Under the pieces are notes generated by a model. The model was not told the origin of the DNA. It made no database searches and worked only from the letters and a program-made list of their open reading frames with translations. From Thraustochytrium sp. TN22 (lineage: Eukaryota > Sar > Bigyra > Thraustochytrida > Thraustochytriidae): a stretch of 64,000 bases of DNA. Numbering within the stretch: position 1 is the first letter of the stretch; the number at the start of each line of letters is the position of its first letter. Shown one piece after another: positions 1-64,000 of the stretch. Both the position numbers and the translations under genes were made by a program. The stretch is taken from assembly GCA_013306675.1 (NCBI GenBank), contig JABLUY010000056.1, positions 1 to 64,000 on the forward strand. The letters run 5' to 3'.

Positions 1-12
1 GACGACGACGAA

Positions 13-54
<42 letters not shown>
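1..54. repeat. (GAC)n microsatellite at window edge
   Basis: Nearly perfect GAC trinucleotide tract with one GAA interruption. It is cut by the window start, so its full length is unknown. Confidence 0.9.
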
Positions 55-56
<2 letters not shown>

Positions 57-504
57 GGACGAGTAGGACGAGGAGAAAGAGGGGGGAGAGGAAGAGTAAG
101 TGGAGGAGGAAGAGAAAGCGGAAGCGGGAGCGGAAGAGCAAGAGGACGAGCACCAGCACGAGCACGAGCTCGAGCTCGAGCTCTAGCAGTTGGTCTTGGT
201 TCGCTCGCAGGCCCCAGCCTCTAGGTTGGCATGAAGCACAGCGGTCGGGCAAGGTCCGCTCCCCGGCCGACACAGTGTCGCCTGCCAGGTTCTTTTCCTC
301 CATTCGATGTGCTTGGTCACGGTGCCAGCCAGCCGCGACGATGGCTCGTAGGCCATCATCGCGAGCTCGAGCTCGAAGAAGGAAAGGGACCTCATCACCA
401 GCTGATGATCCTTACGAGCGTCGACTCAGACGAGTCAATGCCGCGACGATGGCGTGGGGCTCGTAGGGCACCGCCGCGAGCTCCAAGTTGAAGAAGGAGA
501 AGGG

Positions 505-543
505 CATCATCATCAGCATCATCAGCATCATCAGCATCATCAG
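505..543. repeat. (CATCATCAG)n nine-base tandem repeat
   Basis: About four 9-base units of CAT CAT CAG upstream of the THOC7 start. The unit is a multiple of three, but no gene is supported here. Confidence 0.85.
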
Positions 544-700
544 CAAGTCAAAGTTCAATCGCGGCGCGGCGGCGGCGGCGCGCACGCGCGGCGGCGGCGA
601 GCGCGGCGACAGGTGCGGCGGCGGGCGCGGCGGCGGCGGCGGCGCGGGCCGCAGGCCGCGCCGCGACGCCGGAGCCCGGCAACGCGCGCAGCCGGGCGCC

Positions 701-1519
701 ATGGACCAAGGTACGAGCGCGGCGGCGGCAACGGCGACGGCGAGGGCGACGACGAGGGCGAGAGGGGCCGCCCGAAGGCTTCGTGGCGGCCCGCGCGAGC
801 GCGGCGAGCACTGACGGCGAGGCGAGCGAGCAGATGTGGTGCGCAAGCGGCTCGTGGCGCGGGACTCGGTGGTGCCCACGACGGAGCCCTCCGTAGGCCA
901 GTGCACGAGGGCGTTCCTGGCGCTGCAGGCGGAGGCCGACGCCGGCAGGTAGGTCACGCAGCGCGTCGCGGGCAGACAAAGCAGGCTGAGGCAGGCAGGC
1001 TGACGGACGTGGGGTGCGCAGCGAGGCGGCGCTTAACGTGTTCTTGCGCGAGCTGGGCGTGCTGGAGCTCGAGTTCTCCAAGGCGAACATGGTGGCGGAG
1101 CTCTCCGAGCATGAGGTCAAGCAGTACAAGGCGCTGGAGGACGAAATTCGTAGGTTGGCTGACTGGCTGCATGGGCCTGCTGGCGCCGACCCGCGCGTGC
1201 TCGACGGAGAGCTGACGCGCACGACCCACTCGCAGAGGAACGCATTGCGGCGGCTGAAAAGGACATCGCGCAGCTGCAGGCCGAGCTGGCCAATGAGCGC
1301 CTCGCGCGCCAGCGCATGGAGGAGTGTGAAACCCTCGCTGCGCAGGTGAACACGGAGGTGGCTCGCTCCGTATCTCAGGCCGCCGTGGACGAGGCGGAGC
1401 TCGAGCTCCGCCAACTCCTCGCTCGCGAGCAGGAGGTCCTTGAGCAGGTTGACCTGCGCCGCAAGCAGTTTCAACTGCTCATGCATGCGATCGCAGAACT
1501 CTCGCAGACGCTCAAGTAA
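701..1519 (+). CDS. THOC7: THO complex subunit 7 homologue, four exons
   Basis: Small coiled-coil subunit of the THO/TREX complex, which couples transcription to nuclear mRNA export. I join exons 701-710, 834-948, 1022-1149 and 1236-1519 to get about 178 residues (human THOC7 is 204). The first exon encodes only M-D-Q plus one base. Family hallmarks are VVRKRL near the N terminus, LELEFSKANMV in the middle, and the C-terminal DLRRKQFQLLMHAIAELSQT, which closely resembles the metazoan C-terminal coiled coil. All joins keep the frame, and the intervening sequences start with GTACGA or GTAGGT and end in CAG. A TGA at 812-814, in frame just upstream of exon 2, supports splicing there. The gene ends 79 bases before the stop codon of the giant minus-strand gene, so the two converge. 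Exon 1 is the least certain part because it is so short. Confidence 0.85.
711..833 (+). other. THOC7 intron 1
   Basis: Begins GTACGA and ends GAGCAG. A CTGACG lies at 811-816, about 20 bases before the acceptor, in the position of a branch site. There is no polypyrimidine tract. It splits an Asp codon after its first base. Confidence 0.75.
949..1021 (+). other. THOC7 intron 2
   Basis: Begins GTAGGT and ends GCGCAG; 73 bases. CTGACG at 1000-1005 is the candidate branch site. It is a phase-2 intron. Confidence 0.8.
1150..1235 (+). other. THOC7 intron 3
   Basis: Begins GTAGGT and ends TCGCAG; 86 bases. CTGACG at 1212-1217 is the candidate branch site. It is a phase-1 intron lying inside the conserved coiled coil. 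Confidence 0.8.
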
Positions 1520-1598
1520 TAGGGTACAGATAGCTTTCACATTTCTCTGGCTTCATCAACTTCCACTTGGGCCCTCCTGGCGCGCACATGACTCACAG

Positions 1599-4500
1599 TC
1601 AGCTACTCGCGATGAGGCCATGCGTCCTGAGCTTGCCCAACAGGTCGTTCACCGCGGTGCGCAACTCATTGTTAAAGTCGCGCAGCTTCTCGCACTCGTC
1701 GCGGAGCGCCATCACCTCCGATTGTGAGGGCGTCGTGGAGAAGCTCAGCGATCCAATGGTCCCGTCGCCCGGGTCATGTGTAGCGCCCACGTCCGCCACC
1801 GCCGCTTGCTGCGCGCCGACCACTTGCTGCGCGCCCACCGCCAGACTCGAAACGCCTGAGAGCGCGCCGCCCTGCACGGTCACCGACTCCACCATGACCG
1901 ACCCACTCGTGCTCGTGACTGTCAGTGACGTTGCGCCAGAGTGCGTGATCGTCGCGGCCGCCTTGCTCAGCACCACGTCGCCCGTCATGCTAAGCGAGCT
2001 AACCGCTGACACCGCACCGTTGTTTACGGTCACGCCGTCTACCACCACACCGCCCCCACTGCTTATGCTCAGCTCGGAGGCGTCCGCATGGACGATGCTC
2101 TGTGCTGCCGCATCGGTCAGGAGAACATCGCCGCCCGAGATGGTGAGGTCGCTCGTCATGGCCAGCGTCGACACCGCGGAGACTGCGTCGCCGCTCACCG
2201 TCACACTTTCCACCGCCACGATGCCACTAGAGCTGGCAATCGTCAGCGAGGTCGCGCCCGTGTGAGTGATGGCCGCGGCCGCCTTGCTCATGGTCAGGTC
2301 GCTGGTCATGGCCAGCGTCGAAACACCAGAGGCTGCGCCGTCGCTCAGCGTGACCCCGTCCACCACGACACCGCCGCCGCTGCTGATGGTTAGCGCCGAG
2401 GCGTCTGCGTGCACAATGCTCTGCGCACCGGCCTCCGACAGGAGAATGTCGCCACCTGAGACCGTCAGGTCGCTCGACATGCTCAGCGTGGACACAGCGG
2501 ACACCGCGCCGCCGCTCACGGTCACGCCCTCCACCGCCACAACGCCGCTTGTGCTAGCGATCGTCAGCGAGGTTGCGCCCGAGTGGACGATACTGGCGGC
2601 CGCCTTGCTCAGGGTCAGGTCGCTGGTCATGCCCAGCGTCGAGACGCCCGAGATGGCCGCCGCGTTCATGGTGACGCCCTCCGCGACAAGGTCGCCGCCG
2701 CTGCTCAGCGTCAGCGAGGTCGCGCCGCTGTGCACGATGCTGGCCGCGGCCTTGCTCAGGGACACGTCGCCCGTGAGCGCCAAGGCGCTGACGGCCGACA
2801 TGGCGCCATCCTGCACCGTGACGCCGTCCACCACCACGGATCCGCTGGTGCTGGCAATGGTCAGCGAGGTCGCGCCGGAGTGCGTGATGGCCGCGGCCGC
2901 CTTGCTCATGGTCAGGTCGGCTGTCATGGCCAGCGAGCCGATCCCCGAAACCGCGCTGTCGCTCATCGTGACGCCGTCCACGACAACGCCGCCGCCGCTG
3001 CTGATGGTGAGCGCCGAGGCGTCCGCGTGCACGATGCTCTGTGCTGCCGCATCGGTCAGGAGGACATCGCCGCCCGAGAGGGTGAGGTCGCTCGTCATGG
3101 CCAGCGTCGACACTGCGGAGACTGCACCGCCGCTCACCGTTACGCTTTCAACTGCCACGATGCCGCTTGAGCTGGCGATTGTCAACGAGGTTGCACCCGT
3201 ATGGGTAATGGCCGCGGCCGCCTTGCTCATGGTCAGGTCGCTTGTCATGGCCAGCGTCGAAACACCCGAGATAGCCGCGGCATTCATGGTGACGCCCTCA
3301 GCAACGAGGTCGCCGCCGCTGCTGATGGTCAGCGCCGAGGCGTCTGCGTGCACAATGCTCTGCGCACCGGCCTCCGACAGGAGAATGTCGCCGCCTGAGA
3401 CCGTCAGGTCGCTCGACATGCTCAGCGTGGACACAGCAGACACCGCGCCGCCGCTCACGGTCACACCCTCCACCGCCACAATGCCGCTTGTGCTAGCGAT
3501 CGTCAGCGAGGTTGCGCCCGAGTGGACGATGCTGGCGGCCGCCTTGCTCAGGGTCAGGTCGCTGGTCATGCCCAGCGTCGAGACGCCCGAGATGGCCGCC
3601 GCGTTCATGGTGACGCCCTCCGCGACAAGGTCGCCGCCGCTGCTCAGCGTCAGCGAGGTCGCGCCGCTGTGCACGATGCTGGCCGCGGCCTTGCTCAGGG
3701 ACACGTCGCCCGTGAGCGCCAAGGCGCTGACGGCCGACATGGCGCCATCCTGCACCGTGACGCCGTCCACCACCACGGATCCGCTGGTGCTGGCAATGGT
3801 CAGCGAGGTCGCGCCGGAGTGCGTGATGGCCGCGGCCGCCTTGCTCATGGTCAGGTCGGCTGTCATGGCCAGCGAGCCGATCCCCGAAACCGCGCTGTCG
3901 CTCATCGTGACGCCGTCCACGACAACGCCGCCGCCACTGCTGATGGTGAGCGCCGAGGCGTCCGCGTGCACGATGCTCTGTGCTGCCGCATCGGTCAGGA
4001 GAACATCGCCGCCCGAAAGGGTGAGGTCGCTCGTCATGGCCAGCGTCGACACTGCGGAGACTGCACCGCCGCTCACCGTCACGCTTTCAACTGCCACGAT
4101 GCCGCTTGAGCTGGCGATTGTCAGCGAGGTCGCTCCCGAGTGGGTGATGGCCGCGGCCGCCTTACTCAGGGTCAGGTCGCTGGTCATGGCCAGCGTCGAA
4201 ACACCCGAGATGGCCGCGGCATTCATGGTGACGCCCTCGGCGACGAGGTCGCCGCCGCTGCTCAGTGTGAGCGAGGTCGCGCCGCTGTGCACAATGCTGG
4301 CCGCGGCCTTGCTCAGCGTCACGTCGCCCGTGAGCGCCAAGGCGCTCACCGCCGAGACCGCACCATCGCTCACGGTCACGCCGTCCAACACCACGCCGCC
4401 GCCACTGGAGATGCTCAGCTCGGAGGCGTCCGCGTGAATGATACCCTGCGCTGCCGCATCCGCCAGCAGAATGTCGCCGCCCGAGAGGGTCAGGTCGCTG

Positions 4501-7500
4501 GACATGGCCAGCGTTGCCACAGCAGACATTGCGCCTGCGCTTGTCGTAACACCCTCCACCACCACGACGCCGCTCGTGCTGGCAATCGTGAGAGAGGTCG
4601 CGCCCGAATGGGTAATGGACGCGGCCGCCTTACTCATGGTCAGGTCGCTGGTCATGGCCAGCGTCGTCAAGCCCGAGGCCGCGCCTTCACTGAATGTGAT
4701 CCCGTCCACCACAACGCCGCCGCCGCTGCTAATGGTCAACGCCGAGACGTCCGCGTGCACGATGCTCTGTGCACCGGCTTCGGTCAGTAGAATATCGCCG
4801 CCAGAGACCGTCAGGTCGCTCGACATGGCGAGCGTCGACACCGCAGAGAGCGCTCCGGCGCTCGCCGTGATGCCCTCCACAACCACAACGCCACTCGTGC
4901 TGGCAATCGTGAGCGAAGATGCGCCCGAATGGGTGATGGCCGCAGCCGCCTTGCTCATGGTCAGGTCGCTGGTCATGGCCAGCGTCGTCAGGCCCGAGGC
5001 CGCGCCATCACTCAGCGTGACCCCGTCCACAATCACGCCACCGCCGCTGCTAATGGTCAACGCGGAGGGATCCGCATGCACAATGCTCTGCGCGCCGGTG
5101 TCGCTCAGCAAAATGTCGCCACCTGAAAGGCTCAGGTCGCTCGACATGCCCAGCGTTGACACTGCCGAGATCGCGCCGCCACTCACGGTCACGCTCTCAA
5201 CAGCCACGAGACCACTTGCGCTGGAAATCGTCAGCGATGTCGCGCCGGTGTGCGAGATGCCTGCGGCCGCCTTGCTCATGGTCAGGTCGCTGGTCATGCC
5301 CAGCGTCGAGACGCCCGAGATAGCCGCGGCGTTCAGGGTGACGCCCTCGGCGACGAGGTCGCCGCCGCTACTCAGCGTGAGCGAAGTGGTCCCGCTATGT
5401 ACGATACTGGCCGCAGCCTTGCTCAGCGAGACGTCGCCCGTGAGCGCCAAGGCACTGACGGCCGACACAGCGCCGTCCTGCACGGTAATGCCGTCCACCA
5501 CAACGGCCCCGCCGCTGCTAATGGTCAGAGCCGAGGCGTCCGCGTGCGTGATGCTCTGCGCGCCCGTGTCGCCCAACAGGATGTCGCCCCCGGAAATCGT
5601 GAGGTGGCTCGACATGCTAAGCGTGGAAATGTCCGAGACCGCGCCGGCGCTCATCGTCACGCCCTCCACGACCACCACGCCGCTCGTGCTGCTGATGGAG
5701 AGCGAGGTCGCGCCGCTGTGGACAATCGCCGCGGCCGCCTTGCTCATAGCCAGGTCGCTGGTCATGCTCATGGACGAAACCCCGGAGACAGCCCCAGAAT
5801 TCATAGTGACGCCCTCCGCCACCAGATCGCCGCCGCTACTGAGGGTCAGTGACGTCGCGCCCGAGTGCGCGATGCTTGCCGCAGCCTTGCTGAGCGTCAC
5901 GTCTGCCGTCATGGCCAGCGACGAGACCCCGGAGACGGCGTTGTCCTGAACCGTCACGCCATCGAGCAAGAGGCCACCACCACTGCTGATGGTCAGCGTG
6001 GAGGCGTCCGCGTGGGTGATGCTTTGCGCGCCGCTGCGACTCAGCACCAGATCGCCGCCCGTGTTGACCATGTCGCCCGTCACGCTCAGAGAGGAGATGC
6101 CGGAGACGACGCCCGCGTTCATGGTGACACCCTCGGCAACCAAGTTGCCGCCGCTGCTAATAGTGAGTGAGGTCGTGCCGGTGTGCGTGATTGTCGCCGC
6201 CGCGGGGGTAAGGCTGAGGCCCTCGCTCAGGGCAAGCGTTGTGGCACCCGTCATGGCTCCTGCGTTCACACTCACGCCCTCCACGATGACGGACCCACTT
6301 GTGCTGCTGAGAGAGAGCGAGGTCGCGCCCGAGTGCAGGATGCTGGCGGCCGCCGCGCTGAGGGTCAGGTCGCTCGTCATCGCCAGCGTGCTCACCGCCG
6401 AGACCGCGCCGTCGCTCACGGTCACGCTGTCCACCACAACACCGCCGCCGCTGCTGATGGCGAGCGCCGAGGCGTCGGCGTGCGTGATGCTTTGGGCGCC
6501 GCTCTTGCTCAACACGAGATTGCCGCCAGCGTTCGTCAGGTCGCCCGTCAGGGCCAGCGTTGAGACGCCCGCCACGGCGCCCGCGTTCACCGTCACGCCC
6601 TCGGCGATCAGGTTGCCGCCGCTGCTGATGGTGAGCGAAGTCGCGCCGGAGTGCGTGATGGAGGCCGCAGCCTGTGTCAGGGTGAGGCTGTCGCTCATGG
6701 AGATAGTCGTGGCGCCCGAGACGGCGCCACTGTTGATGCTGACGCCGTCCACGATGACCGCGCCGCTCGTGCTCGCCAGCGAGAGCGAAGTGGCGCCCGA
6801 GTGCACGATGCTCGCGGCCGCCTTGGTCAAGGTGATGTCGCCCGTCAGACCGAGCGAGCTCACTCCGGAGACCGCACCGCCGTTCATGGTGACGCCCTCT
6901 GCGACGAGATTACCGCCGCTGCTCAGCGTTAGCGCGCCTGCACCAGTGTGCATGATCGCCGCGCTAGCCTTGGACAAAGTTAAATCATCCGTCATGGTGA
7001 GCGTGGAGACGCCGGCCACGGCACCACCGTTCAGGGTGACTCCCTCAGCAACCAAGTTGCCACCGCTGCTGATCGTGAGCGAGGTCGTGCCGCTATGGAC
7101 GATTGAGGCGGCGGCCGCGCTCAGCCCCAGGTCGCCCGTCATGCCGAGTGAGCTGACCGCCGAGACCGCGCCGTCGCTCACGGTCACGCCGTCCACCACG
7201 ACGCCGCCGCCGCTGCTGATGGCGAGCGCCGAGGCATCGGCGTGCGTGATGCTCTGGGCGCCGCTCTTGCTCAGCACGAGGTTGCCGCCAGCGTTCGTCA
7301 GGTCGCCCGTCAGGGCCAGCGTCGAGACGCCCGCCACGGCGCCCGCGTTCACCGTCATGCCCTCGGCGATCAGGTTGCCGCCGCTGCTGATGGTGAGCGA
7401 GGTCGCGCCGGAGTGTGTGATGGAGGCCGCGGCCTGTGTCAGGGTGAGGCTGTCGCTCATGGAGATGGTTGTGGCGCCCGAGACGGCGCCGCTGTTGATG

Positions 7501-10500
7501 CTGACGCCCTCCACCACAACAGCACCGCTCGTGCTGGTCAACGTGAGCGAAGTAGCGCCCGAGTGCACGATGCTCGCAGCCGCCTTGGTCATGGTGAGGT
7601 CGTCCGACAGCCCGAGCGAAGTCACGGCGGAGACCGCGCCATCATTGACGGTCACGCCATCGACCACGACACCGCCGCCCGAGGAGACGCGCAGCTCCGA
7701 GCTCGCGGCGTGTGTTATGCTCTGGGCGCTCGTGCTGGACAGCACGAGGTTCCCGCCGGAGCTGGTCAGGTCGCCGCTCAGGCTCAGGGTGCTCACGGCG
7801 GATACCGCGCCGTTCGCAAAGGTGACGGCGTCCACAAGCACGTTGCCGCCCGAGGAGATGACGAGATCCGCGCCCGCGCCACCGGTGTGCGAGATGAGCT
7901 GGCTGGCGCTCGCCGTGAGCGTCAAGTCCCCGGCGGACAGGACCACGTCGCCGCCGGAGCTCCTCACGTCACCGGTTGCCGTCAACGAGGCGGAGCCGGA
8001 GATCGCGCCATTGTTGATCGTCACGCCCTCGGCCACGAGATTGCCGCCGCTGCTAATCGTGAGCGAAGTTGCGCCTGCATGCACGATGCTAGCAGCGGCC
8101 TTGGTCAGCGTGAGGTCCTCCGTCATGGCGAGCGTGCTCACAGCAGAGACCGCACCATTGCTAATGCTCACACCGTCCACGACGACCGCTGTACCCGAGC
8201 TTGAGATGGTCAGCGCGCCCGCGCCGGTGTGCGCGACGGCCGCGCTGGCTTTGGACAGCGTCAGGTCGTCCGTCATGGCCAGCGTTGAGACGCCCGCCAC
8301 AGTGCCTGCGTTCACTGTCACGCCCTCGGCGATCAAGTTGCCGCCGCTGCTGATGGTCAAGGACGTCGCGCCGCTGTGGAGGATCGAGGCTGTCGCCGCG
8401 CTCAGGGTCAGGTCGCCTGTCACGCCGAGCGAGCTCGTCCCGGTGATGGCACCGTCGTTCATTGTGACACCATCCACGACGACGCCGCTGCCGCTACTGA
8501 TGGTCAGTGTCGAGCTGTCTGCGTGCGTGATGCTTTGGGGGCCGCTCTTGCTCAGCACAAGGTCGCCGCCACTGTTGACCACGTTGCCCGACACGCTCAG
8601 TGACGCGATGCCACTGACGGCACCCGAATTTACAGTCACGCCCTCGGCGATAAGGCTGCCGCCACTGCTGATCGTGAGCGAAGTCGTGCCGGAATGCGTG
8701 ATGCTGGCCATGGCCTGCGTTAGGGTCAGGCTCTCGCTCATGGACAGCGAGTTCGCGCCCGTGATCGCGCCGCTGTTGATGCTGACGCCCTCCACGACGA
8801 CAGCGCCGCTCGTACTTGTGAACGTCAACGAGCTAGCGCCCGTGTGCACGACGGAGGCTGCGGCCTTGGTCAGTGTAAGGTCGTCCGCCATGGCCAGCGA
8901 GCTCACGCCCGACACCGCACCTGCGTTCATGGTCACCCCCTCTGCCACGAGGTTGCCGCCGCTGCTCAGCGTCAGGGCGCCTGCGCCCGTGTGCGCGATG
9001 GCCGCGCTGGCCTTGGACAGCGTCAGGTCGTCCGTCATGGCCAGCGTCGTCACGGCCGAGACGGCGCCGCCGTTTATCGTGACGCCCTCGGCGACCAAGT
9101 TGCCGCCGCTGCTGATGGTCAGCGAGGTCGCGCCGCTGTGAAGAATCGAGGCAGCCGCCGCGCTCAGGCTCAGGTCTCCCGTCATGCCGAGCGAGCTCGC
9201 TCCCGTCACCACACCGTCGTTCATGGTGACGCCGTCCACAACCACGCCACCGCCGCTGCTGATCGTGAGGGCGGAGCTGTCAGCGTGCGTGATGCTCTGC
9301 GCGCCACTCTTGCTCAGCACAAGATTGCCGCCCGAGTTTGTCAGGTCCGCGCTCATCTGCAGCGACGTCACCGCCGAGACTGCGCCGTTGGCCATCGTAA
9401 TCGCCTCCAACACCACGTTGCCGCCCGACGTGATGCTCAGGTCGGCGCCGGCAGCACCGGTGTGCTGGATGCTCTGGGCCAAGGCGGACTGGAGCAAAAC
9501 GTTACCAGCGCCCAAGGCCAGGTTGCCGGCCGTGCTGGAGAGCAAGCCACTGGCCGCCAACGAGGAGACCCCCGAGACGGCCCCGCTGTTGATGGTGACG
9601 CCCTCGGCAATCAAATTGCCGCCGCTACTGATGGTCAGCGAGGTGACACCGGTGTGGGAGATGGTGGCTGCCGACTTGGTCAGTGTAAGGTCGTCCGTCA
9701 TGCCAAGCGTGGTGACTGAGGACAGCGCGCCATTGCTGACCGTGACGCCGTCCACGACGACGGCGGTCCCGGCGCTCGAGATGGTGAGCGCGCCGGCGCC
9801 GGTGTGTGCAAGCGCCGCGCTGGCCTTAGAGAGCGTGAGATCGTCCGACATGGCCAGCGTGGAGACGCCTGCCACGGCGCCGCCGTTGATGGTGACGCCC
9901 TCGGCGACGAGGTTGCCGCCGCTGCTGATGGTGAGCGAGGTGCCGCCCGAGTGCACGATGCTGGCGGCGGCCTTGCTGAGCGTGAGATCGCCAGTCATGG
10001 CCAGCGTGCTCACCGCGGAAACCGCGCCGTCACTGATGCTGACGCCGTCTACGACGACCGCAGCGCCGGAGCTCGAGATGGCCAGCGTGGACGCGCCCGT
10101 GTGCGCGATGGCCGCGCTGGCCTTGGACAGCGTCAGGTCGTCCGTCATGGCCAGCGTCGTCACGGCCGAGACGGCGCCGCCGTTGATCGTGACGCCCTCG
10201 GCGACCAGGTTGCCGCCGCTGCTGATGGTCAGCGAGGTCGCGCCGGTGTGGACAATCGAGGCAGCCGCCGCGCTCAGGCTCAGGTCTCCCGTCATGCCGA
10301 GCGAGCTCGCTCCCGTCACCACACCGTCGTTCATGGTGATGCCGTCCACAACCACGCCGCCGCCGCTGCTGATCGTGAGGGCGGAGCTGTCAGCGTGCGT
10401 GATGCTCTGCGCGCCACTCTTGCTCAGCACAAGATTGCCGCCCGAGTTTGTCAGGTCCGCGCTCATCTGCAGCGACGTCACCGCCGAGACTGCGCCGTTG

Positions 10501-13500
10501 GCCATCGTGATCGCCTCCAACACCACGTTGCCGCCCGACATGATGCTCAGGTCGGCGCCGGCAGCACCGGTGTGCTGAATGCTCTGGGCCAACGCGGACT
10601 GGAGCAAAACGTTGCCAGCGCCCAAGGCCAGGTTGCCGGCCGCGCTGGAGAGCAAGCCACTGGCCGCCAACGAGGAGACCCCCGAGACGGCCCCGCTGTT
10701 GATGGTGACGCCCTCGGCAATCAGGTTGCCGCCGCTACTGATGGTCAGCGAGGTGACACCGGTGTGGGAGATGGTGGCTGCCGACTTGGTCAGTGTGAGG
10801 TCGTCCGTCATGCCAAGCGTGGTGACCGAGGACAGCGCGCCATTGCTGACCGTGACGCCGTCCACGACGACGGCGGTCCCGGCGCTCGAGATGGTGAGCG
10901 CGCCGGCGCCGGTGTGCGCGAGCGCCGCGCTCGTCTTGGAGAGCGTGAGATCGTCCGACATGGCCAGCGTGGAGACGCCTGCCACGGCGCCGCCGTTGAT
11001 GGTGACGCCCTCGGCGACAAGGTTGCCGCCGCTGCTGATGGTGAGCGAGGTGCCGCCCGAGTGCACGATGCTGGCGGCGGCCTTGCTGAGCGTGAGATCG
11101 CTGGTCATGGCCAGCGTGCTGACTGAGGAGACCGCGCCATCATCGATAGTAACGCCATCCACCACTGCCCCGCCCCCAGAGGTGATCCGGAGCTCGGAGC
11201 TCCCGGCGTGCGAGATGGTCTGGGCGCTTGCGCTGGAGAGAACGAGGTTGCCAGCCGAGTTGGTCATGTCGCCGCTCATCTGCAGCGAGCCGACCGCAGA
11301 CAGGGCGCTGCCCGCCACGGTGATCGACTCGAGCACGACGTTGCCGCCGGAGGAGATGACCAAGTCTGCCCCTGTGCCGCCCGTGTGCGCAATGGACTGG
11401 CGCGCGTTAGCGTTAAGGACGATGTCGCCGGCGGACAGCGTCAGGTCGCCCGCCGAGCTGGAGATGTCGCTGGACGTGGCGAATGTGGTCACGCCGGACA
11501 CCGCGCCGCCGTTCATCGTGACGCCCTCTGCGATGAGGTTGCCGCCGCTGCTCAGCGTGAGCGAGGTTGTGCCCGTGTGCGTGATGCTGGCCGTTGCGAC
11601 GGCCATGCCGATGGACGCCACGGAGGAAATGGCGTTCGTGTTAAAGGAGACGCCGTCCACAACCACGTTGCCGCCCGAGCTGATGCCGAGGTCGCCCGTG
11701 CCGGAGTGCGCGATCGCCTGCGCCCCGGTGGACGTGAGTCGGAGGTCGCCGGCTGCGAGCACCACGTCACCGGCGGAATTCGTCAGGTCACCGCTCATTT
11801 CAAGCGTGGTGATGGCCGAGACCGCATTCGCGTTCACGCTGACGCCCTCCAGCACGACGTCGCCGCCGGACGTGATGCTGAGCGAGGTGGCGCCTGCGTG
11901 CGCGATGGAGGCAGTCGCGGCCGGCAGGGCGATGGATGCGACCGCACTCAGTGCGCCCGAGGTGGAGACCGAGATGCCGTTGACCACAACGGCGCCGCCG
12001 GAGCTGATTTGCAATTCGCTCGCATCCGCATGAGTGATGGACTGTGCGCCAGCCCTACCGAAGACGAGGCCGCCGGCACTGTTGGTCAGGTCGCCGCTCA
12101 TGCCGAGCGTGGTGACAGCAGAGATCGCGTTCGTGTTCATTGAGACGCCCTCGAGAACCAGGTCGCCAGCGGAAGACACAGTGAGCGATGTGGCGCCGGA
12201 GTGCGTGATGGTCGCGGTGGCGGCCGACATGCCCACAGAGCTGACGGCAGAGATCGTGTTGGAGTTGAAGAGCACGCCGTCCACATTCACGTTGCCGCCA
12301 GAGGAGATGGACAGGTCGGCACCCGAGGCGCCTACGTGCGTGATGGCCTGTGTCGCGGTCGAGCCCAGCTGCACGTCGCCGGCCGTCAGGACAAGATCAC
12401 CGGTGGAGCTGGTCAGATCCCCGCTCATGCTAAGCGTGGAGATGGCAGAGACTGCGTTGTTGCTGAGCGTCACGCCGTCGACCACGACGCCGCCGCCGGA
12501 GCTGATCTCGAGCTCGCTGGGGTCGGCGTGCGCAATCGACTGAGCGCCGGCCTTGCTGAGCACGAGGTTGCCTGCACTGTTGGTGAGGTCGCCGCTCATG
12601 CCGAGCGTGGTCACGGCAGACACAGCCTGCGAGTCGATCGTCACGCCATCCACAGTCACGCCGCCGCCCGAGCTGATCTGCAGCTCGCTGGCGTCCGCAT
12701 GCGCGATCTGCTGCGCGCCAACTCCACTCATCACGAGGTCGCCGCCGCTGTTGGTCAGGTCGCCGCTCATGCCGAGCGTGGTGACGGCAGAGATCGCGTT
12801 CGTGTTTACCGAGACGCCCTCGAGAACCAGGTCGCCAGGGGAAGACACAGTGAGCGATGTGGCGCCGGAGTGCACAATGGTCGCGGCGGCGGCCGACATG
12901 CCCACAGAGCTGACGGCAGAGATCGTGTTGGAGTTGAAGAGCACGCCGTCCACATTCACGTTGCCGCCAGAGGAGATGGACAGGTCGGCACCCGAGGCGC
13001 CTGCATGCGTGATGGCCTGTGCCGCGGTCGAGCCCAGCTGCACGTCGCCGGCCGTCAGGACAAGATCACCGGTGGAGCTGGTCAGATCCCCGCTCATGCT
13101 CAGCGTGGAGATGGCAGAGACGGCGTTGTTGCTGAGCGTCACGCCGTCGACCACGACGCCGCCACCGGAGCTGATCTCGAGCTCGCTGGGGTCGGCGTGC
13201 GCAATCGACTGAGCGCCGGCCTTGCTGAGCACGAGGTTGCCTGCACTGTTGGTGAGGTCGCCGCTCATGCCGAGCGTGGTCACGGCAGACACAGCCTGCG
13301 AGTCGATCGTCACGCCATCCACAGTCACGCCGCCGCCCGAGCTGATCTGCAGCTCGCTGGCGTCCGCATGCGCGATCTGCTGCGCGCCAACTCCACTCAT
13401 CACGAGGTCGCCGCCGCTGTTGGTCAGGTCGCCGCTCATGCTGAGCGCCGTAATGGAGGAGACCGCGTTGGCGTTGACACTCACGCCCTCGAGCACGAGA

Positions 13501-16500
13501 TCGCCGCCCGAGCTGATGCTGAGCGAGGTCGCGCCAGCGTGAGTGATGCTCGCTGTCGGAGCAGGGAACGCAATGGACGCAACTGCACTCAGCGCGCCGG
13601 TTGTGGAGATGGACACGCTATTGACTACCACATCGCCGCCCGAGCTGATGGCCAGCTCGCTCGCATCCGCGTGGCTGATCGAGGACACACCTGCGGCAGA
13701 GAATGCAAGGTCGCCGCCAGCTGAGATGGCTCCCGTCGTGCTGAGCGTGCTGATCGCGGACACGGCGTTGTTGTTGATAGAGACGCCCTCGAGGACGAGA
13801 TCGCCGGCTGAGCTGATGCTGAGCGCGGTCGCGCCAGCGTGGGTAATGCTTGCGCTCGCATCCGGCATTGCGAGGCTGCTGATCGCAGAGATGGCGTTTG
13901 TGTTGAAGAGTACGCCCTCGATGTTGACATTGCCGCCAGAGGAGATGCTCAGGTCAGCGCCGGCGGCACCGACATGGGAGATGCTCTGCGCGGCGCTCGA
14001 GCCGAGCTGGAGGTCGCCAGTGCTAAGCACCACGTCGCCCGTACTTGTCGTGAGGTCGCCGCTCATGGCGATGGTGGTAATGGCGGACATGGCGCTGTCG
14101 CTGAGCGTGACGCCATCCACGACGACGCCGCCGCCCGAGCTGATTTGCAGCTCGCTGGCATCGGCGTGCGCGATCTGCTGCGCACCGGCCTTGCTCAGCA
14201 CGAGATCGCCGCCGCTGGTGGTCAGGTCACCGCTCATGCTGAGCGTTGTGACAGCGGAAACTGCATTGGCGTTGACACTCACACCCTCGAGTACGAGGTC
14301 GCCGCCCGAGGTGATGCTGAGCGAGGTCGCACCAGCGTGCACGATGCTCGCTGTCGCAGCGGGGAACGCAAGGGACGCGACTGCACTCAGCGCGCCGGTC
14401 GTGGAAATGGACACGCTGTTGACCACCACATCGCCGCCCGAGCTGATGGCCAGCTCGCTTGCGTCCGTGTGACTAATCGAGGACGCGCCTGCGGCCGAAA
14501 GGGCCAGGTCACCGCCGACAGTGATGTCATCGGTCGTGCTGAGCGTGCTGATCGCAGATACGGCGTTGTTGTTGATGGAGACACCCTCGAGAACAAGATT
14601 GCCGGCGGAGCTAATGCTGAGCGCAGTTGCGCCGGTGTGTGTGATGCTCACGCTTGCATCCGGCATGCTGATGCTGCTGACCGCAGAGACGGCGTTGGTG
14701 TGGAAGAGCACGCCCTCCACGTTCACGTTACCGCCGGAGGAGATGGAGAGGTCGGAGCCTGTCGCGCCCACATGAGCGATGGACTGTGCAGAGCTCGAGC
14801 CCAGCTGCAGGTTGCCTGCACTGAGGACCACGTCGCCCGTGCTCGTCGTGAGGTCTCCGCTCAGATCTAAGGTGGTAATCGCGGACATGGCGCTGTCGCT
14901 GAGCGTGACGCCATCGACCACGACGCCGCCGCCCGAGCTGATCTGCAGCTCGCTCGCGTCCGCGTGAGCAATCTGCTGAGCACCCGACTTGCTCAGTACG
15001 ACGTCGCCACCGCTGTTGGCGAGGTCTCCGCTCATGCTGAGCGTGGAGACGGCAGATACGGCGTTGGTGTTCACGCTGATGCCCTCGAGCACAAGGTCGC
15101 CGCCTGAGGTGATGCTGAGCGAGGTTGCGCCGGCGTGCGTGATGCTGGCCGTCGCAGCAGGCAAAGCGATGGATGCCACGTTGCTCAGCATGCCAGAGGT
15201 TGACACGGAGACGCCATTGACCACCACATTCCCGCCCGAGCTGATGGCCAGCTCGCTTGCGTCCGCGTGGCTGATCGAGGAGGCGCCTGCGGCCGAGAAT
15301 GCAAGGTTGCCACCAGCCGTGATGGCACCGGTCGTGCTGAGCGTGCTGATCGCGGACACGGCGTTGTTGTTGATGGAGACGCCCTCGAGGACGAGATCGC
15401 CGGCTGAGCTAATGCTGAGCGCAGTTGCGCCGGTATGTGTGATGCTCACGCTTGCATCCGGCATGCTGATGCTGCTGACCGCAGAGACGGCGTTGGTGTG
15501 GAAGAGCACGCCCTCCACGTTCACGTTACCGCCGGAGGAGATGGAGAGGTCGGAGCCTGTCGCGCCCACATGAGCGATAGACTGCGCAGTACTCGAGCCT
15601 AGCTGCAGGTCACCTGCGCTTAGGACCACGTCGCCCGTGCTCGTCGTGAGGTCTCCGCTTAGATCTAAGGTGGTAATCGCGGACATGGCGCTGTCACTGA
15701 GCGTGACGCCATCGACCACTACGCCGCCACCCGAGCTAATTTGCAGCTCGCTCGCGTCCGCGTGGGCAATCTGTTGAGCACCTGACTTGCTCAGGACTAT
15801 GTCGCCACCGCTGTTGGCGAGGTCTCCGCTCATGCTGAGCGTGGAGACGGCAGAGACGGCGTTGTTGCTGAGCGTGACGCCGTCAACAACGACGCCGCCG
15901 CCGGAGCTGATCCCAAGCTCGCTGGAGTCGGCGTGCGCAATCGACTGAGCGCCGGCCTTGCTGAGCACGAGGTTGCCTCCACTGTTGGTGAGGTCGCCGC
16001 TCATGCCGAGCGTGGTCACCGCAGACACGGCCTGCGAGTCGATCGTCATGCCATCGACAGTCACGCCGCCTCCCGAGCTGATCTGCAGCTCGCTAGCGTC
16101 CGCGTGGGCAATCTGCTGAGCGCCGACCCTGCTGAACACGAGGTCGCCGCCGCTGTTGGTCAGATCACCGCTCATGCCGAGTGCCGTGACCGCAGAGACC
16201 GCGTTGGCGTTGACACTCACGCCCTCGAGCACGAGGTTGCCGCCTGAGCTGATGCTGAGCGAAGTGGCGCCTGTGTGCGCGATAGAAGCTGCTGCGTTGG
16301 GCAGCGAGATGGACGCCACGTCGCTCAGCATTCCAGAGGTTGACACAGAGACGCCATTGACCACCACAGCGCCGCCCGAGCTGATGGCCAGCTCGCTCGC
16401 ATCTGCGTGGCTGATCGAAGTTGCGCCTGTGGAAGAGAATGCAAGGTTGCCGCCGGCGGTGATGGCTCCCGTCGTGCTGAGCGTGCTGATCGCGGACACG

Positions 16501-19500
16501 GCGTTGTTGTTGATGGAGACGCCCTCAAGGACGAGATCGCCGGCTGAGCTGATGCTGAGCGCGGTCGCGCCAGCGTGGGTAATGCTTGCGCTCGCATCCG
16601 GCATTGCGAGGCTGCTGACCGCAGAGATGGCGTTTGTGTTGAAGAGTACGCCCTCGACGTTGACATTGCCGCCGGAGGAGATGCTCATGTCAGCGCGGGC
16701 GGCACCGACGTGGGAGATGCTCTGCGCGGCGCTCGAGTCGAGCTGCAGGTCGCCGGTGCTAAGCACCACGTCGCCCGTGCTCGTCGTGAGGTCGCCGCTC
16801 ATGGCGATGGTGGTAATGGCGGACATGGCGCTGTCGCTGAGCGTGACGCCATCCACGACGATGCCGCCGCCCGAGCTGATCTGCAGCTCGCTGGCATCGG
16901 CGTGCGCGATCTGCTGCGCACCGGCCTTGCTCAGCACAAGATCGCCGCCGCTGTTGGTCAGGTCGCCGCTCATATCCAGTGTAGTGACCGCGGCGATGCT
17001 CTGGCCACTCAGCGTGACACCATTCACGACTACGCCGCCTCCGGAGCTAATAGACAGCTCGCTTGCGTCCGCGTGCATGATCTGCTGCGCGCCGGCTTTG
17101 CCAAGCACGACGTCCCCACCGCTGTTGGTGAAGTCGCCGCTCATGTCGAGCGTGGAGACAGCAGACACCGCGTTGGCATTGACGCTCACGCCCTCCAGCA
17201 CGAGATCGCCGCCCGAGCTGATGCTAAGCGAGGTTGCGCCGGCATGCGTGATGGTAGCGGCTGCGGTCGTTAGCGCGAGGGACGCAACGGCGCTCAGCGC
17301 GCCAGCAGGCGACACACTGACGCCGTTGACCACCACATCACCGCCCGAACTGATGGCCAGCTCGCTCGCATCTGCGTGGTTGATCGAAGATGCGCCTGTG
17401 GCAGAGAATGCAAGGTCGCCGCCGGCGGTGATGGCTCCCGTTGTGCCGAGCGTGCTGATCGCAGACACCGCGTTGTTGTTGATGGAGACGCCCTCGAGGA
17501 CGAGATCGCCGGCGGAGCTGATGCCGAGCGCAGTCGCACCAGTGTGTGTGATGCTCACGCTCGCGTCCGGCATTGTGATTGTGCTCACAGCAGAGATGGC
17601 GTTGGCGTTAAAAAGGACGCCTTCGATATTGATGTTGCCTCCGGAGGAAATGCTCAGGTCTGCGCCAACGCCCCCGACATGGGCGACGGACTGCGCGGAG
17701 CTTGAGCTCAGCTGTAGGCTGCCGGCGCTCAAGATCACGTCGCCTGTGCTCGTTGTCAAGTCGCCGCTCATGTCCAGCGTGGACACTGCCGACACAGCGT
17801 TTGTGTTCACGCTGACGCCCTCGAGCACGAGGTCGCCGCCCGAGCTGATGCTAAGCGAAGTGGCGCCGGCATGCGTGATGGTAGCGGCTGCGGTCGGTAG
17901 CGCGAGGGACGCAACGGCGCTCAGCGCGCCAGCAGGCGACACACTGACGCCGTTGACCACCACATCGCCGCCCGAGCTGATGGCCAGCTCGCTCGCATCC
18001 GCGTGGCTGATCGAAGTTGCGCCTGTGGAAGAGAATGCAAGGTTGCCGCCGGCGGTGATGGCCCCCGTCGTGCTGAGCGTGCTGATCGCGGACACGGCGT
18101 TGTTGTTGATGGAGACGCCCTCGAGGACGAGATCGCCGGCTGAGCTGATGCTGAGCGCGGTCGCGCCAGCGTGGGTAATGCTTGCGCTCGCATCCGGCAT
18201 TGTGATGCTGCTGACCGCAGAGATGGCGTTTGTGCTGAAGAGTACGCCCTCGACGTTGACATTGCCGCCGGAGGAGATCCTCAGGTCAGCGCCGGCGGCA
18301 CCGACGTGTGAGATGCTCTGCGCGGCGCTCGAGTCGAGCTGCAGGTCGCCGGTGCTAAGCACCACGTCGCCCGTGCTCGTCGTGAGGTCGCCGCTCATGG
18401 CGATGGTGGTAACTGCGGACATGGCGCTGTTGCTGAGCGTGACGCCATCCACGACGACGCCGCCGCCCGAGCTGATCTGCAGCTCGCTGGCATCGGCGTG
18501 CGTGATCTGCTGCGCACCGGCCTTGCTCAGCACGAGATCGCCGCCGCTATTGGTCAGGTCGCCATTCATGTCCAGTGTAGTGACCGCGGCGATGCTTTGG
18601 CCACTCAGCGTGACGCCATCCACGACTACGCCGCCTCCAGAACTGATGGACAGCTCGCTAGCGTCCGCGTGCGTGATCTGCTGCGCGCCGGCTCTGCTAA
18701 GCACGAGGTCGCCACCGCTGTTGGTAAAGTCGCCGCTCATGTCGAGCGTGGCGATAGCAGACACCGCGTTGTCATTGAGCGTGACGCCGTCCACGACGAC
18801 GCCGCCGCCTGAGCTAATCTGGAGCTCGCTCGTATCAGCGTGCGCAATCTGTTGCGCGCCGGCGCGACTCAGTACCAGGTTGCCGCCGCTGTTGGTCAGA
18901 TCACTGGCCATACTGAGCGTGGTGACCGCCGAAACAGCACCGCTGGTTACGGTGACGCCCTCAAGCACGAGGTGCGCGCTGGACATGATACTGAGCGAGC
19001 TGGCCCCGGTGTGGGCGATCGTAGCGGCGGCCGCCGCCAAGCCAATGGAGTCGACGGAGGAGATGGCGTTCGTGCTGAAGAGCACACCCTGTACGTTGAC
19101 GTTGCCGCCTGACGCGATGCTCAGGTCCGCGCCCGCGGCACCCGTATGCGCGATGGTTTGCGCCCCAGTGGACCCGAGCTGCAGGTTGCCGGTAGACATT
19201 GCAAGGTTGCCTGTGGAGGTAGTCAGGTCTCCGCTCATGCTCAGCGTCGTGATGCCTGACACCGCATTGTTGTTGACGCTGATCCCCTCCAACACCAGGT
19301 TGCCACTCGAGGAGATTGCGAGCGAAGTCGCCCCAGTATGTGTGATGGTGGCGGCCGCGGCCGGCAGCGCGACCGAGGCGACGGCGCTTAGGGCGCCAGA
19401 CGTCGACACCGAGACGCCATTCACCACCACGTCGCCCCCAGAGGATATTGTGAGCGTGCTCGCGTCACTGTGGGTGATGCTGGAGTCTCCGGCCTTGGAA

Positions 19501-22500
19501 AAGGCCAGATTGCCCCCCGTGGTGAGGTCGCCGGTGGTTGTGAGCTCAGTCACCGCCGACATGGCATTGTTGTTAAAGGTGACGCCCTCGAGGACCAGGT
19601 CGCTGCTCGACTCAAGCGTCAGGGAGGTGGCTCCTGTGTGCGTAATGGAAGCTGCTGCGGCGGGCAGCGCAATGGAAGCGACGTTGCTGAGCGCGCCGGA
19701 GGTTGACACCGAGACGGCGTTGACTACGACGTCGCCACCAGAGCTGATCTGCAGCTCGCTCGCATCGGCGTGAGCAATGGTAGACGCGCCGTTGTTGGAA
19801 AACGCAAGGTCGCCTCCGGCGGTGATAGCACCCGTGGTACTGAGCGTGCTCACCGCGGACATGGCGTTGTTGTTCACTGTGATCCCGTCCAAGACCAGGT
19901 CGCCCGCGGAGCTGATGCTGAGCGCGGTGGCGCCGGCATGAGTGATGCTCGCGCTTGCGTCCGGCATGGCAACGCTGCTGACCGCGGAGATGGCGTTCGT
20001 CTCGAAACGCACGCCCTCCACATTGACGTTGCCGCCCGAGGAGATGCTCAGGTCTGCGCCCGCGGCACCTACGTGCGCAAGGTTCTGCGCGCTGCTCGAG
20101 TCAAGTCGAAGATCGCCGACGCTTAGCACCACGTCGCCAGCACCGGTCGTCAGGTCGCCGCTCATGTCCAGCGTGGATACCGCCGAGATGGCATTGGCAT
20201 TTACGCTGACACCCTCCAATACGAGGTCGCCGCCGGAGGTGATGCTGAGCGAGGTCGCGCCGGCGTGCGCGATGCTGGCCGCCGCAGCCGGGAAAGTGAC
20301 GGACGCTACGTTGCTCAGCGCGCCGGAGGTGGAGACCGAGACGCCGTTGACCACCACCTCACCGCCCGAGCTAATGGCCAGCTCGCTCGCGTCCGCATGA
20401 CTAATGGAGGAGGCGCCCGAGGCGGAAAAGGCCAAACTACCGCCGGTCGTGATGGCACCTGAGGTGCTGAGCGTGCTGACTGCAGACACGGCGTTGTTGT
20501 TGATGGAGACGCCCTCGAGGACGAGGTCGCCAGCAGAGCTGATGCTGAGCGAGGTCGCGCCGGCGTGCGCAATGCTGGCTGTCGCGGCGGGGAGTGCAAT
20601 GGACGCGACAGCACTCAGCGCGCCAGTCGTGGAGATGGAGACGCCATTGACCACGACGTCGCCGCCCGAGCTGATGGCCAGCTCGCTCGCATCAGCGTGA
20701 CCGATTGAGGACGCCCCTGCGGCAGAGAATGCTAGGTTGCTGCCGACGGTGATGGCGCCCGTGGTGCTGAGCGTGCTGACCGCGGAGACCGCGTTGTTGT
20801 TGATGGAAACGCCCTCGAGGACAAGGTCGCCTCCGGAGCTGATGCTGAGCGCGGACGCACCAGCATGCGTGATGCTCGCGCTGGCGTCTGGCATGGCGAT
20901 GCTACCCACCGCGGAGATTGCGTTCGTGTTGAAGAGCACGCCCTCCACGTTGACGTTGCCGCCGGAGGAGAGGCTCAGGTCCGCGCCCGCGCCACCCACG
21001 TGCGTGATGGACCGCCCGACGCTCGAGCCGAGCAGGAGGTTGCCAGCGGCCAGCGTCACGTCGCCAGTGCTCGTTGTGAGGTCGCCGCTCATGTCCAAAG
21101 TGGTAATCGCGGACACGGCGCTGTCGCTCATGGTGACACCGTCGACCACGACGCCTCCACCAGAGCTGACTTGCAGCTCGGTGGCATCGGCGTGCGTAAT
21201 TTGTTGCGCGCCAGCCTTGCTGAGCACAAGATCGCCCGCGCTGTTGGTCAGGTCGCCGCTCATACCCAGCGTCGTCACCGCGGAGATTGCCTGGTTGCCG
21301 AGTGTGACGCCGTCGACCACCACGCCGCCGCCAGAGCTGATCTGAAGCTCGCTGGCGTCCGCGTGAGCGATGGACTGCGCGCCAGCCTTGCCAAGGACGA
21401 GGTTGCCGGCGCTGTTGGCGAGGTCGCCGCTCATGCTAAGCGAAGTGACAGCGGACACAGCACTGTCGCTGAGCGTGACACCGTCCACGACAACACCGCC
21501 ACCCGAGATGAGCTGCAGCTCGCTCGCATCAGCGTGCGCAATTTGCTGCGGGCCGGCCTTGCTGAGCACAACGCTGCCTCCGCTATTGGTCAGATCCCCG
21601 CTCATGCCGAGCGTCGTGACAGCGGAGACAGCGTTGGTGTTCACGCTAATGCCCTCGAGCACCAGGTCGCCTCCCGACGAGATCGTAAGTGAGGTTGCGC
21701 CGGCGTGCAAGATCGTCGCGCTCGAGGTCGGCAGCGTCACCGAGGCGACCGCGCTAAGCGCACCAGAGGTCGATACTGAGACGCCGTTCACCACTACGTC
21801 GCCGCCCGAACTAATCTGCAGCTCGCTGGCGTCGGCATGGGAGATGGTTGAGAGGCCGGCGTTGGAGAAGGCCAGGTTGCCACCCGCAGTGATGTCGCCG
21901 GTCGTCCCGAGCGTGCTGATGGCGGACACCGCATTGCTGTTGATCGTGACGCCCTCCATGACAACGTCGCCTCCGGAGTCAATGGTTAGGGCTGTCGTCC
22001 CTGTGTGCGAAAAGGCCGCTACCGCGTCGGGCAGCGCAATCGAGCTGACCGCGCTAACCGCGCCCGCGCTGGAGAAGGTGACGCCATTCACGAGAACGTC
22101 GCCGCCCGAAGCAATCGAGAGCTCGCTCGCGTCGGCGTGGCTTATGGTAGAGGCACCTGCGTCAGACAAGGCCAGGTTGCCGCCCGTCGTGATGTCGCCC
22201 GTGGTCGCCAGCGTGCTGACCGCCGAGACGGCGTTGTTGTTCACGGTAATGCCATCAAGAACCACGTCTCCCGCGGAGCTGATGCTCAGCGATGTGGCAC
22301 CGGCGTGCGTGATGCTTGCGCTCGCATCCGGAAAGGCAATGCTGCTGACCGCGGAGATGGCATTCGTGTTGAAAATCACGCCCTCCACGTTCACATTACC
22401 GCCGGAGGAGATACTCAGGTCTGCGCCCGCGCCGCCCACGTGCGCGATGGCTTGCGCGGTGGTTGCCCCAAGCTGCACGCTGCCCGCGGCAAGAATGACA

Positions 22501-25500
22501 TTGCCTGAACTTGTCGTGAAGTCGCCGCTCATGCCGAGCGTGGTGACGGCGGATACTGCTTGGGAGTCGATGGTGACGCCGTCCACAGTCACGCCCCCAC
22601 CTGAGCTGATCTGCAGTTCGCTGGCGTCTGCGTGCAATATCTGCTGAGCGCTGGCCTTGCCGAGGATAAGATTGCCGCCCGTAGAGGTCAGATCGCCGCT
22701 CATGCTAAGCGTCGTAACGGCGCTCATGGCCTGTGAGTCGACCGTGACGCCATCAATGACCACGCCGCCGCCGGAGCTGACGTGCAGCTCGCTCGCATCA
22801 GCGTGCACAATCTGCTGTACCCCCACCTTGCTGAGCACCACGTCGCCGCCGCTGCTGGTTAGGTCGCCGCTCAGGTCGAGCGTGGTGACGGCAGACACAG
22901 CCTGCGCGTCAATCGTGACGCCATCAACAACCACGCCACCGCCGGAGCTCACTCGCAGCTCGCTCGCGTCGATATGCGTGATCTGCTGCACGCCGGCTTT
23001 GCTGAGAACGAGGTCGCCATCAGCATTGGTCAGGTCGCCGCTCATGCTGAGCGTAGTGACCGCCGATACTGCATTGCTGTTGATGCTCACGCCCTCCAGA
23101 ACCAGGTCACCGCCCGAGGTGATGGTGAGTGAGCCTGCCCCACCATGGGTAATCGCGGCCGACGCGGCCGGCAGGGCGATCGAGGCCACGTTACTCAGGG
23201 CACCGGAGGTCGACACGGAGACGCTGTTGACCACCACGTCGCCGCCTGAGCTGATCTGCAGCTCGCTCACGTCCGGGTGACTGATCGAGGACGCGCCTGC
23301 GGCAGAGAACGCGAGGCTGCCGCCGGCCGTGATGGCGTCCGTAGTGCTGAGCGTGCTGACCGCCGAGACCGCATTGTTGTTCACCGTCACTCCGTCCAGC
23401 ACGAGGTCGCTGGCGGAGCTTATGCTGAGCGCAGAGGCGCCTCCGTGCGAAATGCTCGCGCTGGCGTCCGGCATCGCGATACTGCTGACCGCGGAGATGG
23501 CGTTCGTGTTGAAGAGAACGCCCTCTACATTCACGTTGCCGCCCGAAGACACGCTGAGGTCCGCCCCGGCGCCTCCGACGTGGCCGATGGCCTGTGCGGT
23601 GCCAGAGCCCAACAGCAGGTCGCCTGTGCCGACCGTCACATCGCCCGTGCTCGTTGTAAGGTCGCCGCTCATGTCCAGCGTGGTCACCGCGCTTACAGCG
23701 GCGTTGTTGAGCGTCACGCCATCCACCACCACGCCGCCGCCAGAGCTCATCTGGAGCTCGCTGGCGTCCGCGTGAACGATCGACTGCGCACCTGCCTTGC
23801 TGAGCACAAGGTCGCCTCCGCTGCTGGTGAAGTCGCCACTCATGCTGAGCGTGCTGACGGCCGACAGCGCCTGATCGCTCACCGTGACCCCGTCGACCAC
23901 CACGGCGCCACCCGAGCTAATGACCAGCTCGCTCGCATCTGCATGCACGATCTGCTGCGCGCCGGCTTTGCCCAGCACCAGGTTGCCGCCACCGTTGGTC
24001 AGATCGCCGCTCATGTCGAGCGTGGTGACGGCCGTGATGGCGTTGCTGTTCACGCTCACGCCCTCGAGCACCAGGTCGCCGCCGGAGGAAATGGCCAGTG
24101 AGCTGGCACCCGTGTGAGCGATGGAAGCAGACGCGGTCGGCAGCGACATGGACGCGACTGCGCTCAGCGCCCCGGCCGTCGACACGGACACGCCATTCAA
24201 CACCACGTCGCCGCCGGAGCTAATCTGAAGCTCGCTGGCGTCAGCGTGCGCGATGGCCCGCGGGCCCGCGCCGCCGAGCACAATGTCACCGCCGCTATTG
24301 GTCAGATCGCCACTCATGTCGAGGGTGGTGACCGCCGAGATTGCATTGCTGTTCACGCTTACGCCCTCCAGCACCAGGTCGCCGCCCGAGGAAATGACCA
24401 GCGAGGTGGCGCCCGTGTGAGAGATGGTAGCGGACGCAGCCGGCAGTGTCACCGACGCGACCGCGCTCAGCGCCCCGGCCGTCGACACGGACACACTGTT
24501 GACCACCACATCACCGCCGGAGCTTATCTGCAGCTCGCTGACGTCAGCGTGGCTAATGGAAGACATGCCGGCGGCAGAGAAGGCCAGATCGCCGCCGGTC
24601 GTGATGGCGCCGGTCGTGCCCAACGTGCTGATCGCCGACACCGCGTTATTGTTCACTGTGACGCCGTCCAACACCAGGTCGCCAGCAGAGCTGATGTCGA
24701 GCACAGTTGCACCTCCGTGCGAAATGCTCGCGCTGGCGTCCGGCATGGCAATGTTGCTGACCGCGGAGATGGCATTGGTGTTGAAGAGGACGCCATCTAC
24801 GTTCACGTTGCCGCCCGACGACACGTAGAGGTCTGCACCCACGCCCCCTACGTGCGCGATGGACTGCGAGGCGCTCGAGCCCAGCTGGAGACTACCGGAA
24901 GATAGCAACACGTCGCCCGAGGTCGTTGCAAGGTCACCGCTCATGTCGAGGGTGGTGATTGCAGACAGTGCTTGATTGCTAACCGTGACACCGTCCACGA
25001 CCACGCCGCCACCGGAGCTGATCTGCAGCTCGCTTGCATCCGCGTGCGCAATCTGCTGAGCGCCCGTCTTGGCGAGCACAAAGTCACCAGCGCTGTTGGT
25101 GAGGTCCCCACTCATACCGAGCGACGTCACAGCAGAAACGGCTTGGTCGCTGAGCGTGACCCCGTCGACGACCACGCCGCCGCCAGAGCTGATGGACAGC
25201 TCGCTCGCGTCCGCGTGCGTGATCTGCTGAGCGCCAGCCTTGCCTAGGACGAGATTGCCGCCACTGCTGGTGAGGTCGCCACTCATGCTGAGCGTGGTGA
25301 CGGACGAGAGGGCTTGGTCGTTGAATGTGACCCCATCCACGATCACGCCTCCGCCCGAGTTAATGGCCAGCTCGCTCGCATCCGCATGAGCAATGGACTG
25401 CGCGCCAGCTTTGCTCAGGATGAGGTTGCCGCCACTGTTCGTCAAATCGCCGCTCATGTCGAGCGTTGCGACAGCTGAAACCGCGTTCGTATTGACGCTC

Positions 25501-28500
25501 ACGCCCTCGAGCACAAGGTCGCCGCCCGATGAAATGGCCAGCGAGGTGGCGCCAGTGTGGGCGATGCTCGCGCTCGCGGCTGGGAGCGCGATAGAGGCCA
25601 CATTGCTCAGGGAGCCCGAGGTCGACACGGAGACGCTGTTAACCACGACTTCGCCGCCCGAGCTAATCTGCAGCTCGCTCGCGTCCGCGTGGCTGATGGC
25701 GGAGGCGCCGGCGTTGACGAAACTGAGGTCGCCCCCGGTCGTGATGGCGCCAGTGGTGCCAAGCGTGCTGACCGCCGAAACTGCGTTGTTGTTCACCGTG
25801 ATCCCGTCAAGGACGAGATCACCAGCGGAGCTGATGCTCAGCGCGGTGGCGCCGGCGTGCGCGATGCTTGCGCTCGCGCTCGGCAGCGTGATGGAAGTGA
25901 CCGCACTCAAGGCACCGGCAGTCGACACGGACACGCCATTGACCACCACGTCGCCGCCGGAGCTGATCTGCAACTCGCTGACGTCCGCGTGGTGAATGGC
26001 CGAAGCGCCGGCGTTAGAGAAAGTGAGGTCGCCACCGGTCGTGATTGCGCCCGTGGTGTCGAGCGTGCTGATCGCAGAGACCGCGTTGTTGTTCACCGTA
26101 ACACCATCGAGCACGATGTCGCCGGCGGAGCTAATGCTCAGCGCCGTGGTGCCAGTGTGAGTAATGCTTGCGCTCGCGCTCGGCATTGTGACGCTATCGA
26201 GCGCAGAGATCGCGTTCGTGTTGAAAAGTACGCCCTCCACGTTCACGTTGCCGCCCGAGGACACGCTGAGGTCTGCGCCAGCAGCACCGACGTGCGCGAT
26301 GGATTGTGCGGCGCTCGAATCCAGCTGTATACTGCCGACAGACAGCACTACGTTGCCCGAGGTGGTCGTGAGGTCGCCGCTCATTTCGAGCGTTGTGATG
26401 GACGTCAGAGCTTGGTCGCTCACCGTAACTCCATCCAGGACCACCCCGCCACCGGAGCTGATCTGTAGTTCGCTGCCGTCCGCGTGCGCAATCTGCTGCG
26501 GGCCGGGTCTGCTGAGCACGAGGTCGCCGCCGCTGTTGGTGACGTCGCCACTCATATCGAGCGTGGTTACCGCAGACACCGCGTTGTTGTTTACACTCAC
26601 ACCGTCAAGCACGAGGTCGCCACCCGAAGAAATGTCCAACGAGGCTGCGCCCGTGTGAGCGATGGAGGCAGCCCCGGTCGGCATCGTCACCGAGGTCACG
26701 GCGCTGAGCGCCCCCGCCGTGGACACCGAGACGCCGTTCACCACGACGTCGCCGCCGGAGCTGATCTGCAACTCACTCACATCGGCGTGGACGATGGATT
26801 GCGCACCGGCCTTGGTGAGCAAGAGGCTCCCGGCGCTATTGGTCATGTCGCCGCTCATGCTGAGCGCTGTGACGGCGGAGACTGCGTTGTTGTTGACGGT
26901 GACGCCGTCGAGGATGAGGTCTGCGCTGGAAGTGATGCTGAGTGAGGTCGTCCCGGCGTGGGTAATGCTCGCGCTTGCGTCCGGCATGGCAATGCTGCCG
27001 ACCGCCGAGATGGCGTTGGTCTCAAAAATGACACCCTCGATGTCCACGTTACCGCCCGAGGAGATGACGAGGTCGCCCGAGGCGCTCCCAGCATGCGAAA
27101 TGGCCTGCGATCCGGTCGCAGAGAAGCGCACGTCACCGCTCGTGAGCACCATGTCGCCCGTGGCGGTCGTGAGGTCCCCGCTCATTGTCAGCGTGGTGAC
27201 GGCGGAGATGGCGTTGGCGTTCATGCTGACGCCCTCCAGCACGAGGTCGCCGCCTGATGTGATAGCGAGCGAGGTGGCGCCGGTGTGGGAGATGCTCGCG
27301 CTCGCACCAGGCAGCGCGATCGACGCCACGTTGCTCAGCGCGCTGGAAGTGGACACCGAGACGCCGTTGACCACCACGTCGCCGCCCGAGCTGATCTGCA
27401 GCTCGCTCGCGTCTGCATGGCCAATCGCCGAGACACCAGTGTTGGCAAAACTGAGATCGCCGCCGGTCGTGATGGCGCCGGTGGTGTCGAGCGTGCTGAT
27501 CGCGGACACCGCGTTGTCGTTCACAGTCACACCGTCAAGAACGAGGTCCGCGCTGGACGTGATACTGAGCGAGGTGGCTCCGGCATGCGTGATACTTGCG
27601 CTCGCGTCTGGCATGGCGATGCTGCCGACCGCCGAGATGGCGTTCGTGTTGAAGAGCACGCCCCCGACGTTGACGTTGCCGCCGGAGGACACGCTCAAGT
27701 CGGCGCCCGCGGCGCCCACGTGCGCGATCGCCTGCGCGCCGCCGGACGCGAGCTGCAGGTCGCCGGCGCTCAGCACCACATTGCCGGTGCTGGTCGTGAG
27801 GTCGCCACTCATGTCCAGCGTGGTCACCGCCGACACTGCGTTACTGTTCACACTCACGCCCTCGAGCACCAGGTCGCCGCCCGAGGAAACGTCGAGCGAG
27901 GCAGCGCCCGTGTGAGTGATGGAAGCGGCTGCGGCCGGCATGGTCACCGAGGTGACGGCGCTCAGCGCGCCGGCCGTGGACACCGAGACGCCGTTGACCA
28001 CGACGTCGCCGCCGGAGCTGATCTGCAGATCGCTCGCGTGTGCGTGGCCAATGGCCGAGGCGCCGGCGTTGGCAAAAGTGAGGTCGCCACCGGTTGTGAT
28101 AGCGCCGGTGGTATCGAGCGTGCTGACCGCAGAGACGGCGTTGTCGTTGACGGTCACGCCATCGAGGATGAGGCTCGCGCTGGACGCGACGCTAAGCGAG
28201 GTCGTGCCGGTGTGGCTGATGCTCGCGCTGTTCGCCGGCATCGTAATGCTTTCGACCGCAGAGATGGCATTGGTGTTGAAGAGGACCCCGTGCACGTTCA
28301 CGTTGCCACCCGACGAAATGCCGAGGTCCGCGCCCATAGCTCCGACGTGTGTGATAGCCTGCGCGGCGCTCGAGCCAAGCTGCACGCTGCCCGTGGAGAG
28401 CAGCACGTCTCCCGCGGTCGTCGTCAGGTCACCACTCATGCCCAGAGTGGTCATCCCGCTCACGGCCTGGTCATTCACGGTGACGCCATCCACCACGACA

Positions 28501-31500
28501 CCGCCGCCGGAGCTGACTCGCAGCTCGCTGGCGTCTGCGTGCGCAATCTGCTGAGCGCCCACCTTGCTGAAGACAAGGTTGCCGGCGCTGTTGGTGAGGT
28601 CACCACTCATGCTGATCGTGGTCACCGCAGATACGGCCTGCGAGTCGATGGAAACGCCGTCCACAACAACACCGCCGCCCGAGCTGATTTGCAGCTCGCT
28701 GGCGTCGGCGTGAGCGATGGCCTGCGCGCCTGCTTTGCTCAGGATGACATTCCCGGCACTGTTGGTCAGATCGCCGCTCATGTCGAGTGTTGCAACAGCG
28801 GAAATCGCGTTCGTATTCACGCTCACACCGTCGAGCACGAGATCGCCGCCTGATGTGATAGCGAGCGAGGTGGCGCCGGTGTGGGAGATGCTCGCGCTCG
28901 CACCAGGCAGCGCGATCGACGCCACGTTGCTCAGCGCGCTGGAAGTGGACACCGAGACGCCGTTGACCACCACGTCGCCGCCCGAGCTGATCTGCAGCTC
29001 GCTTGCGTCAGGGTGATCAATCGCCGAGACACCGGTGTTGGCAAAACTGAGATCGCCGCCGGTCGTGATGGCACCGGTGGTGTCGAGCGTGCTGATCGCG
29101 GACACCGCGTTGTCGTTCACAGTCACACCGTCAAGAACGAGGTCCGCGCTGGATGTGATACTGAGCGAGGTGGCTCCTGCATGCGTGATGCTTGCGCTCG
29201 CGTCTGGCATGGCGATGCTGCCGACCGCCGAGATGGCGTTCGTGTTGAAGAGCACGCCCTCGACGTTGACGTTGCCGCCGGAGGACACGCTCAAGTCGGC
29301 GCCCGCGGCGCCCACGTGCGCGATCGCCTGCGCGCCGCCGGACGCGAGCTGCAGGTCGCCGGCGCTCAGCACCACATTGCCGGTGCTGGTCGTGAGGTCG
29401 CCACTCATGTCCAGCGTGGTCACCGCCGACACTGCGTTACTGTTCACACTCACGCCCTCGAGCACCAGGTCGCCGCCCGAGGAAACATCGAGCGAGGTAG
29501 CGCCCGTGTGAGTAATGGAAGCGGCTGCGGCCGGCATGGTCACAGAGGTGACGGCGCTCAGCGCGCCGGCCGTAGACACCGAGACGCCGTTGACCACAAC
29601 GTCGCCGCCAGAGCTGATGTGCAGCTCGCTCGCGTCGGCGTGTGCGATGGACTGAGCGCCGGCCTTGCTGAGCATAATGCCACCGCCGCTATTGGTCAGA
29701 TCGCCGCTCATGTCGAGGGTGGCGACCGCCGAGACTGCATTGCTGTTCACGCTCACACCCTCCAGCACCAGGTCGCCGCCCGAGGAAATGGCCAGCGACG
29801 TGGCGCCCGTGTGAGCGATGGTAGCGGACGCAGCCGGCATTGCCACCGATGCGACCGCGCTCAGCGCCCCGGCCGTCGACACAGACACGCTGTTGACCAC
29901 CACATCACCGCCGGAGCTAATCTGCAGCTCGCTCACGTCCGCGTGGCCAATCGCAGAGACGCCGGCATTGGCAAAACTGAGATCGCCGCCGGTCGTGATT
30001 GCGCCGGTAGTGTCGAGCGTGCTGATCGCGGACACCGCGTTGTCGTTCACGGTCACGCCGTCAAGAATGAGGTCCGCACTGGACGTGATGCTGAGCGAGG
30101 TGGCTCCTGCGTGAGTGATGCTCGCGCTCGCGTCCGGCATGGCGATGCTGCTGACCGCTGAGACGGCGTTCGCGTTGAAGAGCACGCCCTCCACGTTGAC
30201 ATTGCCGCCTGAGGAGATGCCTAGGTCCGCGCCCGCGGCACCAACATGCGCGAGCGTTTGCGCGCCGGCAGACGATAACTGGACGCTTCCGGCGCTCAGC
30301 ACGACGTCGCCGCCGCTGGTTGTGAGGTCGCCACTCATGTCGAGCGAGCTCACCGCGCTCACAGCCTGGTTGTTGAGGGTCACGCCGTCCACCACTACGC
30401 CACCACCGGAGCTGATGGAGAGCTCGCTCGCGTCAGCGTGTGCAATCTGCTGGGCACCGGCCTTGCTCAGCACCACGTTGCCGCCGCTGTTGGTCAGGTC
30501 GCTGCTCATGCCAAGCGTGGTGATGGCCGATAGGGCCTGGTCGCTCACGGTGACTCCGTCCACAATGACACCGCCGCCGGAGCTGATGAGCAGCTCGCTC
30601 GTGTCGCTGTGCGCAATTTGCTGTGTGCCTACTTTGTTCAAGACGAGATCGCCACCGCTGCTTGTGAGGTCGCCACTCATGTCCAGTGTGGTTACCGCAG
30701 TCACCGCGTTGTTGTTCACACTCACGCCCTCGAGCACCAGGTCGCCACCCGAGGAAATGCTGAGCGAGGTAGCGCCCGTGTGAGCGATGAAGGCGGCCGC
30801 GGCCGGCATCGTGACCGAGGTGACGGCGCTTATCGCGCCGCCCGTGGACACCGAGACGCCATTCACCACAACATCGCCACCGGAGCTGATTTGCAGCTCG
30901 CTCGTGTCCGCGTGCGCGATTTGCTGTGCGCCGGCCTTGGCGAGCACTAGGTTACCGCTGCTGCTCGTAAGATCCCCGCTCATGTCGAGCGTGCTCACCG
31001 CCGAAACTGCATTGGTGTTCACGCTGACACCCTCCAAGATGAGGTCGCCGCCCGAAGTCATGCTGAGCGAGGTGGCGCCTGCGTGCGAAATCATCGCGGC
31101 AGCTCCGGGGAGCGCGATGGATGCGACGCTGCTCAGGGCGCCGGACGTGGACACGGAGACGCCGTTCACTACGACGTCGCCCCCAGAGCTGATTTGCAGC
31201 TCACTCGCGTCGGCGTGGCTGATCGAGGAGATGCCGGCGTTGGAGAAGCTCAGGTCGCCGCCGGCGGTCACGTCGCTGGTCGTGTCAAGCGTGCTGACCG
31301 CCGACACGGCATTGTTGTTGACCGTCACGCCGTCGAGGATGAGGTCTGCGCCGGACGAGATGCTGAGCGCCGTGGCGCCGCTGTGGGTGATGCTCGCGCT
31401 CGCCGCCGCCATGGCAATGCTGTCAACCGCAGCGATGGCGTTCGTGTTGAAGAGCACACCCTCCACATCGACGTTGCCACCGGACGAGATGAGCAAATCT

Positions 31501-34500
31501 GCGCTCGCCCCGGATGCGCCCACGTGGGAGATGGACTGTGAGCCGGACGATTGTAGCCGCAGGTCGCCGTCGGAGAGGATGAAGTCGCCGGCAGAGCTGG
31601 TCAGATCCCCGCTCATGCCAAAGGAGGTCACCGCGGAGATGGCCTGGTCATTCACGGTCACGCCGTCCACCACGACTCCACCGCCGGAGCTGACCTGGAG
31701 CTCGCTGGCGTCCGCGTGCGCGATTTGCTGTGCGCCCGTCTTGGACAGGAGCAGGGCGCCGCCACTGCTGGTCAGGTCGCCGCTCAGGTCGAGCGTGGTG
31801 ACGGCAGACACGGCGTTGCTGTTGATCGTCACGCCGTCAACCGCCACGCCGCCGCCTGAGCTGATGGCCAGCTCGCTGGCGTCCGCATGCGTAATCTGCT
31901 GCGCCCCTGCCTTGCCAAGGACAAGGTTGCCGCCGCTGCTCGTCAAGTCTCCGCTCATGTCAAGCGTGCTCACCGCCGAAACTGCGTTGCTGTTCACACT
32001 GACGCCCTCGAGCACGAGATCCCCGCCCGATGTGATGTCGAGCGAGGTGGCGCCCGTGTGGGAGATCGCCGCGGCTGCGGCCGGCAACGCGATGGACGCC
32101 ACGTTGCTCAACGCGCTCGAGGTCGATGCCGAGACGCCATTCACCACCACATCGCTGCCGGAGCTGATCTGCAGCTCGCTCGCGTCCGCATGGCTGATGG
32201 CCGAGACGCCGGCGTTGGAGAAGCTCAGGTCGCCGCCCGTTGTTATGTCGCTGGTCGTACCCAAGGTGCTGACCGCGGACACGGCGTTGTCGTTGACCGT
32301 CACGCCGTCAAGGATGAGGTCGGCGGCAGACGTGATGCTGAGCGAGGTGGCCCCGGCGTGAGCGATGCTTGCGCTGGCATCAGGCATGGCAATGCTGCTG
32401 ACCGCAGAGATGGCATTCGCGTTGAAGAGTACACCGTCCACGTTGACGTTGCCGCCCGAGGAGATGCTCAAGTCCGCACCAGAAGCGCCAACGTGTGTGA
32501 TTGCCTGCGCGGCACTGGAGCCCAGCTGCACGTCGCCGGCGCCAAGCACCACGTTGCCGGCGCTCGTCGTCAGATCGCCGCTCATGTCCAGCGTAGTGAC
32601 CGCCGACACGGCATTGGCGTTCACACTGACGCCCTCGAGCACCAAGTCCCCGCCCGAGAAAATCTGCAGAGACGCGGCGCCTGTGTGTGAGATCGCCGCG
32701 GTTGCGGCCGGCAACGCGATGGATGCCACGTTGCTCAACGCGCTCGAGGTCGACACCGAGACGCCATTCACCACCACATCGCCGCCGGAGCTGATCTGCA
32801 GCTCGCTCGCGTCCGCATGGCTGATGGCCGAGACGCCGGCGTTGGAGAAGCTCAGGTCGCCGCCCGTTGTTATGTCGCTGGTCGTACCCAAGGTGCTGAC
32901 CGCGGACACGGCGTTGTCGTTGATCGTCACGCCGTCAAGGATGAGGTCGGCGGCAGACGTGATGCTGAGCGAGGTGGCCCCGGCGTGAGCGATGCTTGCG
33001 CTGGCATCAGGCATGGCAATGCTGCTGACTGCAGAGATGGCATTCGCGTTGAAGAGTACACCGTCCACGTTGACGTTGCCGCCCGAGGAGATGGCCAAGT
33101 CCGCACCAGACGCGCCGACGTGCGTGATGGCCTGCGTACTGCTAGACGTGAGCTGGAGACTGCCGGCGCCCAGCACCACATTGCCCGTGCTTGCGGTAAG
33201 ATCGCCGCTCATGTCCAGCGTGGACACGGCGGACACGGCCTGGTCGCTGAGGGTGACGCCGTCCACCACGACACCGCCGCCAGAGTTGATGGTCAGCTCG
33301 CTGGCATCCGCGTGCGCGATCTGCTGCGCGCCAGCTTTGCTGAGCAGCACATCACCGCCACTGTTGGCCAGGTTGCCGCTCATATCCAGCGTGTCGACTG
33401 CAGACATGGCTTGATCATTCAAGGTGATCCCATCCACCACCACGCCGCCACCGGAGCTGATTCGCAGCTCGCTCGCATCGGCGTGCGCAATTTGCTGCGC
33501 GCCAGCTTTGCTTAGAAGCACATCGCCGCCGCTGTTGGCCAAGTCGCCGCTCATATCCAGCGTGGTGACCGCAGACATGGCTTGATCGCTCAAGGTGATC
33601 CCATCCACCACCACGCCGCCGCCGGAGCTGATGCGGAGCTCGCTTGCGTCCGCGTGTGCAATCTGCTGTGCGCCTGCTTTGCTCAGAAGCACATCGCCAC
33701 CGCTGTTGGCCAGGTCGCCGCTCATGTCCAGCGTGGTTACCGCGGACACGGCCTGGTCGTTCAACGTCACGCCGTCCACAACTACGCCGCCGCCGGAGCT
33801 GATTTGCAGCTCGCTCGCGTCGGCGTGTGCAATCTGCTGTGCGCTTGGCTTGCTCAGCACGAGGTCGCCGCCGCTGCTCGTGAGATCGCCACTCATGCTG
33901 AGCGTGCTCACGGCACTCACGGCTTGATCATCAAGCGTAACGCCGTCCACAACGACGCCGCCGCCGGAGGTGATTTGCAGCTCGCTCGCGTCTGCGTGTG
34001 CAATTCCCTGTGCACCTGCTTTGCTCAGCACGAGATTGCCGCTGGTACTGGTGAGGTCCCCGCTCATGGTCAGAGTGGTGACCGCGGACATGGCTTGGTT
34101 GCTCACTGTGACTCCGTCAACAACCACGCCTCCACCGGAGTCGATCTGCAGCTCGCTCGCATCAGCGTGCGCAATCTGCTGCGCGCCGACTTTGCTGAGC
34201 AGGACGTCGCCGCCGCTGTTTGCGAGGTCGCCGCTCATATCCAACGAGCTCACCGCGCTCACGGCCTGATTGTTGAGCGTCACGCCGTCCACAACGACGC
34301 CGCCGCCGGAGAGAATTTGCAGCTCGCTCGTGTCTGCGTGTGCAATCTGCTGTGCACCTGGCTTGCTCAGCACGAGGTCGCCGCCGCTGCTCGTGAGATC
34401 GCCAGTCATGCTGAGCGTGCTCACGGCACTCACGGCTTGGTCATCGAGCGTAACGCCGTCCACAACGACACCGCCGCCGGAGGTGATTTGCAATTCGCTC

Positions 34501-37500
34501 GCGTCTGCGTGGGCTATCTGCTGCGCACCGGCCTTGGTCAGCACGAGGCTGCCCCCGCTGCTCACGAGATCGCCACTCATGCTCAGCGTCGTGACGGCGC
34601 TCACGGCTTGGTCGTCCATCGTCACGCCGTCCACAACAACGCCGCCGCCAGAGCTTATCTGAAGCTCGCTGGCGTCGGCGTGCGCGATCTGCTGCGCACC
34701 TGCTTTACTCAGCAAGACGTTGCCGCCACTGGCCGTGAGGTCGCCGCTCATGTCCAGCGAGCTCACCGCGCTCACCGCCTGGTTGTTGAGTGTTACGCCA
34801 TCGACCACGACGCCGCCGCCCGAAGAGACCTGCAGCTCGCTCGAATCCGCGTGCGTAATTTGCTGCACGCCCACCTTGGACAACACCACATCGCCGCCGC
34901 TGCTGGTCAGGTCACCGCTCAGGTCCAGCGTGGTCATCCCGCTCACGGCCTGGTTGCTCATGGTGACGCCGTCCACCACAACACCGCCTCCAGAGCCGAT
35001 CTGCAGCTCGCTCGCGTCAGCGTGCGAGATTGTTTGCACCCCAGCGCCAGTAAGCACGATGTTGCCGGCGCTGCTGGTCAAGTCGCCGCTCATAGTGAGC
35101 GTGGTCACTCCGGAGACCGCGCCGCCCTCGAAACGCGCGTCCTCGACCTGGACGTAACCGGCAGAAGAGGCTAGCGCGAGCGAGGTGGCTCCGGTATGCA
35201 GGATGCTGGAGGCGCTTGCCGTCAGCTCGAGCGACGAGACCCCGGCGACGTCGCCGCCGTCGAAGACCACACTCTCTACGGCCACCGTGCCCGAGGCGGA
35301 CACAATCTGCAAGCCGGTGGCGCCCTGGTGCGAGAGCGTGGCGGCGCTCTCGGTCATGACGAGGTCGTCTGACATGGTGAGCGTCGTCACGGAGGAGACC
35401 GCGGACCCGACGAACTTGACGTTCTCCACGACCACATTGCCACTCGTGCTGACCAGGTGCATGTCGCCGATGGAGCTGCCCTCGTGGCGGATGCGCTGCG
35501 TGGTGGTGCCCGCGAGCAGGACATCACCGCTGAGCGAGAGGGCGCCTACGCCGCCCACGTCGGCGCCGGAAAAGACTACATCCTCCACCGACACAGTGCC
35601 CGAGGTCGACGCGATGGCCAGCCCCGTCGCGCCCCTGTGCGAGATGCTGGCGGCGTCCTTGTCGAGAAAGAGATCGTCGGACAACGTCGCCGAGGAGACG
35701 CCCGAGATGGCCGCTCCGCTCACGAGAACATCCTCAATCTGCACACCGTCAGTGTCGCTGACCAGGACGAGGCGACCGGCCGAGCCCTGGTGCCGGATGG
35801 TCTGGTCTGTGTTTGCGGCCAGCACGAGCTCGCCGTCGGCGAGCGTGACTCCATTCGGCACCTCCAAGGTCCCGCTGTCAAAGGTCACGCTCTCCACAAG
35901 CACGTTGCCGACCGGCGCGGAGATTTGCAGGCTCGTGCCAGTGTGCCGGATCTCCTGCGAGCCGGCCGTCCTGTCCAACACGAGGTTTCCATCGACCAAC
36001 GTCAGACTCTGCGGCACGACGGCAGCGCCGTTACTCATGGTGACGCCATCCACGACCACGTCGCCGCCGGAGGAGATTTGCAGCTCGCTGGCGTCTGCGT
36101 GCTGGATGGTCTGCACGCCGGCGCCGGAGAGGGCGAGCGCGCCGGGGAGATTGAGGGCGCCGTCGCTGAAGACGGCGCCGTCGACGGTCACCGTGCCGGC
36201 GCTCGCGACCACGGAGAGGTCGCCCTGCGCCGTGATGCTGCCCGTGCTGGAGGCGTCGAGATCGATGCTTTGCACGTTGGACAGGCTCGCGCCCTCCACG
36301 AGGACATCTTCGATGGCTACAACATCAGTGTCCGCGGCCAGGGAGAGTCGGCCGGAGAGTGCCTTGATGTCGTTTGGCGCGACCGAGAGCGTCTCGGCCA
36401 GAATCAGCGTGTCGCCGGAGGCGACGCGCAGCGCGCCGGTAGACAGCAGACCGCCGGCACCGTAAACGGCCACGTAGTCCTGCGGCTGTGAGTCCGCGAC
36501 GAGGTCCTGCGCCGTGAAGGAGAAGTCACCGATGTCGAGATCCGCGGACGCCGTGAGCGAGGCGACGCCGACGATGTCCGCACTGCTCGACACCTCGCGC
36601 CAGGTCGTACCATCAAAGACCAGGAGCACAGAGCCGCCGGGCGGAATGGCCACCTGCCCCGACGTGAAGTCCTCGTCGGCGTTGTGCACGAGCAGCAGCT
36701 GGCCTGTAGTGGCGCCCGCCGTGGCCAGCGTCAGCGCATTGGCCTCTGCGGCGCCGTCGCTGGCGATCGCCACGAAGCTGCTTGTGACTGGGATGGCAAC
36801 CGTCGCGCCGGCGCTGACAGCGGTCTGGCCCAAGACGACCTCGGAGGTGGCAGTGAGCGTGCCGGATGCGGTGAGCGCGGCGCCGCTGCGCGTCTCGATC
36901 GGCAGCTCTGTGATGATGGGGCCGAAGCCGGCGCCAATGCTGCCGGATACAAGCTGGCCGGCGCCAGTAATGTCAGCGAGATTGCCTGTGGAGAGCAGCG
37001 TGCCGGTGGTGACGTGCGTGGGCAGCACAAGAACGGTGTCTTGTGCGCCTGGCGCCGCGTTGATGCGTAGCCGCACCGCGTAGGCATCTGCGCGGTCCGC
37101 TTTGAGGACGAGCGGGTCCGTGCCGGTGATGACGGTATCAAATCGCGTCGCGTCATCGTGTCCCGCGAGGCCGAGAACGACGTTGCCTGGCAAGTAGGTG
37201 GTGCTGTCGGAGTCGCGATTGTTCTCAATGTTGACGTCGCCCTCGGAGATGAGCTGGTCACCCGTGATGCCGAGGCCGCCCTCCACGGTGAGGTTGTGGA
37301 TGAGGCGCAGGTGCATCTGCTCGAAGTTGACCCGGGTCACATTGAGCGCGCCGACGGTGATGTAGTCGATGAAGTGAGGCGGGTCCAGCTCTCGGCTGAC
37401 GATGGTGGCGCCGGTGATGTCGATGGAGTCGACTACCTGGAGCGCGCCTGCCTCGAGCGTGTCGTTGACGCGAGCGGAACGCACGTCGAGGTCGCCGGCG

Positions 37501-39158
37501 CGCACGCCGTTCTCCGTACCGATGTCGATGTCGCCGAAGCTTGCAACGATGCTGCCGGTGCGGAGTTCTCCGCCAACGTCAACGTTACCATCCACAGAGA
37601 GGTCGTGCAGTGCGTGCAGGAGTGGCGTCTCAACCTGGGTGGCTTCGGGCGAGAGTCTCAGGACGGTGCCGTCTCCAATGCGGGCCTGCAGGTCGCTCGC
37701 AGTACGCACGAGCGTGGCGGTGCTGGCGAGGGCGGACGCGTTGTATGCAAGCAACACGGCGGCGCCTTCTGCGGAGGTTTGCGCGGACACGGCCGGCGCG
37801 TCGTCGAGAGTGTCGGCCATGATGAGCAGCGAGGGCGCCGCCAAGGCGCCGCCGACTGCGAGCGGGGACGAGACCGCGAGCGTCTCGTCCTCATCGTCCA
37901 AGACGGCAATGCGGGCCGCCTGCCCGATCGTGAGCGAGCCATCGACATGGGTATCGCCGGCCACGTGCAGGGTGGCGTCTGGCGCGTTGGTGCCGATGCC
38001 AACCCGCTCGTTCGAGCTGCGGTTACCGAGGGCGATCACCGAGGACGTGCCCGCGTCAATCCACACGTCGCGCGAGGCGCGCATCTCCAGGCCGGCATCC
38101 GAGGACCGAATCACGCCAGTCATCCGGAAGCTGTCGTCCACCATGTGCTCGCCAAACTCGATGCCGGTGTGCTTGGATGCGTCGCTGCCCCTTTCCTGCA
38201 AGCGCCTTTGCGGACCGTGTCGTATTGACTCGCCCGCAGTAGTGCCAGGCCCCAGGCCTCGGTACGAGAACGCGGGCGACGAGTCCGAGCCGCCGCTCTC
38301 CCCTCGATCCTGCTCCAGGACCCGGCGCTGACGCATACGGCGCGCGTCTTCAGGGGACTGTTTGGTGGACAAGCGGATGGTGCTGGACATGGTGTCGGCG
38401 TCCCGGGCCGACACCTCGAGCTCCACGTCCGGGTGTAAGGTGTGTATGCCCATGCTGCCGTCTGGCAGGACGACGGTCTCCTCCTGAATGAGCAGGCTGG
38501 ATACGTCGAACTCGATGCCGTAGTACTGGCGCAACAAGGCCGAGACGACCCAGAGCACGAAGAGGAGACCGGCACACAGTACCATGACCAACACAGCCAT
38601 GCGCAGCGCCTGCTTGCGGTAGCGATACGGGTTGTAAGAGAGATCGCGTGCGGTCAGAAGTCGCTGCGCCTCGCGCTCTGGCAGGATGCGCGGCGCGAGG
38701 CGCCCAAGCAGGCGAGTGGCGCCCGTCGCCTCTCGCGGACGGCCTGGGTCTTTGATGGCGGCATCTCCTCCTGCGTCGCTTCCCGCATCGCTTCCTTCGA
38801 GGTCAGCTCCCGCTTCGTGCAGCGCCTCCCGGAGCAGGTTTTCGGTGCCAATGCCCTCGCCTTGGCCTGTGTCGCCCTGAGAGCGTGAGAACGCCTCTGC
38901 GGCCTTGACGGCAATGTTTTCGGCGCCATCTCCGTTGTCATTGTTCGCGGCAGCGCCGTCACTGTTGCTGTTCGCGGTGGCGCTCTCGCCGCCCTCCTCG
39001 CTGGGCGGCGGCTCGACGTGGACGCGGTTCTGCCTGCCGCGCTTCCTGCCCGTCTTCTTGGGCTTTTTGTCTGCGCCGGCGTCTGCGGCTGCAGCGCCTT
39101 CGGCCTGGTCCCCTGGCGGCGGCTTGCGCCTGTCAGCCCACTGCATGTACTCCTCCAT
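1599..39158 (-). CDS. Giant repetitive type II membrane protein (predicted beta-solenoid adhesin-like)
   Basis: One uninterrupted frame of about 12,519 codons. I start at the ATG at 39158 (MEEYMQWADRR); the frame stays open upstream to 39326 but has no earlier ATG. Layout: acidic/basic cytosolic tail 1-185 with a KKPKKTGRKRGR stretch; one membrane helix about 187-209 (MAVLVMVLCAGLLFVLWVV); dibasic sites RMRQRR and GPQRR just outside; a stalk with the tail-fibre-type motif ERVGIGTNAPDATLHVAG; a non-repetitive beta-rich region to about residue 950; then more than 200 imperfect repeats; finally a coiled coil around ECEKLRDFNNELRTAVNDLL before the stop. Typical repeat pieces are SGDLTSSGGDLVLSKAGAQ, IAHADASELQISSGGGVVV and DGVTLNDQAVSAVTTLDM. 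The repeats are poor in aromatics, charge and proline, and I saw no cysteine in them. Alternating hydrophobic residues and SGG turns suggest a beta-solenoid. I recognise no catalytic domain and no S74 self-cleavage domain. Probable role: surface adhesion or a long spacer. The topology is predicted and the function is inferred. Confidence 0.85.
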   Translation of the reverse strand: MEEYMQWADRRKPPPGDQAEGAAAADAGADKKPKKTGRKRGRQNRVHVEPPPSEEGGESATANSNSDGAAANNDNGDGAENIAVKAAEAFSRSQGDTGQGEGIGTENLLREALHEAGADLEGSDAGSDAGGDAAIKDPGRPREATGATRLLGRLAPRILPEREAQRLLTARDLSYNPYRYRKQALRMAVLVMVLCAGLLFVLWVVSALLRQYYGIEFDVSSLLIQEETVVLPDGSMGIHTLHPDVELEVSARDADTMSSTIRLSTKQSPEDARRMRQRRVLEQDRGESGGSDSSPAFSYRGLGPGTTAGESIRHGPQRRLQERGSDASKHTGIEFGEHMVDDSFRMTGVIRSSDAGLEMRASRDVWIDAGTSSVIALGNRSSNERVGIGTNAPDATLHVAGDTHVDGSLTIGQAARIAVLDDEDETLAVSSPLAVGGALAAPSLLIMADTLDDAPAVSAQTSAEGAAVLLAYNASALASTATLVRTASDLQARIGDGTVLRLSPEATQVETPLLHALHDLSVDGNVDVGGELRTGSIVASFGDIDIGTENGVRAGDLDVRSARVNDTLEAGALQVVDSIDITGATIVSRELDPPHFIDYITVGALNVTRVNFEQMHLRLIHNLTVEGGLGITGDQLISEGDVNIENNRDSDSTTYLPGNVVLGLAGHDDATRFDTVITGTDPLVLKADRADAYAVRLRINAAPGAQDTVLVLPTHVTTGTLLSTGNLADITGAGQLVSGSIGAGFGPIITELPIETRSGAALTASGTLTATSEVVLGQTAVSAGATVAIPVTSSFVAIASDGAAEANALTLATAGATTGQLLLVHNADEDFTSGQVAIPPGGSVLLVFDGTTWREVSSSADIVGVASLTASADLDIGDFSFTAQDLVADSQPQDYVAVYGAGGLLSTGALRVASGDTLILAETLSVAPNDIKALSGRLSLAADTDVVAIEDVLVEGASLSNVQSIDLDASSTGSITAQGDLSVVASAGTVTVDGAVFSDGALNLPGALALSGAGVQTIQHADASELQISSGGDVVVDGVTMSNGAAVVPQSLTLVDGNLVLDRTAGSQEIRHTGTSLQISAPVGNVLVESVTFDSGTLEVPNGVTLADGELVLAANTDQTIRHQGSAGRLVLVSDTDGVQIEDVLVSGAAISGVSSATLSDDLFLDKDAASISHRGATGLAIASTSGTVSVEDVVFSGADVGGVGALSLSGDVLLAGTTTQRIRHEGSSIGDMHLVSTSGNVVVENVKFVGSAVSSVTTLTMSDDLVMTESAATLSHQGATGLQIVSASGTVAVESVVFDGGDVAGVSSLELTASASSILHTGATSLALASSAGYVQVEDARFEGGAVSGVTTLTMSGDLTSSAGNIVLTGAGVQTISHADASELQIGSGGGVVVDGVTMSNQAVSGMTTLDLSGDLTSSGGDVVLSKVGVQQITHADSSELQVSSGGGVVVDGVTLNNQAVSAVSSLDMSGDLTASGGNVLLSKAGAQQIAHADASELQISSGGGVVVDGVTMDDQAVSAVTTLSMSGDLVSSGGSLVLTKAGAQQIAHADASELQITSGGGVVVDGVTLDDQAVSAVSTLSMTGDLTSSGGDLVLSKPGAQQIAHADTSELQILSGGGVVVDGVTLNNQAVSAVSSLDMSGDLANSGGDVLLSKVGAQQIAHADASELQIDSGGGVVVDGVTVSNQAMSAVTTLTMSGDLTSTSGNLVLSKAGAQGIAHADASELQITSGGGVVVDGVTLDDQAVSAVSTLSMSGDLTSSGGDLVLSKPSAQQIAHADASELQISSGGGVVVDGVTLNDQAVSAVTTLDMSGDLANSGGDVLLSKAGAQQIAHADASELRISSGGGVVVDGITLSDQAMSAVTTLDMSGDLANSGGDVLLSKAGAQQIAHADASELRISSGGGVVVDGITLNDQAMSAVDTLDMSGNLANSGGDVLLSKAGAQQIAHADASELTINSGGGVVVDGVTLSDQAVSAVSTLDMSGDLTASTGNVVLGAGSLQLTSSSTQAITHVGASGADLAISSGGNVNVDGVLFNANAISAVSSIAMPDASASIAHAGATSLSITSAADLILDGVTINDNAVSAVSTLGTTSDITTGGDLSFSNAGVSAISHADASELQISSGGDVVVNGVSVSTSSALSNVASIALPAATAAISHTGAASLQIFSGGDLVLEGVSVNANAVSAVTTLDMSGDLTTSAGNVVLGAGDVQLGSSAAQAITHVGASGADLSISSGGNVNVDGVLFNANAISAVSSIAMPDASASIAHAGATSLSITSAADLILDGVTVNDNAVSAVSTLGTTSDITTGGDLSFSNAGVSAISHADASELQISSGSDVVVNGVSASTSSALSNVASIALPAAAAAISHTGATSLDITSGGDLVLEGVSVNSNAVSAVSTLDMSGDLTSSGGNLVLGKAGAQQITHADASELAISSGGGVAVDGVTINSNAVSAVTTLDLSGDLTSSGGALLLSKTGAQQIAHADASELQVSSGGGVVVDGVTVNDQAISAVTSFGMSGDLTSSAGDFILSDGDLRLQSSGSQSISHVGASGASADLLISSGGNVDVEGVLFNTNAIAAVDSIAMAAASASITHSGATALSISSGADLILDGVTVNNNAVSAVSTLDTTSDVTAGGDLSFSNAGISSISHADASELQISSGGDVVVNGVSVSTSGALSSVASIALPGAAAMISHAGATSLSMTSGGDLILEGVSVNTNAVSAVSTLDMSGDLTSSSGNLVLAKAGAQQIAHADTSELQISSGGDVVVNGVSVSTGGAISAVTSVTMPAAAAFIAHTGATSLSISSGGDLVLEGVSVNNNAVTAVTTLDMSGDLTSSGGDLVLNKVGTQQIAHSDTSELLISSGGGVIVDGVTVSDQALSAITTLGMSSDLTNSGGNVVLSKAGAQQIAHADASELSISSGGGVVVDGVTLNNQAVSAVSSLDMSGDLTTSGGDVVLSAGSVQLSSAGAQTLAHVGAAGADLGISSGGNVNVEGVLFNANAVSAVSSIAMPDASASITHAGATSLSITSSADLILDGVTVNDNAVSAISTLDTTGAITTGGDLSFANAGVSAIGHADVSELQISSGGDVVVNSVSVSTAGALSAVASVAMPAASATIAHTGATSLAISSGGDLVLEGVSVNSNAVSAVATLDMSGDLTNSGGGIMLSKAGAQSIAHADASELHISSGGDVVVNGVSVSTAGALSAVTSVTMPAAAASITHTGATSLDVSSGGDLVLEGVSVNSNAVSAVTTLDMSGDLTTSTGNVVLSAGDLQLASGGAQAIAHVGAAGADLSVSSGGNVNVEGVLFNTNAISAVGSIAMPDASASITHAGATSLSITSSADLVLDGVTVNDNAVSAISTLDTTGAITTGGDLSFANTGVSAIDHPDASELQISSGGDVVVNGVSVSTSSALSNVASIALPGASASISHTGATSLAITSGGDLVLDGVSVNTNAISAVATLDMSGDLTNSAGNVILSKAGAQAIAHADASELQISSGGGVVVDGVSIDSQAVSAVTTISMSGDLTNSAGNLVFSKVGAQQIAHADASELRVSSGGGVVVDGVTVNDQAVSGMTTLGMSGDLTTTAGDVLLSTGSVQLGSSAAQAITHVGAMGADLGISSGGNVNVHGVLFNTNAISAVESITMPANSASISHTGTTSLSVASSASLILDGVTVNDNAVSAVSTLDTTGAITTGGDLTFANAGASAIGHAHASDLQISSGGDVVVNGVSVSTAGALSAVTSVTMPAAAASITHTGAASLDVSSGGDLVLEGVSVNSNAVSAVTTLDMSGDLTTSTGNVVLSAGDLQLASGGAQAIAHVGAAGADLSVSSGGNVNVGGVLFNTNAISAVGSIAMPDASASITHAGATSLSITSSADLVLDGVTVNDNAVSAISTLDTTGAITTGGDLSFANTGVSAIGHADASELQISSGGDVVVNGVSVSTSSALSNVASIALPGASASISHTGATSLAITSGGDLVLEGVSMNANAISAVTTLTMSGDLTTATGDMVLTSGDVRFSATGSQAISHAGSASGDLVISSGGNVDIEGVIFETNAISAVGSIAMPDASASITHAGTTSLSITSSADLILDGVTVNNNAVSAVTALSMSGDMTNSAGSLLLTKAGAQSIVHADVSELQISSGGDVVVNGVSVSTAGALSAVTSVTMPTGAASIAHTGAASLDISSGGDLVLDGVSVNNNAVSAVTTLDMSGDVTNSGGDLVLSRPGPQQIAHADGSELQISSGGGVVLDGVTVSDQALTSITTLEMSGDLTTTSGNVVLSVGSIQLDSSAAQSIAHVGAAGADLSVSSGGNVNVEGVLFNTNAISALDSVTMPSASASITHTGTTALSISSAGDIVLDGVTVNNNAVSAISTLDTTGAITTGGDLTFSNAGASAIHHADVSELQISSGGDVVVNGVSVSTAGALSAVTSITLPSASASIAHAGATALSISSAGDLVLDGITVNNNAVSAVSTLGTTGAITTGGDLSFVNAGASAISHADASELQISSGGEVVVNSVSVSTSGSLSNVASIALPAASASIAHTGATSLAISSGGDLVLEGVSVNTNAVSAVATLDMSGDLTNSGGNLILSKAGAQSIAHADASELAINSGGGVIVDGVTFNDQALSSVTTLSMSGDLTSSGGNLVLGKAGAQQITHADASELSISSGGGVVVDGVTLSDQAVSAVTSLGMSGDLTNSAGDFVLAKTGAQQIAHADASELQISSGGGVVVDGVTVSNQALSAITTLDMSGDLATTSGDVLLSSGSLQLGSSASQSIAHVGGVGADLYVSSGGNVNVDGVLFNTNAISAVSNIAMPDASASISHGGATVLDISSAGDLVLDGVTVNNNAVSAISTLGTTGAITTGGDLAFSAAGMSSISHADVSELQISSGGDVVVNSVSVSTAGALSAVASVTLPAASATISHTGATSLVISSGGDLVLEGVSVNSNAISAVTTLDMSGDLTNSGGDIVLGGAGPRAIAHADASELQISSGGDVVLNGVSVSTAGALSAVASMSLPTASASIAHTGASSLAISSGGDLVLEGVSVNSNAITAVTTLDMSGDLTNGGGNLVLGKAGAQQIVHADASELVISSGGAVVVDGVTVSDQALSAVSTLSMSGDFTSSGGDLVLSKAGAQSIVHADASELQMSSGGGVVVDGVTLNNAAVSAVTTLDMSGDLTTSTGDVTVGTGDLLLGSGTAQAIGHVGGAGADLSVSSGGNVNVEGVLFNTNAISAVSSIAMPDASASISHGGASALSISSASDLVLDGVTVNNNAVSAVSTLSTTDAITAGGSLAFSAAGASSISHPDVSELQISSGGDVVVNSVSVSTSGALSNVASIALPAASAAITHGGAGSLTITSGGDLVLEGVSINSNAVSAVTTLSMSGDLTNADGDLVLSKAGVQQITHIDASELRVSSGGGVVVDGVTIDAQAVSAVTTLDLSGDLTSSGGDVVLSKVGVQQIVHADASELHVSSGGGVVIDGVTVDSQAMSAVTTLSMSGDLTSTGGNLILGKASAQQILHADASELQISSGGGVTVDGVTIDSQAVSAVTTLGMSGDFTTSSGNVILAAGSVQLGATTAQAIAHVGGAGADLSISSGGNVNVEGVIFNTNAISAVSSIAFPDASASITHAGATSLSISSAGDVVLDGITVNNNAVSAVSTLATTGDITTGGNLALSDAGASTISHADASELSIASGGDVLVNGVTFSSAGAVSAVSSIALPDAVAAFSHTGTTALTIDSGGDVVMEGVTINSNAVSAISTLGTTGDITAGGNLAFSNAGLSTISHADASELQISSGGDVVVNGVSVSTSGALSAVASVTLPTSSATILHAGATSLTISSGGDLVLEGISVNTNAVSAVTTLGMSGDLTNSGGSVVLSKAGPQQIAHADASELQLISGGGVVVDGVTLSDSAVSAVTSLSMSGDLANSAGNLVLGKAGAQSIAHADASELQISSGGGVVVDGVTLGNQAISAVTTLGMSGDLTNSAGDLVLSKAGAQQITHADATELQVSSGGGVVVDGVTMSDSAVSAITTLDMSGDLTTSTGDVTLAAGNLLLGSSVGRSITHVGGAGADLSLSSGGNVNVEGVLFNTNAISAVGSIAMPDASASITHAGASALSISSGGDLVLEGVSINNNAVSAVSTLSTTGAITVGSNLAFSAAGASSIGHADASELAISSGGDVVVNGVSISTTGALSAVASIALPAATASIAHAGATSLSISSAGDLVLEGVSINNNAVSAVSTLSTSGAITTGGSLAFSASGASSISHADASELAISSGGEVVVNGVSVSTSGALSNVASVTFPAAAASIAHAGATSLSITSGGDLVLEGVSVNANAISAVSTLDMSGDLTTGAGDVVLSVGDLRLDSSSAQNLAHVGAAGADLSISSGGNVNVEGVRFETNAISAVSSVAMPDASASITHAGATALSISSAGDLVLDGITVNNNAMSAVSTLSTTGAITAGGDLAFSNNGASTIAHADASELQISSGGDVVVNAVSVSTSGALSNVASIALPAAAASITHTGATSLTLESSSDLVLEGVTFNNNAMSAVTELTTTGDLTTGGNLAFSKAGDSSITHSDASTLTISSGGDVVVNGVSVSTSGALSAVASVALPAAAATITHTGATSLAISSSGNLVLEGISVNNNAVSGITTLSMSGDLTTSTGNLAMSTGNLQLGSTGAQTIAHTGAAGADLSIASGGNVNVQGVLFSTNAISSVDSIGLAAAAATIAHTGASSLSIMSSAHLVLEGVTVTSGAVSAVTTLSMASDLTNSGGNLVLSRAGAQQIAHADTSELQISSGGGVVVDGVTLNDNAVSAIATLDMSGDFTNSGGDLVLSRAGAQQITHADASELSISSGGGVVVDGVTLSGQSIAAVTTLDMNGDLTNSGGDLVLSKAGAQQITHADASELQISSGGGVVVDGVTLSNSAMSAVTTIAMSGDLTTSTGDVVLSTGDLQLDSSAAQSISHVGAAGADLRISSGGNVNVEGVLFSTNAISAVSSITMPDASASITHAGATALSISSAGDLVLEGVSINNNAVSAISTLSTTGAITAGGNLAFSSTGATSISHADASELAISSGGDVVVNGVSVSPAGALSAVASLALPTAAATITHAGATSLSISSGGDLVLEGVSVNTNAVSAVSTLDMSGDLTTSTGDVILSAGSLQLSSSSAQSVAHVGGVGADLSISSGGNINIEGVLFNANAISAVSTITMPDASVSITHTGATALGISSAGDLVLEGVSINNNAVSAISTLGTTGAITAGGDLAFSATGASSINHADASELAISSGGDVVVNGVSVSPAGALSAVASLALTTAAATITHAGATSLSISSGGDLVLEGVSVNANAVSAVSTLDMSGDFTNSGGDVVLGKAGAQQIMHADASELSISSGGGVVVNGVTLSGQSIAAVTTLDMSGDLTNSGGDLVLSKAGAQQIAHADASELQISSGGGIVVDGVTLSDSAMSAITTIAMSGDLTTSTGDVVLSTGDLQLDSSAAQSISHVGAARADMSISSGGNVNVEGVLFNTNAISAVSSLAMPDASASITHAGATALSISSAGDLVLEGVSINNNAVSAISTLSTTGAITAGGNLAFSSTGATSISHADASELAISSGGAVVVNGVSVSTSGMLSDVASISLPNAAASIAHTGATSLSISSGGNLVLEGVSVNANAVSAVTALGMSGDLTNSGGDLVFSRVGAQQIAHADASELQISSGGGVTVDGMTIDSQAVSAVTTLGMSGDLTNSGGNLVLSKAGAQSIAHADSSELGISSGGGVVVDGVTLSNNAVSAVSTLSMSGDLANSGGDIVLSKSGAQQIAHADASELQISSGGGVVVDGVTLSDSAMSAITTLDLSGDLTTSTGDVVLSAGDLQLGSSTAQSIAHVGATGSDLSISSGGNVNVEGVLFHTNAVSAVSSISMPDASVSITHTGATALSISSAGDLVLEGVSINNNAVSAISTLSTTGAITAGGNLAFSAAGASSISHADASELAISSGGNVVVNGVSVSTSGMLSNVASIALPAATASITHAGATSLSITSGGDLVLEGISVNTNAVSAVSTLSMSGDLANSGGDVVLSKSGAQQIAHADASELQISSGGGVVVDGVTLSDSAMSAITTLDLSGDLTTSTGDVVLSAGNLQLGSSSAQSIAHVGATGSDLSISSGGNVNVEGVLFHTNAVSAVSSISMPDASVSITHTGATALSISSAGNLVLEGVSINNNAVSAISTLSTTDDITVGGDLALSAAGASSISHTDASELAISSGGDVVVNSVSISTTGALSAVASLAFPAATASIVHAGATSLSITSGGDLVLEGVSVNANAVSAVTTLSMSGDLTTSGGDLVLSKAGAQQIAHADASELQISSGGGVVVDGVTLSDSAMSAITTIAMSGDLTTSTGDVVLSTGDLQLGSSAAQSISHVGAAGADLSISSGGNVNIEGVLFNTNAISAISSLAMPDASASITHAGATALSISSAGDLVLEGVSINNNAVSAISTLSTTGAISAGGDLAFSAAGVSSISHADASELAISSGGDVVVNSVSISTTGALSAVASIAFPAPTASITHAGATSLSISSGGDLVLEGVSVNANAVSSITALSMSGDLTNSGGDLVMSGVGAQQIAHADASELQISSGGGVTVDGVTIDSQAVSAVTTLGMSGDLTNSAGNLVLSKAGAQSIAHADPSELEISSGGGVVVDGVTLSNNAVSAISTLSMSGDLTSSTGDLVLTAGDVQLGSTAAQAITHAGASGADLSISSGGNVNVDGVLFNSNTISAVSSVGMSAAAATIVHSGATSLTVSSPGDLVLEGVSVNTNAISAVTTLGMSGDLTNSGGDLVMSGVGAQQIAHADASELQISSGGGVTVDGVTIDSQAVSAVTTLGMSGDLTNSAGNLVLSKAGAQSIAHADPSELEISSGGGVVVDGVTLSNNAVSAISTLSMSGDLTSSTGDLVLTAGDVQLGSTATQAITHVGASGADLSISSGGNVNVDGVLFNSNTISAVSSVGMSAATATITHSGATSLTVSSAGDLVLEGVSMNTNAISAVTTLGMSGDLTNSAGGLVFGRAGAQSITHADASELQISSGGAVVVNGISVSTSGALSAVASIALPAATASIAHAGATSLSITSGGDVVLEGVSVNANAVSAITTLEMSGDLTNSAGDVVLAAGDLRLTSTGAQAIAHSGTGDLGISSGGNVVVDGVSFNTNAISSVASIGMAVATASITHTGTTSLTLSSGGNLIAEGVTMNGGAVSGVTTFATSSDISSSAGDLTLSAGDIVLNANARQSIAHTGGTGADLVISSGGNVVLESITVAGSALSAVGSLQMSGDMTNSAGNLVLSSASAQTISHAGSSELRITSGGGAVVDGVTIDDGAVSSVSTLAMTSDLTLSKAAASIVHSGGTSLTISSGGNLVAEGVTINGGAVAGVSTLAMSDDLTLSKTSAALAHTGAGALTISSAGTAVVVDGVTVSNGALSSVTTLGMTDDLTLTKSAATISHTGVTSLTISSGGNLIAEGVTINSGAVSGVSSLAASGLLSSAAGNLALGAGNVLLQSALAQSIQHTGAAGADLSIMSGGNVVLEAITMANGAVSAVTSLQMSADLTNSGGNLVLSKSGAQSITHADSSALTISSGGGVVVDGITMNDGVVTGASSLGMTGDLSLSAAAASIVHTGATSLTISSGGNLVAEGVTINGGAVSAVTTLAMTDDLTLSKASAAIAHTGASTLAISSSGAAVVVDGVSISDGAVSAVSTLAMTGDLTLSKAAASIVHSGGTSLTISSGGNLVAEGVTINGGAVAGVSTLAMSDDLTLSKASAALAHTGAGALTISSAGTAVVVDGVTVSNGALSSVTTLGMTDDLTLTKSAATISHTGVTSLTISSGGNLIAEGVTINSGAVSGVSSLAASGLLSSTAGNLALGAGNVLLQSALAQSIQHTGAAGADLSITSGGNVVLEAITMANGAVSAVTSLQMSADLTNSGGNLVLSKSGAQSITHADSSALTISSGGGVVVDGVTMNDGVVTGASSLGMTGDLSLSAAAASILHSGATSLTISSGGNLVAEGVTINGGAVSAVTTLAMTDDLTLSKASAAIAHTGAGALTLSSGGNLVAEGVTMNAGAVSGVSSLAMADDLTLTKAAASVVHTGASSLTFTSTSGAVVVEGVSINSGAITGANSLSMSESLTLTQAMASITHSGTTSLTISSGGSLIAEGVTVNSGAVSGIASLSVSGNVVNSGGDLVLSKSGPQSITHADSSTLTISSGSGVVVDGVTMNDGAITGTSSLGVTGDLTLSAATASILHSGATSLTISSGGNLIAEGVTVNAGTVAGVSTLAMTDDLTLSKASAAVAHTGAGALTISSSGTAVVVDGVSISNGAVSAVSTLAMTEDLTLTKAAASIVHAGATSLTISSGGNLVAEGVTINNGAISGSASLTATGDVRSSGGDVVLSAGDLTLTASASQLISHTGGAGADLVISSGGNVLVDAVTFANGAVSAVSTLSLSGDLTSSGGNLVLSSTSAQSITHAASSELRVSSGGGVVVDGVTVNDGAVSAVTSLGLSDDLTMTKAAASIVHSGATSLTLTSTSGAVVVEGVSINSGAVSGATTISMSDSLTLTQAAASITHSGATSLTISSGGNLIAEGMTVNAGAVAGVSTLALTGDLTNAGGNLVLSKSGAQSITHADASALAISSGGGVVVDGVTVSDGAVSAVSSLGMTGDLGLSAAAASIVHSGTTSLTISSGGNLVAEGVTLNGGAVAGVSTLTMTDDLTLSKASAAIMHTGAGALTLSSGGNLVAEGVTMNGGAVSGVSSLGLTGDITLTKAAASIVHSGATSLSLASTSGAVIVDGVSINSGAVSGATTISMSDSLTLTQAAASITHSGATSLTISSGGNLIAEGVTVNAGAVAGVSTLALTGDLTNAGGNLVLSKSGAQSITHADASALAISSGGGVVVDSVTVSDGAVSAVSTLAMTSDLTLSAAAASILHSGATSLSLSSTSGSVIVEGVSVNAGAMTGATTLALSEGLSLTPAAATITHTGTTSLTISSGGNLVAEGVTMNAGVVSGISSLSVTGDMVNTGGDLVLSRSGAQSITHADASTLTISSGGGLLLDGVTVQDNAVSGVSSLAMTADVTLSKAAASIAHSGATSLTLSSGGDLVAEGVTMNSGAVSGVSSMSMTSDLAMSKAAAAIVHSGATSLSISSTSGVVVVEGVTMSAGAVSDISTLSMSSHLTISGGDILLGDTGAQSITHADASALTISSGGAVVVDGITVQDGAVSAVSALALTGDVSLSKAAASIVHSGTTSLTLSSGGDLVAEGVTLNAAAISGVSTLGMTSDLTMSKAAAGISHTGATSLTISSASGLVAVESVTVSGGAISAVSTLGMSSDLSLSGGDILLSDTGAQSIVHADPSALTISSGGGVIVDGVTLSDGAASGLTTLAMTSDLTMSKAAAAITHSGASSLTIASTSGVVVVEGITASAGALSAVSTLAMSSDLTVSGGDILLTEAGAQSIVHADVSALTISSGGGVVVDGITFSEGAASGLTTLAMTSDLTMSKAAASITHSGATSLTIASTSGVVVVEGVTTSAGAMSAVATLAMSSDLTLSGGDILLADAAAQGIIHADASELSISSGGGVVLDGVTVSDGAVSAVSALALTGDVTLSKAAASIVHSGATSLTLSSGGDLVAEGVTMNAAAISGVSTLAMTSDLTLSKAAAAITHSGATSLTIASSSGIVAVESVTVSGGAVSAVSTLAMTSDLTLSGGDVLLTDAAAQSIVHADASALTISSGGGVVVDGVTMSDSAVSGIGSLAMTADLTMSKAAAAITHSGATSLTIASTSGSVVVDGVTVQDGAMSAVSALALTGDVSLSKAAASIVHSGATSLTLSSGGDLVAEGVTMNAAAISGVSTLGMTSDLTLSKAAASIVHSGATSLTIASTSGIVAVEGVTVSGGAVSAVSTLSMSSDLTVSGGDILLSEAGAQSIVHADASALTISSGGDLVAEGVTMNAAAISGVSTLAMTSDLTMSKAAAAITHTGATSLTIASSSGIVAVESVTVSGGAVSAVSTLAMTSDLTLSGGDVLLTDAAAQSIVHADASALTISSGGGVVVDGVTMSDSAVSGIGSLAMTADLTMSKAAAAITHSGATSLTIASTSGSVVVDGVTVQDGAMSAVSALALTGDVSLSKAAASIVHSGATSLTLSSGGDLVAEGVTMNAAAISGVSTLGMTSDLTLSKAAASIVHSGATSLTIASTSGVVAVEGVTVSGGAVSAVSTLSMSSDLTVSGGDILLSEAGAQSIVHADASALTISSGGGVVVDGVTLSDGAASGVSTLAMTSDLTMSKAAAAITHTGATSLTIASSSGIVAVESVTVSGDAVSAVSTLAMTSDLTISGGDVLLTDAAAQSIVHADASELSISSGGGVVVDGVTVNNGAVSAVSSLSMTGDVVLSKAAATITHSGATSLTVTSTSGSVMVESVTVQGGALSGVSSLAVGAQQVVGAQQAAVADVGATHDPGDGTIGSLSFSTTPSQSEVMALRDECEKLRDFNNELRTAVNDLLGKLRTHGLIASS
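2392..4134. repeat. Near-identical 939-base tandem segmental duplication
   Basis: Sequence from about 2392 recurs almost unchanged from about 3331, an offset of 939 bases = 313 codons. That equals two 57-residue, three 50-residue and one 49-residue unit. The copies differ at only scattered bases, so the event is recent relative to the ordinary divergence between repeats. Confidence 0.85.
8985..11100. repeat. Near-identical 1110-base tandem segmental duplication
   Basis: Sequence from about 8985 to 9990 recurs from about 10095 to 11100, an offset of 1110 bases = 370 codons. One anchor is the block at 9181 (gtcatgccgagcgagctcgc), which is found again at 10291. The reading frame is preserved. 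Confidence 0.85.
12172..13440. repeat. Near-identical 669-base tandem segmental duplication
   Basis: The block starting at 12172 recurs at 12841, an offset of 669 bases = 223 codons, which equals 43 + 66 + 57 + 57 residues. Only a few differences are visible between the copies. Confidence 0.85.
27230..29520. repeat. Segmental duplication in the giant gene with 1596-base offset
   Basis: Sequence around 27240-27920 recurs around 28836-29516, with one anchor at 27285 and 28881. The offset of 1596 bases = 532 codons. The copies are close to identical and are separated by other repeat units. Confidence 0.75.
32081..33060. repeat. Near-identical duplication of the 627-base higher-order block
   Basis: The block from about 32081 recurs from 32708, an offset of 627 bases = 209 codons. 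This is exactly one 66-43-57-43 higher-order unit, so it is direct evidence that the whole block can duplicate as a unit. Confidence 0.8.
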
Positions 39159-39638
39159 GGCGGTGGCGTCGGCGGCGCTCTCGGCGCTGGTCTCGTCGTT
39201 GGGCTCGCCGTCCCAATCGCCGATGGCGGCCCGCCCCTCCTCGCCGCGCCCCGCGGCGGCCGGTCCGTGAGGCTGGGCGCGCCGAGGCAGGGCTCCTGTG
39301 CCACCTGTCACGCGGCGACCCAGCACAGCGCCGCGCAGCGCCGCGCGCGCGCGAGCGAGAGAGAGATTGGCAGCGCCGCGCCTCTGGCGCCGGTTTTTCC
39401 TTCCGGTGGGAATAGGCCACTTGGGACACTTGTTGGCAAGTTTTATCGCTCATCATGGTCACTGACGTGAGAGATGCGCTGGGGCGAGCGGGCGAGCTTC
39501 TTTCCCGCGAGCAACCCGACGAGTTTGAGACCCAGCCGGACGCAGCTCTGAGCTGAGCACGGGACTACGAACTTCAAGTTTTGAGAGGGAACGAAAAAGA
39601 GAAGTGAGCTACAATGGCGCTCACGGTCACGGTCACGG
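39159..39638. other. Upstream region of the giant gene
   Basis: 480 bases between the ATG of the giant gene and the stop of the glyoxalase II gene on the same strand. It must hold the 3' end of the latter and the promoter and leader of the giant gene. Visible features are an alternating CG/GC stretch with GAGAGA at about 39330-39372 and a (GGTCAC)n tract at 39621-39641. I recognise no TATA-like or other defined element. Confidence 0.5.
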
Positions 39639-40436
39639 TCAGGCGGAAGGCTTGCGGCCCCACTCGTCCTTGCCGCGGCGGACACGGAGGAGGGTGGCGA
39701 CGGCGTCGTCCGGGGTCTGGAAAGCGGCCTGGATCTCGGGAAGTACGCAGCGCATGAAGGGGTTGAACTGCTTCTCCTGGCCGATGGTGCTGGAAATAAA
39801 GGTGCCGGAGGCGTTGCAGGAGCGGGCCTCCTCGAGCTTGGCCTTGACGGCCGGGTTCTCGGGCTCGACGTGGAGGGCCCAGCGCAGGTTCTTCTCGGTA
39901 TAGTTGTGGCCGACGAAGACGCGCGTGTCGTCGTCGAGGGCGCCGAGCACCTCGATGAGCGCGTGGTACATCTGCTCCGGGGTGCCGCTGTTGAAGTTGC
40001 CGCAGCCGCCAACGAAGAGCGTGTCGCCGGTGAAGACGACGGCGGGCTCGCCGCCGCAGCGCGCCAAGAAGGCGACGTGGCCGGGCGTGTGGCACGGGAC
40101 GTCGAGGACGTCGACGGAGACGGCGCCGATCTGCACGGCATCGCCCTGGCCCACCGGGTGCGTGCATGCAGGAATGCCGTCGTTCTTGCCGCCCAGCACG
40201 GCGAGGTCGTCCTGGCCGGCCTCCTTGAGCAGGTTCACCAGCTCCACGTTGCCGCCGGCGTGGTCCCAGTGCGAGTGCGTCGTGAGCACGTGCGTGATGC
40301 GCACGCCGCGCTCCTTGGCAGCATCGATCACCGCCGACGGCGTCACCGGGTCCACCACGGCGCACGTCTTGGACCCACCGTCCACGAGCAGGTACGAGTA
40401 GTTGTCCTCCAGGACGGCCACCGGGATGACCTCCAT
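39639..40436 (-). CDS. HAGH: Hydroxyacylglutathione hydrolase (glyoxalase II)
   Basis: Metallo-beta-lactamase-fold thiolesterase that hydrolyses S-lactoylglutathione to D-lactate and glutathione, the second step of methylglyoxal detoxification. It has 265 residues, close to the 260-residue cytosolic human form. Metal ligands are all present: T-H-S-H-W-D-H with H54, H56, D58 and H59 (the same numbering as human), H116 in CHTPGH, D138 in GDTLF, and H177 in VGHNYTEKNLRW. The C-terminal substrate-binding helices include NPFMR. I start at MEVIPVAVLEDNY, which aligns with cytosolic forms. The frame is open upstream and encodes an Arg/Ser/Ala-rich stretch resembling a mitochondrial presequence, but it has no ATG. 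The neighbours are functionally unrelated. Confidence 0.95.
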   Translation of the reverse strand: MEVIPVAVLEDNYSYLLVDGGSKTCAVVDPVTPSAVIDAAKERGVRITHVLTTHSHWDHAGGNVELVNLLKEAGQDDLAVLGGKNDGIPACTHPVGQGDAVQIGAVSVDVLDVPCHTPGHVAFLARCGGEPAVVFTGDTLFVGGCGNFNSGTPEQMYHALIEVLGALDDDTRVFVGHNYTEKNLRWALHVEPENPAVKAKLEEARSCNASGTFISSTIGQEKQFNPFMRCVLPEIQAAFQTPDDAVATLLRVRRGKDEWGRKPSA

Positions 40437-41224
40437 GCTGGCTGTGAAGCTCGAGCTCGCGCTCGTCGAAACGGCGCGCCGCGCGCGGACAGCCGCGGGT
40501 CTTGGCGGGTCGTGCGGAGACTCGAGCGCGGCGCCCCGGTCTGCGTCTTGGGCGCCTTGCCTTGGCGCTGTTGAGGTTCTGCCCTCCAAGTCCTCCTGTC
40601 TGTGCCTCTAGATCGGCAGGCATCTTGTGAGTCGGCGCCTCCGCGCCAGGACCCGAGGCGCGCGCCGCTCGCCGCTTGCGATCGGGCTCGGCCAGAAGAA
40701 AGCCCGGCCGGCGTGCGCTGCGGCATTCCCTGCGCATTGCATCCTCCCGCATCGCATCGCCGCGCCGCGCTGCGCCGCGAATCGCCGCGAATCGCCGCGC
40801 AAGACCTCAAAAAGATAGGAATCCGTCGTGCAGGGCTGAGCTGAGCTGAGCTGATAAGAGCGGTGAGTCAGTGAGTGCGCCGTGCGGCTCTCGCGCTGTA
40901 GTAGCGCGCACGCGCCGGCGACTGTCGTCAGCGCATCGCCCATGTACTTCTGACAGGTGCAGCGCTCGAGCTGCACGGCAGCACAGCACAGGTGGTGAAG
41001 ATGGCAGAAAGTGGCCGGCGATGCGCCGGGGAATGCACGATGGTCGCCGGGCGTCGTCTTCTCCCAAGGCCGATCCTGTCAATCGTTGCACATCACAATC
41101 ACATCGTTTACTTGCACAAAAAGGTTGTTGGGACAGCACAGGCAGGGTCGGCGTGGTGGTTGTCTCGTTTCTCACACGTCTCTCTCGTCTCTCTCTCGTC
41201 TCTCGTCTCTCTCCGCGGGTGGTA
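40437..41224. other. Intergenic region with short tandem repeats
   Basis: 788 bases between the glyoxalase II start and the stop of the PH/DUF1336 gene, both on the minus strand. It contains CGCCGCGAAT direct repeats (about 40770-40800), a (GCTGA)n run at about 40835-40855, and a pyrimidine-rich TCTCTCGTC tract at 41160-41220 that lies in the 3' region of the PH/DUF1336 gene. An open stretch at 40437-40589 continues the glyoxalase II frame without an ATG. No other gene is supported. Confidence 0.55.
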
Positions 41225-43999
41225 CTACAGGTGGTTGATGTGTTTGGCGTTCTCGAAGTTGAGGCGGCAGATCTTGGCGCAGCCGAGGACGCACTCGGGA
41301 AGCTCGTAGTCCTCCTCACCCTGGATGAGAAATGCGCCGCGGATCTTGATGATCTCTGCCGTCTCGCGGAACTGATTGAAGAGGGTGCGAGCGATCATGC
41401 CGAACTTGTGGACCATGACGGTGACCTCGATGCAGCCGCCGGGTACGTGGTTGGCGCGCTCGACGTTGGCGGTCTTGAAAAGCATGACAGGCTTGCCGTT
41501 GAGAGAGTGCAGGCGCTTGGGGATGGGTAGGTCGGCGATGTTGGCAGCCATGCCAATGCCCTTGAAGCGGCGCCGCACGTCCTCGTTATACTCGAACTCG
41601 GTGCAGAAGCGCTTAAGAAGGAGGACCTCGGGTCTTTCTGCGGACTCGGCAGCGGCACGCGCGGTCTCGGGGCGCACGGCAAAGTAAAAAATGACGGAGA
41701 CGCCCGGGTCGTCACCACCGAACATGGCGGGCGCCTTGAGCGGGACCTGGATGTTGATGATGAAGATACGCGGCAGGCCGCTGGCGCGGATGACGGCCAT
41801 GTCGTCCTCGGGGCGCGGGGAAGGCAGGTTGACGAGGTTGTGCACGGTATCGACCTTGGTGTCGCCCTTCAAGATGTCCATGCCGACGAGGTCGTAAAGT
41901 GCGGGCCCGGAAGGGGCCTTTTGCTTGGTGTTTTTGTAGTCGAGCTGGCGCAGACGGAACTCAGAGGCATCGCAGAGCGACCAGGTGCAGAGCTGCTGCT
42001 CCTCCTCGGGCAGGCTGCGCATCGTGGACCCTGCGGCCGGCTTCCCGTTGGCCTCGTAGGGCGAGGCCTTGGCGACGGAGGCGGCCGACGCGGCGCCCTC
42101 GCCGTCCTGGGCAGCAGCTGTCGCCGCAGCGAGCCCCGCATCGGCAGCGGTGGCCGCGAGCGCGGTTGCGTCGGCGGTCTGGGCGGCGCCGGCCAGCTCC
42201 CCGTTGGCTTCGGCGCCGGCCGTGGAGGTCGTGTTCTGGTCGGGCTTGGAGGAGGAGGAGGAGGAGGCGGCGGAGGCGTCCTGGGCATCGGTCCGCTGCG
42301 GCAAAGCAGCGGGCGTAGCCTGGATCGGCGGCGGCGCGAGCGCTGAGTCCGCGTAGGGCGCGTGGTCGACAAGGTGCGGGTTCTGCAGGCAGTGAGCCAC
42401 CTGGTCGCACTTGCCCTGGAGCGTCTTGATGGCCTTGTTGTAGCGGAAAACGGTGGCGTCGTGCTCGTTGGCGAGCTTCTCGTAGTAGACGACGAAAGAG
42501 AGGAAGGCCAGGTTGAGCAGCATGGCGACCGAGACGTTGCCCATGGAGGGTCCCATGTAGCAGATCATGTTGATGGCGACGAGGCAGGCGAGCGCAATGT
42601 AAGGGTCGATGCGCATGGCGCGCTGGCCGTCGCCGCGCACGATGTTGCGCGTGGAGTCGAGGACCGGGAGGACGTGCTCGTGAATGACCTGCTGCAGCTG
42701 CGCGAGCTCATGGCTGAGCTCGGCGGCGACCGCATCGCTGGCGGCCGCGGCGGCCGCCTCGGGGTCGCCCTTGGCGGAGGCGTCGGCGTAGATGGAGAAG
42801 AGCGAGGCGGGCACGTATCCCTCGAGCAGCTGGCCGGCGCCGACCTTGTGGTGGTCGGCGGACTGCTTGAGGAGCGCGTGCGCGCGGCGCAAAATGTCGA
42901 CCCACTTCTCGGCAAGCTCCTTGGACTTGGCGCGCAGGACGACGTTGGGGTTGTTGGCCTGGGTGATGCTGTTCTTCTTGACCTCGCCGCAGTCGAGGTG
43001 GATGAGGTTGCCCTCGGTGGGCGACTCGGTGGTGTACATGTTGCGAATATCCGCAACGCGGATCTGGCCGCGCTCGTCGCCAAGCAGCGAGGCCGTCTCG
43101 CCGCGCACGCCGCGCTTGGGCACGAGGTAGTAGTACAGCGTGGACGAGGTGAGCACGAAGAAGCGCTTGCCCCAGCCGGCCTTCCAGCTGCCGTCGCGGC
43201 GCTTCTCTAGCCGGCCTGCCGCGAGGATCCAGCTGCGCGGGTCGCAGTCGTACGCGGAGGCGTTCTCGGCGTAGGGGTCCGTACCGGCGCCGGCCGCTAG
43301 CGCCGCGGGCGTCATCCGCCCGGGCCCGCCCGCGGACCCGTAGCTGAGAGCCGTGTGCATGGCCGGGTCCATGGCCGAGACCGACAGGTGGGTGCCAAGA
43401 CCGCGCGAGGTGGGCGAGGCCGGCAACCGCGGCGAGCGCTCGCCCTCGTTGTCCGTGCTGGCCACGGACATGGCCGAGCTCACGTTGCGCGGGCCGAGCA
43501 GCCGCGTGGCCACCTGGCTGTCCTCGAAGACGCCCGAGGCCGGTCTCGACTTGGGGCTCGCCATCATCATCGCGTCCTCCTCGTCCGAGCTCGCCGACCG
43601 GAAGCTGCCGCCCATGGTCATCGCTGTGCCCGTGCTATCCTGGGCGCGCAGCGGCAGCCTCGCCACCGCTTGCTGCTGGTGCCTGCCGGCCCCCGCGCCT
43701 GCGCCAACGCCCGCGCCAACGCCCGTGCCTGCGCCTGCGCGTGCGCCCGCCAGCAGCTTCTCCTCGAGCACGTCTTCCAGCACGGCGCGCAGCTCGTCCA
43801 GCGAGACGTCCACGCGGCGCGCCGCCGCCGCCGCCGCCGCCGCCGCCTCGCTGCGCGCGCCCGGCACCACCTCGGACAGCGTGCTGCGCAGCACCCGCGG
43901 TTGCGGCGTGGCCGCTGAGGATGACGCTGACGCCGCCGCCGCCGCCGCCGCCGCCGCAGCGGCCGCGGCCTCGCGCGCCGCCGCCGAAGACTTGGCCAT
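41225..43999 (-). CDS. PH domain + DUF1336 (EDR2-like) protein
   Basis: 924 residues. A polyalanine N terminus is followed by a Ser/Gly-rich linker. A pleckstrin-homology domain lies at about 256-378 (WGKRFFVLTSSTLYYYLVP start, EKWVDILRRAH end). Two adjacent hydrophobic stretches lie at about 463-508 (PYIALACLVAINMICYMG and VAMLLNLAFLSFVVYY). A low-complexity linker leads to a C-terminal EDR2_C/DUF1336 domain at about 668-924, with signature pieces FIINIQVP, VSVIFYFAVRP, FKGIGMAANI, NGKPVMLFKT and KFGMIARTLFNQF. Plant EDR2 has START-PH-DUF1336 and binds phosphoinositides. Here the START domain is missing and a membrane hairpin may replace it. It probably acts in lipid sensing or transfer at a membrane. 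I chose the ATG at 43999 (MAKSSAAAREA) because the frame upstream has no ATG. Confidence 0.85.
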   Translation of the reverse strand: MAKSSAAAREAAAAAAAAAAAAASASSSAATPQPRVLRSTLSEVVPGARSEAAAAAAAAARRVDVSLDELRAVLEDVLEEKLLAGARAGAGTGVGAGVGAGAGAGRHQQQAVARLPLRAQDSTGTAMTMGGSFRSASSDEEDAMMMASPKSRPASGVFEDSQVATRLLGPRNVSSAMSVASTDNEGERSPRLPASPTSRGLGTHLSVSAMDPAMHTALSYGSAGGPGRMTPAALAAGAGTDPYAENASAYDCDPRSWILAAGRLEKRRDGSWKAGWGKRFFVLTSSTLYYYLVPKRGVRGETASLLGDERGQIRVADIRNMYTTESPTEGNLIHLDCGEVKKNSITQANNPNVVLRAKSKELAEKWVDILRRAHALLKQSADHHKVGAGQLLEGYVPASLFSIYADASAKGDPEAAAAAASDAVAAELSHELAQLQQVIHEHVLPVLDSTRNIVRGDGQRAMRIDPYIALACLVAINMICYMGPSMGNVSVAMLLNLAFLSFVVYYEKLANEHDATVFRYNKAIKTLQGKCDQVAHCLQNPHLVDHAPYADSALAPPPIQATPAALPQRTDAQDASAASSSSSSKPDQNTTSTAGAEANGELAGAAQTADATALAATAADAGLAAATAAAQDGEGAASAASVAKASPYEANGKPAAGSTMRSLPEEEQQLCTWSLCDASEFRLRQLDYKNTKQKAPSGPALYDLVGMDILKGDTKVDTVHNLVNLPSPRPEDDMAVIRASGLPRIFIINIQVPLKAPAMFGGDDPGVSVIFYFAVRPETARAAAESAERPEVLLLKRFCTEFEYNEDVRRRFKGIGMAANIADLPIPKRLHSLNGKPVMLFKTANVERANHVPGGCIEVTVMVHKFGMIARTLFNQFRETAEIIKIRGAFLIQGEEDYELPECVLGCAKICRLNFENAKHINHL

Positions 44000-44010
44000 C
44001 GCCGCCGCCC

Positions 44011-44045
<35 letters not shown>

Positions 44046-44174
44046 CGACGATCGATCGGAGATGGATGATTGCGGTCACGATGGACGCGATCCGGTCCAG
44101 GCACTTGCTTGATCCCACTGACAGTAGTGAATGCCAGTGGCAGTGAGCAGCGCTGGGCCTCGCCCCGCTTTTCC

Positions 44175-44227
<53 letters not shown>

Positions 44228-44269
44228 TTCTTGTCAATGGTATTTACTCGGAGGCCTGCCAGCATCACT
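44000..44269. other. Spacer with (TTTC)n microsatellite
   Basis: Spacer between two minus-strand genes. It contains a (CCG)n run that continues from the polyalanine-coding part of the downstream gene. A (CTTT)n tetranucleotide tract of about 13 units lies at about 44175-44226, in the 3' region of the Golgi pH regulator gene's neighbour. Confidence 0.7.
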
Positions 44270-46120
44270 TCATGCAACCTTGTCAAAAGCCTGAAAGTTG
44301 ATGCGGTCCTCGCGCTGGCGATGCAAAAAGTACAGCACCGAGGTGGTGCATACCGCAGAGCCGAGGAAGATACGGTCGAAGAAGCGGTGGAAGAAGCCAA
44401 ACTGCAGGTCGCCGCCAAGAACGGCCGTCACCACGCGGCGGTAGTCCTCCGGCAAATTCATCCGCATGAGGAGCACGAAGGAAATAAAGTACATGCCCAT
44501 GAGCTGGGCCAGCAGCAACACCAGCGCGTTCGACGAGACCGTCGTTGACAGCTGGTGGAAGATCTTCGTGATGGTGATAAGGAAGCCGCGCACCGAGGCG
44601 AAGGTCAGCACGCTCACCAAGAGCAGCGAGATTACCTGGGACCAAAAGTGCACATCCAGGTCCACCTGGAAGAACATGAAGAAGATCTGGAATCCGCGCG
44701 TGACCGGGTCTTTCTTCGGATCACGGTCCAACAAAATGTTCACCGACACCATCGTGCACTTGTATACGCAATACCCGGAGAACACGTAGCCCAGCATATA
44801 GTGGAAGAACCCACGAAGCGTCTTGGAGAACTGCAGGCGCTCCTGATTGTGGCGCATTTCGTTCACATCTAAGAACAACTCGCGGTGAAAAGACTCCAGC
44901 GTCTCAATCTCGCTGCGCAACGCGCGCACCTGCGCCTCGGTGCCGCCGCGGTGGCCTAGTCGCAGCCCGCAGAGTAACTGCACCAGCGTCACCACCGTTG
45001 TGCGCAGCGCGGTCCAGAAAAAGTGCGCGACGCGCCACGCCAGGCGCGCGTGCTGTAAACGCGGCGTTGACGACGACCCGCCCGCGTCCGCGCTCGCTTC
45101 CGGGGGCGACGACGACTGTCGTCCAACCAGGCGCATCGAAAACCCGCCGTCGAGGCCGTCCACGCCGGCCCCGCCCCCGGCGCTGCTCGCCCCATTTACT
45201 ACGCCATTGCCCAGGCCGCCTCCCGGAGCGAGACCGCTCGCGCCTGGGCCCGCAGCGCCGCCAGCGTTCGCCCCACTCCCGCTGCCAGCGCCCGAGCCCA
45301 CCTCGCTCGCGGCCTGGGCCAGGAGAAGCATGAGGCGTTTTTTCTTGGACGCGATGAGCCCAAGCGTCTGCAGAGCGCGCTGCTCGAGGTTCCTAATCTC
45401 CTCGGCGCGGTACGGCCGCAGGAAAATAGTCAGGTGCCTATACGGCGAGTTGACCGCACCAAAGCCGCTCAGCGTTGCCATCGCCATCACGCCCAGCATG
45501 CCTAGCCGCCCCACGCTGTACTCAATCGAGAGCAGCTGGCCCAGCCCGTGGTCAAGCCCCAGGCGCGAAGCGGGGTTCAAATCGACATCCGCGCCGAAGC
45601 CCGCGTCCCATGCCTCATCGAGGCCTAGACCCGCAGGCTCCGCCGCGAGCACGTCGCTGTCGTCCGGGGACACTGTCGGCTCGAGCCCGTCCTCGTTCGC
45701 CTCGTGTGCGACGCGCGCCCCAAGCGCGTCGTACACGTAGAGGAAGAAGGCGTACGCGAGCGCCACCGCGACAATGCGCCCGCGCAGCGGCAGGCCCCGA
45801 TTGCGGCGTGCCATGGCCCACAGCACGCTCAAAGGGTTCACCACGGTGAGCAGCGCCAAGAGGCTGTACAGGTCTACTTTCCACAGCATCCAGCGCGTCT
45901 CAGCGTGCATGACGCCCATGATCTCGAAGAGCACCAACGCCTGCATGTTCACCGACAGCATAAAGGTTGTTGCGAAGAGCGCCTGCACCGCTAAGCTATC
46001 CACCTCGTAGTCGCGGAAGAGCCACTGCGAGAAGAACACCACTGCGAACGCGAACGGCGCGGCCGTCGACACCAGGACCAGGCCTGCGTCCTCGCGCACC
46101 AGCGCCGCGCTCTCCTCCAT
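44270..46120 (-). CDS. GPHR: Golgi pH regulator (GPR89/GPHR family) anion channel
   Basis: Multi-pass membrane protein that provides counter-ion conductance for Golgi acidification in animals; plant members are GTG1/2. It has 616 residues against 455 in human. Membrane segments are at about 13-34, 43-69, 82-103, 113-132 and 203-222, with further ones at about 436-462, 491-520, 530-553 and 583-600. Family signatures are LTIFLRPYRAEEIRNLEQRA (229-248) followed by ASKKKRL, then FSKTLRGFFHYMLGY, DPVTRGFQIF, WSQVISLLLV, RGFLITITKIFH and LLLAQLMGMYFISFVLLMRM. The extra length is mostly a Gly/Ala/Ser-rich insertion at about 271-355 in the central cytosolic loop. The start MEESAALVREDAG is the ATG just before the first helix. 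The gene is divergent from the MORN gene, with 273 bases between their start codons. Confidence 0.93.
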   Translation of the reverse strand: MEESAALVREDAGLVLVSTAAPFAFAVVFFSQWLFRDYEVDSLAVQALFATTFMLSVNMQALVLFEIMGVMHAETRWMLWKVDLYSLLALLTVVNPLSVLWAMARRNRGLPLRGRIVAVALAYAFFLYVYDALGARVAHEANEDGLEPTVSPDDSDVLAAEPAGLGLDEAWDAGFGADVDLNPASRLGLDHGLGQLLSIEYSVGRLGMLGVMAMATLSGFGAVNSPYRHLTIFLRPYRAEEIRNLEQRALQTLGLIASKKKRLMLLLAQAASEVGSGAGSGSGANAGGAAGPGASGLAPGGGLGNGVVNGASSAGGGAGVDGLDGGFSMRLVGRQSSSPPEASADAGGSSSTPRLQHARLAWRVAHFFWTALRTTVVTLVQLLCGLRLGHRGGTEAQVRALRSEIETLESFHRELFLDVNEMRHNQERLQFSKTLRGFFHYMLGYVFSGYCVYKCTMVSVNILLDRDPKKDPVTRGFQIFFMFFQVDLDVHFWSQVISLLLVSVLTFASVRGFLITITKIFHQLSTTVSSNALVLLLAQLMGMYFISFVLLMRMNLPEDYRRVVTAVLGGDLQFGFFHRFFDRIFLGSAVCTTSVLYFLHRQREDRINFQAFDKVA

Positions 46121-46393
46121 GGCCGCACCCTGCCTCCTCGCCTCGGGCGAGCGAGGTCGCCAGTCCTGGCGAGCGAGGTCGCCTGCCCGGGCGAGCGAGC
46201 TCGCCTGTGCGGTCCAGCGAGCTCGGCTGTCCGGGCTCGCCTCGGCCCCGCGCCGCACCCGCCTCCGCCGCGCCCGCCTGCCTCGCCGCGCCGCGCCGCC
46301 GCTCGGGCTCTGCAGTGGACGCTTGGACCTCGGTCGCGTCAACCACGGTGGCCGTGGCGGCCGCGCAGACCTCCAACGAGCGGGACGACGAAC
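46121..46393. promoter_or_regulatory. Shared divergent promoter region (GPHR / MORN gene)
   Basis: 273 bases separate two ATGs on opposite strands, so both promoters must lie here or overlap the coding ends. It contains several copies of a GCGAGCGAGGTCGCC-like motif between about 46146 and 46225, related to CGAGCTCG palindromes. No TATA-like element is visible. Confidence 0.5.
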
Positions 46394-46574
46394 ATGGCGC
46401 GCGTCGAGCAGGCGCGCGTGGTGCCCGCGCGCGACGCGCAGCAGCTCATGAGCGCGCACGCGCCAGAGCCGCCCCTGCGCGTCGTGCAGGTGCGCCCGGC
46501 GCGCAAGCGACCGCGCGCCGACCTGGCGCGCCAGCCGCAGCAGCAGCAGGACGAGCAGCAGCAGGAGCAGCAAG

Positions 46575-46623
<49 letters not shown>

Positions 46624-47926
46624 CGAGCAGCAGCAGCAGCAGCAGCAGCACAACTTGCAGAAACAAAGCGACGGCAGGGCCGGGGACGCCGAGGACAAGG
46701 CCGAGCGCGCCAGCGATGACCTGCAGCAGCCGGTGTCCGTGTCGTCGAATGCAGGCTCGTCCTCCTCTGATGGGACTTCGTCGTCGTCGACTGCCTCTGA
46801 GCAGCAAGAGGAGGCGAAGATGATGAAGGAGCGGGCCGGGCTTCAGGGCGAGACTGCGGACGGAGCCTCGAGCCACCTGGGAGACTTCGTGACGGGCGCG
46901 GCGCCAGATGGCTTTCTGGATGCGGTGCGCGAGTTTGAAACGCGCAAGCAGGACCTGCTCACGGCGCTCGGGCGAAGGCAGCCGCGTGAGGTAGAGATCA
47001 AGTACCCAGATGACGACAACGGCGGCCGCAAGCGCTACATGGGGTCGGTACGCAACGGCAAGCCGCATGGGAGGGGCACACTTGCCTGGGTGTGCGGAAG
47101 CTGCTACACGGGCGAGTTCCGCGGCGACAAGCTCACCGGCATGGGCACATACACATGGAGCAATGGCAAGAGGTACACGGGCGAGTGGCTGGACGGCAAG
47201 GCGTGCGGCTTTGGCGTGCTCACCTCGGACGAAGCTGGCGCCATGACGTACCAGGGCATGTGGCGCGATGGCCTCATGCACGGCTTCGGCCGCCTACGCC
47301 TGGAGAATGGCGACTGGTACGAGGGCATGTGGCAGTGCAACAACAAACATGGCGCGGGCGTCTATGTGTGGGCGAACGGCGATCGGTACGAAGGTGGCTT
47401 CGCGTACAACCAGCTTCACGGCGTCGGTGTGTACACCTGGCCGAACGGGCGCAGGCTAGAAACACGCTTCGAGCGACACGTGCCGGCCATCGCCTGGACC
47501 TTGGCACGCGCGCTGTGGCTGCTCATGACATTCGCGAGCGTTGCGTACGTCGCCATCTTCATTTTCGCCATGCTCCTGGACGAGTCGGAGGTCCTGCACA
47601 TCGTGCAGGACACCGTTGTCGAGACCGCGGACCTCGACGGTCCGGGTGCTTCTGTGCTCGCCAGCGACCTGCGCTCGTGGCTATTGCGCGTGCTGCGTCA
47701 CGAGCTCGCGCTACCGCACATTCGCGTCGTTCTTCTCTTCACGCTGCAAACAGCGCTGGAGGAGATCTTCGCCAACATCATCGCCAACGTCGCGAGCGCC
47801 TTTTGTCACCTCCAAGAGCTCGCCATCAGCGACGACCTCGCCTGGCGCCAGGGCCTGGCGCTCGGCTGCGCCGTCGTGCTGTTTTTCTCCTCGCTGCACC
47901 TGCTCCTCTACTCCTTCATCCTGTAA
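46394..47926 (+). CDS. PolyQ, six-MORN-repeat protein with C-terminal membrane segments
   Basis: 510 residues. The N-terminal region holds a polyglutamine/QQD tract (about 48-86) and a Ser-rich region. Six consecutive 23-residue MORN repeats follow at about 214-352: YMGSVRNGKPHGRG, YTGEFRGDKLTGMG, YTGEWLDGKACGFG, YQGMWRDGLMHGFG, YEGMWQCNNKHGAG and YEGGFAYNQLHGVG. After them comes a hydrophobic helix (about 368-394), an amphipathic region, and a terminal hydrophobic segment ending YSFIL. MORN arrays bind membranes or act as scaffolds (junctophilins, PIP5 kinases, apicomplexan MORN1). Here the array is joined to its own membrane anchor, a junctophilin-like order, although I see no junctophilin sequence similarity beyond MORN. 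It could bridge two membranes; that is inference. Confidence 0.85.
46540..46650 (+). repeat. CAG/polyglutamine tract
   Basis: Imperfect (CAG)n interrupted by GAC and GAG, encoding runs of glutamine with single Asp/Glu. It is coding sequence in the MORN gene and probably length-variable. Confidence 0.9.
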
Positions 47927-48204
47927 ATTGTGGCCGTATGCTGACAGGCCTCCGTGACGGACAGTAGCGATACCAGTAAGCTAGTCAGGGTAGCGTACCG
48001 TGCAACCTCTGAGCAATTTTCGGGCAGGGTTCCCGAGCTGCGGTTTGCTGAAAGAACTTTGATCGCCGCCAGAGCGACTAACTTGGTCCCCCGCTCAGCT
48101 GCCGTCTGACATGGTGTCCCCGGTTCACTTGAGCGACACTTGAGCAGACGTTGAACGAAGCAAGCAAGGACCAAGACCGCCGCCGACTGCGGCGGCGCGG
48201 CGCG
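47927..48204. other. Intergenic spacer before MFS transporter
   Basis: 278 bases between two plus-strand genes. I see no clear element. A frame open from 48151 joins the transporter but lacks an ATG before 48205. Confidence 0.5.
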
Positions 48205-50031
48205 ATGGAGCCCGGGCTGAGCTCGCGCGAGGCGGCGGACCGCGCGGCCGCCGCCGCCGCCGAGGCGGCGCGCAAGGAGCCGCTCGAGCCGGCGTCGTCC
48301 ACAACACCGGCGGCATGGTCGGGCGGCGCGGACCCCAGGGCGAGGCACCTGCACTACGGCGGCGTGGAGGACAGCGCCGCGGAGCGATCGTCGCTCATCC
48401 AGTACGAGGCGGCGCTCCTGGATGGCGCTGCGCACGCGGACGACCGCGCCGCGGCCGACGAGCGCAGGCGGGCCGTGTGGGCGCCCGAGAGCGCCGAGCT
48501 CGCACCAGGGTCCGCCGACGCGGATACGGACGCCTCCCTCTCAGTCGCCTCGACACGCCTCGTGCTACTGTGCCAGGCGCAGGTGGGTACTGCGGCCGTC
48601 GCCGTGGCGTACCTGTCCCTGCTGCTGCCGCAGGAAGTCATGAGCATCACCAACGACAAGCACAAGGGACGCGCGCTCGGCCTGCTCTCGGCTGCGGGCG
48701 GCGTGCTGTCCATCGTGCTGCCGCCATTCGTAGGCTACGCCAGCGATCACTATAAGGGGCGTTATGGACGGCGCAAGCCCTTCATGGCAGCCGGGCTTGG
48801 CGTGCTGGTCTTCTGCTTCTGTGCGGCGGGACTGGCCAGTCGCGCACAGACGATGGCATCGGTTACCGTCATCTACATGATCAGCATTATCGGCCTCGTC
48901 CTTCACTCAACCGCCTTCAACGCCACCATCCCTGGCCTCACCTCGCGCGCCCAGTATGGCACCACCTCTGGCATCGTGGGCGCCCTGACCCTGGTTGGCT
49001 ACGGCCTGGGCGCCACCATCGGCGGCACCTCGAACCAGACCGGTGCGTCCGGCAGCTTCTACCTGCTGGCCACGCTCGTTCTGCTTACCGGTCTCGTCAC
49101 GCTGTGGACCTATGTGGAGGATCCGGACGCGGTGATCGCGGCCGGCGCGCCCAAGAGCGAGAGAGAGAGCGAGAGCGAGACCTCCTCAGAGGACGACAGT
49201 GCGGGAGTGGCCGCGGCGGCCGCGGCGGTCCCGACGGCGGAGAAGGAGAAGGACGAGCTCAGCGCCGCGCGCGCTAGTCAACGCCGCCGTGGACCGATCA
49301 AGGGCGCGCGCCTCGACTCGTACGGGCCGGAGGACCAGGAAAAGGGGCTGCTGGACCGGCGCAGGCCGGCCCTGGGCGTCTGCACGCGGGTGGCCCGCGT
49401 CGTGGGGAGCATGGCAAGTCCCTTTGCGGAGCACGACTTCTTCTGGGTCTTTGTGACGCGGCTGCTGGTGCAGTTCGGCGCCTTTACGGTGATGCAGTTC
49501 CTGCTCTTCTGGGTCGCGGACGTGCTGCCGGTGTCGGGCGTCTCGGCGCCGGCGCGCGCCGGCATTCTCTTTGCGCCCGTCTTCGTCTCGGCGCTCATCG
49601 CATCCGTGGGCATCGGCCGTCTCTCGGACCGCATGGGCGGCCAGCGCAAGACCCTGCTCATCACCTCGAGCCTCGTGCTCGGCATGTGCAGCCTGGGCGT
49701 CGCCTTTCTGGAGAACTTTTACGTGGCGCTCGCCTTCATGCTCGTCTTTGGCGTGGCGCTCGGCACCTTTATGTCGCTCGACTATGCGCTCGTCTGCGAC
49801 GTGCTGCCTGACAACAAGAATGTGGCGCGCGACCTGGGCGTCTGGCACGTTTCCATTGTGCTCCCGCAGCTCGTCGCTGCCCCCATTGCAGGCGCCATCC
49901 TCGACGTCGTCAACAACGCAGGCGCGCACATCGGCATGCCATTTCTTGGCTACTCGCTCATCTTTCTCATCGCCGCCTGCTACTTTTTTGCGGCCAGCTT
50001 TTGCTTTAGCAAGTTGCGTGGCGTGCGTTGA
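48205..50031 (+). CDS. MFS transporter, GPH/sucrose-transporter-like
   Basis: 608 residues with two bundles of membrane helices, consistent with twelve in all. The helix 2-3 loop has DHYKGRYGRRKPF (about 181-193), which matches the RxGRR(K/R)P loop of the glycoside-pentoside-hexuronide/SUC family (TC 2.A.2). The equivalent loop in the second half is GRLSDRMGGQRK. Late features are FMSLDYALVCDVLPD and LGVWHVSIVLPQLVAAPIAG, again typical of sugar/cation symporters. The N-terminal cytosolic tail is about 115 residues, and the central loop (about 315-400) is long and highly charged. I start at ATG 48205; an upstream open stretch lacks ATG. The substrate is probably a sugar or glycoside, but it cannot be fixed from sequence. 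Converges with the Nudix gene (176 bases between stops). Confidence 0.85.
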   Translation: MEPGLSSREAADRAAAAAAEAARKEPLEPASSTTPAAWSGGADPRARHLHYGGVEDSAAERSSLIQYEAALLDGAAHADDRAAADERRRAVWAPESAELAPGSADADTDASLSVASTRLVLLCQAQVGTAAVAVAYLSLLLPQEVMSITNDKHKGRALGLLSAAGGVLSIVLPPFVGYASDHYKGRYGRRKPFMAAGLGVLVFCFCAAGLASRAQTMASVTVIYMISIIGLVLHSTAFNATIPGLTSRAQYGTTSGIVGALTLVGYGLGATIGGTSNQTGASGSFYLLATLVLLTGLVTLWTYVEDPDAVIAAGAPKSERESESETSSEDDSAGVAAAAAAVPTAEKEKDELSAARASQRRRGPIKGARLDSYGPEDQEKGLLDRRRPALGVCTRVARVVGSMASPFAEHDFFWVFVTRLLVQFGAFTVMQFLLFWVADVLPVSGVSAPARAGILFAPVFVSALIASVGIGRLSDRMGGQRKTLLITSSLVLGMCSLGVAFLENFYVALAFMLVFGVALGTFMSLDYALVCDVLPDNKNVARDLGVWHVSIVLPQLVAAPIAGAILDVVNNAGAHIGMPFLGYSLIFLIAACYFFAASFCFSKLRGVR

Positions 50032-50207
50032 GCTCAAGTCTCTAATACTCGTACCATACCAAACATCATGCGAATATTTCCTCTGTCCACTTGCCACTTG
50101 CTGCAGCAGCGGCACTTGCAACACCAACAGCAACAACATCAGCTGTTTTTCAAGAAAATTTTTTTAATTTGTCGAAGGCTGGCGGAGCAGCATCTTGCCT
50201 CTTAGGC
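50032..50207. other. Convergent 3' spacer
   Basis: Short region between the stop codons of convergent genes. It has a GCAGCAGCGGCA/ACAACA-rich part and an AAAATTTTTTTAATTT stretch at about 50154-50170, one of the most AT-rich spots in the window. It probably contains polyadenylation signals for both genes. Confidence 0.5.
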
Positions 50208-51266
50208 CTAGACCTCTGGGGTGAACAGATCGAGGCTGTAGATCTGGCCTCCGTCGGCGACGTAGCGAAACCAAGTGAGCGGCTCCGGTCCGCGAAAGGC
50301 ACTGCGCGGCACAGAGGCGAGGTCTTCGATGGAGGCAAAGTGGCCGCCTAAGGACTCCCGGTTGGGCACTGTGCGCGGCTGCTCGTCCGGACTGACCGGT
50401 TCGGCGTAAAAGATTGTGCGCAGGCGCGTGAAGATACGCGCGCCGTACGGCTGCGAGGAGAACTGCACGGCGAGGACGCCGGTAATCTTGACGCGCACGC
50501 CTGCCTCCTCCAGGGTCTCGCGAACGGCCGCCTCTTGCAGGTCCTCGACCCCGTCGACGTGGCCACCGGGGAGCCAGAAGCCGCGCGCGCACTTCTCATG
50601 CACGAGGAGGAAGGTGTCGTCTTCCTTGCGGTGGCAGACGACGAGTGCAAAGGCATCAAAGGCTGCCGGGTAGGCCTCCTCCTCGGCATCGCCCGCTTCG
50701 GCCTGCTTGGCGTGCTTGAGGACGTGCTTGGTCACGTCCCTCTCCTTGCGCTGGCACACCGGGCAGCGCCCGACCGGGTCTCGGAGTTTCATGTGGAAGA
50801 GCTCGATGTGCTTGGCGAGCGCGGCGAGATCCATCCCGCCCGCGCCGCACTGCGAGACAGGACACGCGAGGCCACCCTCCGCGCAGCGCAGATTGGCAAG
50901 GTGGTTCATCGCCTCCTGCGTGGCCGCGGCGTCGCCGCTAACCATGTGGAATTTGCTGTCCTGCGCGAAGGTGAGCTCGTAGCGCTGGCGGAGCGTGGGC
51001 GCGCCCACGCCCAGCACGAAGGTCGCCGGCGAGCGCTGGCGAGTGAGCGCAGCCAGCCCGGGCGCCATGGGGCCCAGTGGGCCGTCGAGGCCGAGCAGCA
51101 CGGCATCAGGTCTCGGGTCCTCGCCCAGCAGTGCGGTGGCCTGCGCCGCGTCCTGCGCCGCGACCACCTCGAAGAGCTCGGCCGCCGCGGGCAGCCAGCG
51201 CGTCGCGTCCGCGACGTTGAAGGCGAGCACCCGCATGACTCGCCCCAGGTTCGCCGCCATCGCCAT
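50208..51266 (-). CDS. Nudix hydrolase with two zinc-finger-like motifs and a receiver-like N domain
   Basis: 352 residues from ATG 51266; an in-frame ATG at 51305 would add 13 residues. The complete Nudix box GxxxxxExxxxxxxREUxEExGU is at 235-257 (GGHVDGVEDL then AAVRETLEEAGV), so nucleoside-diphosphate-linked substrate hydrolysis is likely intact. Upstream are two C2H2-like motifs: C135, C140, H153 and H158, then C168, C171, H181 and H185. Residues about 11-125 look like a response-regulator receiver fold (PDAVLLGLDGPLGPM), but the usual acceptor aspartate position appears to be glycine, so it would be a pseudo-receiver; this is tentative. The substrate is unknown. The zinc fingers suggest RNA or protein binding. 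Divergent from the otubain gene. Confidence 0.85.
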   Translation of the reverse strand: MAMAANLGRVMRVLAFNVADATRWLPAAAELFEVVAAQDAAQATALLGEDPRPDAVLLGLDGPLGPMAPGLAALTRQRSPATFVLGVGAPTLRQRYELTFAQDSKFHMVSGDAAATQEAMNHLANLRCAEGGLACPVSQCGAGGMDLAALAKHIELFHMKLRDPVGRCPVCQRKERDVTKHVLKHAKQAEAGDAEEEAYPAAFDAFALVVCHRKEDDTFLLVHEKCARGFWLPGGHVDGVEDLQEAAVRETLEEAGVRVKITGVLAVQFSSQPYGARIFTRLRTIFYAEPVSPDEQPRTVPNRESLGGHFASIEDLASVPRSAFRGPEPLTWFRYVADGGQIYSLDLFTPEV

Positions 51267-51714
51267 GTCTTTACCTCTTCCTTTCGACCACGGCACGCAC
51301 AGCATTCACGGCCTCGTTCACTTCAGGCTCGCGCCCGTACGCCGCCACGCGGCCCGGCGGGGCCGACCACCTCGCCCCCGCCCTACAAGCCCAGGTCGTC
51401 CGCCCACACCGCGTGGCGACGCCGCCGACCCGCCGCTCGCTGTCCAGGTTCACGGTTTGCAACCGCGGCTGGGTTGCGTTGCCGCCTGGTTCTCGGAGAA
51501 CTCGACTTCGTCCGAGTCGTGCTCGTAGCTCGTCTGCCTGTTGTTCGTCGAAGCCTCGCGAGCTTCCGTCTCGGTGCCCCGCGGGCAGACTCCCCCCCGC
51601 TCGCTCGCTCGCTCGCTCGTGGTCGCTGTCGCGCGCAAGGGGCGGGGCGCCGCGGCAGCGGGTAGGAGCACAGGCTCGCAGCTCGCAGGCTCGCAGGCTC
51701 GCAGGCTCGTGGGC
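51267..51714. promoter_or_regulatory. Divergent promoter region (Nudix / otubain)
   Basis: 448 bases between opposed start codons. It contains a (GCTC)n run at about 51598-51622 and a GGCTCGCA direct-repeat cluster at about 51670-51708 just before the otubain ATG. The region includes the alternative Nudix start at 51305. No further gene is supported. Confidence 0.5.
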
Positions 51715-52597
51715 ATGGACGCGGACGACGAGCTGCGCGCGCAGGCGGCGGCGCAGGAGGCGGAGATCGCCGGCATCGTGGGCAGCAAGCCGCTCGTCGG
51801 CGCGAGGGTAGGTGCAGACGCCAGGCTCGCTAGCTAGCTAGCTAGAGTGCGCGCCGTGGCTGGCGAGCTGACTGGCAAGCTGACTGACTGACTGACTGAC
51901 CGACTGACGCGTGGCGCAGGAGAGCGGCTTCGCGTCGCTGCGCGAGGAGCTAGAGGGCACCGAGGCGTTCACGCGCAAGATCCCGTGCCTGGAGGACAAG
52001 TACGTGGGCATCCGGCACGTGCGCGGCGATGGCAACTGCTTCTACCGGTCGTTTGTGTTTCGCATGTTTGAAGTGGCGCGCACCGACAACGACCTGCGCA
52101 CGCGGCTGCTGGAGGTTGCCAAGGGATCTCTCGCGTACCTGACAGAAGTCGGCTACGAGGAGGTGTCGATCGAGACGTTCGTGGATTACTGCGTGGAGAC
52201 GCTGGAGTCTCTGGACAAGGTCTCGCAGGACGAGCTGGAGACGCTCTTCGGCGACGAGGGCGAGTCGGACTACTTGGTCTGGTTTGGCCGCCTGGCATGC
52301 GCTGGCTTCCTCAAGCACCACCCGGACCGCTTTGAGCCCTTCATTCTGGCGGCCTCGTACGGTGACATCGCCACCTTTTGCTCGCGCGAGGTGGAGCCCA
52401 TGGGCAAGGAGGCTGACCAGCCTCAGGTCATTGCGCTCGCCGACTATTGGGGTCTGCACGTCTGTGTGGAGTACATCGACTCGAGTTCCGAGGCCACCAC
52501 CTCCACGCACCATTTCGGCCCTGGCGCGGATGACACTGAGCCCGTCGTCTGCCTCTTGTACCGGCCGGGCCACTACGAAATTGTGTACACGGACTAA
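51715..52597 (+). CDS. OTUB: Otubain-type OTU deubiquitinase, two exons
   Basis: Cysteine protease that removes ubiquitin, in otubains usually Lys48-linked. Exons 51715-51807 and 51920-52597 give 256 residues (human OTUB1 is 271). Exon 1 encodes MDADDELRAQ to GIVGSKPLVGAR, which aligns with the human helix ending NPLVSER. Exon 2 begins ESGFASLREELEG. The catalytic site is complete: D68-G-N-C71 in RGDGNCFYRSF and H249 in YRPGHYEIVY. Other family pieces are SDYLVWFGRLACAGFL, EVEPMGKEAD and VIALADYWGLHVCVEYI. The second exon alone opens with GTG and has no ATG, which is why the upstream exon is needed. No long N-terminal regulatory tail is present. Confidence 0.93.
51808..51919 (+). other. Otubain intron with CTGA repeat at the branch region
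   Basis: 112 bases, phase 0, beginning GTAGGT and ending GCGCAG. It contains a (CTAG)n run at about 51830-51845 and a (CTGA)n run at about 51880-51908. The last repeat copy forms CTGACG at 51904-51909, in branch-site position 11 bases before the acceptor. Confidence 0.85.
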
Positions 52598-53167
52598 TCA
52601 TCAGAAGAACGAAAGCACGTTGCATGGACGAGCACAGCTCACGCCGCAGCGCAGATTATGAATCATCACGTGCGGCACAAGCTGTAGGCCTAGAACAAAC
52701 GGCACAGACCGAGCGAAGATTGCAATCCATGGACCCGATGAAGGTGTCTATCTGTCGAGTCGAGTCGAGCGAGCGGGCCTGCGCGCCGCTGCCGTGCTCC
52801 GGGTCCTCCTCCGAGCCCTTGGTGGTGCTCGCCCTTGCTTCGCTTCAAGTTCGCGCCGTCGTTGGACTCATGGCACAGACCGAGCGAAGATTGCAGTCCA
52901 TGGACCCGATGAAGGTTTCTCTCTGTCGAGTCGAGTTGAGCGAGCGGGCCTGCGCGCCGCTGCCGTGCTCCTGGTCCTCCTCCGAGCCCTTGGTGGTGCT
53001 CGCCCTTGCTTCGCTTCAAGTTCGCGCCGTCGTTGGACTCGAAGCTGCCGCGGCGGCGCCCGCGTCCAAAGCCCGAACGGCGGCTACGACGCGGACGGCG
53101 GCGGCGGCGGCGGCGGCGGGGGCGGCGGCGGCGGCGGCGGCGGCAGGCGGGCGGGCGGGCGGGCAGG
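52598..53167. other. Leader region of Tho1/SARNP gene
   Basis: 570 bases between the otubain stop and the SAP-protein ATG. Its core is a 171-base tandem duplication. The last ~75 bases are (GGC)n-rich DNA running up to the ATG. An open frame crosses the duplication because 171 is divisible by three, but its product is low-complexity and unlike any family I know. Confidence 0.6.
52701..53042. repeat. 171-base tandem duplication, two copies
   Basis: Copy 1 is 52701-52871 and copy 2 is 52872-53042. The offset is exactly 171 bases at both ends tested: ggcacagaccgagcgaagat at 52701 and 52872, and gttggactc at 52861 and 53032. Few differences are visible, so the event is recent. It lies in the probable promoter/leader of the Tho1/SARNP homologue. 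Confidence 0.9.
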
Positions 53168-54040
53168 ATGCTGAGCATGGAGGAGGTGAAGGCGCTCAAG
53201 GTGGCGGACCTGCGCAAGGAGCTCAAGAAGCGCGGGCTGGACTCGGCAGGCAAAAAGGATGAGCTCATGAAGCGGCTCGCCGACGCCGTGGAGGAGGAGA
53301 ACCTGCTGGATGGGCCGGACGCCTCGGGCGGCGGCGCGGAGGCGGCCGCGACCAAGCCCGCGGCGGCGGCCAAGCAGCCCGCAGCGGAATCGGCGCCTGC
53401 CAAGCCGACCGAGAAGGCGACCACGGCTCCGGAGGCAACCGCCAAGAAGGTGGCGGCGGCGACCAAGCCAGCGGCGGCGACCAAGCCGGCGGCGGCGCAG
53501 CCGGAGTCCTCGGCAGCTGCGGACAGCATCCTGGGCAACGCGGGCGCCGCGAGCGAGGCGCCTGCCGCGCAGGGTGAGGCCGGTGCGGGCGGGAAGGCGC
53601 CGGCCAAGGGCGGCAAGGGCAAGGGCAAGCGCGGCGGCAAGGTGGGCGTGGAGGACCTGTCGAAGCTGACGCACGGGGGCGTGCTGACGGAGGAGGAGGA
53701 GAAGATCCTGGCGCGTGCGCAGCGCTTTGGCGAGGTCACGGGAGGCAAGGCCAAGGAGTTGCTGGACCGCGTCAACTACGCCAAGGAGCTCGAGCAGAAG
53801 CGCAAGCGTGCGGAGCGCTTCGGCACGGTGGTGGCGCCGGACCTGATCCGCGAGGTGCGCAAGCAAGAACGCAAGGAGCGCCAGGAGGTCGCCAAGGAGG
53901 CCAAGCGCAAGCGGCAGGAGGAGGCGCGCGCCGAGGAGGAGAAGAAGCGGCAACGCGCCGAGCGCTTCTCCAAGCCGGTCGTCCCGCCGGAGGAGGAGGA
54001 GAAGATGAAGAAGCGCGCGGAGCGCTTTGGCGGCAAATGA
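53168..54040 (+). CDS. SARNP: SAP-domain RNA/DNA-binding protein (Tho1/SARNP/CIP29 homologue)
   Basis: 290 residues. An N-terminal SAP domain (about 5-39, VKALKVADLRKELKKRGLD then KKDELMKRL) binds nucleic acid. A long Ala/Lys/Pro-rich linker (about 50-165) follows. The C-terminal half carries the family's repeated RxxRFG motifs: RAQRFGEV, KRAERFGTV, QRAERFSKP and a final KRAERFGGK. In yeast Tho1 and human SARNP this arrangement binds RNA and the DEAD-box helicase Sub2/UAP56 in mRNA export, and the motifs here are consistent with that. Start MLSMEEVKAL is the first ATG, with a second Met three codons on. Highly charged helix near the C terminus. Nuclear location is expected. Confidence 0.88.
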   Translation: MLSMEEVKALKVADLRKELKKRGLDSAGKKDELMKRLADAVEEENLLDGPDASGGGAEAAATKPAAAAKQPAAESAPAKPTEKATTAPEATAKKVAAATKPAAATKPAAAQPESSAAADSILGNAGAASEAPAAQGEAGAGGKAPAKGGKGKGKRGGKVGVEDLSKLTHGGVLTEEEEKILARAQRFGEVTGGKAKELLDRVNYAKELEQKRKRAERFGTVVAPDLIREVRKQERKERQEVAKEAKRKRQEEARAEEEKKRQRAERFSKPVVPPEEEEKMKKRAERFGGK

Positions 54041-54494
54041 CACCCGGACAGTGATCAAGTGCGCGTGCGAGTAGGCCAAGGTGAGTGAATGGTATTTTTT
54101 TTGAGCGAGAAGTAGTGAAGAGGGAGAGGCGCACATCGCCTGGTTTCTCTAATTTTAATCAAAGCGCAGGTTTGGCAGTTCTGCTGATACCCTCGTATGG
54201 TATGTCCGTTCGCGGCGGCCTTGTGCGAGTCAGGATGACCTCGTCGTTCCATTCTCATTCGAAGCAGCAGCGGTCAGACTGACAGTGAAACCAAGCAGGA
54301 AAGGAGGGCGGATCTGTCCTTGGTGATGCAAGCACAGGCAGGTCGGGGGCAATCCTATCTATCTGTCAAAGGCGTCGATGTTTCCTCCCTTCCATTTTCC
54401 TGTATCGAGGCGAGGCAAGAGCAATCAGACCCCGACTCGGCGGACTCCAAACACAATCAAACAAGGGCAGGTTTGGCTTTCTGTGGCGTACTGA
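54041..54494. other. Convergent 3' region
   Basis: 454 bases between the stops of the Tho1/SARNP gene and the proteasome gene. It is less GC-rich than the surroundings (tggtattttttttgagcgag near 54090, and an AATTTTAATC at about 54151-54160), as expected for 3' ends. I see no RNA gene or further coding region. Confidence 0.55.
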
Positions 54495-55232
54495 TTAGAT
54501 GTTGGTGGAGGACACGAGGACGCGCGCGATGAGATCGTCGAGGTGCTCGGGCTCAATGAGCTTGAAGCCGTCGGCCTCGGTGACGATGGCAACCTCGACG
54601 TTCTTGGTCTCGATCTTCTCCTCCATGACCTGCTTGAGGATCTTGAGGCAGAGCTCGAGGCCGTCGTCAAGCGACATATCCGGGTTGTACTCCTCCTGGA
54701 GGGCGTTGGTGGCGCCCTGGGCGCCGGAGCCGATGGCCTTGGCCTGCCACTTGGAGAAGGAGCCGCTGGGGTCCGTGTAGAAGAGCTGCGGTCCGCGCTC
54801 GTCGCAGCCGGCCAGCAGGAGCGCAACGCCAAAGGGGCGCGAGGGCACGTCGTCGCCCTTGCCGAAGCCAATGGCCACGTCACTGATGGCCTGCGCGGTG
54901 GACTGCACGCGGATGGGGTGGTTGTACGTGAAGAGGTGGTTCTGCGCCTCCATGCGCGCCTTCTCGACGAGGGTGCGCGCGTCGGCCACGAGGCCGCTCA
55001 TGGCGGCGCCCATGTGCGCATCGATCTCCATGATCTTCTCCACGCTGTCGGCCTCCACAAGAGGCGACGTCAGCTTCTTCTCCACGGCCAGCACCACGCC
55101 CTCCTTGGTGCAGACGCCCAGCGAGGTCGACCCCATGTTCACCGCCTGTAATGAATACTCAATCTGGAACAGCCGTCCATCGGGCGAGAACGTGTTCACG
55201 CCACGGTCGTACTCTGTCCGCGTCGCAAACAT
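54495..55232 (-). CDS. PSMA5: 20S proteasome subunit alpha type-5
   Basis: Structural alpha-ring subunit of the 20S proteasome. It has 245 residues (human 241). The proteasome alpha N-terminal signature YDRGVNTFSPDGRLFQIEY is at residues 8-26, and the start MFATRTEYDRG matches the human MFLTRSEYDRG. Further conserved pieces are EIDAHMGAAMSGLVADA, SRPFGVALLLAGCDERGPQL and LKILKQVMEEK. Alpha subunits lack the catalytic threonine, as expected. The C terminus ends VLVSSTNI and is longer and less charged than the usual alpha-5 end. No intron is needed. Confidence 0.97.
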   Translation of the reverse strand: MFATRTEYDRGVNTFSPDGRLFQIEYSLQAVNMGSTSLGVCTKEGVVLAVEKKLTSPLVEADSVEKIMEIDAHMGAAMSGLVADARTLVEKARMEAQNHLFTYNHPIRVQSTAQAISDVAIGFGKGDDVPSRPFGVALLLAGCDERGPQLFYTDPSGSFSKWQAKAIGSGAQGATNALQEEYNPDMSLDDGLELCLKILKQVMEEKIETKNVEVAIVTEADGFKLIEPEHLDDLIARVLVSSTNI

Positions 55233-55741
55233 CTTGCCGGCGCTCCGCTCCGCTCGCACTCGCGCGCTGCCCGCCCGCGCTGCCGCCTGCCGCCCTGCGA
55301 CCTCAGTCGGTCCCGCTCGAGCGCTGCGCTGCGCTGCGCTGCGCTGCGCTGCGCTGCGAGCTGCGAGCTCGCTGCGTGCGGCCCGCTCGCCCGCCCGCCC
55401 TGCCCGCGCGCCCGTCCGCCCGCCCGCCCGCTGGCCTCGCTTGCCGCTCTGCCCCGCGCGCGGCGGCGATCCTGCCCGTGGCCCCGCCTTCGAACTAACT
55501 GCCTGCCGCGCCGCCTCGGGGCGAAGCTTCGTCTTCGAAGGTGCCGTTCTGCAGAACACCAGAACGAACGGCCTGAACGAGTGTTGGTACGCCGGCTCGG
55601 CCGTCCCGCTTCGCCAGCTCTGTTCCATACGTTCCCCTTCCTGAGTTCTTTGTTCTGATGAGGTGTTCCGTCAGGCGGCATCTGGCTTCGACCGTGACTC
55701 GTCATCGCAGTCGGAGTCGGCGTCTCGGACCCGGACGTTGG

Positions 55742-55822
55742 GCTCGACTCGACTGGACATTGGGCTCGACTCGACTCGACTGCCAGTGGACGTTGGGCTC
55801 GACTCGACTCGACTCGACTTGC
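55742..55822. repeat. (GACTC)n pentanucleotide clusters
   Basis: Several short GACTC runs separated by copies of a TGGACGTTGGGCTC-like phrase, forming an irregular higher-order tandem repeat upstream of the proteasome gene. Confidence 0.8.
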
Positions 55823-55946
55823 CACTGCATGTCATAAATTTTCACAGTGACTCGCGGAACGGCAAGCGCCAGGGGTGGCGAACCCCCCGCGGCGGGGCGG
55901 CGCGGCCCGCGGCTCGATCCGCCCCGCTCCAAGCTCCGGCTGCGGG

Positions 55947-55975
55947 AGCGCTGCGGGAGCGACTCCCGCAGCGCT
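55947..55975. repeat. Perfect 13-base inverted repeat with 3-base loop
   Basis: AGCGCTGCGGGAG, then CGA, then CTCCCGCAGCGCT. The arms are perfect complements. More partial copies of CTGCGGGAG follow, and a second inverted pair GCCCGCATT / AATGCGGGC lies at about 55978 and 56008. It could fold as cruciform DNA or an RNA hairpin; its function is unknown. Confidence 0.85.
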
Positions 55976-56500
55976 GGCCCGCATTTGGGATCGCTGCGGG
56001 AGGGGGGAATGCGGGCCCGCGCTGCGGGGAGCGCAGCCTTGGGGGGCAGAAGAAGGCAGAATACAGCCCTGGATGTTTCGCGTTGCTTGGCAAACATCGT
56101 GCGCAAGGCCACGGTGGCACGGTGGTCCACGGCGTGCCCAACGCGACCAAGTTGGCAGCGCCTGTGCCTCGCTGCGCGGCCACGGCCAGGCTTCCCCGGG
56201 CCTGCCGTCGGCCTGCCCGCTTATTTTGCCAGAATGGCCTGCAGTCTCAACGGCGCGCCGTCTGGCCGCCGCCAGGACTCAACGAGCCAGGCGCAGCCCT
56301 CCGTGTGAGCCTGCCATCACCACCGGCAGTGCCGCCAGTGGCGGCGGCAGTGGCGGCGGCGCTGCAGACGACGGCCTTGGCTTGCAGAGAAGAAGAAGGC
56401 CGTAGCTTCACCTGGCTGCCTGGCAGGCCCTGGCAGGCACTGCCGGCGGCGGCACAGCACGGCTCTGCACGGCGACGCCACGACCGTCACGACGGTCTGC

Positions 56501-56501
56501 C

Positions 56502-56554
<53 letters not shown>

Positions 56555-56555
56555 G
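56501..56555. repeat. (CTGT)n tetranucleotide microsatellite
   Basis: About 13 uninterrupted CTGT units, upstream of the eL8 gene. The complementary CAGA motif also forms a run near 63895-63920. Confidence 0.95.
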
Positions 56556-56695
56556 ATAACTAAAAACTTCCTCGTCCCAGCACGCTCTCAGACTCGGGCG
56601 CAGCCGCGCGCCGAAGTCTGCGCTGCGCGGCGCTTCGCGCGCGCGGCGCCTGTTCCGGTGCGAGCGGCGCCGGCGCATGCTCCGCGCCGGGGTTA

Positions 56696-56703
56696 AAACC
56701 CTA
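56696..56703 (+). promoter_or_regulatory. Telo-box-like element upstream of eL8
   Basis: AAACCCTA inside GGGGTTAAAACCCTAG, 241 bases before the eL8 start. In plants the same AAACCCTA telo-box is enriched in promoters of translation genes. The match and its position are visible; function in this organism is inference. Confidence 0.5.
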
Positions 56704-56943
56704 GTTTGCGGGGCGCGCTGAGGGGCGGCGGGCGGCGCGCGCCGGGTCCGGTGCGGCGGTGGCGGCGGTAACGCGGGGCGCGGGCGCGAATGGGTGGGCG
56801 GCGGGAGGGCGGGCGGGGAAAGCGGGGAAGCAAGGAGAGGAGCGGAGAGGGAGGAGCGGAGGGCGCGGGCGGCGGCAGAGCGGAGCGCAGCGGCAGGCCT
56901 TCGGCGGCGAGGGAGCAGAGCCGGAGCGAGCAGCGGCAGCAGG

Positions 56944-57711
56944 ATGGTGGCGCGCACGGAGAAGAAGGCCGCCAAGGGCAAGGAGGACCCGCTGTACCCG
57001 GCGCGGCCGAAGGTGTTCCGCGTGGGCCAGGATGTGCTGCCCAAGAAGCGCGACCTGGGGCGCTACGTCAAGTGGCCCAAGTACGTGCGCCTGCAGCGCC
57101 AGCGCAAGATCCTGATGCAGCGCCTCAAGGTGCCGCCCAGCGTCGCGCAGTTCAACCGCACGCTCGAGAAGAACCACGCGCTCGAGCTCTTCAAGGTCAT
57201 GGCCAGCTACCGGCCGGAGACCAAGAAGGAGAAGAAGGACCGTCTCAAGAAGCTGGCTGAGAAGAAGGCCGCCGGCGAGTCCACCGAGACCTCCAAGCCG
57301 GGCCCCGTGCTCAAGTTTGGCCTCCACCACGTGACCACCCTCATCGAGGAGAAGAAGGCCAAGCTCGTCGTCATCGCCAAGGACGTCAGCCCGCTCGAGC
57401 TCGTCGTCTGGATGCCGGCGCTCTGCCGCAAGATGAACATCCCCTACTGCATCGTCAACAACAAGGGCCGCCTCGGCGCCCTCGTGCACCAGCGCAACGC
57501 CACCTGCCTGGCCCTCACGGAGGTCAGCCCGGAGCACGAGTCCAAGCTCGCCACCCTCCAGGACATCTGCCGCGCGCAGTTCAACGACAACAAGGACGCT
57601 CTCCGCAAGTGGGGCGGCGGCATCATGGGCCTGCGCACCCAGCACAAGCTCGCCGCGCGCGCCGCCGCCGTCGAGGCTGAGGAGCGCAAGAAGCAGAAGA
57701 TGCTGGGCTAA
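56944..57711 (+). CDS. RPL7A: 60S ribosomal protein eL8 (L7a)
   Basis: Large-subunit ribosomal protein of the eL8/L7Ae family. It has 255 residues (human RPL7A is 266). Conserved pieces are DLGRYVKWPKYVRLQRQRKI, LKVPPSVAQFNRTL, FGLHHVTTLIEEKKAKLVVI, DVSPLELVVWMPALCRKM and IPYCIVNNKGRLGALVH, which form the eL8 core and L7Ae RNA-binding fold. KWGGGIMGLRTQHKLAAR lies near the C terminus. Start MVARTEKKAAKGK is the first ATG, and the basic N-terminal tail is short. Single exon. Codon choice is strongly C/G-ending, as expected of a highly expressed gene here. Confidence 0.97.
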   Translation: MVARTEKKAAKGKEDPLYPARPKVFRVGQDVLPKKRDLGRYVKWPKYVRLQRQRKILMQRLKVPPSVAQFNRTLEKNHALELFKVMASYRPETKKEKKDRLKKLAEKKAAGESTETSKPGPVLKFGLHHVTTLIEEKKAKLVVIAKDVSPLELVVWMPALCRKMNIPYCIVNNKGRLGALVHQRNATCLALTEVSPEHESKLATLQDICRAQFNDNKDALRKWGGGIMGLRTQHKLAARAAAVEAEERKKQKMLG

Positions 57712-58068
57712 GCACGCAAGGCTGCTCGCCGGCCGTCGCCGCGCCGCGCGCGCGCAGCAGCAGGGGTCACGGGCACAAGTGCCCGCAGGCCACCGCGCGG
57801 GGCGCCTGACCCGCTCCGCCACCTGCTCAGCGCTCGCGCTGCGGCGACTCGCGCTCGTCTTCTGTCCCTTTATTGCGCTTGAGAGCCACGACAGCCCTCT
57901 ACACCCGACTCCTCTTCCCACCCCCCTCCTTAGGAGCGAGTTACGTCCGCCACGCACATCTTCTCTTTTCTTTACTCCTGCGCCCCCTCGGCGCGCGCAA
58001 CTCGCTAACGATATTCCACTCCCTCTGCCGAATCCAGCTTGTCTCCCCTCGCCTCGCCTCGCCTCGCC
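57712..58068. other. Convergent 3' region with (CCTCG)n repeat
   Basis: 357 bases between the stops of eL8 and the Q-rich gene. A (CCTCG)n run at about 58045-58070 ends at the stop codon of the Q-rich gene. No gene is seen. Confidence 0.6.
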
Positions 58069-59514
58069 TCAAGCGAGCTTGTCGTGGAGGTCCTGCACGC
58101 GCTGACGCGCCGCTTTGACATCTTCGCGCAGCTGCCTCGCGCACCGCAAAGCCTCCTCGGCCAGCGCCGGGTCCGTCTCGGCGAGGATCGTAGCGCGCCG
58201 GTCCGCCATAGCCAGCGCCTCGTCGTGGTTGCGCGCTTCCGTCATGCACTGCACGGCGCGCTTCAGGAGGCTGGCTTCCGCCTCCGGCAGCTTTGCCTCG
58301 CGGTACAGGCGCCACGCCTCGCGGTACGAGTGGCACGCCTTCCACGGCCGCGCCTGCCCGCTGTACAGGTAATCCGCCAGAGCCTCGTGCGCCTGCGCCA
58401 GCTCCGCTGGGTCGCCGAAGCGCTGCGCGTCGCCCACCTCCGCCAGCAGCCGCGCTTCCTGCTCGTGCCGGTGCGCGGCCCGCTGCGAGCCGGACCGCGA
58501 CCGTGTCGACGCGTGCGTGGACGCCACGCTGCGCGATGTTATCGAAGCTGCGTCCCACTCGCTTGCGTCCTCACCCTGTTCCTGCTCTGACGACGATGCC
58601 AACGAGTCCAGCGAACCGCGCCGCTGGGAGCTTGACGCCGAGCTTCGCCTCCTGCGTTGCTGCTGCGGCTGCTGCCGTTGCTGCGGCTGCGGCTGCGACG
58701 AGAACGACGGCAAACGCGACAGCGATGGCGACGCCTGGCCCTCTCCACAAGCTGCATCCTTGTGCACAAGCACGCTCGCCTCGTCAGCTGTGTTCTGCCC
58801 CTGGCCCCGCCTGCGCCGAATCCGTGAGGTGCTCGAGGGTGCGTCTTCCTCAGGGCCCTCCGCCTGCTCATGGGGCTGCTCTCCAGGTTTACAGACTCCA
58901 GCGCCGGGCTGGCCCGCCGCTCGGGTCCCAACGCAGCAGCACGCGGCCAATTCATGCGCCACGTCCCGTACCTCCTCTGCCAGCTCGCGCCAGAACTGGT
59001 TTAGGTACGTGCCGGTCGCCGCGTTTAGGTTCTCGTCTTGCTCCTCTTGCTCCAGTGCCTGCTGCCGCCGCTCGCGCAGCAGCAGCTGCTGCTCATGCTC
59101 TTGGCGCTCCCGGTGCTGCTGCTGCTGCTGCTGCTGCTGCTGCGATCCGAACTCCTCCTCTCGATGGGCCTGCTGCGCCCGCTGTGCCCGGGCGAGCCGC
59201 GCCTGCCGCCGCGCCGCCGCGCGCTCCGCCATGACGGGCCGCCCTGCTGCCGCAAGCAACCAGGTCTGCTCGCCCCCCTCTGGGACGAAGTCGGCGACCT
59301 GGATGGCCCTCTCCGGTCCCAGTTGGCCACGGCAACCAGAAGAAGAGCCCAGTGCACGGAGCCTGGCCAGAGACTCTTTGCTGGCCAGTCTTGAACCCAG
59401 CCTTGAACGCATCGTAGGGGTAACAGTCGTAGCGCTGACAGCGAGCGAGTCGGACGATGCGCCGCTCCGCTGCTGCGACCCGTTGAACGCGAACGGCTCA
59501 GCACACCCCTCCAT
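58069..59514 (-). CDS. Uncharacterised Q-rich protein with TPR-like helical C terminus
   Basis: 481 residues from ATG 59514 (MEGCAEPFAFNG); upstream in-frame ATGs at 59604 and 59550 lie in a GGCAGT simple repeat, so I do not prefer them. A polyglutamine/charged coiled region is at about 118-165, a FWRELAEEVRDVAHELAACC segment at about 180, and a Ser/Arg/Gln-rich low-complexity middle follows. A compact helical domain (about 345-481) has TPR-like periodicity: LAQAHEALADYL, ACHSYREAWRLYREAKL, ASLLKRAVQCM, HDEALAMADRRATIL and ALAEEALRCARQL. I recognise no named family. The coherent helical domain is the main reason to accept the gene over the cysteine-rich frame on the other strand. Confidence 0.65.
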   Translation of the reverse strand: MEGCAEPFAFNGSQQRSGASSDSLAVSATTVTPTMRSRLGSRLASKESLARLRALGSSSGCRGQLGPERAIQVADFVPEGGEQTWLLAAAGRPVMAERAAARRQARLARAQRAQQAHREEEFGSQQQQQQQQQHRERQEHEQQLLLRERRQQALEQEEQDENLNAATGTYLNQFWRELAEEVRDVAHELAACCCVGTRAAGQPGAGVCKPGEQPHEQAEGPEEDAPSSTSRIRRRRGQGQNTADEASVLVHKDAACGEGQASPSLSRLPSFSSQPQPQQRQQPQQQRRRRSSASSSQRRGSLDSLASSSEQEQGEDASEWDAASITSRSVASTHASTRSRSGSQRAAHRHEQEARLLAEVGDAQRFGDPAELAQAHEALADYLYSGQARPWKACHSYREAWRLYREAKLPEAEASLLKRAVQCMTEARNHDEALAMADRRATILAETDPALAEEALRCARQLREDVKAARQRVQDLHDKLA

Positions 59515-60165
59515 AGGCGCGAACCACCCCAGTGGCCGTTGCCCGCGCATGCCCGCGCACGCGCGCACCGTCAGTGGCAGGCAGTGGCAGGCAGTGGCAG
59601 TCATCGCCTCGATGGCCACGCTGCGTCAATATGAGATCCGCCACGGCCGCCTCGGCGCACGCCGCGAGCAGCGACCACGTCCGTTTGGCTGCACTGGTCT
59701 CGATACAGCCGCTTTCGACGCCAAGGAACAGTTCCCGCGAGTCCCGGCGTCCTTGATGGTGCCCAACGGATACTGCGCAGATCACAAGGAGAAGACGCGC
59801 GCAAGTATGCTGCGCAGGAATCAACACAGGCGAGGCGAGGCGAGGCGAGGCGAGGCCGGGCAAGGCCAGGGGAGGCCAGGGGAGGCGAGGCAAGGCGAGG
59901 CAAGCAAGACGGGTACGGCGCGGCGCGCGGCCTCGCGCCGCGCAGTGTCGGCGAAGCGCTCGACGCGCCCCGGCGCGAGGGCAAGGGCAGAAACTAGCGA
60001 GTACTTGCGCACGCGGACGCGCAGGCGCGCCTGCGCGGCGCAGCGTAGCGCGGCGCGGCGTCTCAGCGCAGCGCCCGGGCGCAGCGCGCCTGACGGAGAG
60101 GTTGGCGAAGAGTGAGAGCCGCGACAACTTGGCGTTGAGCGAGGAGCAGCGCTACAGCGGCGGCA
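59515..60165. promoter_or_regulatory. Divergent intergenic region with GGCGA repeats
   Basis: 651 bases between opposed starts. It contains GGCAGT repeats (about 59575-59600), a cluster of AGGCG/AGGGG-type pentamers (about 59826-59905) and CGCG-rich palindromic DNA (about 59920-60065). Long open frames run through it on both strands but look like composition artefacts. It must hold both promoters. Confidence 0.5.
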
Positions 60166-62784
60166 ATGTCGGGCGCGCCGCCAAGAGGGCCGCCGCCGAG
60201 AGGGCCGCCACCAGGAGGACCACCGGGGCGAGGGCCGCCGGGCATGCCGCCGCCTGGAGGACCGCCACGCGGACCGCCGGGTATGCCGCCCGGAGGGCCT
60301 CCGGGGCGCGGCCCGCCGCCGATGGGAATGCCAGCACGCGGGCCGCCAGCGCGTGGACCCCCGCCTGGACGAGGGCCGCCGGGCATGTCGCCGCCAGGAA
60401 GCCCGCCGCCCGGCGGGCCTCCACGCGGACCTCCTGGACGCGGACCTCCTGGACGCGGACCTCCTGGCATGCCGCCTGGCGGCCCTCCGGCGCGTGGTCC
60501 TCCGGGCATGCCGCCTGGCGGTCCTCCGGCGCGTGGTCCTCCGGGCATGCCACCCGGCGGCCCTCCGGCACGCGGTCCTCCCGGCATGCCGCCTGGCGGG
60601 CCACCGGCAAGAGGCCCACCGGGTATGCCGCCTGGCGGGCCTCCTGCGCGTGGACCTCCCGGGCGTGGCCCTCCTCCGGGCATGCCTCCTGGCGGCCCTC
60701 CACGTGGACCTCCCGGTCGGGGTCCGCCCGGGATGCCACCTGGCGGGCCTCCTGCGCGTGGTCCTCCGGGCATGCCTCCTGGAGGGCCTCCTGCGCGTGG
60801 TCCTCCAGGCATGCCTCCTGGCGGCCCTCCGCGCGGCCCTCCGGGCCGCGGCCCTCCGGGTATGCCTCCGGGCGGGCCCCCTGCGCGAGGCCCGCCAGGT
60901 ATGCCGCCCGGCGGTCCTCCTGGGCGTGGACCTCCTGGACGTGGCCCTCCGGGCATGCCTCCTGGTGGGCCTCCGCGTGGCCCGCCCGGTCGTGGTCCTC
61001 CGGGCATGCCGCCCGGCGGCCCGCCTGCGCGAGGCCCCCCAGGGATGCCACCTGGTGGGCCCCCACGAGGCCCGCCGGGTCGTGGCCCTCCGGGAATGCC
61101 TCCTGGCGGTCCCCCTGGGCGAGGCCCGCCCGGCATGCCGCCCGGAGCGCCTCGAGGCCCGCCCGGGATGCCTCCTCGTGGGCCGCCGGGCATGCCGCCA
61201 GCAGGTGCGCCTGGTGCGGGCCCTGCTCCACCGGGTCCCGGCGGGCCTCCTGCTCGCGGGCCTCCAGGAATGATGGCGCCCCCTGGCGGCCCCCCTCCGG
61301 GTCCGCCCATGTCGCTGGCCGCGCCGCAGCCAGGCGGCAAGGACGACCGCCACGGTCTGCTGACCATCAAGGTGATGCGCGGCGTGGAGCTCAAGACAGC
61401 CGGCTTCATGGGCAAGGCGGACCCGTACGCGACACTGTCGATCGGGGACCAGGAGTTCAGCACCAAGGTTCACAAGAACGGCGGGAAGAGGCCGGTCTGG
61501 GGAGACTCGTACGACTTCAAGGTGGAGAACCAAAAGGTGCTGTCCATCAAGGTCATGGACAAGGAGGCCGTGGGCCAGGACAAGCCCATTGGGTCCGCCG
61601 AGGTCAGCCTGCTGGACTGGCTGTCCAAGGGCGCCTTCGACGGCGATGTGGACATTATGGATGCCAGCGGCGCCCCGGCCGGTAGCGTGACGCTCGCGGT
61701 CAAGTTCCAGCGCCCCACCAACTCCATCGTACCGGGCCCGCCCAAGGCTGCGCCGGGTCCACCCAAGGCGGCGCCTGGGGAGATGGATGCCGCAGGCGGC
61801 CCACCAGGGGCCGTCGTCATGCCGCCCGTGGGGGCCGCGCCCAAACTCGGTGGACCGCCGGCCGCCGTGGCCGCCGCCCCGGCTGCCGCGCAGCAGGCAC
61901 GGGACCCCAACGGGACCTTCACAGACCAGGAGATCAAGGAGGCCTTCGAGAGCTTCGACCTGGACCACAACCACTTCGTGGGCGCAGCAGAGATCCGGCA
62001 CGTGCTCATCAATATTGGCGAGCAGGCCACGGACGAGGAAGTGGATGAGATGATCGCGATGGTGGATAAGGACGGCGACGGCCAAGTGTGCTTCGACGAG
62101 TTCTACGAAATGATCACGGGCCGTAAGCCGCCGCCAGGCCTGTACGATGGGCCCGGTGGCGGCGGTGGCAGCGGCGGCTCGAACGTGCCGCCGCCGCCTC
62201 CCGGAGGCGCCTCCACGCGCCCGCAGGGCGGCGGCAACCCGGTCATTGCGGAGCGCAACGAGCGCAAGGAGCTGCTCAACGACTTCGCGTCCTCCAACAA
62301 TCTCAAGCCGGAGTCTATCAAAAAGGCCTTCAAGCGCTTCCAGGCTATTGACAAGGACCAGAGCGGCCTCATCGACTACACGGAGTTCTGTGAGGTCATG
62401 CAGATCGACCCGAGCCCACAGGCGGAGAAGATCTTCCAGACCTTCGACCGGGACAAGGTGGGCCAGCTCGACATTCGCGAGTTCATGATCGCCATCGCCA
62501 ACTTCACCGGCGCGTCCAAGGACGAGAAGCTCAAGTTCTCCTTCCTCATCTTTGACGAGGACGGCAATGGTGTCATCACGAAGCAGGAGCTCGTCAAGAT
62601 CCTCAAGGCCAACCACCTTGCTACCACCGACAAGGAGGTCACGCGCAAGGCCGACACCATCATGGCGCAGGCCGACAAGGACGGTGACGGCGTCATCAGC
62701 TTCGACGAGTACCAGGTCATCTCCAAGCGTTTCCCCAACCTGCTCTTCAGCTCCTATGCCATGGCTACGCAGGCCATGAAATGA
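60166..62784 (+). CDS. Pro/Gly-rich C2-domain protein with six EF-hands
   Basis: 872 residues. Residues 1-385 are GPPGMPPGGPPARGPPG-type repeats. A C2 domain lies at about 390-510 (LLTIKVMRGVELKTAGFMG, ADPYATLSIGDQEFSTKV, RPVWGDSYDF). A short Pro/Ala linker is followed by a calmodulin-like EF pair at about 585-650: loop 1 DLDHNHFVGAAE lacks several ligands and is probably weak, while loop 2 DKDGDGQVCFDE is canonical. A second Pro/Gly linker leads to a calcineurin-B-like set of four (about 715-860): DKDQSGLIDYTE, DRDKVGQLDIRE, DEDGNGVITKQE and DKDGDGVISFDE. The protein should bind calcium at several sites and membranes through C2. The Pro/Gly repeats suggest a self-associating or elastic tail like those of annexin VII and penta-EF-hand proteins. 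I know no named protein with this domain order. Start MSGAPPRGPP is the first ATG. Confidence 0.88.
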   Translation: MSGAPPRGPPPRGPPPGGPPGRGPPGMPPPGGPPRGPPGMPPGGPPGRGPPPMGMPARGPPARGPPPGRGPPGMSPPGSPPPGGPPRGPPGRGPPGRGPPGMPPGGPPARGPPGMPPGGPPARGPPGMPPGGPPARGPPGMPPGGPPARGPPGMPPGGPPARGPPGRGPPPGMPPGGPPRGPPGRGPPGMPPGGPPARGPPGMPPGGPPARGPPGMPPGGPPRGPPGRGPPGMPPGGPPARGPPGMPPGGPPGRGPPGRGPPGMPPGGPPRGPPGRGPPGMPPGGPPARGPPGMPPGGPPRGPPGRGPPGMPPGGPPGRGPPGMPPGAPRGPPGMPPRGPPGMPPAGAPGAGPAPPGPGGPPARGPPGMMAPPGGPPPGPPMSLAAPQPGGKDDRHGLLTIKVMRGVELKTAGFMGKADPYATLSIGDQEFSTKVHKNGGKRPVWGDSYDFKVENQKVLSIKVMDKEAVGQDKPIGSAEVSLLDWLSKGAFDGDVDIMDASGAPAGSVTLAVKFQRPTNSIVPGPPKAAPGPPKAAPGEMDAAGGPPGAVVMPPVGAAPKLGGPPAAVAAAPAAAQQARDPNGTFTDQEIKEAFESFDLDHNHFVGAAEIRHVLINIGEQATDEEVDEMIAMVDKDGDGQVCFDEFYEMITGRKPPPGLYDGPGGGGGSGGSNVPPPPPGGASTRPQGGGNPVIAERNERKELLNDFASSNNLKPESIKKAFKRFQAIDKDQSGLIDYTEFCEVMQIDPSPQAEKIFQTFDRDKVGQLDIREFMIAIANFTGASKDEKLKFSFLIFDEDGNGVITKQELVKILKANHLATTDKEVTRKADTIMAQADKDGDGVISFDEYQVISKRFPNLLFSSYAMATQAMK
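60180..61310 (+). repeat. Coding Pro/Gly/Met minisatellite
   Basis: Imperfect tandem repeats of 33-48 bases encoding RGPPGMPPGGPPA-like units, about 1.1 kb long. The repeat leaves other frames open on both strands, which produces misleading long open frames. Confidence 0.9.
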
Positions 62785-62897
62785 TGGACGTGAACCCTGT
62801 CAATCATCCTTCTGTTGTGTGTCTGTGTTTGTGTGTGTCTGTGTTTGTGTATGCGAGAGTCGGTTCGCGTGGCTCGCGTGAGTGTGTGTGCTTGTTT
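62785..62897. other. GT-rich convergent 3' spacer
   Basis: 113 bases between opposed stops, mostly TGTGTGTCTGTGTTTGTG repeats. The 3' ends of the two transcripts probably overlap here. Confidence 0.7.
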
Positions 62898-63689
62898 TCA
62901 AGTGCTTGGTGATCTTGGCAGTGACCCACCCGACGGTGCAAGCGGCGGCACCAAGGCGGCGAGCGAGAGCAGTGCAAAAGCAACCACGGCTGTCGAGGAG
63001 CTCGGGATTCTGTGGCGGTCGACGATGGTCACCAGGACGTTAACGAGACTCAGCAGCAGGACCACCGGGGCCGGCAGGCCGAGGCCGGCGTTCGAGACGC
63101 GAGCCAGGCTGACCAACACCGCAGGTAGGGCGAGAGCAAAGTCCACGTTGCGGTGGCCCTGCACGGCGAGTGCCGGGACCCACGTCGCCGGACGCCAGGG
63201 CGCGTGCTCAAGGTCGCCGGCGCCGGTCTGGTGCGTAATGTCCCAGAGGCGCGCGTCAATACTCTCCGCGGTGCGCAGCGCCGCCCAGGCCAGGACCGCC
63301 GGAGGCGAGGGGCGACAAACCAGAACAGCGACGCAGGCGCCACCAAGCTGGACCGCAAAGCTCGCCACGCTTGCCGGCGCGGGCCCGAACGCGACGCCGG
63401 CCCAGGCTGCGTCAAGCGCCGCGCCCCGGGCGAAGACTCTGGCGCCCCAGAACACGGCAGCGTCCTCGACGATGAGCAGGATGACGGTCCGAACGGCCTC
63501 CTCGGCCGGGTAGAAGGCAGCGCCCCTCCGCAGCGCGGTCGCCAGGTCCGCCACGAAAAAGAGCACGAGCGCGGCGCCCGTGCCGCTCGCCGTGCGCGCG
63601 GTGGTCCACTGGCCGCGGCCAAGGAGGGCGCGCACGGCGAGAATCTGCGCGGCACCGGCGAGCGCCAGCGCCAGCGCCAGCGTAATCAT
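62898..63689 (-). CDS. Unrecognised multi-pass membrane protein
   Basis: 263 residues from ATG 63689. Hydrophobic segments are at about 1-23, 36-53, 65-88, 105-125, 183-198, 205-224 and 232-250, so up to seven membrane passes. Charged or polar patches between them include ESIDARLWDITHQTGAGDLE (about 142-161) and WRPATWVPALAVQGHRNVD. The pattern resembles small-solute or lipid membrane proteins, but I recognise no family. An earlier in-frame ATG at 63944 would add an N-terminal part made from CAGA and CTG microsatellites (Ser- and Pro-rich), so the shorter start is preferred. The gene converges on the C2/EF-hand gene. Confidence 0.6.
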   Translation of the reverse strand: MITLALALALAGAAQILAVRALLGRGQWTTARTASGTGAALVLFFVADLATALRRGAAFYPAEEAVRTVILLIVEDAAVFWGARVFARGAALDAAWAGVAFGPAPASVASFAVQLGGACVAVLVCRPSPPAVLAWAALRTAESIDARLWDITHQTGAGDLEHAPWRPATWVPALAVQGHRNVDFALALPAVLVSLARVSNAGLGLPAPVVLLLSLVNVLVTIVDRHRIPSSSTAVVAFALLSLAALVPPLAPSGGSLPRSPST

Positions 63690-63825
63690 CCTGGCCGCCG
63701 CTGCGACCGCCGCATGAGCGCCGCGTCGGCGAGTGTCAGAGTGATCTTGATCTGGACGGAGCCCGGCCGAGGGGCTCGTGACGCAGAACTTGAACGAGTC
63801 CAACTTGGACGAGGCGCTCGGCGCG

Positions 63826-63862
<37 letters not shown>

Positions 63863-64000
63863 GCGGCGGTGGCGGCGGAGAAGGACTGGCAGACAGACAG
63901 ACAAGACAGACAGACAGGCAGGCAAGAAGACTGGCGCAAAGCATAGAGGCGCATAGAGCAGCAGGAGCATGTTCCCGCCCTTTGCAATGCGCGGGCACCA
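63690..64000. other. Upstream region with CTG and CAGA repeats, cut by window end
   Basis: Contains (CTG)n at about 63829-63863 and a (CAGA)n/(CAGG)n tract at about 63890-63927. It probably holds the promoter and leader of the minus-strand membrane protein. No separate gene is seen before the window ends. Confidence 0.6.

Follow-up and report, generated by a model that had tools for sequence, protein, structure and literature searches.

The described systems closest to the locus analysed here are the mosaic adhesive trimer (MAT) fibres of Bdellovibrio bacteriovorus, which are trimeric beta-prisms of S74 and non-S74 kinds that include Bd2133 (PMC10769870). According to the passages cited, these fibres are displayed on the cell surface, are approximately 1,000-1,150 residues long and carry a variable tip at the C-terminus. 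Their capping-loop motif also retrieves MYRF; it is printed in that paper without its third residue, which is present in the copies among our PDB hits (PMC10769870). MYRF is itself a eukaryotic, membrane-bound protein with an ICA domain, an upstream beta-helical fibre-type stalk and a C-terminal coiled coil responsible for trimerisation, and acts as a transcription factor released by self-cleavage (PMC8326128). Phage tail fibres and the triple-stranded beta-helix of T4 gp5, with its continuous VxGxxxxx octads, are long, thin, repetitive beta fibres (PMC4576200). Proteins in the size class of the one described below are found in marine Synechococcus, such as SwmB (10,791 aa) and four repetitive giants of strain NB0720_010 with cadherin-like or RTX-type repeats (PMC9387257). 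Stramenopile mastigoneme proteins, as presented in the cited passages, have a signal peptide and EGF-like domains and no membrane segment (PMC12223298, PMC3879662).

The window analysed here (a 64,000-nucleotide stretch of Thraustochytrium sp. TN22 DNA) lies on contig C405 (159,823 bases), one of 453 contigs in a genome assembly of 37.9 Mb. Translation of its minus strand from the ATG at 39158 to the TGA at 1599 gives 12,519 residues with zero internal stops (Table 1), in agreement with the continuous frame of about 12,500 residues reported in an earlier note on this DNA, and the window sequence contains no N. The start codon has a Kozak-like context (GCCACCGCCATGG) and no further in-frame ATG is found upstream of it before a stop. 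The five other frames of window positions 1599-39158 contain 652, 208, 92, 67 and 838 stops; approximately 304 per frame of that size are expected from base composition alone, a figure that serves as a scale and not as a P value because the repeats are not independent. Based on these counts, chance openness of a GC-rich frame was rejected. Long antisense frames mean little at this locus: one of 1,205 residues, antisense to the repeats (16156-19773, plus strand), probably results from codon use in the GC-rich repeat.

The surroundings are eukaryotic, as the earlier note had read them. Of the 20 neighbouring frames tested, eight have Pfam matches that lie within the single frame (EDR2/PH, Golgi pH regulator, MFS, NUDIX, proteasome alpha, EF-hand/C2, MORN and SAP), all of them eukaryotic in kind or compatible with a eukaryote. 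The other 12 have no Pfam match, and several overlap other frames and need not be genes. That the giant frame is intronless had been considered remarkable; it is indeed unbroken, but this may be less striking than was thought, as the domains of these eight neighbours also lie inside single frames (if these are taken to be whole genes), though the genome appears to splice, judging from the apparent upstream exon of a paralogue on contig C32. The C2 and EF-hand frame (60166-62784, plus strand) overlaps, in its N-terminal part, a Gly-Pro-Pro-Met-type tandem repeat at 60.4-61.2 kb. A 171-base unit is present in two copies with a 97% match at 52701-53040, and its period apparently equals that of the 57-residue repeats by coincidence. 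A 16-base universal 18S pattern had no match in the 37.9 Mb assembly, from which the rRNA genes may be missing.

Table 1. Features of the giant gene and its predicted product
Feature	Window position	Strand	Basis
Single-frame coding sequence, 12,519 residues and TGA	1599..39158	-	Translation; start context; stop counts
Residues 1-188, acidic, low-complexity N-terminus, taken as cytosolic	38595..39158	-	Sequence; no sequon here
Residues 189-209, membrane segment VLVMVLCAGLLFVLWVVSALL, contains Cys195	38532..38594	-	Kyte-Doolittle
Residues 210-972, non-repeat N-terminal ectodomain (~760 residues)	36243..38531	-	No family above cut-off
Residues 386-399, VGIGTNAPDATLHV, loop like a trimeric-fibre capping loop	37962..38003	-	Marginal statistics
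Residues 379-622, stretch with all five N-x-S/T sequons	37287..38024	-	Sequon count
Residues 973-9191, shaft zone 1, mainly 57/64/45/56/44-residue units in fixed order	11586..36242	-	Unit HMM
Residues 9192-12443, shaft zone 2, mainly 49, 50 and 57-59, some 64-residue units	1830..11585	-	Unit HMM
Residues 12479-12512, predicted C-terminal helix, heptad-like, with Cys12489	1623..1724	-	AlphaFold pLDDT 90-97

The membrane segment is the 21-mer with the highest Kyte-Doolittle value in the protein (mean 2.88), the next highest outside this region being 1.73, at residue 427. Because basic residues directly precede the segment, the N-terminus is taken to be cytosolic, corresponding to a type II topology. 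The only two cysteines among the 12,519 residues are those in the membrane segment and in the predicted C-terminal helix, such that the shaft has none. Within the ectodomain, no family exceeds its cut-off; Phage_depo_C reaches 21 bits at residues 790-854, where 25 are required. The protein ends in LRTHGLIASS, and this tail is common to the C32 paralogue. Judged from its sequence, the gene product is well supported as a giant membrane-anchored fibre. The surface location that had been proposed for it draws indirect support from the single strong membrane segment and from the avoidance of sequons in the shaft (discussed below).

An HMM built from the repeat units gave 219 matches, of which 216 score above 3 bits and are contiguous from residue ~973 to ~12,443 at spacings of 43-64 residues, the first and last being partial units. 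The earlier estimate of more than 200 repeats is thus correct. The unit of approximately 57 residues given with it is the most frequent (51 of 215 spacings) but not the sole length: spacings of 49 (30), 44 (29), 64 (28), 45 (23), 56 (23), 58 (10) and 50 (10) are also found, and the remaining 11 take other values between 43 and 59. These units follow one another in a strict order. A 56-residue unit is followed by a 44-residue unit in 23 of 23 cases, a 64-residue unit is followed by a 45-residue unit in 22 of 28 cases (the other six by 47, 43 or 59), and a 44-residue unit never precedes another of 44 or one of 45 residues. The 209-residue series 64-45-56-44 is present 18 times. The mix of units shifts at approximately residue 9,192 (Table 1). 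Near-identical units are mostly 209-532 residues apart; distances of 912 and 1,444 are seen for a few pairs among the 25 closest. Such recurrence suggests that blocks of units were duplicated within the gene as the array expanded. The unit consensus has one VxG per unit. A spectral peak at 8.2 residues in the repeats may be a mere harmonic of the 57-residue unit and was given no weight.

Replacement changes between repeat units are clearly disfavoured, indicating that the units are under purifying selection. Among a total of 3,100 pairs of equal-length units, dN/dS (ratio of means) in seven pS bins was 0.30, 0.22, 0.24, 0.36, 0.37, 0.27 and 0.18; no ratio could be obtained for the lowest bin (4 pairs, pS 0, mean pN 0.002) or for the top one (60 pairs), which is saturated, and as the units compared are paralogues within one gene, the values are blurred by gene conversion, shared ancestry and saturation. 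This is the comparison of synonymous and nonsynonymous changes that, had it shown no selection, would have refuted the proposal of the earlier note. Its outcome, selection on the protein sequence at ratios of 0.18-0.37 (~0.2-0.4 where computable), favours the view that selection keeps the frame open.

The protein is also poor in N-glycosylation sequons. The whole protein contains five N-x-S/T sequons, all before the shaft, where 126 are expected from composition. The shaft units have none, compared to 19.4 +/- 2.9 in 1,000 column shuffles made within unit length classes (minimum 10), and when the shaft is dereplicated to 132 units the comparison is 0 with 11.6 (300 shuffles, minimum 5). The possibility that this loss is a by-product of subfamily structure was rejected: shuffling only inside subfamilies gave means of 11.4 and 6.7 (300 shuffles each, minimum 4 and 2) and never 0. 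A loss comparable to that of the sequons is seen in no control pattern out of 11, and nine of them lie within approximately two standard deviations of expectation, some slightly below and some above. N-x-A (83 against 70.3) and N-x-[AG] (151 against 139.6) are in excess, which we take to be a mirror effect because it is expected if N-x-S/T is avoided. The avoidance is conditional, N being tolerated when S/T is absent. Positions 46-48 of the 56-residue units read DLS, NLA, DLA, DLT or SLA and never combine N with S/T; in the two cases in which a 57-residue unit has N for the D of DLT, the T is replaced by A or V. The simplest cause would be selection against N-glycans on a shaft passing through the ER. 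The avoidance is an argument for synthesis of the protein, for its transit through the ER and for a shaft maintained without N-glycans.

Related proteins allow this pattern to be compared. The seven readable 57-residue units of the C32 paralogue contain no sequon, and its one sequon (residue 300) precedes the repeats. The avoidance is not general: in a second giant protein, encoded on contig C193 and built from different repeats, depletion is not clear, with 3, 3, 3 and 0 sequons in four fragments (the second and third of which overlap) against 5.7, 3.4, 3.6 and 3.0 from composition. The eight neighbouring frames have 8 sequons in all where 10.7 are expected.

The fold of the shaft was approached from the loop in the ectodomain and from structure prediction. 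A search of the PDB with residues 371-425 (E-value up to 10) returned five sequences: Bd2133 (8ond; E-value: 0.0091), 8ojn (E-value: 0.016), two unrelated enzymes (E-values: 0.64 and 0.77) and MYRF (E-value: 1.5). Based on the depositor name, we take 8ojn to be from the same study as the Bd2133 MAT structures. These are whole-sequence values; for the best single stretches, the E-values are 8.8 (8ond) and 0.53 (8ojn). Because of these values, and because the N-terminal 900 residues matched nothing in the PDB at E-values up to 1, the likeness to a fibre loop is a lead and not proof. Compared to PHROG, the loop matches tail-fibre families at E-values of 0.011 and 0.027, ranked below two families of unknown function. 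A regular expression for the loop, written after the motif had been seen, has one hit in the giant protein, where 0.0003 are expected per shuffled segment; the loop occurs only this once, at residues 386-399, and is absent from the shaft units. The loop sequence points weakly to homotrimeric fibres.

An AlphaFold model of four 57-residue units (101 rows) has a pLDDT of 81.4, a pTM of 0.48 and almost no DSSP strands, and because the five models disagree (ranging from 81 to 53) it is treated here as a hint. It would fit an extended chain awaiting partner chains, but may also be a poor model. For the C-terminal 330 residues, the helix is confidently predicted (Table 1) and the shaft is modelled at a pLDDT of approximately 46 with short intrachain strands.

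The earlier note had predicted a beta-solenoid. In this arrangement the protein would be a monomeric adhesin 0.2-0.3 micrometre in length, each unit forming several coils of one single-chain helix. It would account for the beta-rich repeats, with their SxLxISSGGxVxVxGV strand-turn look, for unit lengths that step by approximately 7-8 residues (49, 57, 64) and for the short strands in the low-confidence C-terminal model, and one of four stretches, the best, matches Pfam Beta_helix (PF13229) with an E-value of 4.5e-5. This match is nonetheless below the curated cut-off (23.6 versus 25.9 bits), and the gene is not one of the four genome-wide matches to the family. Modelling of four tandem units, which had been suggested as a check, produced no solenoid. 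A Foldseek search found no match in the PDB, which holds many beta-solenoids, and an oligomer is suggested both by the loop and by the coiled coil at the C-terminus. The solenoid is therefore not supported as originally put forward, and we regard it as rather doubtful.

Searches for relatives beyond this genome gave weak matches only in the libraries searched, and the repeat family is as unrecognised as it was to the earlier note. Family libraries were queried with four stretches comprising 3,899 of the 12,519 residues. Matches to NCBIfam PRK07340.1 (E-value: 9.2e-7; 28.4 bits against a cut-off of 266), PHROG 24358 (E-value: 1.1e-5; unknown function), PHROG 25284 and others were set aside as repeat-composition noise, no stretch passing alone. 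The C-terminal 999 residues have no tip domain in Pfam; a match to Receptor_2B4 (21.4 bits against 21) falls on the repeats and looks spurious. The repeats matched nothing among PDB profiles below an E-value of 0.5. In phages, tblastn found no match to four shaft units (228 aa, E-value up to 1e-5), to the C-terminal 116 residues (E-value up to 1) or to residues 207-1,017 (E-value up to 0.01). Scans with short peptide patterns, which reach close relatives only, produced 8 stretches (viral contigs, four units), 18 (viral contigs, tail) and 98 (prokaryotic genome contigs, four units), none of which was confirmed. No similar protein was found among the matches listed in a literature search of titles and abstract starts, which does not imply absence from print.

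Relatives are found in the same genome. The C32 paralogue (C32 32032-43950, minus strand) is a frame of 3,973 residues that includes a 7,624-base N gap inside its repeat array. It encodes EGF domains above cut-off (PF23106, PF07974 and PF00008), and its seven readable 57-residue units have a mean identity of 0.63 to those of the window protein and 0.86 among themselves. Its tail is 57% identical to that of the window protein over 115 residues (E-value: 8.4e-34). The C-terminal 116 residues have 29 matches in the genome, but the tail itself is found only at the window gene and C32, the other 27 being shaft units of the window gene. An apparent upstream exon of the paralogue, encoding a signal-peptide-like segment and an EGF module, ends at GTAAGTG, with the frame resuming after CACACAG.

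Other genes in this genome encode S74 domains. The C193 frame (1-38491, minus strand; 12,830 residues counted) reaches the contig end, where the last 4 kb contain 2,501 N, and approximately 19 kb of its 45 kb were covered. Its protein has a signal-peptide-like start, PSI-like cysteines (PSI match below cut-off, 21.5 versus 23.1 bits), GGxVxLxxG repeats and two S74 fibre-chaperone domains. Both domains are located in the middle of the protein, which is unusual for a chaperone of the C-terminal kind. An S74 search of the whole genome gave five hits, on C193 (two), C256, C444 and C310, and none in the window gene on C405. The S74 genes on C256, C444 and C310 are smaller. That on C256 has a layout resembling a phage fibre tip, in which a cap-type loop (LGVGTRWPSVRLDV) directly precedes the S74 domain. 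On C310, a signal-like start is followed by S74 and then by a long coiled coil. Related large proteins on C219 and C162, in frames of more than 2,000 residues, have GGAI/FxxNxA-type repeats that resemble the beta-helices of polymorphic outer membrane proteins.

The layout of the C32 EGF paralogue is like that of stramenopile mastigoneme proteins (PMC12223298, PMC3879662). An alternative is that the window protein is a flagellar hair (mastigoneme) or cell-coat element that would co-assemble with this paralogue through their common repeats and tail. The EGF domains, the same 57-residue units, the similar tail and the apparent signal-peptide-like exon of C32 are all consistent with such a role. 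The window protein itself departs from the mastigoneme layout in having a membrane segment, and an EGF domain is impossible in it because it has only two cysteines; furthermore, the mastigoneme protein with a size recorded in the cited passages is 64 kDa (PMC12223298, PMC3879662). We consider this alternative unlikely.

A fibre of the trimeric type finds its closest parallels in the MAT proteins and MYRF. Likenesses to the MAT fibres are the VGI[GN]xxxPxxxL-type loop (matched for the loop only, and marginally), the surface display with a distal C-terminal end that is proposed for the window protein, and the presence in one genome of S74 and non-S74 members, as with the S74 genes and the window gene here (PMC10769870). 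In contrast, MAT fibres are bacterial and less than a tenth as long (PMC10769870), the loop recurs in Bd2133, and the shaft repeats of the window protein found no sequence match among the PDB profiles. Because its C-terminus has neither an S74 domain (genome search) nor a known non-S74 MAT tip (Pfam, C-terminal 999 residues), the window protein is not a MAT or S74 protein by membership, although it may work like such a fibre. MYRF is similar in being eukaryotic and membrane-bound with a fibre-type stalk, a C-terminal coiled coil and a weak loop match (E-value: 1.5), but no S74 domain was found in the window gene and MYRF is a self-cleaving transcription factor (PMC8326128). The phage tail fibres resemble the window protein in concept and through the weak PHROG matches of the loop; unlike T4 gp5, its consensus has no continuous octads (PMC4576200), and no phage relative was found by tblastn. 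The Synechococcus giants are alike in size class, and the four of strain NB0720_010 are likewise repetitive, but they are bacterial and the repeats of those four are of other types (PMC9387257).

The length of such a fibre can be estimated from the MAT structures, in which residues 662-1,031 of Bd2133 span 142 angstrom and residues 818-1,151 of Bd1334 span 95 angstrom (PMC10769870). The computed rise is 0.38 and 0.28 angstrom per residue, respectively. At a MAT-like rise, the 11,471 shaft residues would extend approximately 440 and 330 nm (0.33-0.44 micrometre), making the several hundred nanometres suggested in the earlier note plausible. A single-chain solenoid rises 4.8 angstrom per coil of 20-25 residues, and a shaft of that kind would be approximately 220-275 nm long.

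Taken together, we propose that the product is a giant fibre anchored in the membrane and probably trimeric, with a beta-structured shaft 0.33-0.44 micrometre long, registration by a C-terminal coiled coil and a distal adhesive or binding end; we put the chances of this complete reading at about even. The N-terminus would lie in the cytosol, with one helix passing through the membrane and approximately 12,300 residues directed outward. The C-terminal coiled coil would probably bring three chains into register, and these would then zip up into a single long shaft, as in phage tail fibres, the MAT fibres of Bdellovibrio and the stalk of MYRF. Free of cysteine and N-glycans, this shaft would form a rod or ribbon, and the distal C-terminal end, common to the EGF-domain paralogue, could serve as a trimerisation or docking tip. 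A single chain of 12,500 residues is estimated at roughly a megadalton. While we infer the trimer, the topology and the length, the adhesive role is a guess: the likeliest use would be to position an end for adhesion or partner binding well away from the cell, for prey or substrate contact, in the cell coat or as a flagellar hair. A bolder version, which we offer tentatively and think somewhat improbable, is that a eukaryote builds homotrimeric hairs of the phage-tail-fibre type from single 12,500-residue chains, that selection erases every sequon from a shaft of 11,500 residues, and that membrane-anchored and secreted EGF paralogues with a common shaft and tail may co-assemble.

That the locus is not one functional protein at all, but an assembly-inflated or spliced repeat locus, is very improbable: near-identical units mostly 209-532 residues apart can mislead assemblers, and two related loci carry long N gaps, but the 37.6 kb contain no N and no frame break, the diverged units have fewer replacement than silent changes, the unit types keep a strict order and sequon avoidance is specific. 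Even if the assembler had added or dropped some units, the reading as a membrane-anchored fibre would stand.

If this trimeric fibre is correct, phage-type trimeric fibres would be neither an exclusively bacterial and viral device nor, in eukaryotes, confined to a small part of MYRF; a eukaryote would have scaled them up to an intronless 37.6-kb gene. The gene is a natural test of how cells make, fold and secrete a 12,500-residue chain, and the avoidance of sequons provides a sequence-only test for ER passage of giant repeat proteins.
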